In this document: positions 1 through 64,000 of the stretch, piece by piece
Layout: each line of letters opens with the position of its first letter
How positions within the stretch are numbered: the stretch's first letter is position 1
Assembly (NCBI GenBank): GCA_949710005.1
Contig: OX453278.1
Span: 8,151,097 to 8,215,096, forward strand
DNA length: 64,000 nucleotides
Source: Ricordea florida
Taxonomy: Eukaryota; Cnidaria; Anthozoa; Corallimorpharia; Ricordeidae
Reading direction: 5' to 3'
Notes under the pieces: model-generated
Database searches by the model: none
The model's input: the letters and a program-made list of their open reading frames with translations, nothing else
Told to the model about the DNA's origin: nothing
Position numbers and translations under genes: made by a program

Positions 1-10950: not shown

Positions 10951-11369
10951 TGCACGGTTACTAGGTGATGACGTGACTTATCACAAAATCACGTGATTGA
11001 GTTTAGCCAATCACGCGCATGGATTTAGTACATTGAATGAAGATTAAATATTAAGTTCAATTACCATTATTAATACCAGGTTACAAAGTCACATAGTTGT
11101 GCAACCTTTATTCTACCATAGGTAGATTAGTTTATCACATTTTAATTAAGCAGACCGTCAAAAAAAAACTTTGAATTCTCAAGCTAAAAAACGTTTAACA
11201 CTCTCAACCAACAAAAAAACATTGCGTTCACGACTGGAGTAGGGTGCCAAACTTTTGATTCGTTCGAAACCGTCAGGCAACGCTCAGGATGAAGCGTTAT
11301 GTGACAAATAATGGCTGCGAGGGATTGGGTGACTAAACCTGACTGTGACGCTCAAAATGACAGAGATCT
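10951..11369. other. Old 5' flank of gene A
   Basis: From about 11130 to 11356 this matches the sequence just upstream of gene B (18365-18599), including GACTGGAGTAGGGTGCCAAA and GGCTGCGAGGGATTG. It ends in an ATG that aligns with the gene B start codon, then is cut by inserted repeats. 10951-11130 holds nothing recognisable. Confidence 0.65.
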
Positions 11370-12025
11370 CGAGCGCTTACCATTTGAATGGAATTTTCGG
11401 TGAATTTTTTTGAGACAAATGGTACTGTATTTTTTCTCGTGAAGGAAACGGAACGGATTTATCTGTACCATTTGATCCGAGTCTCGGACGCCAGTAAGCT
11501 GGGGCCTAGTATGAATGTTTTCCTGCGCTACGTAGCTCAAAAGCGCGAACCGTCAAAACAAAAGAAAAACATAACTATCAACAACCAAAACTTAAAGCTT
11601 TCACACCTGGGATGCAATAGATGTGTTGGAGGAACTGGAAGAGATTTGGCGAGGAGAACAAGCCGTTCTCGCATTGATAAACTTGTAACACTTGATCATG
11701 ATCATTCGCGATATCCGCCATGCTGTCTTCTCGCAAATATCATCTTGAGGAACCTGGCACTGGTATTGTCCAATGGGACAGAAATTTCCGGATATTCCGG
11801 TACAACCGAGAAGATGGTAACACCTTGGAAGGTTTATTTTTTTCCGAAAACATTCCACTGGAATAAACCGTTCCATTTAAACTTTTACCGGAATTTCCGC
11901 TTTTTTCGTACAAATGGTAAGCGCCCAATAATACCTTGGAAGGTATTTTTTTTCCGACATTCCACCGGAATAAACTGTCCATTATCGGAATTTTCGGTTT
12001 TTCCGTACAAATGGTAAGTGCCCCT
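11370..12025. mobile_element. TIR element (GCGCTTACCATTTG ends) with duplicated right end
   Basis: The left end GAGCGCTTACCATTTG is inverted at 11909-11924 (CAAATGGTAAGCGCCC) and again at 12008-12023, so the right terminus is tandemly repeated with about a 99-bp spacing. The inside has recurring TTCCGGAATTTTCGG-like phrases. The open frames across it are by-products of the repeats. Confidence 0.65.
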
Positions 12026-12029
12026 CATG

Positions 12030-12206
12030 TATATTGCCACCACGAGTCCCATTGTACGTAGTTGTTTCCCTATACAGGCAATGATCTCATGTATATACCC
12101 ATCTCGAGTCCCCTGTACGTAATTGAATGGTACGTTGACGTAATTGAACGGTGCATTGAATAATATAACGTGTGTTAAGTAGTTGGGGACTCGTGGTGTA
12201 TGGTGC
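12030..12206. repeat. Small inverted-repeat element
   Basis: CACCACGAGTCCC at about 12040 is matched by GGGGACTCGTGGTG at about 12185. The interior holds repeated ACGTAATTGAA. Non-coding and probably an independent small insertion. Confidence 0.45.
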
Positions 12207-12780
12207 GTATATAATAATAATAATAATAATCAACTTTATTTAACGAGGGTAACACGGGACAGTACTTCAACTGAATAACTGGTGGCCCTCAAACTAAATT
12301 GTAAAACAAGAAATTGAGTAACAAAATACATATCGTTAAAGAAAAGGAACTATAAATATATATATGAATAAGATTAAAAGAGTAAAAAGTATATTACAAT
12401 TAAAATATCCTTACAAAGAACATCTACAAACTACAATTGCAATAAAACTACAGCTAAGATGGATCAATTAGCATAAAAGTAAGAAATAAAATTAAGTTAA
12501 CTTAAGCTAAAATGATCAACGTCATTGTATCTCGTGAACAGATGACTATAAATAGCCTTTTTAAATGAGGTTACACATGTTCCTTTCTTAAGGTTAATGG
12601 GCAGGGAGTTCCAGAGCCTGGTCGCGGACACGCAAAAAGTTCTCCCTCCCTCAGATTCACGATTATATCTGGGGCAGACGAGGTTTAAAGCACTGTACCG
12701 CCCACTGCGTGTGTGTAAATCTGCATTGCATTTAAGAAGGTCGTACATGTAACCGGGGCATATACATATACATGAGATCT
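12207..12780 (-). mobile_element. 5'-truncated LINE 3' end
   Basis: On the minus strand the final part of a non-LTR reverse-transcriptase ORF is visible (12775-12497), with the typical C-terminal pattern GGRTFCVSATRLWNSLPINL. An untranslated tail and an ATT microsatellite (12212-12230) follow as the 3' end. The RT core is absent. It abuts the start codon of gene A and probably supplies its current 5' flank. Confidence 0.75.
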
Positions 12781-12791
12781 TTCCCGTCACG

Positions 12792-15700
12792 ATGGCAGGT
12801 TCTGGAGTAGTTATCGCTCATATTTTGTGGTCTATTTGTAGCAAATCTCTGATCGCTGTGGTCATATTTTATGTAGCAAAGATTGCTGTAAGGGCTGCAA
12901 CGAAGAGCCAATGGTACAAAAATACGTTTGCAATCTATCAAAAAGCTTGGATAGACCTCGGTAAAAGAATGTTCGTGGGTCCGAAAAAAGAGCTTTTCGC
13001 TCACCTAAGGGCAGGACTCGAGAAAGTTAACGGTGATGTGGTAGAAATTGGCATCGGTTCAGGAGCAAATTTCGATTATTATCCAGATGGAACTTCATTT
13101 ATTGCTGTTGATGCCAATCCTCACGTAGAGAAACTTTTACGAAAAAGACTAGAGGACGTTGATCCAAGAAAGCGCATTCACTTGAAAAAGTTTGTCGTGG
13201 CCTCTGCCGAAGACATGAGTTGTCGAGGAGAGATCGGTGTCGCTGACGATTCTGTTGCAGCCGTTGTTTGTACGCTATTACTTTGTTCGCTTACCGAGGA
13301 CCAAATAAGAAAGACAGTTCAGGAAGCAAAGCGAGTGCTTAAACCGGTTTGTATACTCTTTGTTTTTTTTTTAGCCTGGTCGGTCCGCCGCAAGGTGTAC
13401 TACTGGCCGAGCTGTTCTTCCTCGCAAAGACCGCGTGTGCTCTTAGCTGTGTGCGCGCGTGATCGTAAACATGACCCGCCTAGATTAGCTAAGCAACCCG
13501 CGGGCATGTTATTTTACTCGGAATGATTTCCGCACATGTCCCTACTTTATTATGCATGCTGTAGCCATATTGTTTCATTCTGCAATAACAAAAAATGTTT
13601 ACATGTGAACAATTCATCTGGTGCATGCATAATGAAGTAGGGACCGGTGCGGAAATCTTGCCTTTTACTCTTACCTTATAACACAATAAAATAAAATGTA
13701 TGTATGTATTTGTATGTATGTTGTATGATTTGGTTTTGTCAAGATGTTCTTTTTGCCAAGTGTATATTGTGGTTCAATTTCATTCTTGGTTCAAATTTTA
13801 TTTTCCTTTGTTTCAAACTCATTATCATAAATCACCATAACCAAAACAAAAGAAAATGAAATTTAAACCAATGAAAAAGTTGAACCACAACATAGACAGG
13901 ATACTTTTATTCTTAGTACACAATGTTTTTCGTCCACAACCTGGTTTGTTTGTTTTTTTTTTTTTTCGTTTTGAAAAGTGTTTTCATCTTCAGTGCAAAT
14001 ATATGATCTATTCCATCAAACTGCTAAAGTAGATTAATGACACAGTAATAGGAATTGTATCATTAATTCAGTCATATGATCAGACAAGTATCTAGTACCT
14101 TTAGTTTACTTTAGTTTTATTATTTTCGTCACAAATATTAGATGTATTTTACAAAAGATTCACATCTATGACGGGAGGAAGAAACACTGGGCAAGCGCCA
14201 ATTGACATCAACCTCTTATACCAACATATATTATTATATCAATGTATGTTTTAAATCTTTTTAATAGAAAATTTAATTTTTTCTTTCTTACCAGGGAGGG
14301 AGATTTTATTTTTTGGAACATGTAGCAGGTAACTGTTATTATTGTCATTAAACTTAAATCACTTTCTCGGTTAATTCAAGATTATAGTCCTGAATTATAC
14401 AATTTTCCAGAGCATGTTAGCTGATTCCCATTTTAGTACCATACACATTCAACAAACAATCCTTTGTTAGCTTTAGCAATTGTTTAGATTGCCTGAATTG
14501 CTCCAGTTTTTTCTGGTTCTGTTGGACACCATGGTAACTCAGATTGCCTACATTGCCTTAGCTGATATGCCATTGCTTTTACAGAAGTATTCAAGGACCG
14601 TTCATTTCTTATGAGGGAGGGGGGGCTGTTGTGATTTGGGAAGCACCATTTAATTAAAAATTGCTAGACCCCACACCCAGCTTGCCAATTTTTTCACATG
14701 ACTCCCCCCCCCCCCAGTCTAAAGAAAGAGAAGTCAATTTCGGATTAAAACATTATGACATAAAAGTATTGCTAAAATATTTCACGTGACCCCCCTTTTC
14801 CTAATTTTTTTTACATGACCCCCCTAAATCCCACCAGCCCCCCTCCCCTGTAAAAAATGAATGGTCCCTTTTTTAAATATGATAAATTGTTAAAACAATT
14901 ATTCTCTAAAATCGAGGGAACAGTCACTGTTAAAGTCACTGTTCACCAAGATTGAAGAGAATAACGATATTGTTTTACGACATACATGTACATGCACCAA
15001 TGAAGCAATCTAAGTCACATCAAAGCGGTGACAAAACTTTATTTCAAAAATATGCCATTAAAGTTAAGTGGTTCAGAACTGCCAGCACTATTCACCTCAG
15101 TACTGGTGTTGAATGTACCAAGATGATGAGCCAATCAGATATCTCAAAATGCTAACATTTTTGTATTTTGATGCACACAATATGTCTATTGAACTTAATC
15201 TATACATATTGTATTGTTAATTATTAAATATTTGTATTAATTAAGCGTGTTTGCTCGTAGGACTTTGTTAGATTTGACAGAGGTTTGTGTATTGTGTACT
15301 GCATAAGGTAGAAAACTATCTACTAGCAGTAATGGTAGATTAGGGAGTGCATTCCATACAGTTCAAAAGCGCTGATGAACGTTGCTTAAGTGTTACCTTA
15401 GGTTAAAAGGGATTAGACAGAAGGATGAGTAGTTTTCCTGGATTGTGACAGTACAAAATGTGAACCTCTTAACACCTGGCACAGCCCAATTGACATGATA
15501 GATTACTTTTTCCATGTAAGTACATGCATTAAAGCAAGGTCAATATTGAAAGAGAGGCTGCTTCTCTGGCAAAAAAAATGTTTGTGGGGACTAAATTTGC
15601 ATTGACCACAGAGAGATAGAAACCCCAAACAATTTCACCTGTATTACACAGGAAACCCAACATGTGTACCTGACACCATCATAAGAGTAGGTTAGTATCA

Positions 15701-15976
15701 AAGGCAATGAAAAGACATTTATTTGTTGCAGACACACCAGGTACACTACGATATTACATGCAACAGATTGTGTCCTTGACCAGACTGTGGCCCACACTTC
15801 TCAATGGCTGCTGCTGCAATGTAGAAACCATCAAGTTCATACAGCAAGGTTACTTCAATCATCTCTCCTTCAAGAGACTTTGTGTTGAGTGTTCAGAAGA
15901 AATGAGTAGGTTTAGAATTCTGAAAATAGTTCAGTACTTTGCTGCTCCAATGGTGACTGGCTATGCCGAGAAGTGA
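12792..15976 (+). CDS. Gene A: METTL7/TMT1-like SAM-dependent methyltransferase, three exons
   Basis: Exons 12792-13346, 14295-14328 and 15732-15976 join in phase to 277 residues. Residues about 6-36 are a hydrophobic membrane anchor. SAM motif I is E85-IGIGSG91, the acidic residue ending motif II is D107 (FIAVDANP), and VVCTLLLCS (158-166) follows. The 34-nt second exon gives GGRFYFLEHVA and the last exon gives DTPGTLRYYMQQ... ending GYAEK. Vertebrate METTL7A/B are about 244 residues, ER or lipid-droplet thiol S-methyltransferases. The same chemistry is inferred here, with substrate unknown. The exon 1 donor is the weak GTTTGT; exon 2 has AG/GTAACT borders. The reading frame is intact, but transposons sit right at the ATG. 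Intron 1 carries an insertion at about 13350-13713 that gene B lacks. Confidence 0.88.
13525..13657. mobile_element. MITE in intron 1 of gene A
   Basis: 35-bp inverted ends lie at 13525-13559 and 13623-13657 (GATTTCCGCAC...TTATGCATGC and complement). The matching intron position of gene B goes straight from GGTTTGT to TATGATT, so the wider 13350-13713 insertion is specific to copy A. A TATG microsatellite (13695-13720) flanks it. Confidence 0.7.
14594..14869. mobile_element. MITE (GGACCGTTCATT ends) in intron 2 of gene A
   Basis: Ends AGGACCGTTCATTTCTTATG and its complement near 14869 enclose G-rich and C-rich halves. The same element is at the same place in gene B (20806-21069), so it was there before the duplication. 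Confidence 0.75.
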
Positions 15977-17639
15977 CCCTAAAAGAAACAACTTGTTGAA
16001 TTTACCACCATTTAAATTTAATGGAATAAATACAGCTGAATAAGTGAAAATATACCAGTAAGGTAATCTGTTTTTGTTATGCAAGTAAAAGGTAAAAAAG
16101 TCCAGATTTCAAAACTTAAGAGAGCGGACAGCATTTTTTCCTCAATATTATTTCCAAATTTCAAATTTCCACATAATTACTCACCCCTTTTAAGAAAGAG
16201 AAAATGGGAAGTATTTACACCAAAGTTTAACTTTAACATTATTGTTTTTGTACTTATTAATTACTTTGATCAGTGAAAATATAAGGAAGAAAAAGGTAAC
16301 TAAATAATACAAGATAAACAAAAAAAATCTGAACAATAAGGAGATTAAAGTGCATAGTGGCCAAAGTAGTACAAGGCTTTCGAATTGGCCTCTACCACCT
16401 GTAAATTAACAATAGAATATAATGGAAAAGGAAAAGAGAGAAACTAATAGCAATTAATTATTAATAATCGAAATTCAAATTCAAATTAATTAACAAAATA
16501 CCGGTAATTTTTAAGGGAAAAAAATGATACTGAAAGTCAGTATGGCACTTGATAATCAGTCTTTATAGTCTTGCTCAGGAGGAAGAACTTGTGATTCTTT
16601 TGCAATGAGCTGAAAGGCGTCATTTATATTTGCAGAGGGATTTTTTCCCATATCCTTGACGCAATTGATTTCAACCTTGACAGACCATAGTTTGTTCTGG
16701 AAGCTGGTCTGTAGAGGTTGCTGTTGCTAGTTTTGTAGTTATGAATATCAGAAGCTGATGAAATTAATTCAGTAATGGCTTTTGGGAGGGTTGATTTAGT
16801 GTAATATTTTATCTTTATTATGCCCATACTATGCAAAGGGGAAAAGAGGATTTCAAAGTGCATGTTAATTAAAGCCATGCTGTAAGCAGGAGTTCTTACA
16901 CATGTTAGTACTGTACCTTTTTATATACCACTAGTTTAATAAAATCAAGAGGATCGAGTTGGCTTTTATATACACTGAAAACACCATTGACAAATATACA
17001 TCTAAAACCTTTTTTTTTCACATTACCATCTAGTGTAAACATCTTCCTAACATTTGGCAAGTCTCTACCGAACTATACATGTATGAGTTTTATGAACACT
17101 GTCTTTTAGGTAAACAAGTTGTTGACCAAGCTTTTGCAAATTTCTGAAATCCCTTTATGTCTCCACCTAAACCTTACTCACCTCATAAGTTTTGAAATAT
17201 CTGTAAACATGATTGCAATAAGTGTTGTTGACACACAAAATAATCTGGGTTATGTTTACAAAGATTAGTATTAGACCAATCAGCACACTCCTTACATTTA
17301 TCAAATATTATTCAAAGTAATAAACATTAGCCAGTCCATTTAATAGAATTGTTGTTCATGCTTCTAATAAATTCACAACTCAATTAATGGCAACAAATTT
17401 TTAGAGGAATAAAGTATTAATCTACATGTTTCAACCAAAACACTACATTTTAAAAAAAGTATTCCATGCCTTCAGGCATTATTTTCTTTCCAGAGTTTCT
17501 GCAAGACGAAAACTCATAAATCTTTCCTGGGAATTCAGTATGGTTTCCCTGGCTTGAATTGATTTGATTATCAAATTAAGATTGAACTAAAGAAATTTTC
17601 ATTGCAGAGTATAAACAAGCTTTCTTAAAACATGTAAGG
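15977..17639. other. Downstream flank of gene A, shared with gene B
   Basis: This non-coding stretch aligns with 22190-24211 downstream of gene B, apart from an insertion present only in copy B. The only recognised content is a LINE remnant at 16550-16878. Confidence 0.6.
16550..16878 (-). mobile_element. LINE C-terminal remnant
   Basis: The minus strand encodes YRPASRTNYGLSRLKSIASR followed by IWEKIP, the pattern that closes many non-LTR RT ORFs. It is repeated at 23090-23410 as part of the gene duplication. No RT core remains. Confidence 0.55.
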
Positions 17640-17782
17640 TCACACTTCAGCCCATCTACTAACAGTTGACGACACAACATACAAAACTATAGCATTACGC
17701 AGTTTTAGTAACCATAAATTTGCTGGAAGTTTGAGAGAGAATGTATTGTAACACAAATTTTTGAACCCAGCCTCCTCTAAGA
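17640..17782 (-). pseudogene. Truncated copy of the last exon of gene C
   Basis: From the TGA at 17640 to about 17782 the minus strand matches the last exon of gene C (24212-24354), encoding the end of the family domain up to the EEAG region. Homology then stops abruptly and an unrelated repeat begins. It is the tail of the left duplication unit, not a gene. Confidence 0.8.
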
Positions 17783-18270
17783 GATGTTCCAACGATGCCT
17801 TAATCTTTTTCGATTTCATCCCTTACTGGTTCCCTAAAATGTTTTAGCTCGTGTTCCCTTGATCCTCAAAAACGTTTATCATTGCTTCCCATATTTGTTT
17901 GCTTGAAAGGTTTAAAAAATATGTATTATTGAAAGTATATTGTTTTCTTCCTTGTTCCCAACAATCTAATCTGGAGTTCCCTTGTTCCCTGAATATAATT
18001 TGACAATGTTTCCTGTTCCCTGAAAATAAATGTTCCTGTTCCCTTGCTCCCTAAAACCCCTAGGAGGGGCTCATATAATTTGGTTTCTACTTGTTTAACC
18101 ACTTGTTCTCGTTTTCTATTAAATAAATAGTCATATCGATGCCTTGCACCTCTTTGACCATAATGACTCCTAGAAAGTACAAACTCGTAGTCTAGTTTTT
18201 AACTAGAAATGTCACGTCTTTCGTTTACTTTCCATTCAAAAAATACAGTATTCTAATCAAACGTTTACAT
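17783..18270. repeat. Dispersed repeat at the duplication junction (copy of 6142-6660)
   Basis: It shares GTTCCCTAAAATGTTTTAGC and CCTAGGAGGGGCTCATATAA with the 6.1-kb copy. It lies exactly between the left and right duplication units. Confidence 0.65.
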
Positions 18271-18596
18271 AAATCATTTTTTTCATTACTTGTCCAATAC
18301 TATGCTTCTGAAGACTACCATAAGTACTGGGTACGACCAAGAGCGGCTCCTGGTACGACTAGATTGGTTTATCACATTTTAATTGACCAGACCGGCCAAA
18401 AAAAAAAACGTTGTAATTTTCAAGCTAAAAAACGCTCAGCACTTTCAACCAACAAAAACTATCGCGTTCGTGACTGGAGTAGGGTGCCAAACTTCTAACT
18501 AGTTCGAAACCGTCACGCAACTCTCAGGATGAAGCGTTGTGTGATAAATGATGGCTGCGAGGGATTGAGTGACTAAACGTGACTGGGACGATCAAG
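18271..18596. promoter_or_regulatory. Uninterrupted 5' flank of gene B
   Basis: From about 18365 it matches the severed gene A flank at 11130-11356, and here it runs continuously into the ATG. It is probably the ancestral promoter and 5' UTR. No TATA box was assigned. Confidence 0.45.
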
Positions 18597-21500
18597 ATGG
18601 CGGGTTCTGGAGTAGTTATCGCTCATATTTTGTGGTCTATTTGTAGCAAATCTGTGATCGCTGTGGTCATATTTTATGTAGCAAAGATTGCTGTAAGGGC
18701 TGCCACGAAGACCCAACGGTACAAAAATACGTATGCAATCTATCAAGAAAGTTGGACAGACCTCACTAAAGGAATGTTCGCGGGTCCGAAACAAGAGCTT
18801 TTCGCTCACCTTAGGGCAGGACTCGAGAAAGTTAACGGTGATGTGGTAGAAATTGGTATCGGTTCAGGAGCAAATTTCGATTATTATCCAGGTGGAACTT
18901 CATTTATTGCTGTTGATGCCAATCCTCACGTAGAGAAACTTTTACGAAAAAGACTAGAGAACGTTGATCTAAGAAATCGCATTCACTTGAAAAAGTTTGT
19001 CGTGGCCTCTGCCGAAGACATGAGTTGTCGAGGAGAGATTGGTGTCGCTGACGATTCTGTTGCAGCCGTTGTTTGTACGAAATTACTTTGCTCGCTTACC
19101 GAGGACCAAATAAGGAAGACAGTTCGGGAAGCAAAGCGAGTGCTTAAACCGGTTTGTTGTATGATTTTGTTTTGTCAAGATGTTCTTTTTGCCAAGTGTA
19201 TGTTGTGGTTCAATTTTATTCTTGGTTCAAATTTTATTTTCCTTTGTTTCAAACTCATTATCATCAACTTACCTTAACCAAAAGAAAAGAAATCAAAATT
19301 TGAACCAAGGTAAAAATGAAACCATAACATAAACCGAAGTGCCCAATTTTTTCCATGTAGACATGATACGTCAACGCCTTGTTAATAAATCAATAATGAT
19401 GTACAAGATTGTAAATAATATGGTTCCGGAATATCTTTGTTCATGCTTTGTCTTCCGTTCCGATACTTTGACTTATAACCTAAGAGGCAGTGATGGTACG
19501 CTTGCTATCCCACAGCCCCGCACTAATTACTGTAAAAGAAGTCTTTCTTACAGCGGAGTTGTACTATGGAATAGTCTGCCCTTGAATATTAGACAATCGC
19601 TCTCTCTTAATCAGTTTAAATCTAAGTTGAAGAACTATGATTTTGACAGTGGTCTTATATAAATTTTATTTTGTTTTTATACACGGCTTCCTTGTAAAGC
19701 AGGTTTTTATCATTTCTCTTTTTAGTAGTTTTATAATATTAAATTAGTTAGGTAGTTACATTTATTTAAATTAAATATTGTATAGTCCTGAAGGAAATAC
19801 CGTGTCTAAATAAAGATTTACTACTACTACTACTACTACATACTGTTATTCTTATTACAATCTTTTTTTTTCATTAGGGACCGGTCATTATTTATGTGGG
19901 GGGGGGGGGGGAGAAATCATGGGGTGGGCCAGGCCTATTTTTTTTTAGAGAAAAGGGGTGGGCCAAAAGCGTCAGAGTTGGTAAGGACAGTGATGAGAGT
20001 GACAATGACCTTGTTTTGTGTGATGAAAGTGAAAGCGAAAGTGAATCAGATGATGACAGTCATACTGTAACAATACAAGAAGGCACATCAACAAGAAGTG
20101 GCTGCAGAGTAGGACACTGGTCCACAAGATATGCTGATTTTGTTCAGTGAAGAGGAACTCCTTATATAGGTATAGATTGAAGGAGGCTGGGGGTGGGTCA
20201 CCTCTTACATAAAGTTTATGGGGGTGGGTCAAGAATTAACTAATGGGCTTAAAGGGGTGGGTCATGCTTTTTCTTTCATGCTAAAACAATACAAATCCCC
20301 CCAACCCCCCCTCCCACATAAATAATTACTGGTCCCTTATAACAATTGGTTTCATCCTCAGTGCAAGTATATGATCTATTCTATCAATGAAATCAAATTG
20401 TTTATAGGAGTTGTATCATTAATTCAGTCAGATATGATCAGACAAATATCTAGTCCCAATATATATTTTAAATCTTTTAAATAGAAAATTTAATTTTTTC
20501 TTTCTTACTAGGGAGGGAGATTTTATTTTCTGGAACATGTAGCAGGTAATTGTTATTATTTGAATTAAACTTAAATCACTTTCTCGGTTAATTCAAGATT
20601 ATAGTCCTGAATTGTACAATTTTCCAGAGCATGTTAGCCGATTCCCATTTTAGTACCATACACACTCAACAAACAATCCTTTGTTAGCTTCAGCAATTGT
20701 TTAGATTGCCAGAATTGCTCCAGTTTTTTCTGGTTCTATTGGATACCATGGTAACTCAGATTACCTATGTTGCCCTGATATGCCATTGGTTTTACAGAAG
20801 TATTTAGGGACCGTTCATTTTTTATGAGGGAGGGGGGGCTGGTGTGATTCGGGAAGCACCATTTAGAAATTGCTTGACCCCCCTCAGGTTCCCAATTTTT
20901 TGACATGATTCCCCCTTCATAAAAAGAAACAGAAGTCATTTTGAGATGAAAACACTATGACATAAAAGTATTGCTAAAATACTTCATGTCACCCTCGTTT
21001 TCCCTAATTTTTTTGCACGACGCCCCAAATTCACCATTCCCCCGTCCCTTGTAAAAAATGAACGGTCCCCTTTTTTAAATATGATAAATTGTTGAAACGA
21101 TTATTCTCTGAAATGGAGGGAACAGTCTACTGTTAACGTCACTGTTCACCAAGATTGAAGAGAGTAACAGTATTGTTTTATGGCATTACATGTACACACA
21201 CTGATGAAGCAACCTCGTGCACATCAAAGCGATGACAAAACTTTATTTCAAAAATATGCCTTTAAAGTTAAGTGTTTCAGAACCGCCAGCACTATTCAAC
21301 TCATAGCAGATAAATAGTACTAGTGTTGAATGTACCAAGATGATGAGCCAATCAGATATCTCAAAATGCTAACATTGCTGAGTCGGTGCATACAAAATGT
21401 GTCTGTTTACCTGATCTGTACATATTGTATTGTTACTTATTAAATATTTGTATTATTTAAGCATGTTTGCCCATAGGACTTTGTTAGATTTTACAGATGT

Positions 21501-22189
21501 TTGTGTAGTGTACTGCATAACGTAGAAAACTATCTACATGTACTAGTAGTAATGGTAGATTAAGGAGTGCATTCCACACAGTTCAAAAGGGCTGGTGAAC
21601 ATTACTAAAATGTTACCGTAGGTTAAAAGGGATTAGGCAGAAGGATGAGTAGTTTTCCTGGATTGTAACAGTACAAAATTTGAACCTCTAAACACCTGAC
21701 ACAGCCCAATTGACAACATGACAGATAACCTTTTCTATGCGAGTACATGCATTAAAAGCATTGAAAGAGAGGCTGCTTCCCCTGGAAAAAAATTTTGTGG
21801 GGACTACATTTGCATTGACGACAGAGAGATAGAAACCCCAAACAATTTCACCTGTATTACACTGGAAACCCAACACGTGTACAGGACACCATCACAAGAA
21901 TAGGTTAGTATCAAAGACAATTAAAAGACATTTATTTGTTGCAGACATGCCAGGTACACTACGATATTACATGCAACAGATCGTGTCCTTGACCAGACTG
22001 TGGCCCACAATGTACAATGGCTGCTGCTGCAATGTGGAAACCATCAAGTTCATACAGCAAGGTTACTTCAAGCATCTCTCCTTCAAGAGACTTTCTGTTG
22101 AGTGTTCAGCAGAGATGAGTAGATTTAGAATTCAGAAAATAATTCAATACTTTGTTGCTCCAGTGGTGACTGGGTATGCCGAGAAGTGA
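18597..22189 (+). CDS. Gene B: METTL7/TMT1-like methyltransferase, three exons
   Basis: Exons 18597-19151 (555 nt), 20512-20545 (34 nt) and 21945-22189 (245 nt) join to 277 residues, the same lengths and phases as gene A. The membrane anchor, motif I E85-IGIGSG91, D107 and the GGRFYFLEHVA microexon are all present. Differences from A include residues in 39-66 and TKLLCS for TLLLCS. The last exon reads DMPGTLRYYMQQ to GYAEK. Introns also align with gene A, showing a recent duplication of genomic DNA rather than retroposition. Intron 1 has gained a LINE fragment and a MITE that A lacks. The upstream flank is intact, so of the pair B is the likelier to keep ancestral regulation. The enzyme role is inferred from family. 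Confidence 0.9.
19333..19850 (+). mobile_element. 5'-truncated LINE in intron 1 of gene B
   Basis: About 107 codons of an RT C-terminus (DTLTYNLRGSDGTLAIPQPR, then GVVLWNSLPLNIRQ) are followed by a 3' UTR, AATAAAG and a TAC microsatellite (19826-19848). It is absent from gene A, so it entered after the duplication or was lost from A. Confidence 0.8.
19875..20339. mobile_element. G-rich MITE in intron 1 of gene B
   Basis: Ends TAGGGACCGGTCATTATTTA and the complement of that type at 20339 (ACTGGTCCCTTA) enclose a G-run on the left and C-runs on the right. It is related in style to the 14594 and 27775 elements and absent from gene A. Confidence 0.7.
20806..21069. mobile_element. MITE in intron 2 of gene B
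   Basis: Orthologous to 14594-14869 by position and sequence, with ends AGGGACCGTTCATTTTTTAT and its complement. Confidence 0.75.
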
Positions 22190-22611
22190 CCCAAAAAGTA
22201 ACGAAAACGTGTTGAATTTACCACCGTTTAAATTGAATGGGTTAAATACAGCTGAATAAGTGAGACAGCCATAATGCACCTTTGTTTAGGTTTACAGAAA
22301 ATATACCAGTAAAGTAATTTGTTTTTGTTATGCAAGTAAAAGGTAAAAAAAGACCAGATTTCAAAACTTGAGAGAGCAGACGGCATTCTTTCCTCAATAT
22401 TATTTCCAAATTTCAAATTTCCACATAATTACTCACCCCTTTTAAGAAAGAGAAAGTGGGAAGCATTTACACTTTATTGTTTTTGTACTTATTAATTAAA
22501 TTGATTAGTGAAAATAATAAGGAAGAAAAAGGTAACTAAATAATACAAGATTAACAAAAAAAGGAACAATAAGGAGATTAGAGTGCCCTGCCACCTGTTA
22601 ACAATAGAATA

Positions 22612-22821
22612 TATTAGAAAACAATCCTAAGAAAATACGTGTGCTGATTGGTTAGAATTCGTGTTTCTATAACTCGGTAGAAACACAGAACTAGCACGAG
22701 CTGTTGATGTAGTGATGACGCGAGCAAAGAGAATTTACATTTTGATAATCAAATTTAACAAGTTGTTTTTCTTTTCTTCGTCGCGGTGTTTTCTAAAAGA
22801 AATAGAAAACATGTTCTTCGC

Positions 22822-22852
<31 letters not shown>

Positions 22853-22968
22853 AGTTTGGGAGAACTCGAAAAAGCTGTGGAAATCCCACAGCATTTCTCG
22901 TTCTCCCAAACTTCCACTCGTGTTTCTATAACTCGATAGAAACACGGTACATGTTTTCTTTTTCTTAA
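22612..22968. mobile_element. Foldback MITE found only in copy B
   Basis: Inverted arms at about 22821-22945 carry GTTTCTATCGAGTTATAGAA and AAGTTTGGGAGAAC with their complements. The paralogous site downstream of gene A (about 16420) lacks it. A related partial sequence lies at 44880-44970. Confidence 0.75.
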
Positions 22969-23089
22969 ATAGAAAAGGAAAAGAGAGAAACTAATAGCAA
23001 TTAATTATTAGTAATCAGGAAATCAAATTAAAATTAACTAAATAGCTATTAAGGAAAGAAAAAAGATACCGAAGGTCAGTATGGCACTT

Positions 23090-23410
23090 GATAATCAGTC
23101 TTGGTTGCTTAGGAGGAAGAACCTGTAATTGTTTTTAAATGAGCCGAAATGCATCATTTTCATTTGCAGAGGAATTTTTCCCATATCCTTGATGCAATCG
23201 ATTTAAACCTTGACAGACCATAGTTTGTTCTGGAAGCTGGTCTGTAGAGGTTGTAGTTATATCAAAACCTGATGAAATCAATTCATTAGTGGCTGTTGGG
23301 AGGATTGATTTAGTGTATTTTATCTTTGTTATGCCCATACTATGCAAAGGGGAAAAGAGGATTTCAAAGTGCATGTTAAAGCCATGCTGCAAGCAAGGGT
23401 TCTTACACAA
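23090..23410 (-). mobile_element. LINE C-terminal remnant (duplicate of 16550-16878)
   Basis: Same C-terminal RT remnant as downstream of gene A, with further decay. It shows the element predates the duplication. Confidence 0.5.
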
Positions 23411-24211
23411 GTCATGTTGGTACTGTACTTTGGAATTCAGTCAAACTCTCTCACCTGTTTCTATCATGCAAACCCAAAGAACTCTTCTTTTTATATACCA
23501 CTAGTTTAATAAAATCAAGAGGAGTTGGCTTTTATATACACTAAAAAGACCATTGACAAATATATGTCTAAAACCTTTTTTTTCACGTTACCTTGTAATG
23601 TAAACATGTCCCTAACATTCAGCAAGTCTCTACTATACATGTATGACAGTTTTATGAATGCTGTCTTTAGGTAAACAAGTTGTTGACCAAGCTTTTGCAA
23701 ATTTCTGTCATCCCTTTGTCTCCATGTGCTTCTCTTCCACCTAAACCTCACTCACCTCATAAGTTTTGTCATATCTGCAAAAATTACAATAAGTGTTGTT
23801 GACACACAAAAAAGTCTGGGCTATGTTTGCAAAGATTAGTATTAGACCAATCAGCACACTCCTTACATTTATCAAATATTATTCAAGGTAATAAACATTG
23901 GCCAACCCGTCTAATAGAATTGTTGTTCATGCATCTAATAAATTCACAATTCAATTAATAGCAGCAAATTTTTAGAGGAATAAAGTATTGATCTACATGT
24001 TACAACCAAGAGCTACACTTTAAAAAAAAAGGATTCCTTGCCTTTAGGCATTATTTTCTTTCCAGAATTTCTGCAAGAAGAAAACTCCTAAATCTTTTCT
24101 GGGAATTCAGTATGGTTTCCCTGGCCTGGATTGATGTGAATATCAAATTAAAATTGAACTAAGGAAATTTTCTTTGCAGAGTATAAACAAACTTTCTTAA
24201 AACATGAAAGC

Positions 24212-27200
24212 TCACACTTCAGCCCATCCACTAACAGTTGATGACACAGCATACAAAACTATAGCATTACACAGTTTTAGTAACCATAAATGTGCCGGAA
24301 GTTTGAAAGAGAATGTATCGTAACACAAATTTTTGAACCCAGCCTCCTCTAAGAAGAACCAAGTTTGGCGGTTAACATGGCACCCACAAAATATGGCAGT
24401 CCAGAGTCCAGATGCCTCAAACAGCTGTTGAATGTAGCTCTTCAAAGAACCAGATGTATCTGTGATGATAATATCACAGGGTTAATTATAATTCACTCAA
24501 ATGTGATTGGTCAAAAAAACTGCAGTTATCGAACTGCTGTAATCAGACAGTTATATCAACCAATCATTTTTATTGCTCCTGACTAAGTAGACCAAACAAC
24601 ACAAGAAATAACTTACCTATGAAACCAAAATGTAGGAATTGAAAACAATTAGTTGATTAAATTGGTCCAAAAGAATATTATATTATCTATAAAACTGCAA
24701 TAGTTATGATGAACGGGTAGCATGAGTTTGTGAGGGGGGGAGGGGAGGGTGGGGGAGGGGTTGGGTTTCCAATACTTCTATATTGCAACGACAAAAGTAA
24801 AAACACCACAATCACGTCGTAAAACTGCACTTTAACAAGAGAACTGGAAGTGGCAGGAACCAAGTGAAAACAGTAGAAACGCAACAAGGCATACATATTT
24901 TCGACAATTAAGATGAGTTAAGAATTTGTCGCATTTCCAGTAATAAATATTCCCTCTCGATGTTTTGTAATCATCCAGAAAGTGCTATTTCAAATTAAGC
25001 TCGTCTGCTATTCATGGCAAGTTGGCTGAATGGTCAGCGGTTGATTTCATTCAAACAATTTGTTACGTCACTTCCGCTATTTCTGCTAACGCCGCCACAT
25101 CCGTCTACGCAGATTTCTGCTAACGCCGTTTCCCCCCTCTCCACAATGACTCATCCATTGCTTCGCAATGAATGAGTTAAAAGTAGGGCAAATCGGCACC
25201 ACTGCAAATCCTTACATCCCGCTGATAAGATAGATGTGGACTCCACTCAGTCTTCTCAGCATTAGGGAGTTTAAGAAACGATGATGGCTACGACTAGGAC
25301 AACCCCACAAGACAATAGGAAAAACAAAGACAGGTCTGCACGGACTCCCAATGTGGTTTTTTGGTTGCGTCGCATTATCAAAAGCCTTCGTATTATAGTT
25401 TTGCTCTTACAAGCATGTCTCTCAGAGATTTACCTCTTTTGTAAGATATGATTGGAGGCTTATTAAAAATTGTTTTCAGCAGAGGCTGATTTTCTATGGA
25501 ACTCCAGTTTTCCATCACGATTTTGTTAAGATTTTTTAATGCAGGGTGGTATGCAGTTACAAAAGGCAATAGTCTCTCTGCCGTTTTTTGTTTTTGGGGT
25601 TTAAGAGCCGATTGTCTTGAGTCAAAGATGACCTCTGACAGGGCCCTTTCTATATATTTCTTCGGATACCCGCGTGCTTCGAGGCGTCGTTTGAAGTTTG
25701 CAAGGCACTATTCGAATGTTTTTTTTTTTGAAGAGTTTGTTCTAAGCAGTCGTATTGCTTCGCCTTTGATAAAGCGTCTTTTTACCCCTGGAGGGTGGCA
25801 CGAAGTGAAATGGGTATATTGAAAGGTTTCGGTCGGCTTGTAGTGAGTTTTGATGTCCAGGATGGATTTTTCTATGAATCTCTGAGCCTGATTATCGGTG
25901 AACATTCACCGAGACGAAGTCGAGGTGAATATTCACCGATAATCACTGAGCCTGAGGCAAATAATTGTTTTAGTATAAATACACAGGTGATTATTTCAAA
26001 AAAAGAAAAGAAAAAGCACTGTACAACACGAAAAAAGTTTATTTCATCACAAGCGTGCGAACGACTGACAGCCATTTTGTTCGTCGAGGTTATTATCGGC
26101 TGATAATCCGAGATAGCGAACCAATCAGAGCGCGCGACTTTGTATATATAATCACCTGAGTATTTATACTACGTAGTATTATTTACTGTAGCAAATATAC
26201 CTACCTAGGACATGCTCCAAGAAAAAAAATTTTCCACCCTAATGAAATAAATAATAAAGACAAGGTTACAGTTAGTTGGTTCAGGCATTCAGAATGACAT
26301 ACATTAAATTTATCATTCAAGTAATAATAGAAGTACATGTACAATAGCATGTTCCTCATGCAAAACTATTTTCACTTCTTGTAGTGGGTGGAGGGCAACC
26401 TGTTGGTATTTTGTTTTGCAAATTATGCTTTCCATCCTGTGTGGAGTAGTTGGAATGGGGTGTGGCATACAGAAGTTCCAAAACCACATACTGTTCAACG
26501 AAAACTACACTAAGACAATCAGTAGAGTCGATTGTATTTAATCACTTGGCTCACTTGTATTCACTCGTTACAGCAGTTGTGCAAGAGCTACTCTCTTAAA
26601 CATGGAAAGGAACGCTCGATTTCATACTAGTATACATTAGATATGCTTGGTTGTTGCTAAGCGATAATCAGAAAAAGGTCAATCAATTCTTGCAGCTAAA
26701 GTGTTCATTGTCTCATATACTCCAGACCCAATTTAAACATCGGTGTTACTATATTGTAACGTAACCTGAAGTCTCCGACACACTAGTATGTGTTCAGGGA
26801 TACACATTTCAATAGTGATATGGTACGGGGATACACATATCACTAGTGATATGTGTATCCCCGGTGGGGGTACATAAAATACTGATTTACGACAATCAGA
26901 CAAAGTGGCGGATGATTTGCTTCCCTGCTAACAGAGGTCTCTCATGGACCGTGAGAGACCTCTGTTAGCAGGGAAACAATTATCGTTGTATGAAAGAAGG
27001 AGATAAGAGACCATCTTATGAGCTACTGCCAAACTTAGAGGCTAGAGTTCAGTGAATGTGGGAAATAAATAAGAGAAGAAATGTTACAAAGAAAAAGGTA
27101 ATTGATTGTTTCAAATTGTTTATCACTTATTGGCTTGTGTGAGCTTTTTGGCACGGCTCGTACTCGACGTCTTTGTGAGGAATAGTTGTAAGTTTTATAG

Positions 27201-30200
27201 TAGTGAAAACAACCATTAATACTGCGATTACTACTGCGATTACTATATTTCTGTTGAACCCCAATCGAGAAGACTTCATTGCCTTGAGCGGCTTTATTAT
27301 AGGTTTTAAATTTTAAATTTAAAAATTGCCCAGAGTTAGGCTCAGGGTTCGTATACTGTCGTCACTGCATTAGATGAACTGTAACAGAGATACGGTGGGA
27401 AGAGAGGCAAGGTGGGCACAGAGAACCAGTGAGCGCAAAGGAACAGTAAGCACAGAGGGACAGTGAAAACAGAGGGGTAGTAGGCACAGAGGAACGGTAG
27501 GCACAGAGGAACAGTAGTCAAAGAGGAAATATGGGCACAGAGGAACAGTATAGGTACAGAGGAATCGTCAGATCATCGTCCACAAGCCATGAGCCCAGAA
27601 TTATTCCTATGAAGCAACTACTGAAACATTTAGTTGCTGAGATATTTGTACAGCGTACTGATGTGCTTGTTTTATGTTTAATACGAAAAAGCCAATTTTA
27701 TTATTCCAAAGTAATTTTCAAATTTCCATGAGAAATAGTGCATATATATTTATTGACGCCTGATAGCAATGTCATTTGGGACTGTTCATTATTTATGGTT
27801 GGGGGGAGGGGAGGGGGGCGGTGATTTTTTAACCAACTTACGCAGATTAAAAATGTACCCCTTCTCAAAAATTTCCCCCCTCCCCCCCCCCCACAGTTTA
27901 TGCCACTGGCCCGAAACAAAGCTCAATTTAATATATCTGCAAAACGGCAACAAAAGGGTTGAAACAACGGATTCTAAGAGGTTACCCCCATCGATTCTAC
28001 TGTATTTAAAAAAACACAACCCCATCTCCCTTGGTTTTGAAAATTTTATTCCCCCCCCCAAACTATATCCCAGGCATGTCAAATCAGCCTTCCAGCCTGA
28101 CAGTGCATTGCTTGCAGGGATTTCCCACGATCCAGGTTGTTACGGTTTCCCAAAATTGTGATTCTGTATGTTAAAGAAGGGAGGATCATCTTGAAGTGAA
28201 GGTCAAGATCTAGAAGTGATTTTCTCTTTAGAAAAGAGTACTTTTTCAAAAAATTCATGTTTATGTTCAATTCTTCCTTAATAAATATATTAACCCTAAC
28301 CATATCTTCAGATGAACCGAGAACAAAGCTTTTGAGATGAACATCCCACGAACCCTGTTTTAAATTCTCCTGCAATAGTTCTTCTGCAAATGGATTCGGG
28401 TCCACGCCTATGAGAGAAGTACCAGGATAAAAGCGAAAGTTTGAACCTTCACCGATTCCAATCTCCAGAACATCGCCCTCCTCCTTTTCCAAACTCTGCA
28501 AGATGGCTGAAAATTCTTCGTTTCGCCGGCTCTATTAATTCTTGAACTGGCTCGTATTTCACGACGTTGAATTCGAAAGAGGTGAACCATTTTCTGTAAC
28601 GCTTAGTAGCAAATACGGCGAGAAGAGCTTTCTTCCAAAGGATAGCTGCGAGAAGAACTGAAAGTATGGAGGCAAACAGTGATCCAGTTGTGAGCTCCAT
28701 CTTCTTAAAAGCAAATCCTCCGGACCGAGCCTTCCACTGCTAGAAAGAAGCCCTGGGTACGATAGTGCGCATTGGCGAAAACTTTCGCGGGAAAAGTGAC
28801 GAGTTGAAACTTGAAAATCTCAATGTTTCTTGGGAACGGCGGGAAAAACTTTTGAGTATAAATACGCAATCGTAAAACTAATAATTTCTCATTCTACAAA
28901 TCTGTTCTTTCAAAATATCTCAGACAGAAATATCTCCTATGTTTTAGCAAAGTATAATAGACAGAAATGTCTTTGTTTCCCTAAACAATTTTATTGTCGA
29001 AAAGGAAAATTACGGCACGTGAAGTGTCACGTTGTGTGACTGTTATGTAACTTCTCGTTATGTTATTTCCGCGAGTATCGTGAAATTTAATCTTGTCAGT
29101 TACGTTGATTGACAGTCTTAGCACATGTTGGATCTCAGTATTGGAATCTAATGCTCTCCAAGTCGAGGAGGACGTGTATGCCGTTGATTGACAGTCTTAG
29201 CACATGTTGGATCTCAGTATTGGAATCTAATGCTCTCCAAGTCGGGGAGGACGTGTTATTTGTGACTGTTTTTCTTTTTATAATGTCTTTTGGAATGAAA
29301 TTAAGTTTGAATTACAATCACTTGACAAAAGTAGTAAAACAGCATCACGTTGGTCAGAAACACTACAAAATGGATGTAAATGTTGTCGAAATCGTGGCCC
29401 ACGTTGGGGGATACACACTACAGACAAAGTCATCCTGTAAATTTGTGTGTTTTGTATCGCCTCGTTCTCCTTGATAATGAGTCATAATCATCATGGCATT
29501 GACTCAGAGAAAAATGCATCAATGGCTATACTGTGAGTGAGGCCCCATTAGGGGTTTTAGGAATACAGGATATTTGCGAAAAAAAATATAGGGATACGGA
29601 ATATTTCGGGGAAAAATTATAGGGATACGGGATATTTCGGGGAAAAATTATAGGGATACGGGATATTTAGAAAAGAGATAGCGGGATATCGAACGTCAAA
29701 GTTTTTTTTTGACAGAATAAAACAGGTTAATTGATCAATATGAAAGACGCGAAAAGTAAAAAAAAGTACTTGAAAATGTGAATTAATGTATTTCCCTAAG
29801 AAAAAACATTGTAGTCATCCTTCAAACCCTATTTGCACTCGATTTCTATTTTAAAAGTATGAAACCGCACCGGAAAATGTGTTTTACATTATTTGGTAAT
29901 CGGACTTATCACATGCAGTGACATCATCAGTATTAACTTGAATTATATGGATACAAACTACAGGAATTAATGGGATACGGGATATTCAGATCCCCCCTAA
30001 TGGGGCCTCGTGAGTCCAAAGCATATAGAGTTAATCTGAAAATCTTTATTCTCTTGTGTCCTCTGGTTCTGTCGTCTGTCCTCTTGTGTCCTCTGGTTCT
30101 GTTATTCACGTTGTTATTGCTGATGGCAGTTTACAAATCGCAGAAGCAAATGCTATCCATTTCTTTGGAGGGTAGGGGGGTAGAGGATACGCATATTACT

Positions 30201-30971
30201 GGCAGCCATACTGGAGGGGATACAAATATGGCTAGTGATATGTGTGAAACCGTATTAACCCCTACTTCATTATGCATGCATGTTGTAGCTGAATGAGGTT
30301 TTAAGGGTGTTGCACTTGTAACCATTTCTTGTTTTCGAAGAAGAAAGCAGTTCGGCCACAGCATTAAATAGTAGGTGCCTCTGTTAGATCATTAACTTAA
30401 CTTACTATACACAAGTCGTAAAATAACACCTACGCACCGGTTTCAGAACTCTTTTCACTTCTCGCAGAGTGTCGCGCAATTGACTGACCGTCATTGAGCA
30501 CAGCACAAACGTACAAACCACGGCAGCGACTGACTGGTCTGGTATTCCACTCGCTCCCTTTGGTCTCATATCTTCAGACGAACCGAGAACAAAGCTTTTG
30601 AGATGAACATCCCACGAACCCTGTTTTAAATTCTCCTGCAATAGTTCTTCTGCAAATGGATTCGGGTCCACGCCTATGAGAGAAGTACCAGGCGGATAAA
30701 AGCGAAAGTTTGAACCTCCACCGATTCCAATCTCCAGAACATCGCCCTCCTCCTTTTCCAAACTCTTTGCAAGATGGCTGAAAATTCTTCGTTTCGCCGG
30801 CTCTGTTAATTCTTGAATTGGCCCGTTTATCATGAAGTTCAATTCAAAAGAGGTCAACCATTTTCTGTAACGCTTAGTAGCAAGTACGGCGAAAAGAGCT
30901 TTCTTGCAAAGGATAGCTACAAGAAGAACTGAAAATATGGAGGCAAACAGTGATCCCGCTGTGAGCTCCAT
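24212..30971 (-). CDS. Gene C: METTL7/TMT1-like methyltransferase, three exons
   Basis: Minus-strand exons 30971-30438 (534 nt), 26238-26205 (34 nt) and 24459-24212 (248 nt) join in phase to 271 residues. The N-terminal anchor spans about 5-31. Motif I is E80-IGIGGG86, motif II ends VDPNP with D102, and VVCTFVLCS is at 151-159. The microexon gives GGKFFFLEHVL, and the last exon runs from DTSGSLKSYIQQ to SGWAEV. Donors are GTGCGTAG and GTAGGT; acceptors end in AG. The 4.2-kb first intron holds a broken copy of exon 1 (28301-28700), a MITE and palindromes; the second holds a Penelope fragment. Another open exon 1 lies further upstream at 45859-45326. Linking these exons over 6.8 kb is an inference from phase, order and family structure. 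Confidence 0.8.
25390..25905 (-). mobile_element. Penelope-like RT fragment in intron 2 of gene C
   Basis: The minus strand reads LDIKTHYKPTETFQYTHFTS, then CHPPGVKRRFIKGEAIRLLR. After one frame break it continues RRLEARGYPKKYIERALSEV and ISYKRGKSLRDMLVRAKL. This is the C-terminal region of coral Penelope-type RT proteins as I recall them. It is broken and truncated. Confidence 0.65.
25880..26185. mobile_element. MITE with hairpin next to the gene C microexon
   Basis: The left part holds an inverted repeat (GATTATCGGTGAACATTCAC and its complement, 25890-25943). The right part has GGTTATTATCGGCTGATAAT and ends about 20 bp from the donor of the microexon. No coding capacity. Confidence 0.6.
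26827..26862. repeat. Perfect 36-bp palindrome
   Basis: GGGGATACACATATCACT is followed directly by its exact reverse complement. A related phrase occurs at 30190-30245. It lies in intron 1 of gene C. Confidence 0.9.
26921..26975. repeat. Perfect 24-bp-stem hairpin
   Basis: TTCCCTGCTAACAGAGGTCT plus CTCA pairs exactly with 26952-26975 across a 7-nt loop. It is 58 bp from the palindrome at 26827 and may be part of the same foldback element. Confidence 0.9.
27405..27575. repeat. Short degenerate tandem repeat
   Basis: About ten imperfect units of GGCACAGAGGAACAGTA, varying in length. Intronic in gene C. Confidence 0.7.
27775..28080. repeat. G-run and C-run low-complexity element
   Basis: It starts GGGACTGTTCATTATTTATG with a G-rich stretch and continues with long C-runs at 27877-27892 and 28052-28060. 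It resembles one side of the GGGACC-type MITEs, but no clean right end was found. Confidence 0.45.
28301..28700 (-). pseudogene. Broken first exon of the METTL7-like family
   Basis: It is nearly identical to exon 1 of gene C from its ATG (28700-28698). A 2-nt deletion at about 28497 shifts the frame before SAM motif I, a codon is missing at the YPPG region, and homology ends after GAAGATATG at 28301, before the catalytic core is complete and before the normal donor. It carries its own copy of the upstream flank (28701-29538). It is a dead partial duplicate within intron 1 of gene C. Confidence 0.85.
29102..29255. repeat. Tandem 79-bp duplication in the shared flank
   Basis: GTTGATTGACAGTCTTAGCA through GGAGGACGTG occurs twice here, but once in the paralogous flanks at 31373 and 46258. 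Confidence 0.8.
29539..30009. mobile_element. MITE with 6-bp target duplication GTGAGT
   Basis: Inverted ends GAGGCCCCATTAGGGG and CCCCTAATGGGGCCTC bound 471 bp rich in GGGATACGGGATATT. GTGAGT flanks both sides (29533-29538, 30010-30015). The paralogous sequence at 31728-31745 reads straight through one GTGAGT, a precise empty site. A relative is at 51565-51942. Confidence 0.9.
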
Positions 30972-30999
30972 CTTCTTACAAACACATCCTCCCGACCGA

Positions 31000-31770
31000 G
31001 CCTTCCACTGCTAAAAAGAAGCCCTGGGTACGATAGTGCGCATTGGCGAAAACTTTCGCCGGAAAAAAGACGAGTTGAAACTTGAAAATCTTGTTTCTTG
31101 GGAACGGCGGGAAAAAATTTTGAGTATAAATACGCAATCGTAAAACTAATAATTTCTCATTCTACAAATCTGTTCTTTCAAAATATCTCGGACAGAAATA
31201 TTTCCTATGTTATACCAAAGTACTGATAGACAGAAATGTCTTTGTTTCCCTAAACAATTTAATTGTCGAAAAGAAAAATTACGGCACGTGAAGTGTCACG
31301 TTGTGCGATTGTTATGTAACGGCTCGTTATGTTATTTACGCGAGTATCGTGAAATTTAATCTTGTCAGTTACGTTGATTGACAGTCTTAGCACATGTTGG
31401 ATCTCAGTATTGGAATCTAATGCTCTCCAAGTCGGGGAGGACGTGTATGCCCTCTATTTGTGACTGTTTTTCTTTTTATAATGTCTTTTGGAATGAAATT
31501 AAGTTTGAATTACAATCACTTGACAAAAGTAGTAAAACAGCACCACGTTGGTCAGAAACGCTGAAAAATGGATGCAAATGTTGTCGAAATCGTGGCCCAC
31601 GTTGGGGGATACACACTACAGACAACTCAGCCTCTCAATTTGTGTGTTTTGTATCGCCTCGTTCTCCTTGATAATGAGTCATAATCATCATGGCATTGAC
31701 TCAGAGAAAAATGCATCAATGGCTATACTGTGAGTCCAAAGCATATAGAGTTAATATGAAAATCTTTATT
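31000..31770. promoter_or_regulatory. 5' flank of gene C, present in three copies
   Basis: This flank is shared with 28701-29538 and 45860-46302 (for example TTGAGTATAAATACGCAATC and ACGGCACGTGAAGTGTCACG). A TATAAATA at about 31123 lies 150 bp upstream of the ATG and is conserved in all three, a reasonable TATA-box candidate on either strand. Promoter identity is inferred. Confidence 0.4.
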
Positions 31771-31890
31771 ACCTCCGCCAAGGAGGTTATGTTTTCACGC
31801 CTGTTTGTTTGTTTGTTTATTTGTTTGTCTGTCTGTTAATCGCTTTACGCAAAACTAATTAAAGGATTTGCACCAAATTTGGTGGAAAGT
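31770..31890. repeat. CCTCCGCCAAGGAGGTTATG repeat with GTTT microsatellite
   Basis: This phrase and the following GTTTGTTTGTTTG tract form a repeat seen in many invertebrate genomes. Here it is fused to the 5' end of the LINE ORF. Confidence 0.5.
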
Positions 31891-34079
31891 TGAAGTTTGG
31901 AAATCGAAGTTTATCACTCCAGAAATCCGGAGAGAAATAGCAGAACGAAACCGGCTAAAGAAAAAGTTTAACAGATCACGTAACCATAGTGACTGGGAGA
32001 GCTATCGCCTTGCGCGAAACAAAGTTGTCAGTATGAGAAGGAAATCTATACGGAAACATTTTGAGAAGCTGTGTTTAGACAAGTATGCAGATCAAAAGAA
32101 GTTTTGGTGCGCCATAAAGCCTTATGTTAACTCCCGCAAGAATGTAAACAATAGTGGAGTCACATTAAAGGAGGGCGACAAAATCATTAGGAATCCACAA
32201 GAGGTGGCCGAAACATTTAACGAATTTTTCACCAGCTCTACTCAAAGTACAAAGGAACTAAATCTAAATGATCATCCAGCCGATTTGTCGCACATACCAA
32301 ATAACTTAACAAATAGGCCCAATGTGTTGATAAGCAACACGAATCCAACAGAAGTTTATGAGGTAATGAGGAATGTTAAACCAAATAAGGCTACGGGATG
32401 TGACGGGATCCCTCCACGAGCAGTCAAAGAATCGATGGAGGTTTTGCGCTGTCCTCTTAGTACACTGATAAATCATGTTTTCACTTCCACTAAAATACCA
32501 CAACAGTGGAAACTTGGTGAGGTGACTCCAGTTCTCAAAAAGGATTGCAGCCTAATGAAAACCAACTATCGACCTGTAACGATTCTGCCTGCTTTTTCGA
32601 AAGTTTTCGAAAGACTTGTACATCACCGAATAAGCCCACATTTTGAAGGAATTTATCATAAATATGTGTTTGCTTACAGGAAACATCATGGTTGTGACAC
32701 AGCACTTCTAAGCTTAACCGAACAATGGAAGAAAGAAATTGATGATAACAAAACGATCGGACTGGTCTCTATGGATTTGTCGAAGGCTTTTGACACCTTA
32801 CCTCACGAACTTATTGTTTTGAAACTGAAAGAATATGGAGCTGACGAAGCAACAACTGCCCTGATAAGGGATTACTTATCAAATCGATTCCAAAGAGTGA
32901 GACTGGGGGACACACTTTCGAATTGGCAATCAATATGTAACGTGTCCCTCAAGGATCTATTCTCGGCCCCCTTATTATTCAACATCTTTATGAATGACCT
33001 TTCATATGTTATTAAGGAGAGTACGCTGTCTACTTATGCTGACGACACACAAATCTTTTACGCAGATAATGGCCTTCCTAGAGTTGAAGAAACCATTAAC
33101 ACTGATCTTGCTAGTGCTGATAAATGGTTCGCGCAAAATGGAATGAAAAGGAACAGTTCAAAATATCAGGCGATGGTGTTGGGAAAAAACAAAGGAGCCG
33201 AGCTGGCGTTCAAATGTGACGAGTCACAAGTTCCTATTTCCAAAACAATGGAACTTCTTGGCGTAACAATTGATGACAAATTGAATTTCGAAAACCACAT
33301 CGCTAAAATATGTAGAAAAGTCAGTCAACAAATTGCTGTACTAAAAAGGATGCAGAAACTGTTGCCTTTCGAGACTAGGAGGGACCTTTACAAGGCTTTC
33401 ATATTGCCGCACTTTAACTACTGTTCCGAAACGTGGCACTTTTGTAGTAAGAAGTCAGCTGACAAGTTAGAGATGGTAAACAAACGAGCGCTCCGTTTCG
33501 TTTTCAGGGAAAAATCCACGCCTTATGAGGAACTATTAAAGCGTATTGGTCTCCCAAGTCTCCGCGAACAACGGTTAGCGAAAATATTGTCCACAGTTTT
33601 TAAGATATTAGCCAGCGTTGCCGGACCTGCAAGCTTACGTGATTTCATTACAGTAAGGCGCTCCACTTATAACCTCAGAGGCAACACAATTGTAGACCTT
33701 CCAAAAGTAAAATCAACAACTTATGGCTTAAGATCGTGGAGATATGCTGCATCGAAAATGTGGAACTCTCTACCAGACGAAACAAGAAAGATAAAAACAT
33801 ATACCGTTTTTAAGAACAATTTAAGAACATTAAACCTTACGGGACTTTGACCGAGAAGTGTGACAATTGAATACAATTTTTACTATTTTACTGTTTTTAA
33901 TAATATTTTTTATATTTTTATATTTTATTCTTAGTTAGCTTAAATTAATTTATACACTTCCAAGAAGTTTATATTTTTCTAGTTTGTATTTTTATTTCGT
34001 GGCGCACCTGCAAACTAGCTTTTTAGCTAAGCGTGCTGACCACGTTAATAAAGATTGATTGATTGATTGATTGATTGGT
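31868..34079 (+). mobile_element. L2/CR1-like LINE, RT ORF (660 aa) with 3' UTR and GATT tail
   Basis: The frame at 31868-33850 covers a non-LTR reverse transcriptase without its upstream endonuclease. Motif A is SMDLSKAFDTLPHE with D303, motif C is YADD at 390-393, and the C-terminus has YNLRGN and MWNSLP. Between them the normal (R/G)VPQGSILGP motif is out of frame, and the ORF instead reads CNVSLKDLFSAP. One base is lost before it and one C is gained after it, so the frame recovers. The RT is therefore probably inactive despite an open ORF. The 3' end is a GATT microsatellite (34060-34079). 5' truncation is typical of target-primed insertion. Confidence 0.85.
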
Positions 34080-34320
34080 CGCAAATATACCCAGGAGCAA
34101 TCGATTAAAATTTGCGATTTATCCGGATTAAACTTCGGATCTCAGATCCAGAATAGACGCTCTCGGGAGCGTTCACTCGGGCTACACTTGATAATACGGC
34201 GTCGAACAAAGGTGAATGTCAGTTTACGCCTAAGTTTTGTATATATTGTATACTATATGGCTGGTTCCACGACCGCAAAAAACCTACGAGACCGTATATC
34301 GCACCGCAATTCTTGTATAG

Positions 34321-35220
34321 AGGGGTATAGAATGGTAAATCCGAGACGCGCCGAGACGCCGAGACCCTCGTTAAAAAATCCGAGACCGAGACTCTGCGAA
34401 TTAAAAATCCGAGCTCAAGACGCCGCAAATTAAAAATCTGAGTTCATTACCGGCTATTACCATCTCGTGACTGTTTACAGCGAGAGCCTTGTGTTCTGTA
34501 CGACATATGGTACATCCATTTAATCCTTTGAAGGTCACGCGCCATGTAAGACTCTGTTCATCATACCCTGGGGGCCCTTAGGTCATTACGCAACACTTAC
34601 TATCCCACGTGAAACTTCAGAAGCTGGTTGCCTCAAAATGGTACGTATGTCTTTTGCTACTTCAGCGTAATAAAAACAACAACAAGAACAGAACAAGTGT
34701 GATGCTATGAGTAATGTTGTCGATATTACATTCGCTTGATATTCGGAACAATTTAAAGCCATGACATGCATTTCTAAATTACTGTAACTTTTAAATTATA
34801 TTTTAGTATGATATATTTGCCCGAAGAGAATTTTGAGTATAATACGAAATGTTTCGGTACATTTATAAGCACTAATAGTACAAGCAAGAGAAATACGTGT
34901 ATGGAAAAGGAAAATTAACTCGTGAATATGCACCCTACGAGTAAAGATACGATGTTAAGTCGTTTATCATGCATTGTTATTCGTTGTGCTGCTGTTGTTG
35001 CTATATAAGGTTGCGCTCAGCTTGTGAAGTTTCAATCCAAATACATTTTCGCTTGACTTGCGAGACTCTGAGCCTCGCATTTTAAAAATTCGAGATTTCG
35101 AGACCTGTTTTTTTTTTGCGAGCTCGAGATTCCGAGACTCTAGTTTGTGACGCCGAGATTTCGAGACCCACTTTAAATTTGCCGAGACTTATTTTTTTAC
35201 AGGGACCATTCTATACCCCT
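34321..35220. mobile_element. TIR element with CGAGAC subterminal repeats
   Basis: Ends AGGGGTATAGAATGGT (34321) and its perfect complement (35205-35220) are 900 bp apart. Both flanks inside carry many short CCGAGAC/CGAGATT motifs. No transposase frame, so non-autonomous. Confidence 0.75.
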
Positions 35221-35242
35221 TCTAAGGTTCTACAGAAATTTC

Positions 35243-37451
35243 GGGCGTCGATGAAGGCCGGAACATGGAACATTCCGGAACATGCCGGAACATGAAAAAA
35301 TTTAAAAAATGTTAAAAAAATAATAGCAAGAAATAAATAAGACAATAAATATAAACATAACTAAAGAGCCCAAAAAATAAAACTAAAGAAAGAAAGAAAT
35401 TGGCTTGTAATTCTCGAGTACTCTACACTAGTTTAGACAACCAAGTAAACCATGTGAAATCGTCTTCGTATGAAACAAATAAGAAAACTTACCTATACTG
35501 ATGAGAGTTCCATATTTTCCTGCCGATCGCCGCCATCGTAATTTTGTACAGCGAACGAAACGAGTACCCGTCCCTAGGGGCATTTGGAACTCTCCCCAGA
35601 TTTCGCTCGCCATGAGAAACCAAGATTGCCGCAATCACCATCTAAAAATCGGGGACTGTGAACAGTATAGTATCTACCACCAATATAAATCTTTCCTTTT
35701 AAATCCAAAGCCAGTAGTCCCTAAACTCTTGTTAAATGGATAACCGTCATGATTCTCTCTTGATTCAAGGCAAACCATTATGGGAGGTGGCTGTGCGAGG
35801 AAAGCTTAAAAATTCCCCTCTTCGCAACCCAATCTACTATATGGCGCGCCAAAGCAGACAAAAATACTTACGCGCTAAAATATAATACTTATTTTGTGAA
35901 ATATACGACTTGTGGTGAAAATATAATACTTAGTTTGTGAAATATACGACTTGTGGTGAAAATATAATACTTATTTTGTGAAATATACGACTTGTGGTGA
36001 AAATATAATATTTATTTTGTGAAATATACGACTTGTGGTGAAAATATAATACTTTATTAACGCCAGCGATTTGTGGTCAGCGGCATATGGCAGGGCGCAT
36101 GCAAAGTAGGTCAGTCACCAAGTAAAGTCATCAGAACGTATAGCTTGTAAAGCTGTAAACGGCCCATTGTTAACATCTATGATCTTATTGCCTCTTGCCC
36201 GCACAAAACTTGATTTTGGACACAGGTGACATGTCAAGCTTGTTTTTGAACAACTTGTTCAACATCTCTCGTACTTCGTTCTCGTCCATCTCTTCTGACA
36301 GGGTCACACTTGACTCAGCGAAGCCCTCGCCGTATAGGTATTATCGGAATTGCCCTTATGGAACATTTTCTATGCTTGGAGTCGGAAGAAGAATAAAATC
36401 TTTAAGTACAGCTTTACAAGCTATACGTTCCGATGACTTTTTCTTCGAAGGAACGCTTGATGTAGAGGCACTACGGCGCTTCGTTGTTTTGGGTTTACAG
36501 TAGCTCGTGTTAGGGTTGAAGGGATTGGATCTTCCTTTAGTGCTTGGATATAGTGCTTTCATTGTGTCTTCAACCTTGGTTGTATCATTTTAAGGCCTTG
36601 GCGAAGCTGGCGATGCCCCAGTTCTGTTTTCAGCTAAATTTTGAACAACTTCTATAAGCTTGTTCAAAATAGGATCTGCCATAGTTTGAAACTCCACTTT
36701 GAGAGGACGACAAGTAAGGAATTTGGCGCGAAAAAAAACCTACTTTGCATGCGCCCTGCCATATGCCGCTGACCACAAATCGCTGGCGTCAATAAAGTAT
36801 TATATTTTCACCACAAGTCGTATATTTCACAAAATAAGTATTATATTTTCACCACAAGTCGTATATTTCACAAACTAAGTATTATATTTTCACCACAAGT
36901 CGTATATTTCACAAACTAAGTATTATATTTTCACCACAAGTCGTATATTTCACAAACTAAGTATTATATTTTCACCACAAGTCGTATATTTCACAAAATA
37001 AGTATTATATTTTCACCACAAGTCGTATATTTCACAAAATAAGTATTATATTTTAGCGCGTAAGTATTTTTGTCTGCTTTGGCGCGCCATACTACTATAT
37101 TTTAAAGAGGCGAGCCCTCAATCATGACTATCATTTGCATGGAACTGCCCTCACTCGCCCTGCAAATCAATTCGACCAAGAGAGGATAAAGCTTCATCCT
37201 CTCGTGATTCCGACAAAATATTGTTTTCTTATACTCGGAGAAGATACCAGATTCATTTTCTTTCTTTACTTTTCACTTTTATTTTATGTATTTATGTCTA
37301 TTTTCGTTATATATAAAGTATGTTTATTGTCTTATTCATTTCTTGCTATTATGTTTTTTTAAAAGTTTAAAAAATTTTTCATGTTACAGGATGTTCCGGA
37401 ATGTTCCGGCATGTTCCGGAATGTTCCATGTTCCTACTTTTATCGACGCCC
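35243..37451. mobile_element. TIR element with 9-bp target duplication AGAAATTTC
   Basis: GGGCGTCGAT at 35243 is inverted at 37442-37451, and AGAAATTTC flanks both ends (35234-35242 and 37452-37460). Subterminal repeats of GGAACATTCC/GGAACATGCC occur at both ends. A 9-bp duplication is usual for Mutator-like elements. It is itself interrupted by the 35840-37091 element. Confidence 0.75.
35840..37091. mobile_element. Nested TIR element with inverted 41-bp tandem arrays
   Basis: Ends TATGGCGCGCCAAAGCAGAC are inverted and flanked by CTACTA on both sides. The left arm carries about 4.5 copies of a 41-bp unit (TATTTTGTGAAATATACGAC core, 35873-36060), and the right arm about six copies inverted (36795-37060). 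Further inverted segments reach about 36140 and 36435. Short frames in the centre (36195-36503 +, 36562-36356 -) match no family I know. Confidence 0.75.
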
Positions 37452-37460
37452 AGAAATTTC

Positions 37461-37860
37461 AGTGATAATTGGGTTTCTTTACTAATCGAATTAACGTTGA
37501 CCAATCAGCTTTCTTGGTTCCCACAGTAGAAAACAGTTGTGAAACTTGATACCATTCATCTGATTCCAAGTTATCGAAGGCGAAGAAGCGATATGTGGGA
37601 AAAACAACAATATTACTCCTCAATCGGATATACGTTTCTTCAAATAGCTCTTATTTGTGGATCCAAACTCTTAAGACATGCAACAATATGTGGCGGGGCG
37701 GAGGTATGCGCTCTACCGAGTGCCCTTCTAGTTGTGGTTCTGTTATCACGTTATAAATATTTATCTATATTACGGGAGAAAAAAACACACAAACAAACTA
37801 CACGTTTATCCCTACAAGCCTGTTTCGTTGTTGCGCACCCGTCTGGGGTTTGATAAGAAT
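37461..37860. other. No feature recognised
   Basis: A 400-bp interval between repeats with one 104-codon frame that has no recognisable domain. Confidence 0.35.
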
Positions 37861-37894
37861 GTCTTTTACCATCGCTTATATCCAATATAGTTAT

Positions 37895-38340
37895 TGCCCC
37901 CGCAGGGTTCCGGCCCAGAGGCCGGAACCCGAGGAGGCACCCTAATGTTCCCCGCGTAAATAAGAAGTATCATATGGTCGTAGTGTTAGTATGCGAAAAT
38001 TTTCTCGATTTGACGAAAATAGGCGCGCACGGTGGTCCCGGTTAATTTTCAGCATGTGCGCCTGGCTCAGCAACCGCGCAAACTGGGTTTGGCAAGTTTG
38101 GCAACGAGTCGTCACGATTTCATTCCAAGCTATAATGTAAACCGATCCTAAACACGATATGTATGAGGATTTGACAAAACACAAACACAACAAGGAATTT
38201 GCACTCGCAAACTCTCAAACGAAAACTACATTTCAAAGGTTCATAACAAATACATGGACAACCACATGCAGTCTTCATTCAGTTTTTACAAAGTCGGGGG
38301 CAGATTTAGTGACAACTATGACTAGTATTTACATAATAAT
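37895..38340. repeat. Uninterrupted copy of the repeat split at 7.5-10.65 kb
   Basis: It joins the complements of 10655-10950 and 7224-7503 with only about 20 bp between them, so it represents the arrangement without the Helitron-type fragment. Its right end runs into the 38348 TIR element. Confidence 0.75.
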
Positions 38341-38838
38341 AGTGATCTGTACAGGCCCGCAAACGATCCCGGCCCGCAAATGATCCCGGGACCGCAAATG
38401 ATCCCAGGACCGGAAATGTAATAAACAGAATAATAGCGCAGAAAAATAGAATGGCTTGGACTTGGAAAGTACATGCAACTATACCTTTGGGGTTGTCTCG
38501 CGTCTAAACGATATAGCGTAGTCGGAATAAATTTTAAAAACCTAAAACCCTATATCAAATTAAAGCTTATTGAGCTGGCTTTCAATCCATAAAGACCATT
38601 TTGTAGTAGAATGAAATGTAAACATTTTAGGAACCTGGAGACACGAGCGCCTAAGTTAAGTCGCCTTTTGAAGGCTACAAATCAAAGTGAGCGAATTTAT
38701 TATTTCGCTAATTTGATTTGTTCTTTGGTTTCCGGACCCCAAACGCTAAAAAATCGTGTCCGCGTTTTGTCATATTTAATTGCAACAAGACGATCTAAGA
38801 TCGTAAGTCGGACAACAGGTAGACGTGCTGTTATGAGT

Positions 38839-41800
38839 CAGGGGCACCCATCGGAGGTGTTCCGCAGAAAAGGTGTTCCGCAGTACACATTCAGCTGGCT
38901 GGGAAATTTTTAATTGCTAGTGGCTTCTGCTGGGAATTACTGACTTTTTCAAGCATTTCAAGCCGAGCTGGCTGGGAAATACTTACTTTTTTTCTAGCAT
39001 TCTGAGTTTTCGAGACACCCATTTCCAGCCGAACAGAAGGAGCTGGCTAAAGGAACACTGGAGACTGATGGCGAGTGAAAATGAACCCCTCCACCACTCC
39101 CTCGGTGGTGACAAAGTAATGACCGCTGGCTAAAGTTATCGCGTTTGCGAAAAAAAAAACGGTTTTGGTCGCTTCTGTCTTCATACACGCGGGATTATGC
39201 AAGATCCAACGACATTTTGAGAGAATATATTTTGCATCTTCCTCATTTACATGTAAGATTAATTTTCCATTGTTTTGTTGTCTGTATGCTGAAGTTCTTG
39301 TGATGTTCGTCTGCAGTTGAGACGAATTGAATGAGCTAACAACAGTATTTTCATTCACAGATTCTGCAGATTTGGGGTGCCAGTTCGGCTTCCCGCTCTC
39401 AGTTCTAGAGTCGACAGCGTGATTCTTCAAACAGAAGGCATGTTTTTATCCTTTACTTTTACGGTAAAAATTTTATTATTTCAATTAATTTCTTTCGACA
39501 ACTCCAGGCTGTAGAGGACAAGCATGTGCCAAAAAATAAAAAAAAAAATCTGCAACCTTTAACAAATTGTCAATTTCGTGTTTTCATTCCGAATTCAACG
39601 GTGGTTCAACACTGACAGATGCCTGAATTTGGTGGAAGTGGTGGTATATGCCTTAAAGTTGTAGTCACCTGCGCAAGCTTGGAAACAATTTTGTTATCTT
39701 GCCAGGCTAATTGTCAGTTGAGGGGCAATTTTGGCAGGGTACGAAGTTTGTCTGGACAGACATTATTTTATAGTTGTGTTGTCTTATGGTTTTACGGCTA
39801 TGCCAGTCCACTACAGTTTTACATGTATCATCATTACTTTTACATTATGTCTAATGATTCAGATTGCAATCATGAGCACTGTTGTAGTGTAGATTTTTAT
39901 ATGCCCAACTGAGTGAAATTTACTTGTGTGAGATTGCTCCTTGTCAATTTATCAGGACAGACCAACATGGACTAAGTAAAGTCCTCTGATTGAAATGCAA
40001 CCAATCATCAGCTGTTTTGTGTGGGCTTGGGTACTCAATATGTGCAAATAAATATTTTCTCTGTTTATTAGTGTTTTTGTGTATTGTGTATGTTAGTAAT
40101 TGATATTATGACCAACATTGTACATTTTTTTACTTGGCAGATCTTTTACTACTCCTTTTTTAATATCACCAGTTTATCATATCATCCTCTTATTATAACA
40201 AACAAGGTTGAGTTAGGCTTGTGACGATGAGCATTCATTGCTTGTTCATTCTTGTGACCCTCTCTCTTCCATCAGAATGAGTTAGGCTTGTGACGATGAG
40301 CATTCATTGCTTGTTCATTCTTGTGACCCTCTCTCTTCCATCGGAATGAGTTAGGCTTGTGACGGTGAGCGTTCATTGCTTGTTCATTCTTGTGACCCTC
40401 TCTCTTCCATCGGGTTCAGTTAGGCTTGTGACGATGAGCATTCATTGCTTGTTCATTCTTGTGACCCTCTCTCCTCCATCAGGTTGAGTTAGGCTTGTGA
40501 CGATGAGCATTCATTGCTTGTTCATTCTTGTGACCCTCTCTCTTCCATCAGGTTGAGTTAGGCTTGTGACGATGAGCATTCATTGCTTGTTCATTCTTGT
40601 GACCCTCTCTCCTCCATCAGGTTGAGTTAGGCTTGTGACGATGAGCATTCATTGCTTGTTCATTCTTGTGACCCTCTCTCTTCCATCAGGTTGAGTTAGG
40701 CTTGTGACGATGAGCATTCATTGCTTGTTCATTCTTGTGACCCTCTCTCTTCCATCAGGTTGAGTTAGGCTTGTGACAATGAGCATTCATTGCTTGTTCA
40801 TTCTTGTGACCCTCTCTCTTCCATCAGGTTGAGTTAGGCTTGTGATGATGAGCATTCATTGCTTGTTCATTCTTGTGACCCTCTCTCCTCCATCAGGTTG
40901 AGTTAGGCTTGTGATGATGAGCATTCATTGCTTGTTCATTCTTGTGACCCTCTCTCTTCCATCGGAATGAGTTAGGCTTGTGACGATGAGCATTCACTGT
41001 TCGTTCATTCTTGTGACCCTCTCTCTTCCATCAGGTTGAGTTAGGCTTGTGACAATGAGCATTCATTGCTTGTTCATTCTTGTGACCCTCTCTCTTCCAT
41101 CAGGTTGAGTTAGGCTTGTGACGATGAGCATTCACTGTTTGTTCATTCTTGTGACCCTCTCTCTTCTATTGGGTGAAAGTATTTTTTTTTCTATGTGCCA
41201 ACTCTTAAATTTGCACTCACTGTATGTGAATGTTTGCATATTCAAGTCATTGAGATGAAGATGTTGAACAATTTGTTCAGCCATGGTAACAATTTCATTT
41301 TATAATAAATTACTGACAATGAGAAGTCTATTTAGTTGGGGCATTTAGCAGTCAGACATTTCTGGCTTAGTACCTGAAGCCCAGCTTGGTCACATTTTGC
41401 ACCATGATAAGAAATGGATGTTACTACCTCAGCAGCTTTTTTTGACAAAGAAGTTTATACAAGTTCATGGCGAGGACTCAGTCAAACATTGAAATGGTTT
41501 GCAAAATTGACAGTGTGACTGGAAAAGTCAATTCAATGTAACAACCAACCATGAAATCTGTGAGAAACAAGCATACTCCCAAGGATAAAATTTTAGAACA
41601 TTTTTGGAGATGGAAGAGTAAAGTAAAACTGAATTGTATGTAATCTTTATGTAATCTTATGTAATGTTCATGCTAGCTACGAGACATTGTACCTCTTTTT
41701 TGCACACTCACTGTTCACTGTATGTCAGAATTACACGAATCAGTTAATGTTTGACAGTGAAAGGTAATTGTCTAATTGTTTAACTCATGAAAAAATTTAT

Positions 41801-42207
41801 TGTCCATTAGCCTTTTTGCATAACAGCCAAGCAACCATGATTCCCACCATTTGTTTGGAGAAGTTTTAAAATATTAGCATTAGAATTATTAAGGCATTTT
41901 CTCATACGCGGAAGCAAAATAACGGCAAAACTAAAGGAATACAGGACAAGCATGCGTTTTTCACTAATTAATGTCTCTTTCAAATGCTGGCTGGGAAAAA
42001 AATCAGCAGACAGTCAGCTGGCTGGGAATTTCCCTGGCAACGTAGCTGGGAAGTGGAACTTTTCTTACCATCCTGCTGGGAGTGCGGAACAGATATTTTT
42101 TTCCCAGCAACAGAAAAAAAATACTAAAAATGCCTTTAAAGTGTTTACTTATCATTGTGATGGGTTGAATATTGCATTTTGGGAAAATGTTTCGTTGGGT
42201 GCCCCTG
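38839..42207. mobile_element. Nested 3.4-kb TIR element, 6-bp target duplication ATGAGT
   Basis: CAGGGGCACCCA at 38839 is inverted at 42196-42207. ATGAGT lies directly outside both ends (38833-38838, 42208-42213). AGCTGGCTGGGAA recurs inside both ends. The centre is non-coding and holds a minisatellite; a 127-codon minus frame at 39430-39047 is unassigned. Confidence 0.8.
40205..41170. repeat. 69-bp minisatellite, about 14 copies
   Basis: Units start TTGAGTTAGGCTTGTGACGA and include TTCATTCTTGTGACCCTCTC. They differ by few substitutions. The array lies inside the 38839-42207 element. Confidence 0.95.
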
Positions 42208-43001
42208 ATGAGTGTTGACCACTTATGGTGCGGAGTGGTCCAAAAAAGAAATGTTAAGGGTACCAAGGTCCTGGTTTCCAACGTGGCATCTTTGTTGTCG
42301 TTTCCTCGAGTTTCATCGCGAGGCACCTTGTCTTTATCAGCAAATGCTCTTCTGTCACTCTGTCCACATTTTCTGTTCACTGGTAACTCATTTGATTTCC
42401 GGTTTGATTCTTGTGAGACATTCGCTAAATCATTTGATTCTTTTGCTATTTTCAGTTCGCGGAACGACCCGTTTCGAAATATACGCTCATTACACACGCC
42501 ATCTTTTAGAGTGGGTCTACCGCGAACGGTTTGTGGGTCTGTATGTTTGAGCGTAGAAAAGATGACACCATTTGTTTTCAACATATTCGCCACCGACTTC
42601 GACATCGTAGAAAGAAGTTTGCGCCCGTATTACGTGTCTGCGGCATTCCCCATTGCACGTGACTGCGATTTGCGATGAAACTCGAGGGTAAACCTATAGT
42701 CGGTTGCCCGACTAATAAAAAGGTAGAAGACATTTTGCTCGTGATAATTTCCACGAAAACCGTCTCGGCTGACTGCATCACGTCATATGGGTGTCAATGA
42801 AAAGAAGGATTGACCTCCGGTCAAAGGTGAAGTAAAAAACGGTAACGCAAGTGGACGCAAGTAGTCGCAAGTTGAACTTGCGTACAGACTTGCGTTGGGA
42901 GGCAAATCGGACTCGCAAGTGCACGTAAGTTGTCAAAAACGTCATTTAAATGCTATTGCGCGCGCTGTAATTCAGCACTTGAAGTGAACAACTGACAAGA
43001 C

Positions 43002-43256
43002 TTGCGTTGGGTAGCGGAAAGCCATTTCCATAGCCTTCAACCAGTGGACGAAAAGAAAGCAGATGTTGCCGAAGAATTGAAACTGAAGTATGGCAAGGGG
43101 CAAATTACCGAAGACGAAACTTGCCCAAAATGTGGAAAAAAATTTTGCAGCTCTTCAAGTGGGGTATTTGCGGGAGAGAATGGCCTTTTGAAGGTCCATG
43201 CCGACGACTGTGTGCTTTGTGAGGATTGCTTAGCAAAGTACGATTATTTGAGCTGA
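43002..43256 (+). other. Unassigned small cysteine-rich frame
   Basis: 84 codons, with no ATG at the start (TTG), carrying CPKCGKKFC and later CVLCEDC, a pattern that could bind zinc. It may be an exon belonging to the surrounding transposon or a chance frame. No family is recognised. Confidence 0.25.
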
Positions 43257-44189
43257 AAGTCAAACCATTAAAACAAACTGATGAACATATTTGACTCTGA
43301 ACACATCATGGGACCGAGACTAACAACAAAAGGTGACAAAAGTGAGCGATATTTGACAAATTTTATCATGATTTAGCTTTAAATTCTCCTTTTATTTTTG
43401 TTAAAAAATGTAAACATCTAAACACTCGCTATCGCCTTCTAATTTTCATGCGCTTGAAATCCTTGTCTTTCCCGTTGTCATTTATTTTGCATGTTTTTAT
43501 TACTCGAAAGATGTACCGACTAAAACACTTAGTTTTGGACTGCGTGGGGTTAATTATTACAAAAATCCGTTTTTTGTTGTTGTAGGACTGTTAAAACTTT
43601 ATTTCTCGTTTAAAATCAGTGCATTTTGAGGAGCTATAATTACACTAGTAAGAAAAAAAATATGTTACGGTTTTATTGTAATCCGTGACCTTGGCTATAA
43701 TTTAGCTTCAAGTCGTTCAAATACTGTTTAATATTTTGTAATTTTGCTCATTTTGCTTGCCTTACCTTTAATAACTGTTGTGTTTTAAGGGAAGGACTAA
43801 TAGAAATTACCGGGGGGGACGTAAGCAATGTTTGGTGCAGGGATGTTTTAGTCCTACTTGTGTCCATGGATATTTTTCTCCGTTGTAAGGATATTTTTTT
43901 AAGCACAACCGCTTGTAGAAATTTTCTTAGATAAGTCTTCCTTGCAGGAATTTCTCTTGGGGAGAAGTTCCCCCCTCCGGATATTTCTAATGGTCCGTCT
44001 TAAAGAAAATAAAATGGATTATGTCAATTTCAATCCACTCTCCAAATTCGTGAGTCCCCACTTTTCATCCTTTATGGTGAGGTCATCATTTCCGGTCCGG
44101 GGATCATTTGCGGTCCAATTTGGGGATCATTTACGGTCCAGGGATCATTTGCGGGCCGGGATCATTTGCGGGCTTGTACAGATCATTAA

Positions 44190-44808
44190 GTTTCAGGTAT
44201 TGCGTAAGAGGGTTTTGTTTCTGTGGCGGCAAGAAGACACAAGCTCATTACGTTTGTTTAGCGTGGATAGTTCGGGTCTGCAGATGATTAGGAATTTTCT
44301 TTGAGGCAGAGGTTACATCTTTTGCTTGAGCTGTTATATAGCGAGTGTAAAGACAGGATGCGCCAGGAAATAAAGTGTTCAGTGTTGTTGTCTTTATGGG
44401 TCCATATGTGTTTGCTGAGCTCGGTGGAGTTTCTGTGTTTAGCGTGGCGGAAAGATTCGGTGTGGTTTCTGTATTTTGTGTTAAAGTCGTTTTCCGTATG
44501 TCCAATGTAGGTTTGGGACGTGTTGTCTTTGCGCGTAACGGTGGCTTGGCAGATTACCGATGGTTGTAGGCAGTTTCCGTTGAGCGGGCAGTTGTTCTTT
44601 TGCCGGCAGTTGCATTTCTTTCTCTCTTTAGTGTTAGCGGCGGCAGCATCGTTGGTTTGTGTAGATCTGGTTAAGATGCGTTTATTATGGTTGTCGATTA
44701 TTTGTTTCGTGTTGTTCATGCAGCTGTAACTGATCTTGATGGTGTTACGATTGAAGATTTTGGGGAGCTCGTGGTCTTTTGGAAAATGTTTATCTACTAG
44801 AGATCCTC
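44190..44808 (-). mobile_element. Penelope-like element fragment with GIY-YIG endonuclease region
   Basis: The minus strand reads SLVDKHFPKDHELPKIFNRN, then a cysteine cluster (CNCRQKNNCPLNGNC), then QTYIGHTENDFNTKYRNH and STELSKHIW, the YIG half and downstream part of a GIY-YIG domain. A 1-nt loss near 44292 breaks the frame after CNLCLKEN. The RT is missing. It is truncated at about 44808 next to AT-rich microsatellite sequence. Confidence 0.75.
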
Positions 44809-44968
44809 TTACACTTTATATATATCTATTTACTTTTACACTTATAAATATACTTTTACACTTTATATATCAATATTTTTAAGAAATAGAAAACATGTAC
44901 CGTGTTTCTATCGAGTTTTAATAGAAACACGAGTGAATCAGCGCGCGTATTTTCTTATGACTGTTTTC

Positions 44969-44970
<2 letters not shown>

Positions 44971-45005
<35 letters not shown>
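44971..45005. repeat. TA dinucleotide microsatellite
   Basis: About 17 TA units immediately next to the left border of the duplicated gene C segment. Confidence 0.95.
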
Positions 45006-45007
<2 letters not shown>

Positions 45008-45325
45008 CTGATGGCAGTTTACAAATCGCAGAAGCAAATGCTATCCATTTCTTTGGAGGGTAGGGGGGTAGAGGATACGCATATTACTGGCAGCCATACT
45101 GGAGGGGATACAAATATGGCTAGTGATATGTGTGAAACCGTATTAACCCCTACTTCATTATGCATGCATGTTGTAGCTGAATGAGGTTTTAAGGGTGTTG
45201 CACTTGTAACCATTTCTTGTTTTCGAAGAAGAAAGCAGTTCGGCCACAGCATTAAATAGTAGGTGCCTCTGTTAGATCATTAACTTAACTTACTATACAC
45301 AAGTCGTAAAATAACACCTACGCAC

Positions 45326-45859
45326 CGGTTTCAGAACTCTTTTCACTTCTCGCAGAGTGTCGCGCACTTGACTAACCGTCATTGAGCACAGCACGAACGT
45401 ACAAACCACAGCAGCGACTGACTGGTCTGGTATTCCGCTCGCTCCCTTTGGTCTCATATCTTCAGACGAACCGAGAACAAAGCTTTTGAGATGAACATCC
45501 CACGAACCCTGTTTTAAAGTCTCCTGCAATAGTTCTTCTGCAAATGGATTCGGGTCCACGCCTATGAGAGAAGTACCAGGCGGATAAAAGCGAAAGTTTG
45601 AACCTCCACCGATTCCAATCTCCAGAACATCGCCCTCCTCCTTTTCCAAACTCTTTGCAAGATGGCTGAAAATTCTTCGTTTCGTCGGCTCCATTAATTC
45701 TTGCATTGGCCCGTCATTCATGAAGTTGAATTCGAAAGAGGTGAACCATTTTCTGTGACGCTTAGTAGCAAATACGGCGAGAAGAGCTTTCTTGCAAAGG
45801 ATAGCTACGACAAGAACTGAAAATATGGAGGCAAACAGTGATCCCGCTGTGAGCTCCAT
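45326..45859 (-). pseudogene. Orphan first exon of a METTL7-like gene
   Basis: 534 nt, fully open, 178 codons closely matching exon 1 of gene C. The anchor, motif I EIGIGGG and VDPNP are intact, as is the same GTGCGTAG donor. The duplicated block covers 45005-46302, intron start and 5' flank included. No microexon or last exon was found between it and the LINE, so alone it cannot make a whole enzyme. It could be a dead copy, or an alternative first exon spliced to gene C exons 2-3 some 19 kb away in the same direction. Confidence 0.7.
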
Positions 45860-46302
45860 CTTCCTACAAGCAAATCTTCCCGATCGAGCCTTCCACTGCT
45901 AGAAAGAAGCCCTGGGTACGATAGTGCGCATTGGCGAATACGTTTGCGGGAAAAGAGACGAGTTGAAATTAAAAATCTCAATGTTTCTTGGGAACGGCGG
46001 GAAAAAAATTTTTGAGTATAAATACAAAATCGTAAAACTAATGATTTCTAATTCTACAAATCTATTCTTTCAAAATATCTCAGACAGAAATATTTCCTAT
46101 GTTTTAGCAAAGTATAATAGACAGAAATGTCTTTGTTTCCCTAAACAATTGTCGAAAAGGAAAATTACGGCACGTGAAGTGTCACGTTGTGCGATTGTTA
46201 TGTAACTGCCCGTTATGTTATTTACGCGAGAATCGTGAAATTTAATCTTGTCAGTTAAGTTGATTGACAGTCTTAGCACATGTTGAATCTAGTATTGGAA
46301 TC

Positions 46303-46909
46303 TAGGAGTCTTTTTTCATCGCAAATCGCTCTTGCGATATTCGTTCAGTCTAGGATTTATCTGTACCAGGAGCCCATGGGAAGTTCGTCACGGTTAAACG
46401 AGTTGAACCTCTGAAGATTTGCGTCTTGGTATTAGTCCGGAAATAATAGGATTTTATTCACTCCAACAACCATTACTACCAAAAGCCACCCAAAAAGTTT
46501 CGGGTGTTTAGAGAAACACACGCCAATTAAGTCAGTGGTAAAACTAGAGAGAAGGCCTTCATGAATGTTGGCGTCTCTCCAGAGCACCGCGATTACCTGC
46601 TCTTCCTTAGGGTGAAAGGTATTCTCTCTGACAACCCGGCCGAACTCGCTCAACAGACCTGTTCTTTTAACCCATCTATAACATGAAAAGAAGTTACTTT
46701 TTCGTAGAGTTGAATTATTTCTCCCAAAATCTTCTTGAAAACATTCGTATCTTTCAGGCTCTTTTTCGCGTACCGGCGCACGATACAAATGATCGCGGGA
46801 AAGACCTTACATGAAATTTTTTGTGGTGCGCCTATCATTGCCTAAGTAATTACACGTCTATCGACATCACAAGAACACATGGAACATCCATATTGATTTA
46901 AACGCACTT
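46303..46909. other. 607-bp insertion with unassigned minus-strand frames
   Basis: The paralogous flanks (29102 and 31373 regions) read TTGGAATCTAATGCTCTCC without break, whereas here about 607 bp lie between GGAATCT and AATGCTCTCC. The minus strand has two overlapping frames (46838-46650 and 46788-46432), the latter 118 codons with a hydrophobic end (GWLLVVMVVGV). No family recognised; a mobile element or captured exon is possible. Confidence 0.5.
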
Positions 46910-48917
46910 TAATGCTCTCCAAGTCGGGGAGGATTCTCTGTCATTTTTCTGGTCATGAAATAGCGCTAACAGTATATGGTACTACACTATTATACTCTAT
47001 TCACTACTAAGCAAATGCCAAGTATGTGGGTCATGTACTTGAACGAGTACTGATATCTCCCTTGACTTTGAAAAACTCAGTCACTGATCCTGTACGCGTT
47101 GCATTGGGTGACTGATTACCTTGCACGACCCTGTGCGACCTCGACGACCTCAGTTGCCATCGTCGCACATTGAATAATCAAAGCAACGAGAACACGAGGC
47201 TGTACGGCTGTACGAGCTAACATCCGGCATGGAATTTCACGAAGGCGAAGCATCATTGGCCAAAACGACCAAAATGGTTAATCATATTAACTATTAACTG
47301 GAAAACGCTGTGATTGAAAACCACAGAGTTAAACTGTAAGCTGATATAATGAACCCTGATGCGTTGTAAAACAAAACACTTGGCTCGCGCTTGCAAAACA
47401 ACCGGATGCCGACCGCCTGCCGGCCGTTCTAAAGAGTGTTATCATCGCAGACATTATTTTTTTCACCGAAACCGCGACTTAAATGTTGTAATAACCTCAA
47501 ACCGCTTGGTGTCTTGAAACCGCAATGCCGCGAGTTAAAATGAAAATTACCGCAAAACCGCACCAAAAATAACGCAAAACCGCATCACCGCAAACCCTTA
47601 CGCCCCCCTCATAAATCTTTTTTGAGAGAGAAACGATTGTGGTATAAGGTGTTGTTTTGGCTAGACTGTGCTAGTGATCTCAGGACAGAATGCAACGTAA
47701 GTTTATCTCCGGTCTAAAGTTTCACAATAAACGGTTTGGGTAAACTTACACAATCACTGTTAGCACTCCTCGGGTTAACTTCAATGCGTGCATGAATCGT
47801 AGTGCATTGCTAACGTAACTAGGGACCTTAATTAATTAAGCAAAACACGATAACGACGTCGACTACAGTAGCAGCAAACGATAGCGTTGATGAACGAAAC
47901 AATGAAACTGCACGTGTAAAATGCAGTCTGGTATATTTCTTTGCCTTCCTCTACAAAACAACAAGGTGAAATGAACTTTTTCTGGAAGACGCGAGTGCCC
48001 AACGTCAAAATTGCCAAGAAAAATTTGAAATGAACTGGGGAGGGGTTAAGTTGGAAAAATCGGCGGTTTGAAAAGTTATGGGAAGAAAATGAAACAAGCC
48101 TGCTGCCAATGGTACAGGAGAAAAACAAATCCATTTTTTGGAACGTGCCGTCCCCAGCGTCGTCGTCGTTCTTGCTTAAGCTCCCTACTAATCGATACTC
48201 GATCAAGTAATCAATGCTCGATTGCCGCACAATCAACAAAAATGAGTTACACGTCCGTAACAGTCCGGTATCGGGTTGTTCGAAGCTAGTGAAAAATTTT
48301 AATCCAAATATGAGAGTTTAAAAAGCACATTCAGTATAATTCTTTTTGAATACAATTTGATGATTATATGCTCTGAAAAAAATAGAGAAAGTTATTAGAG
48401 AAAGTGATTTTTAATAAAAGAAAAGAAAAAGAAACCCGGGTTAAAATTTAACCCTAAGTTAGCGCTAATCGGCATTCGAACAACCGGCCCCAGGGCAACA
48501 GTTCTGGAAATAGCCTCAACGTATTTCCACGCAAACAATGTTCAAAGTTTCTAAAGGTCGGGCTGACATGAAAATAATGTCATTTTTTTAACATCCCCTT
48601 GTTGACATTTTAAATTCCCAAATCCCACGTCGTCAAATTCTAGACCTGCATCCCTTACACCGAAGATATCAAGACATACTGCTTTCCTCAAGTCCCACTA
48701 AGAAAGTGATTCATTGTCATATTTTAAGTCTGAGCGTAAAATAGACCATGTAAATGGCATGAAATTCTTGGCTCATCAAAGCGCGCGTTGCAAAACGGCA
48801 GGAAGATAACGTTATTCAACCTCTTCACAAGATCACTATAGGGAGACAAGTTGCGTAGGAATTTCTGTTTAGCGTGACCCCACTTTGATCGCTGTCTTTG
48901 CATTTACTGTCCTCACT
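46910..48917. other. 2-kb stretch without recognised gene
   Basis: It holds a repeat-like section near 47460-47600 with recurring AAACCGCAA and ACCGCGA phrases. The remaining frames are short and unsupported. Confidence 0.4.
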
Positions 48918-51900
48918 TCACACTTCTGCATAGCCACAAAGAATTGATGAAGGCAGATATAGAGCAATGGCTGATTCAAGTAGCCAGCTTTCTGGTGGCG
49001 GTTCTAAAGAAAATCGTTTGTACGATATATTCTTGAAACCTGCTTTCTCCAAATGAAGCCACGTTTTGCGGCCAATATGACAGCCACCCAACAGGTTAAC
49101 CCAAAATCTCGATGACTCTATTACCTTCTGAATCGAGTGTCTCCATGTACCTGCCTCATCTGCAGAAAGTTAAAAATGGACCCAGGGGGTTCATTAGGTA
49201 TCGGAGATCGAAGACTATTCTCCGGCTACTACGAAGAATTCTCCGGCTACTACGAAGAATTCTCTGGCCAAATTTAGATGGCCTGAGCTAGTTTTAAATT
49301 TAGACTTGGAGCGCTTTCAGAATATTCTCCTGTTACTTTTACACAATTCTTCTGCTACTAAAATTCTTATTGAAAACCCTGTGGACCTGAGTTAAAATAC
49401 AGCTTACTATGATTTAGTTTTTTCGAAAGCTAATTGGTTAAGTCTAGGCCAGGGTGATATTCTCCTCTTCTCTGGACTAAATAATTAGTTCTTTTCTTTA
49501 GGTATTCCATTCAAACTTGCGTAAATGAAATAGATGTGGTTAAGTTAATTTTTTTTTATTCGCGATCAAAATACCCAACAGAGAGCCAAACAGACATAAT
49601 CATGGCTTCTTAGTAATTTCAAAGTGCATCCAATAAGATTAGGTAACCAAATAGTTTCGAGCGAAATTTGGAATAAATGAGCAAAAGTAGATTTTTTAAA
49701 GACTAAAAAACTTTGTTGTCTTTGAGAAATTTACGAATGCTTATTTACTATATAAAATTGCACTCGAAATCATCACGTCATTACTCGATAATAATATACG
49801 TGCAAAAATTTAATTTCAGTTTTTTGCACTCAATTCAGCTTTCTGCACTGTTTGGGATTATCTGACGTGCTTTCAGCCAATCAGTGTGTGTGTTGGAATT
49901 ATTACATGTTCATTACTGATAGAGATATTAGTGTAGCAGTTGGATATCCCACCAATTATGTGGCACATTTATAGAAATGCCACCCTGGAACAAAATCTGA
50001 ACGTACGAATCAAAACTTACCTAAAACGTGTTCCACAAAGAAAAATCTTCCACCCTGAATTGATACAAGAAAACAAGGTAAGACCATTGGCTAAGGTACA
50101 AATATACAAATTAAATATTTAACCGTATAATTTTTTAAGGGTGGGTACGGCGTACCCATGCTAACTTTGCTTATTAACCGCAACTTTGATACGGCTTAAT
50201 GAAACCCGACAAATATTTTAGCAATTCAAGAATTATTTCCTAAACGTGGAAAGGCAGAGAAAAATGTATTATTTCACTTTCTGCAATTACATGAAAGACC
50301 TGTGTTGATGACAGTTGAACTTTGCGCTTTGGTTTAGAATACATGTATAAGTTTGAGAACGGTAACTCCCTTTGTAAAACAAAATATATGTAGACAGGAT
50401 GGGCTCCTGATATAGATGCGACTCTTTCCGCAAAGTGACTTAATTTTTGTGGTTACTCCGTCCTACGGAGTACCACTTTGTCATGGCGCTATGCGAGTCC
50501 GTCCGTAACAATAGAATGTGACGTCACAATAGGATGACGTCTCTGGCTTAAGGCCAAGGTCGGTGCGTGCAAATAAATGCATTTGTATGTCCTTTTAGAT
50601 CGTTATTTCTTAAAAACTTAATCGATTAAGGAAATCCTATTTCAGGTTTCTTCTGCCGGGTAATTGAAAAGAAAAATTATTTTTCAGATTTTTACAGACA
50701 CGTGAAAACAGTTCTGAAACCAAGAGATATTATATAAAAGATATTACAAAAGTCTGGCATAATCCCTACTTTTAGTAGGTAATCTAATAAAGATTCAATA
50801 TATTAAATTATACCCGAGAATTTATTTCTTGAATTTTAGAGTTTAGAAAACAACAGAACGACGAACGCGAATAAAAAAAACATCGACATTCACTTCTACA
50901 AAAATTTGAAACGCATAATATGAATCAGGGTTCAAAATAAAATTTCGGATCTGGCCTAAATTTGTCGGCTTTTTATTTTCAATTCTCATATTTTACCGGC
51001 TGTCAATACTAGTAATGTTCTCACACTTTCCGCGACTACCTGTTGCCTAGCACGTGACCAAAATCTTCCTGAATGAAATTTCGCTTTCTTCCGTGGGAAA
51101 CCTTGGGATCGTAAACTGATTAAAACAAGATTTCGCAAATATCCCATGCTTTGGACTGCTGATAAAATTTAAGTGCCAAAATATTTTCACTTTAATTAAC
51201 GTGTTTCGCTGCGACAGTTCACTTCCAAACCAATTATGTGAACTATGCAACTTTGTCTAGACAAACTGTCGCGCTTCTTCACTCACAAGCACGGAAATCC
51301 GTGTTATCAAGCAATATGAATATAAAGATGCTTAATTTTTCCACTGAACATTCGAAACATAAAAGAAAATAAGATCTGCATGCATTGCATATAGCCAATG
51401 TTCACCTGACTCTTGATGTTAAAGTAGTACCTGTATTTTTTCACTATGAAAAGGGCTTTCAAAAAACGAGTTTCCATTTATCCTTAACATTTTGGAGTAA
51501 CCACACGCACTCACTGAATGCCTTTAATTAGATTTATCCCCGTGATGGTACGTGCCACGTAAGTGAGGCCCCATTTTGGGGGGGGGGGGGGGGTCTGAAT
51601 ATCCCGTATCCCTATAATTTTTTTCGCAAATATCCCGTATCCCTAAAACCCTAAAATATGTCGGGGGTGGGGGGGGGGGTTGTTTTAAGTCGTAACATTG
51701 TCAATATTTCATGGGGAAATACATTAATTCGCATTTTCAATTACTTTTTTTTACTTTTCGCGTCTTTCATATTGATCAATTAACTTGTTTTACTCTCTCA
51801 AAAAAGAAAACTTTGACGTTCGATATCCCACTATCTCCTTTCTAAATATCCCGTATCCCTATAATTTTTCCCGGAAAAATCCCGTATCCCTATAGTTTTT

Positions 51901-52383
51901 TTCGCAAATATCCCGTATCTCTACGACCCCTAATGGGGCCTCGTAAGTGCAAACGTTCACAATATCTTTACGCTTGTTGAAAATAACTGACTTAGTTTTG
52001 ACGAGAATCATAAACTTGCTTGCCAGCTTTAGCAATATGACAGTTCACAGCCATGCAAGAGACGATTTTGAGAGATATCGTTGTTTGTGGAAGTATACTC
52101 TTGAAGGATCTCTTCATTAAGTAACTCACTAAACAAATTTGCGTCGAAAGCCTCGACCCGACCCTGGCTGAAGAAGACTCTTCTAAACTTTACAGCAAGT
52201 AAGTTAAAGGTCGTCAAGAGAAGGTGCGTGTGCGTTCTTGACCTTTGAGGCAGGCTTTCAATAAAATAATTTGAGCGAGGCTTTGGTATCGTGCGCACTT
52301 ACACAGCACCGAGGTAAACACCTTCTAAAGCCCGGCCAAGAAAGAGAGCCTACCTACTGGCAATGAAGCGGCTTCGCGCCTGT

Positions 52384-52419
<36 letters not shown>

Positions 52420-53142
52420 CCATAAACGTACCCTATGTTTTGCGAGCTCAGCCACTCCGGAGGGAAGTAACATCGAAAACGGACGTAACATCGAAGAGGG
52501 AAAAAAGTGCGATCATGTATAACCTCTTAACAAGTACTGATCTACTGTTCTATGACACTGTAAGAATCCCCTGAAATCGATCGGGCAAAATAGGAAAACC
52601 ACAGTATTAATCCACCATGACTACGTAACGAAAACATCCATACTTACTTGTTTCAAAACTCTCTTGATCTCTTGCAAAGTTTTCTTGAGTTGCACCTCCG
52701 AAAGAGAACATAAATAGCACGCACTCACGACTGCCGCAACCGATCTGTCCGCGATCGGGATTTCGTTTGCGCCTTTACGTTCCATGACTTCCGATGAATA
52801 GAATTTCAAAGAAAACCCCTTCATGTAATTCTTTCTGTAAACTTTTCCATGGGAGGGTTTTGGGTCCAACGCGATGAAGTACGTTCCTGGGAGAAAATAA
52901 CGTGAGGTTGTGCTCCTGTCCAATCCAATTTCCAGAACATCGCCGCGGACGCTTTGAAAACTCTTTCCAAGTTGACCGAAAAGTTCTTGTCTTGTTGCAT
53001 TGAACAAGTGGTTTGACAGCACTGCAAAACTACATTCTGCTGTTCTTTGCCAATCAAATAAAACAAATGCCAATAATGCAACGACAACCACAACAGTTAG
53101 TGTGTAGCAGAACGCGGGCCATAATGTTGATGAGAATTCCAT
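48918..53142 (-). CDS. Gene D: METTL7-like protein with altered SAM motif, three exons
   Basis: Minus-strand exons 53142-52648 (495 nt), 50054-50021 (34 nt) and 49159-48918 (242 nt) join in phase to 256 residues. Donors GTAAGTAT and GTAAGTTT are strong. The anchor is at about 9-30. The microexon gives GGRFFFVEHVL, and the last exon runs DEAGTWRHSIQK to CGYAEV. The SAM motif I, EIGIGGG in its relatives, is EIGLDRS (71-77), and VVCT is VVSA, while ALDPKP and the LCSL and LKK segments remain. All three exons are open, so the altered motif is not explained by general decay. It may be a non-catalytic or changed-specificity member. The first intron contains a TIR element and a MITE; the second contains a foldback MITE. 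Confidence 0.8.
49650..49920. mobile_element. Foldback MITE in intron 2 of gene D
   Basis: An inverted, diverged relative of 6900-7223, with AAATTGCACTCGAAATCAT and TTTTTGCACTCAATTCAG. Confidence 0.6.
50449..51504. mobile_element. 1.06-kb TIR element in intron 1 of gene D
   Basis: GTGGTTACTCC at 50449 is inverted at 51494-51504. An inverted copy occupies 58370-61875, where it is split by a 2.45-kb insertion. Matching sequence continues a little beyond the right end (ACGCACTCACTGA), so the true border may lie outside. No transposase frame. Confidence 0.8.
51565..51942. mobile_element. MITE with 6-bp target duplication GTAAGT
   Basis: Ends GAGGCCCCATTT and TAATGGGGCCTC with repeated ATCCCGTATCCCTA inside. 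GTAAGT flanks both ends (51559-51564, 51943-51948). Same family as 29539-30009, in opposite orientation by its internal repeats. Confidence 0.88.
52388..52415. repeat. CT microsatellite
   Basis: About 14 CT units in intron 1 of gene D. Confidence 0.95.
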
Positions 53143-54030
53143 TTTGCTTCTTCTTTACGCAAGACGAAGAGCTTATATTTTACAAAGTTATTAGGCGCGC
53201 TATCGCGGGAAATCGCTTGTATGATTTGGTTGGCAAACAAACGAGATTGTGACCTTGCACGCGAAATGACATGACCTAAGTAACGCGTATCAAATGGCTT
53301 CCTGGGCTTCATTTCCAAAACGATCATTGTTTCTGCTCACTGTTTTCCAGCATCTATTTCAATTTCAAATTGTTCTGAAGGCTCTTAAAAATTATTGTAC
53401 GAGTGATAAGTAGGGAAATCCTTATGAGGGCGGTAGCCAAAATTTTGTCTATGTTTGCATGTCCTTCCCAAAGTCGTGTTCAAGCATGCACATAAACGGA
53501 TCTGTTTGTGCCAGGATTGAGATAAACAACGATTTTGCATGTGACAAAAGATAATTCCAAATTTAGCACCTTGTAGAAATCAGAATCGATGAAAAAATTT
53601 CCTCAAATATGCATATTTTGGTCCCTTTGTTTCCTTTCTTTGTTATTCCATCGGCTCCAACAAAGGTAATTAAGCAACAGCGTACGTGACCCACGCAAAG
53701 ATCAATAGAACGTGCAACATGCAATGTCTCGAGAATAATGGTGCTCCAAGATCAAGAAGTCCAGTCAAATCACATGACGCTTCAGACAGTTGACTTTATG
53801 AATGTATATTATTAATAAGTTTTAAAATAATTTCGGGCACAATTTGGAATAATATTATGAGCACTCATTAATTTTTCTTGGACAACAAATTACACATTTA
53901 CTTGTGCTCATCCAAAATTTCACTCAAAATTATTTGATTACCTATACGAACAATAACGAGAGAGGATACACCTTCTCTTTACAACAATTGAGAAGTTCTG
54001 TACCGTGCTTGCAAAATTACTCAAGGACAG
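53143..54030. other. 5' flank of gene D and repeat fragment
   Basis: No further gene is seen. A diverged copy of the 7058-7223 foldback lies at 53800-53950 (AATTTGGAATAATATTATGA and downstream complement). Confidence 0.5.
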
Positions 54031-54038
54031 ACAGTTCT

Positions 54039-54423
54039 CCGGGGGGGGGGGGTACTCCCGCGAAGGTTCGTGAACCCTAACCCTATTTAAAGACTAAGAA
54101 AGCGAAAACTGATACCCATTATAAGGCCCAAAGCCGAAAAATGACACCCTATTCAAGGAAAAAACAAAATTATTAATAGCATGAAAAGGAAAACTTTATT
54201 TCTTCTTTGTAACATTGGATGTATACATCAAGCATAATATGCATATCACACTCCAGTATTAGATAATACAATTAAGCTACCCTATCTAAGGACCACACCA
54301 GGGACACAGAAACAAAAGGGTAAAAAAAGATACCCTATTTAAGGACCGAGAACCTCAAAAACCATACCCTATTCCGCGGCACGTACCTATAAAGCCCATA
54401 TATGGGGGTACCCCCCCCCCCGG
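54039..54423. mobile_element. G/C-run-ended TIR element, 8-bp target duplication ACAGTTCT
   Basis: It starts CCGGGGG...TACTCCCG and ends GGGGGTACCCCC...CCGG. ACAGTTCT lies directly outside both ends (54031-54038, 54424-54431). The inside has recurring TACCCTATT and AAGGACC motifs. An 8-bp duplication fits hAT- or P-type elements; no transposase. Confidence 0.85.
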
Positions 54424-54499
54424 ACAGTTCTCCAGGATAGTGATGCTATTTCCACCTTTTCTAATTGCACTCGGGCTCTGATATGCAGTCTAGCCTCTC

Positions 54500-57352
54500 T
54501 CCCCGGGGGAGGGGGGTTACTCCGATCCCTTATAAAAGTGACGGGGTGCTTGTCGGAAAATTTCGAGGTACCAGAATCTTATTTTATGGGCGTGTCCCAA
54601 ATTCCTTTCCAGCCCCAAGAGGTATAAATTCAACAACAACAAATTATATAACTAGCACTGTGAATTTTAATGGTAATAAAAATAACCTTCGAACACTTTC
54701 TTCTCAAGGACTTTTTGAAAGCATTGTGCGTAAACCTTACAGCAGGACCCTGCTAAAAGATACTAAGACAACTCTGGCAGCAGTCAATTTAGGTTTTAGC
54801 ACTCTAAGTGGTATCAATCCACAAATTCAAACCAATAAAAGAAACTGAGACAACTCGGGCAGTAGTCATTTTAGGTTTTAGCACTCTAAGCAGTATCAAT
54901 CCACAAATTTAAACCACTAAAAGATACTGAGACAACTCTTGCAGTAGTCATTTTAGGTTTTAGCTCTCTAAGCAGTATCAATCCACAAATTTAAACCCCT
55001 AAAAGATACTGAGACAACTCTGGCAGTAGTCATTTTAGGTTTTAGCTCTCTAAGCAGTATCAATCCACAAATTTAAACCCCTAAAAGATACTGAGACAAC
55101 TCTGGCAGTAGTCATTTTAGGTTTTAGCATTCTTAGCAGTATCAATCCACAAATTTAGACCACTAAAAGATACTGAGACAACTCTGGCAGTAGTCATTTT
55201 AGGTTTTAGCTCTCTAAGCAGTATCAATCCACAAATTTAAACCACTAAAAGATACTGAGACAACTCTGGCAGTAGTCATTTTAGGTTTTAGCATTCTAAG
55301 CGGTATCAATCCAAAAATTTAAACCACTAAAAGATACTGAGACAACTCTGGCAGTAGTCATTTTAGGTTTTAGCACTCTAAGCAGTATCAATCCACAAAT
55401 TTAAACCACTAAAAGATACTGAGACAACTCTGGCAGTAGTCATTTTAGGTTTTAGCTCTGTAAGCAGTATCAATCCACAAATTTAAACCCCTAAAAGATA
55501 CTGAGACAACTCTGGCAGTAGTCATTTTAGGTTTTAGCACTCTAAGCAGTATCAATCCACAAATTTAAACCCCTAAAAGATACTGAGACAACTCTGGCAG
55601 TAGTCATTTTAGGTTTTAGCACTCTAAGCAGTATCAATCCACAAATTTAAACCACTAAAAGATACTGAGACAACTCTGGCAGTAGTCATTTTAGGTTTTA
55701 GCTCTGTAAGCAGTATCAATCCACAAATTTAAACCCCTAAAAGATACTGAGACAACTCTGGCAGTAGTCATTTTAGGTTTTAGCACTCTAAGCAGTATCA
55801 ATCCACAAATTTAAACCCCTAAAAGATACTGAGACAACTCTGGCAGTAGTCATTTTAGGTTTTAGCTCTCTAAGCAGTATCAATCCACAAATTTAAACCC
55901 CTAAAAGATACTGAGACAACTCTGGCAGTAGTCATTTTAGGTTTTAGCTCTCTAAGCAGTATCAATCCACAAATTTAAACCCCTAAAAGATACTGAGACA
56001 ACTCTGGCAGTAGTCATTTTAGGTTTTAGCTCTCTAAGCAGTATCAATCCACAAATTTAAACCACTAAAAGATACTGAGACAACTCTGGCAGTAGTCATT
56101 TTAGGTTTTAGCATTCTAAGCGGTATCAATCCACAAATTTAAACCACTAAAAGATACTGAGACAACTCTGGCAGTAGTCATTTTAGGTTTTAGCACTCTA
56201 AGCAGTATCAATCCACAAATTTAAACCCCTAAAAGATACTGAGACAACTCTGGCAGTAGTCATTTTAGGTTTTAGCTCTGTAAGCAGTATCAATCCACAA
56301 ATTTAAACCCCTAAAAGATACTGAGACAACTCTGGCAGTAGTCATTTTAGGTTTTAGCATTCTTAGCAGTATCAATCCACAAATTTAGACCACTAAAAGA
56401 TACTGAGACAACTCTGGCAGTAGTCATTTTAGGTTTTAGCTCTCTAAGCAGTATCAATCCACAAATTTAAACCCCTAAAAGATACTGAGACAACTCTGGC
56501 AGTAGTCATTTTAGGTTTTAGCTCCCTAAGTGGTATCAATCCACAAATTTAAACCACTAAAAGATACTGAGACAACTCTGGCAGTATAGTCATTTTAGGT
56601 TTTAGCTCTCTAAGCAGTATCAATCCACAAATTTAAACCCCTAAAAGATACTGAGACAACTCTGGCAGTAGTCATTTTAGGTTTTAGCTCTCTAAGCAGT
56701 ATCAATCCACAAATTTAAACCACTAAAAGATACTGAGACAACTCTGGCAGTAGTCATTTTAGGGTTTAGCATTCTAAGCAGTATCAATCCACAAATTTAA
56801 ACCACTAAAAGATACTGAGACAACTCTTGCAGTAGTCATTTTAGGTTTTAGCACTCTAAGTGGTATCAATCCACAAATTTAAACCACTAAAAGATACTGA
56901 GACAACTCTGGCAGTAGTCATTTTAGGTTTTAGCTCTCTAAGTGGTATCAATCCACAAATTTAAACCACTAAAAGATACTGAGACAACTCTTGCAGTAGT
57001 CATTTTAGGTTTTAGCATTCTAAGTGGTATCAATCCACAAATTTAAACCACTAAAAGATACTGAGACAACTCTTGCAGTAGTCATTTTAGGTTTTAGCTC
57101 TCTAAGCAGTATCAATCCACAACTTCAAACCGCTAAAAGATACTGAGACAACTCTTGCAGTAGTCATTTTAGGGTTTAGCTCTCTAAGCAGTATCAATCC
57201 ACAAATTTAAACCCGTAAAAGATACTGAGACAACTCTGGCTTTAGTCATTTTTGGTTTTAGCACTCTAAGTGGTACCAATCTACAAATTTTAACCCCTAA
57301 GAGGTACGACAAGCACGCCCGTCCATTTTCTAGGGGAGTACCCCCCGGTCGT
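54500..57352. mobile_element. TIR element expanded by an internal minisatellite
   Basis: The left end, CCGGGGGAGGGGGGTTACTC followed by GTGCTTGTCG, is mirrored at the right by CGACAAGCACGCCCGTCC and GTACCCCCCGG. The inside is almost wholly an 82-bp tandem array. The 127-codon frame at its left edge is not supported as a gene. Confidence 0.65.
54747..57300. repeat. 82-bp minisatellite, about 31 copies
   Basis: Unit AAAGATACTGAGACAACTCT ... GGTTTTAGC ... AGTATCAATCCACAAATTTA. Edge copies are most diverged, central copies nearly identical with a few recurring variants (CTCTCT, CACTCT, CATTCT), as expected from unequal exchange. Confidence 0.97.
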
Positions 57353-58369
57353 TTGTGAGATAACCACGCGATATGGAGAGGGAACGTGTACCATTCCGAT
57401 TCCTAAGTCTGTAAACTTTTCAGTGTAAGCTACAACAACATTGCACACATGGCACAGGTAATTTCAAACGAGTGAGCACAGTAGCTTAAAATTCCTAGTT
57501 TTAGGGGGAACATATAAGCCTTAAATGCCAAGAATCATCGATATAAGAGAACAAAGTCTAATTTTCACATATCACTGACGACAAGTAAGGGACACGCTAC
57601 ATGAATTTCCCAATTTTCACCGTCATGGATTACGAACAAGAACAGCACCTTGTCATGTGTCACGGTCAAAAATGCCTCTGACCAAGGGTTTGCAGAACAA
57701 TGACTAGAAATACCAGGGTTCTAACTGAGGTTCCCAACTCTTAACATGGATCTGAAAAGGTGAAAGAACAGATTTTCAATGGGTTTTCAAATCCATTCTT
57801 TGGTTTTGTTACAGCCTGGAAAACAGTGGTGAAGGAAGGAACTATCTTACTAGAGAACAGCGTGAACAACAAACAGATTGGGAAACATCAGCACAGAAAG
57901 GATAACAACAGCAACAGAAAGCGCTATGGCACCTCACTGATACGTGTGATGTATGTATTGTTATGTATGTACTGTACACCTGCCGAGTGTCACGCCTAAG
58001 GCGTGATTGTCACGCCGGCGGATTGGAAATCTCGATGTCACGCTTACTCACGCCTGTGTTCTAATTTCTCACGCTTAGCAGAAACTTTAGAGCCACAAAA
58101 ATATCGAATGACACATTTTGAAAAAGTTATTGATTATTTAAACTGAAACCAATGAGAGAAAATAAAAGTCCATATGAATTATCGACTTCTAAGTATTGTA
58201 TTATCTTATAAATATTCAAAACATCGATCGATGTACTGGCATGACGGAAGTCTTCGGACCATCTTCGGACATCCTCGGATATCATCAGTGTCCTACGAAA
58301 AATCCTGGTAACTCTCAGGAGAAAAATGTCACGTCTATAAATTAAATTAAAGGCACTCAGTGAGTGCGT
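57353..58369. other. 1-kb stretch with TCACGC-rich repeat
   Basis: 57990-58080 contains repeated TCACGC motifs and CACGCCTAAGGCGTG, part of a dispersed repeat. No gene is supported. Confidence 0.45.
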
Positions 58370-58642
58370 GTGGTTACTCCAAAATGTTAAGGATAAATGG
58401 AAACTCGTTTTTTAAAAGCCCTTTTCATAGTGAAAAAATACAGGTACTACTTTAACATCAAGAGTCAGGTGAACATTGGCTATATGCAATGCATGCAGAT
58501 CTTATTTTCTTTTATGTTTCGAATGTTCAGTGGAAAAATTAAGCATCTTTATATTCATATTGCTTGATAACACGGATTTCCGTGCTTGTGAGTGAAGAAG
58601 CGCGACAGTTTGTCTAGACAAAGTTGCATAGTTCACATAATT

Positions 58643-61093
58643 ACTCGGGCTTTCCGAAGGAAACGCCCGAGGTTTAAATTCGGCTTCGTTATTTTTTTTT
58701 TCCTTCAGTCACAAATCGCCGTAGAGCTCTTACGGCGCATGCGTAGAATTTGTATGGTGCGCATACAGTTACGAGCGAACCTTTTATCATGAACCATGCT
58801 ATGACTGCTTTATCAAATGGACTATCTATCGAAAATCATGCTATATCAAATCAGCTATCTCCTGTTAGCTTACGTAGAAATCGTCGCATGGGTAAACGTG
58901 ATCGAGAACCCAGCAGATTGCCAGTTCGAATTTTGAAGTGTCTGAGAAACAAAAGCAGAAAGCTGAAGGAGTTTGTCTTCAAACGTATCTGTGCGAGTTT
59001 ACCGAAGTCTTCCAAGCTTTGCTGTTATGTGAAGGTTAGAAACTTATAAAATATGAATGTAGTACAAAGATAACGAGCTTAAATAAAATTACACAACATG
59101 AAAAGAGGCTTTTGTTTAATTGCGCTAGCAGGGTTTATCAAGGGTTGATGAAGCTTGAATTTCGAGCAAATCGGTATTTATCATTGTTTACCTGTAATAA
59201 TTTGATGTGCCGGTACAAAAAGCAGCCCCATATATCAAATTTTTGTCAATTTAAACTGAGTACAGACATAGAGAAGAACCCTGGTCCTACTCCAATGTAT
59301 ATTGACCCAAGCAAAACAATATCAGCCCCTTGTAGCCAAGGAAATGAGCTAGTATTTGGACAGAATTCTGGACAACAATGTGTTGCAATGAGTTTATGCT
59401 CTTTGATTTACAATAGCAAACAAGGAATCCATTCAGCTAATAACCTCATGGAAATAATGAATATTGGAAATCAGTTGTATTCAGGTTTGCCTCAGTTTGC
59501 CAGGCAATCCTTTTTAATGCAGTCAGAATTACCATCAATGCTAAATGTGTTCGAAACTGACCATCAACTTCAGTACAGTGAAAGCTACACTGGTACTATT
59601 CATTAAGAAGCTGCCATAGAAGGATATCAATACTGTACTTCTTTGCTAAGAGCCTTTGAATCACTTTTGGCTGAAAACTACACTAATTTTGTATTGACAG
59701 TAGGGTGAAATGCTATTGCTATCTATTGTAATGGTAATGTGGGGTTTAAAATATTTGATTCTCATGCAAACGATTCATATGGTAGAAGCCATGCCCAAGA
59801 TACATGTGAGCTGCTTGAAGTATTGTCTCTTAGTGACTTAGTGCATTATTTTCAGAGTATACAGAACAATATTATGTTTGAGGTGAAAGAACTAATAAAT
59901 TAATGAAGCTGAAAATGACATACTCGTTCAGACTTGTGTTTGTGAAACCATGAAGTTTAAGTTAAGTACTACTGTGACTATTTATTCACTTTGCTGTTCT
60001 ATAATGAAATCCTGTGCTTATCGGACTTCAAAAACATTATCTTCTATTTGTCGGTAATGGCAAAAGGTTATGTGATAGTTTATCTTTAGATATGAATTCA
60101 CCATCCAATAACAATTTGCCCAAAAGTGTTGATTTTTGTGGAGTTGAAGTAATTTTTGACCTTAAAAGTGATATCACTGAGGGAGTATTGTTTGAGTCTG
60201 TGCAAAGCAAATCTGTTCTCCAAAATATTATACAGAATAATAGTGAATGCACAGGGTTTTTGATATGGTTCGCATCTTTTTGTGTTCGCTGTATTTCAAA
60301 ATCCATACAAAAATCAAAATATGTATATTCCCTCTTGATCTATGATGAAAGTCAAATGACTCCCATTCAATATAAAGATAAATAAGATAAATAAATAAGA
60401 TAAAGATAAATGGTATTGCTTGTCTAGTTAAGGCTATTAGAAATGTTCAAAAAACATATCATTCAGCAGAACATTACCAAATACAGTTTGTGTCATGTTC
60501 AACCAAATCTGCTAACAAGAATGAATGAAAAAGGATAATGAAAAATTAAAGGCAGAAACAGAATTATAAAGGCATGGAACCATCAAGGAAGAGAATATTA
60601 TTGGAAAGAAAACAAGCAAATGATTCTACAAATAAAAAAGAACTGCAAAAGAACCGAGCACAAAAATACAAAACAATGGATGCATTTAAGAAACAAAGGT
60701 TGTTAGACAAACATGCAGAAAAATACAAAACAACGGATACAGCTAAAAACCAAGATTTATTAGACAAACATGCAGAAAGATAAAAGACAATGGATGCAGC
60801 TAAAAAACAAGAAATGCTTGAGAAACGCAAACAAAAATACTATGGCAATAAGAATAAAAATGTGGAATCATGTATTGAAATGTTTAAGAAGAAAATAAAG
60901 GAAGGGCCATATTATATATGTTGTTATATATGTTTCTGACGTCACCTGATTCAGGGCCAACAAATCTGGTGTCAAATAACTTTGAGATTTTCACGTTGCT
61001 TAAAGACGACTTGTGTAGCGTTCGACTTCTACATAGTCTACATAGCAAGATGTTGAAAGAAAGCCCGAGTTCACGCAGTCATGCGTCTAGTTT
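58643..61093 (+). mobile_element. Helitron-type element (non-autonomous or truncated), 2.45 kb
   Basis: Its limits come from comparison with the unsplit copy at 50449-51504. The left end ACTCGGGCTTTC is inverted at 61059-61070, then a hairpin (ACGCA-GTCA-TGCGT, 61073-61086) is followed directly by CTAG and T. A hairpin before CTRR with insertion ahead of T is the mark of Helitron 3' ends, and an internal offset inverted repeat is known for Helitron2/Helentron types. The left end does not show the classical 5'-TC. It carries the 2A/peptidase pseudogene. Confidence 0.7.
59112..60945 (+). pseudogene. Helitron-associated protein N-terminal part: 2A-like peptide, cysteine-peptidase-like domain, K/E-rich repeats
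   Basis: At 59265-59288 the frame encodes DIEKNPGP (residues 52-59), the ribosome-skipping 2A consensus DxExNPGP. It is followed by a peptidase-like segment with GQNSGQQCVAMSLCSLIYN (candidate catalytic Cys) and MNIGNQLYS, the pattern of OTU/papain-fold domains in coral Helitron proteins as I recall them. After the TAA at 59605 the homology goes on (EGYQYCTSLLRAFESLLAEN), is stopped again, and reads NGNVGFKIFDSHA. 60014-60385 continues it. 60574-60930 holds three or more repeats of QKYKTMDAxKKQ and ends GPYYIC, where the element is cut. Several stops make it non-functional. Confidence 0.7.
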
Positions 61094-61875
61094 GTTTGGA
61101 AGTGAACTGTCGCAGCGAAACACGTTAATTAAAGTGAAAATATTTTGGCACTTAAATTTTATCAGCAGTCCAAAGCATGGGATATTTGCGAAATCTTGTT
61201 TTAATCAGTTTACGATCCCAAGGTTTCCCACGGAAGAAAGCGAAATTTCATTCAGGAAGATTTTGGTCACGTGCTAGGCAACAGGTAGTCGCGGAAAGTG
61301 TGAGAACATTACTAGTATTGACAGCCGGTAAAATATGAGAATTGAAAATAAAAAGCCGACAAATTTAGGCCAGATCCGAAATTTTATTTTGAACCCTGAT
61401 TCATATTATGCGTTTCAAATTTTTGTAGAAGTGAATGTCGATGTTTTTTTTATTCGCGTTCGTCGTTCTGTTGTTTTCTAAACTCTAAAATTCAAGAAAT
61501 AAATTCTCGGGTATAATTTAATATATTGAATCTTTATTAGATTACCTACTAAAAGTAGGGATTATGCCAGACTTTTGTAATATCTTTTATGTAATATCTC
61601 TTGGTTTCAGAACTGTTTTCACGTGTCTGTAAAAATCTGAAAAATAATTTTTCTTTTCAATTACCCGGCAGAAGAAACCTGAAATAGGATTTCCTTAATC
61701 GATTAAGTTTTTAAGAAATAACGATCTAAAAGGACATACAAATGCATTTATTTGCACGCACCGACCTTGGCCTTAAGCCAGAGACGTCATCCTATTGTGA
61801 CGTCACATTCTATTGTTACGGACGGACTCGCATAGCGCCATGACAAAGTGGTACTCCGTAGGACGGAGTAACCAC

Positions 61876-62048
61876 AAAAAAGTTGGCAGGTATAGCACTG
61901 TGGAAGATGTGCTTCCAACATAGGCAGAATCACCCATGAAAGAAGCTGCAGGGGAAAGACGTCTCAACTATGAACCAAAACGATACACTATTCTGATTCA
62001 GTCTACTTAGCTGCAAGACCGTCAGCATAGACGAAAAGAGCCACACAT
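61876..62048. other. Short spacer
   Basis: Nothing recognised. Confidence 0.4.
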
Positions 62049-62630
62049 CTTATTCCAAAATGGCCGCCATTTAAATATTCTTTTGTTTTTATTCAAATTA
62101 CCCTTGGCACCTTCGCGGGTGTCCTTCGGAAAAAAATTCGTACGCGCGTTGTTTTAAAGTAAACTACCACAAACTATATATCAATAGAAAGGTAAAGAAC
62201 TGTAGAATTCGAAAAAAAATATCCGTTGTTGGGCAGAGCCATTATTGAGAAGAAAGAAGCCAATAAACCGAAAACGACCGAGTCAGTCATTCCGCCGAAT
62301 TAATCGGGTATCAAACGCAGCCACTACTGCAAAAGAACTGCACAATGTAAATCAGCAAGCATCAACCTCTAAAAGCGTGTCGGGGATTAGCTTTAATTTA
62401 GATATTTCTCATTTTACGGCCGCGAACGCAACGGGGTCGGCAAATTATTCGCTACGACAACTTTACGGGTCTATAAAAATAAAGATAACCAATAAGAATT
62501 ACGAAAAAGCCTGACACCCTTTTAGAGATTGAAAATTCAAAAAAATATTTTACCTTGAACGAGGCATCAAGGTCTAATTTAAATAAAAACAAAAGAATAT
62601 ATAAAAGCGGCCATTTTGGAATAAGTATTG
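62049..62630. mobile_element. TIR element (CTTATTCCAAAATGGCCGC ends)
   Basis: The left end CTTATTCCAAAATGGCCGC and the right end GCGGCCATTTTGGAATAAG are inverted, and the match extends into TATTCTTTTGTTTTTATT. An 89-codon frame (62245-62514, basic N-terminus) lies inside; no transposase domain was recognised. Confidence 0.65.
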
Positions 62631-62802
62631 TGGGGATAGTTTCTAAAGAAACTGGTGCTGCGTCGGTGGGAAATTGAAACACAAGAAATTGGATAAATCA
62701 AACAAGTTGATTAAGTAAGTTATACCACCGTAAGGTGATTGGGAGGTGCTGACGTTTCGAGCGTTAGCCCTTCGTCGGAGCGAATTCCATTTTGGAATAA
62801 GG
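62631..62802 (-). mobile_element. Penelope-like terminal fragment
   Basis: It contains TTTCTAAAGAAACTGGTGCT and GCTGACGTTTCGAGCGTTAG, phrases of Penelope terminal repeats in cnidarians. CCATTTTGGAATAAG occurs on both sides (about 62614 and 62788), a possible 15-bp target duplication. Confidence 0.55.
62748..62781 (-). ncRNA. Hammerhead ribozyme motif, degenerate
   Basis: The minus strand has the minimal type I layout: a CUGANGA box, stem II AGGGC-UAAC-GCUC, then GAAAC and GUC. Here the first box reads CCGACGA instead of CTGACGA, changing the conserved U4. The rest of the core is intact. Such motifs are established in Penelope-like elements. Self-cleavage is probably lost or weak. Confidence 0.65.
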
Positions 62803-62993
62803 CACATACAACTACAGTTACCAGGAGCGAATCACCTGCTGCAATTACTTATAAGTGTCCTGAATGTTACCTGTCACGCAACTACGTGACACATCAAGTT
62901 TACTTCAAACAAAACTTGGACCTTCATATACCAAACACGTCACATCGCCATCTTTGTTTGTGCAAGGGATCACGTCAAAAGTAATTTTGTATC

Positions 62994-63528
62994 ATGGAAT
63001 TGCTCTGGTCTACACTGTGCTACGCACTCGCCACCCTCGTGGTTCTTGTGGTCGCGGCACTTGGCAGGAAAGCTTTGTTAACATTGGTCGCAACTAATTG
63101 GTACCAGAAGTGGTGGGTAGGCTTTGAAAACCGCTATGCAGAGTTCGGTAAAGAGGCTTTCCATCCAGCGAAGCAAAAGCTCTCTGAACAGCTCAAGAAA
63201 ACCTTGCAATCGATCGGTGGCGACGTTGTGGAAATTGGAATCGGTGGTGGTGCAAACCTGAGCTACTATCCACCCGGAACTTCTCTCATAGCCGTGGGAT
63301 TTGAGTCCCTTCGCTGAAAAGGTTATCCGTGAAAACATCAAGAAATTGTCCTCGAATATCAACCTTAAGAGATGCGTTGTTGCATCGTGCGATGATATGA
63401 ATCCAAAGGAAGCGACCGGCGTGGCAGATAAATCGGTCGCCGCTGTGGTGTGTACAAATTTGATGTGCTCACTGACCGAGTCGCAACTAAAGAAAACTCT
63501 TCAGGAAATCAAGAGAGTTTTGAAACCA
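62994..63528 (+). CDS. Gene E: METTL7-like methyltransferase, first exon with 1-nt frameshift
   Basis: The exon opens with MELLWST and an anchor (about 7-30) and carries EIGIGGG as motif I. It shifts frame in the GGG run at 63296-63298, just after LIAV. Dropping one G restores the family pattern (AVDLSPFAEK) and a full exon of 534 nt ending LKP with the strong donor GTAAGTATC at 63529. VVCTNLMCS follows the usual place. Exons 2 and 3 would lie beyond the window. The single extra G is either a true null mutation or a sequencing or assembly error in a homopolymer; everything else looks intact. Confidence 0.75.
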
Positions 63529-64000
63529 GTAAGTATCAACTCCCATTGCGGTACAGGCTGTTAGTAGCATTATCAAGTTCTTTTTTGTGTGTTTCTATTT
63601 CCCACCAACGCAGCGCCATTGTATTTAAAAACCAATTATCCGTATTAGTAGCATTCTCAACACAGACTAAAAATTTCCTGTGATGAAAGTTGGGCGTACC
63701 TGCAAAATTCCACGGCTCTACAAATTCCGACGAACCCTCCCGGCTTAGTTAGAGAAAAATATCGTCGTGCTTTGTGAGTTCTTTTGTCAGCGCCAAAATT
63801 CAAATTAAATTTTTCCTTTTATAATCTTCATGAGCTAGATTTTCCCTTATTTCTGGGAACTCTAAAGGGAAACTAAAAGTAGTGCGACATAGCGGGGATT
63901 CGAGATGACCGATGGTATATGACTGAAAAAAAAAATGAGTTTGAGTTAGACATAATCGGGCTCTTGGAGATAGCGAGGTTCGACTGTATTTCTACCAGTC
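63529..64000 (+). other. Start of gene E intron 1
   Basis: Non-coding to the window edge. No microexon is present yet; in relatives it lies 0.95-4.2 kb further on. Confidence 0.6.

Follow-up and report, generated by a model that had tools for sequence, protein, structure and literature searches.

Introduction

Among the closest described relatives of the genes reported here are human TMT1A and TMT1B (METTL7A and METTL7B), methyltransferases of sulfide and drug thiols whose normal role is unsettled (PMC7921093, PMC10705543). METTL7B is reported there to methylate H2S, dithiothreitol, captopril and other alkyl thiols, but not cysteine or glutathione, and alteration of its SAM-anchoring acid, D98, to alanine abolishes activity (PMC7921093). 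TMT1A activity is described as conserved to zebrafish, and TMT1B was reportedly not found in chicken or zebrafish (PMC10705543), so that a preliminary description of the present locus, which gave vertebrates two such genes, was too broad. The bacterial H2S and methanethiol S-methyltransferases MddH, MddM1 and MddM2 are reported to show extended residue and structural similarity to human TMT1A/B, and a possible common ancestor has been suggested (PMC12904073). Searches of an open-licence library listed no paper on this family in cnidarians; the papers listed for cnidarians or invertebrates were a review of lipid droplets, a study of m6A in a nematode and one of tomato-nematode proteomics.

The locus compared with these systems below lies in a 64-kb stretch of DNA (the window), C7:8151097-8215096 of a 538-Mb, 48-contig genome. 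We read it as a tandemly expanded, structurally modified and partly decayed TMT1-like subfamily of putative membrane-anchored, SAM-dependent methyltransferases.

Exon organization of the window

Copies of exons 1, 2 and 3 were located by tblastn of exon translations against the window. Positions 12792 to 63528 contain exon 1 in seven copies, the middle exon in four, and the last exon in four complete copies plus one fragment. Together with one duplicated segment, the features are as follows.

12792..13346, + strand: gene A exon 1, with the N-terminal hydrophobic segment and the SAM-binding core (tblastn, exon joining, Pfam)
14295..14328, + strand: gene A exon 2, 34 nt, encoding GGRFYFLEHVA (tblastn, joining)
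15732..15976, + strand: gene A exon 3 including the stop (joining)
16421..17782, no strand given: segment behind A, duplicated with 22968-24354 (82%; DNA self-comparison)
17643..17780, - strand: C-type exon 3 fragment, within the duplicated A/B unit (tblastn, self-comparison)
18597..19151, + strand: gene B exon 1 (tblastn, joining)
20512..20545, + strand: gene B exon 2, 34 nt (joining)
21945..22189, + strand: gene B exon 3 including the stop (joining)
24212..24459, - strand: gene C exon 3 including the stop (joining)
26205..26238, - strand: gene C exon 2, 34 nt (joining)
28301..28700, - strand: partial copy C3, a frame-broken exon 1 with its 3' end cut short (tblastn, self-comparison)
30438..30971, - strand: gene C exon 1 (tblastn, joining)
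45326..45859, - strand: partial copy C2, an intact exon 1 with the donor as in C (tblastn)
48918..49159, - strand: gene D exon 3 including the stop (joining)
50021..50054, - strand: gene D exon 2, 34 nt (joining)
52648..53142, - strand: gene D exon 1, SAM motif I degenerate (EIGLDRS) (tblastn, joining, motif alignment)
62994..63528, + strand: gene E exon 1, two frames one base apart (62994-63296, 63298-63528), followed by the donor GTAAGT (tblastn)

The preliminary description had proposed four rebuildable genes, and A-D could indeed be joined from three exons each, giving proteins of 277 (A and B), 271 (C) and 256 (D) amino acids with no internal stops. All eight introns of these genes are GT...AG and their positions are common to all four; the phase is 0 at the end of exon 1 and 1 at the end of the 34-nt exon 2, and exon 3 varies little in length (242-248 nt). 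The fifth gene said to start at the edge is present as exon 1 of E, with a one-base frame break, and the three partial copies assigned to the same family, C2, C3 and the exon-3 piece, were each matched by tblastn.

The B protein is 90% identical to A, while A/B, C, D and the additional gene F (see below) are mutually 35-48% identical. Exon-1 matches between the A/B, C/C2, D and E groups ranged from E ~1e-12 to 1e-41 and exon-3 matches between groups from 1e-9 to 1e-21; exon 1 of A, C, D or E matched the broken C3 at 1e-5 to 1e-38. Searching 20 windows shuffled in 2-base blocks with seven whole-protein queries, of which two were human, gave no chance match better than E 0.007.

The window also holds unrelated features. 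An intronless cytochrome P450 frame lies at 1284-2810 on the + strand (PF00067, E 1e-103), with CYP17A and CYP1A as the nearest solved chains; it was considered as a pathway partner of the cluster and set aside, as a single neighbour is no evidence of a pathway. A LINE-like reverse transcriptase frame of 663 aa occupies 31859-33850 on the + strand (PF00078, E 2.5e-24), between C and C2. By self-comparison, long tandem arrays with units of ~82 and ~69 bases lie at 54753-57307 and 40205-41174, and 61088-61880 and 50444-51236 are inverted, near-identical copies (99.6% over 793 bases) that are perhaps a recent transposable element. Pfam searches of nine other open frames in the window gave no match at E 0.001; a tRNA scan of the window and an Rfam scan at the gathering threshold each returned none.

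Extent of the cluster in the genome

Whole-genome searches gave matches at 17 of 17 candidates with C as query, 9 of 16 with the cyanobacterial protein L013 and 10 of 13 with gene G, counts that are lower bounds. All matches of the three queries fell on C7 between 8.071 and 8.240 Mb (~170 kb), and as far as these queries show, the local expansion posited in the preliminary description is confined to one stretch of one chromosome. Two intact three-exon genes lie outside the window: F (269 aa), whose second intron has a GC donor, and G (252 aa), which has the plain TMT1 layout and lies ~74 kb before the window. Both have the 34-nt middle exon and the intron positions of A-D. Gene E has a matching intact 34-nt exon 2 outside the window; no exon 3 of E was found in the part of the flanking DNA examined. 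The cluster is a real tandem family, larger than the window alone shows, with a structurally distinct subfamily.

The same genome contains GFP-family exons, with 61 of 106 candidates confirmed as matches and matches in 0 of 14 control genomes. They lie mostly on C11 at ~9-20 Mb, with four on C4 and C15, and many contain internal stop codons. GFP expansions are a mark of anthozoans, and these matches fit an anthozoan and make the cnidarian host of the preliminary description likely.

Relationship to human and bacterial TMT1-like proteins

A profile search of the joined proteins, proposed as a check in the preliminary description, found Pfam Methyltransf_11 (PF08241) in all four of A-D, each time above the cut-off (E 1.2e-12 for A). 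NCBIfam matches of A, C and D were all below cut-off, the best reaching at most 43 bits against cut-offs of 155-575; the one model with a lower cut-off (87) matched at only 18.6 bits. Identity as an arsenite methyltransferase, UbiE, CpaM or another of the NCBIfam families matched is not supported for the three proteins scanned, A, C and D, which missed the curated cut-offs.

Phylogeny against TMT1, likewise proposed, was carried out with human TMT1A and TMT1B sequences, which were also used in the other comparisons, and with a bacterial sample picked by two motifs, one of them GGxFxFLEHV (90 loci confirmed, 80 kept). The first tree contained 78 of the 80 bacterial loci (proteins >180 aa), A-D and the two human proteins; four window, two human and 13 bacterial rows formed a set with 100/99 support against the other 65, and window and human rows grouped together at 95/78 with a long-branch warning. 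The second tree (24 of the 80 loci, D left out) placed A, B and C with human at 86/74, and a grouping of human with eight cyanobacterial rows, named after the similarity had been seen, was disfavoured (p-AU 0.034). The third tree had 30 rows, including 22 of the 80 bacterial loci, D, F and G. Columns filled in less than 30% of rows were dropped from it; since the insertions described below occur in only 5 of the 30 rows, they should not be what holds the insert-bearing genes together. These genes, A, B, C, D and F, formed one clade at 99/98; adding G lowered support to 80/37, and adding both G and human TMT1 gave 92/96, below the tool's star. A grouping of G with human alone was neither demonstrated nor rejected (p-AU 0.373). 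The whole TMT1-like clade, with 13 bacterial relatives, was separated at 100/100 from nine other bacterial methyltransferases.

All three trees group the window genes with human TMT1, and membership in the METTL7/TMT1-like family, as first described, is well supported. Strict orthology with vertebrate TMT1 is not supported by the pattern of identities and scores. G is 40% identical to cyanobacterial proteins versus 34-36% to human TMT1, and human TMT1A is 38-40% identical to cyanobacterial L001 and L013 versus 30-34% to A-D, F and G. By score, too, TMT1A is nearer to cyanobacterial proteins than to A-D, and for C the match to L001 (138 bits) exceeds that to TMT1B (125 bits). This closeness of TMT1A to cyanobacterial proteins speaks for either fast change in the animal copies or a less simple history. 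When orthology is taken as one-to-one descent without insertions, A, B, C, D and F fall outside it, as each carries four insertions. A search for relatives in viral contigs gave 128 stretches that fit a pattern, none of which was confirmed as a relative.

Insertions and motifs

Four insertions set A, B, C, D and F apart from G, human TMT1A/B and four bacterial relatives, all of which lack them. Their positions were assigned with strand numbers from a model of the bacterial relative L001 (pLDDT 93.3, pTM 0.89, seven strands); a structure predicted from the window exon-1 alignment (A2, 5 rows) had a mean pLDDT of 40.8 and was discarded. The first insertion lies between strands 3 and 4 and is 5-7 residues beyond G and human. 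The second, of two residues, comes directly ahead of the helix that follows strand 4 and a few positions past the conserved LCS, and the third adds two residues in the helix after strand 5. The fourth adds 8-10 residues between strands 6 and 7. Judged from the class I fold in general, the insertions are likely in loops near the acceptor site.

The GxGxG SAM loop is kept in A, B, C, F and G, and E has GIGGG in its 5' piece. D has lost two SAM-loop glycines and for this reason is probably not a normal methyltransferase. At the place of METTL7B D98, A, B, C, D and F have an aspartate and G has a glutamate. The conserved LCS cysteine and the EH pair are kept in A, B, C, F and G. All of A, B, C, D, F and G carry an N-terminal hydrophobic segment, with a mean hydropathy of 2.0-3.4 across 19 aa; the four bacterial relatives have no such segment (0.4-0.8).

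Duplication, selection and decay

DNA self-comparison pairs 14240-16353 of A (intron, exons 2 and 3) with 20457-22586 of B at 86%, and exon 1 of A and B at 95%. The segment 22968-24354 behind B contains part of C's last exon, which makes the stray piece at 17643-17780 a by-product of the A/B duplication. Directly before A's ATG lies a stretch of ~1.4 kb, 11360-12786, that is absent at the matching place in B; the ATG context is repeated at both of its edges, as expected of a target-site duplication. It parts A from its 5' flank and may have changed A's promoter.

A and B are separated by 15 silent and 32 replacement changes, which gives a dN/dS of 0.61 (one-sided p 0.09). Taken alone, exons 2 and 3 have fewer replacement changes than the neutral expectation (one-sided p 0.04, one of several tests, uncorrected), and exon 1 alone showed no departure from neutrality (two-sided p 0.82). 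In exon 1 of C versus C2 there were 7 silent and 14 replacement changes (one-sided p 0.20). Silent sites are saturated in comparisons among A/B, C and D.

These data bear on the possibility that tandem duplication left most of the extra copies to decay without a selected role, with function confined to G and perhaps one or two more. The lost glycines of D and the broken frame of E suggest decay, C2, C3 and the exon-3 piece are fragments, A's start codon is cut off from its 5' flank by inserted DNA, and neither A versus B nor C versus C2 differs significantly from a dN/dS of 1 over the lengths compared. However, A/B, C, D and F have retained frames and splice sites at their low mutual identity, which is unlikely without long constraint, and the surviving frames of these distant copies suggest that constraint has acted, as does the deficit of replacements in exons 2 and 3 of A and B. 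We regard such decay of most copies as possible but on balance improbable.

Likely chemistry and acceptor

Because the SAM loop, the acid, the LCS cysteine and the EH pair are kept, the likeliest predicted activity of A, B, C, F and G is S-methylation with SAM as donor, carried out at the ER or lipid-droplet membrane. The position of the insertions near the likely acceptor site, the glycine loss in D and the frame break in E mean that the role and substrates of human TMT1 should not be copied over to this family. The best structural match of the L001 model was 8ys9, a bacterial phosphatidylethanolamine N-methyltransferase (Foldseek E 5.1e-16, 23% identity) and, since this is a phospholipid N-methyltransferase, a lipid acceptor has to be considered.

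The genes might then be TMT1-like by descent but act on another substrate at the membrane, such as a phospholipid head group or a lipid-borne amine. Consistent with this, 8ys9 also turned up in a profile search, as one of six distinct PDB sequences, the weak NCBIfam matches of A and C include a PmtA model, and human TMT1 is without the insertions. Yet the fold is common to many class I methyltransferases (1468 structural matches of the model at E <= 0.001), PmtA scores 27 bits, far under its cut-off of 390, and the genes fall with human TMT1 in the third tree, though no row of that tree was chosen as PmtA. On this evidence a non-thiol acceptor appears unlikely.

The partial copy C2

C and C2 share 1.3 kb at 95%, and C and C3 share 0.9 kb at 94%. 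Differences between C and C2 fall from 7.5% upstream to 3.9% in the exon and 0% in the 323 nt downstream, and within the exon the first 175 nt contain 15 of them and the last 359 nt the other 6. We read this gradient as gene conversion, which may have occurred between C and C2. No later exons of its own were found for C2, which is either an alternative first exon or a dead copy.

At the vertebrate UGT1A locus, alternative first exons are joined to one common C-terminal part. That C2, and once also C3, served in the same way, varying the N-terminal part before the shared exons 2 and 3 of C, is highly doubtful: C2 has an intact 534-nt frame with the donor and phase of C, its join to C exons 2-3 reads through (271 aa), and a first exon has no acceptor, which would make skipping of C's exon 1 natural, but the intactness of C2 may stem from recent conversion with C, C2 is 19 kb from C exon 2 with a reverse-transcriptase element between, and C3 is broken.

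Discussion

Our preferred reading, to which we give a probability of about 0.6, is that the main part of a chromosomal METTL7/TMT1-like cluster of an anthozoan, probably a stony coral, falls inside the window, and that in this cluster an insert-bearing lineage of likely SAM-dependent, thiol-type methyltransferases has spread locally. The structures of the genes, their family placement, the common insertions, the pattern of duplication and the motif loss of D are seen directly; we infer the order of events, the membrane site, catalysis, the substrate and any benefit as follows. A three-exon TMT1-like ancestor, whose plain layout would be retained in G, may have duplicated to give a lineage with four insertions, and this lineage would then have spread locally as A, B, C, D, E and F, leaving C2, C3 and the exon-3 piece as fragments. 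The intact members would be SAM-dependent methyltransferases anchored on the ER or lipid-droplet membrane by the N-terminal hydrophobic segment. SAM would be bound through the GxGxG loop together with the acid that follows strand 2, and its methyl group would pass to a small acceptor close to the loops that follow strands 4 and 5. That acceptor would most likely be a small thiol, sulfide included, as in human TMT1A/B, and the insertions near the acceptor edge probably altered substrate preference.

Tandem expansion of detoxification-type enzymes is common. An early-branching animal with one plain copy next to a modified family offers a natural comparison of the loops that determine the acceptor. 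Should one of the copies produce methanethiol or dimethylsulfide, coral sulfur gases would have an additional, animal source. It is quite unlikely, in our estimate, that the host's own chromosomal cluster methylates sulfide and methanethiol, so making part of the methanethiol or dimethylsulfide around corals in addition to algae and bacteria, with the insert-bearing copies dividing the thiols among themselves, perhaps by way of alternative first exons at C.

Comparison with known systems

The family resembles human TMT1A/TMT1B in the methyltransferase core, the N-terminal hydrophobic segment, the acid at the D98 place, the LCS and EHV motifs and the conserved C-terminal Gly-Cys, and also in the GxGxG loop of A, B, C, F and G; G has the PHLIGYAVK-like C-terminal end in common with them as well. 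It differs in that A-D and F are only 28-34% identical to the human proteins, which are without the four insertions of A, B, C, D and F, and in that D lacks two loop glycines. The bacterial TMT1-like proteins (from cyanobacteria, Flavobacteriaceae and others; L001, L008, L010 and L013) belong to the same fully supported clade, are 29-40% identical to A-D, F and G over aligned columns and share GGxFxFLEHV, which was also a search motif, but the four checked have neither the hydrophobic N-terminal segment nor the insertions. MddH, MddM1 and MddM2 are microbial and are set beside the window genes through their published similarity to human TMT1A/B. The phosphatidylethanolamine N-methyltransferase 8ys9, the closest solved fold to the L001 model, has a different acceptor.
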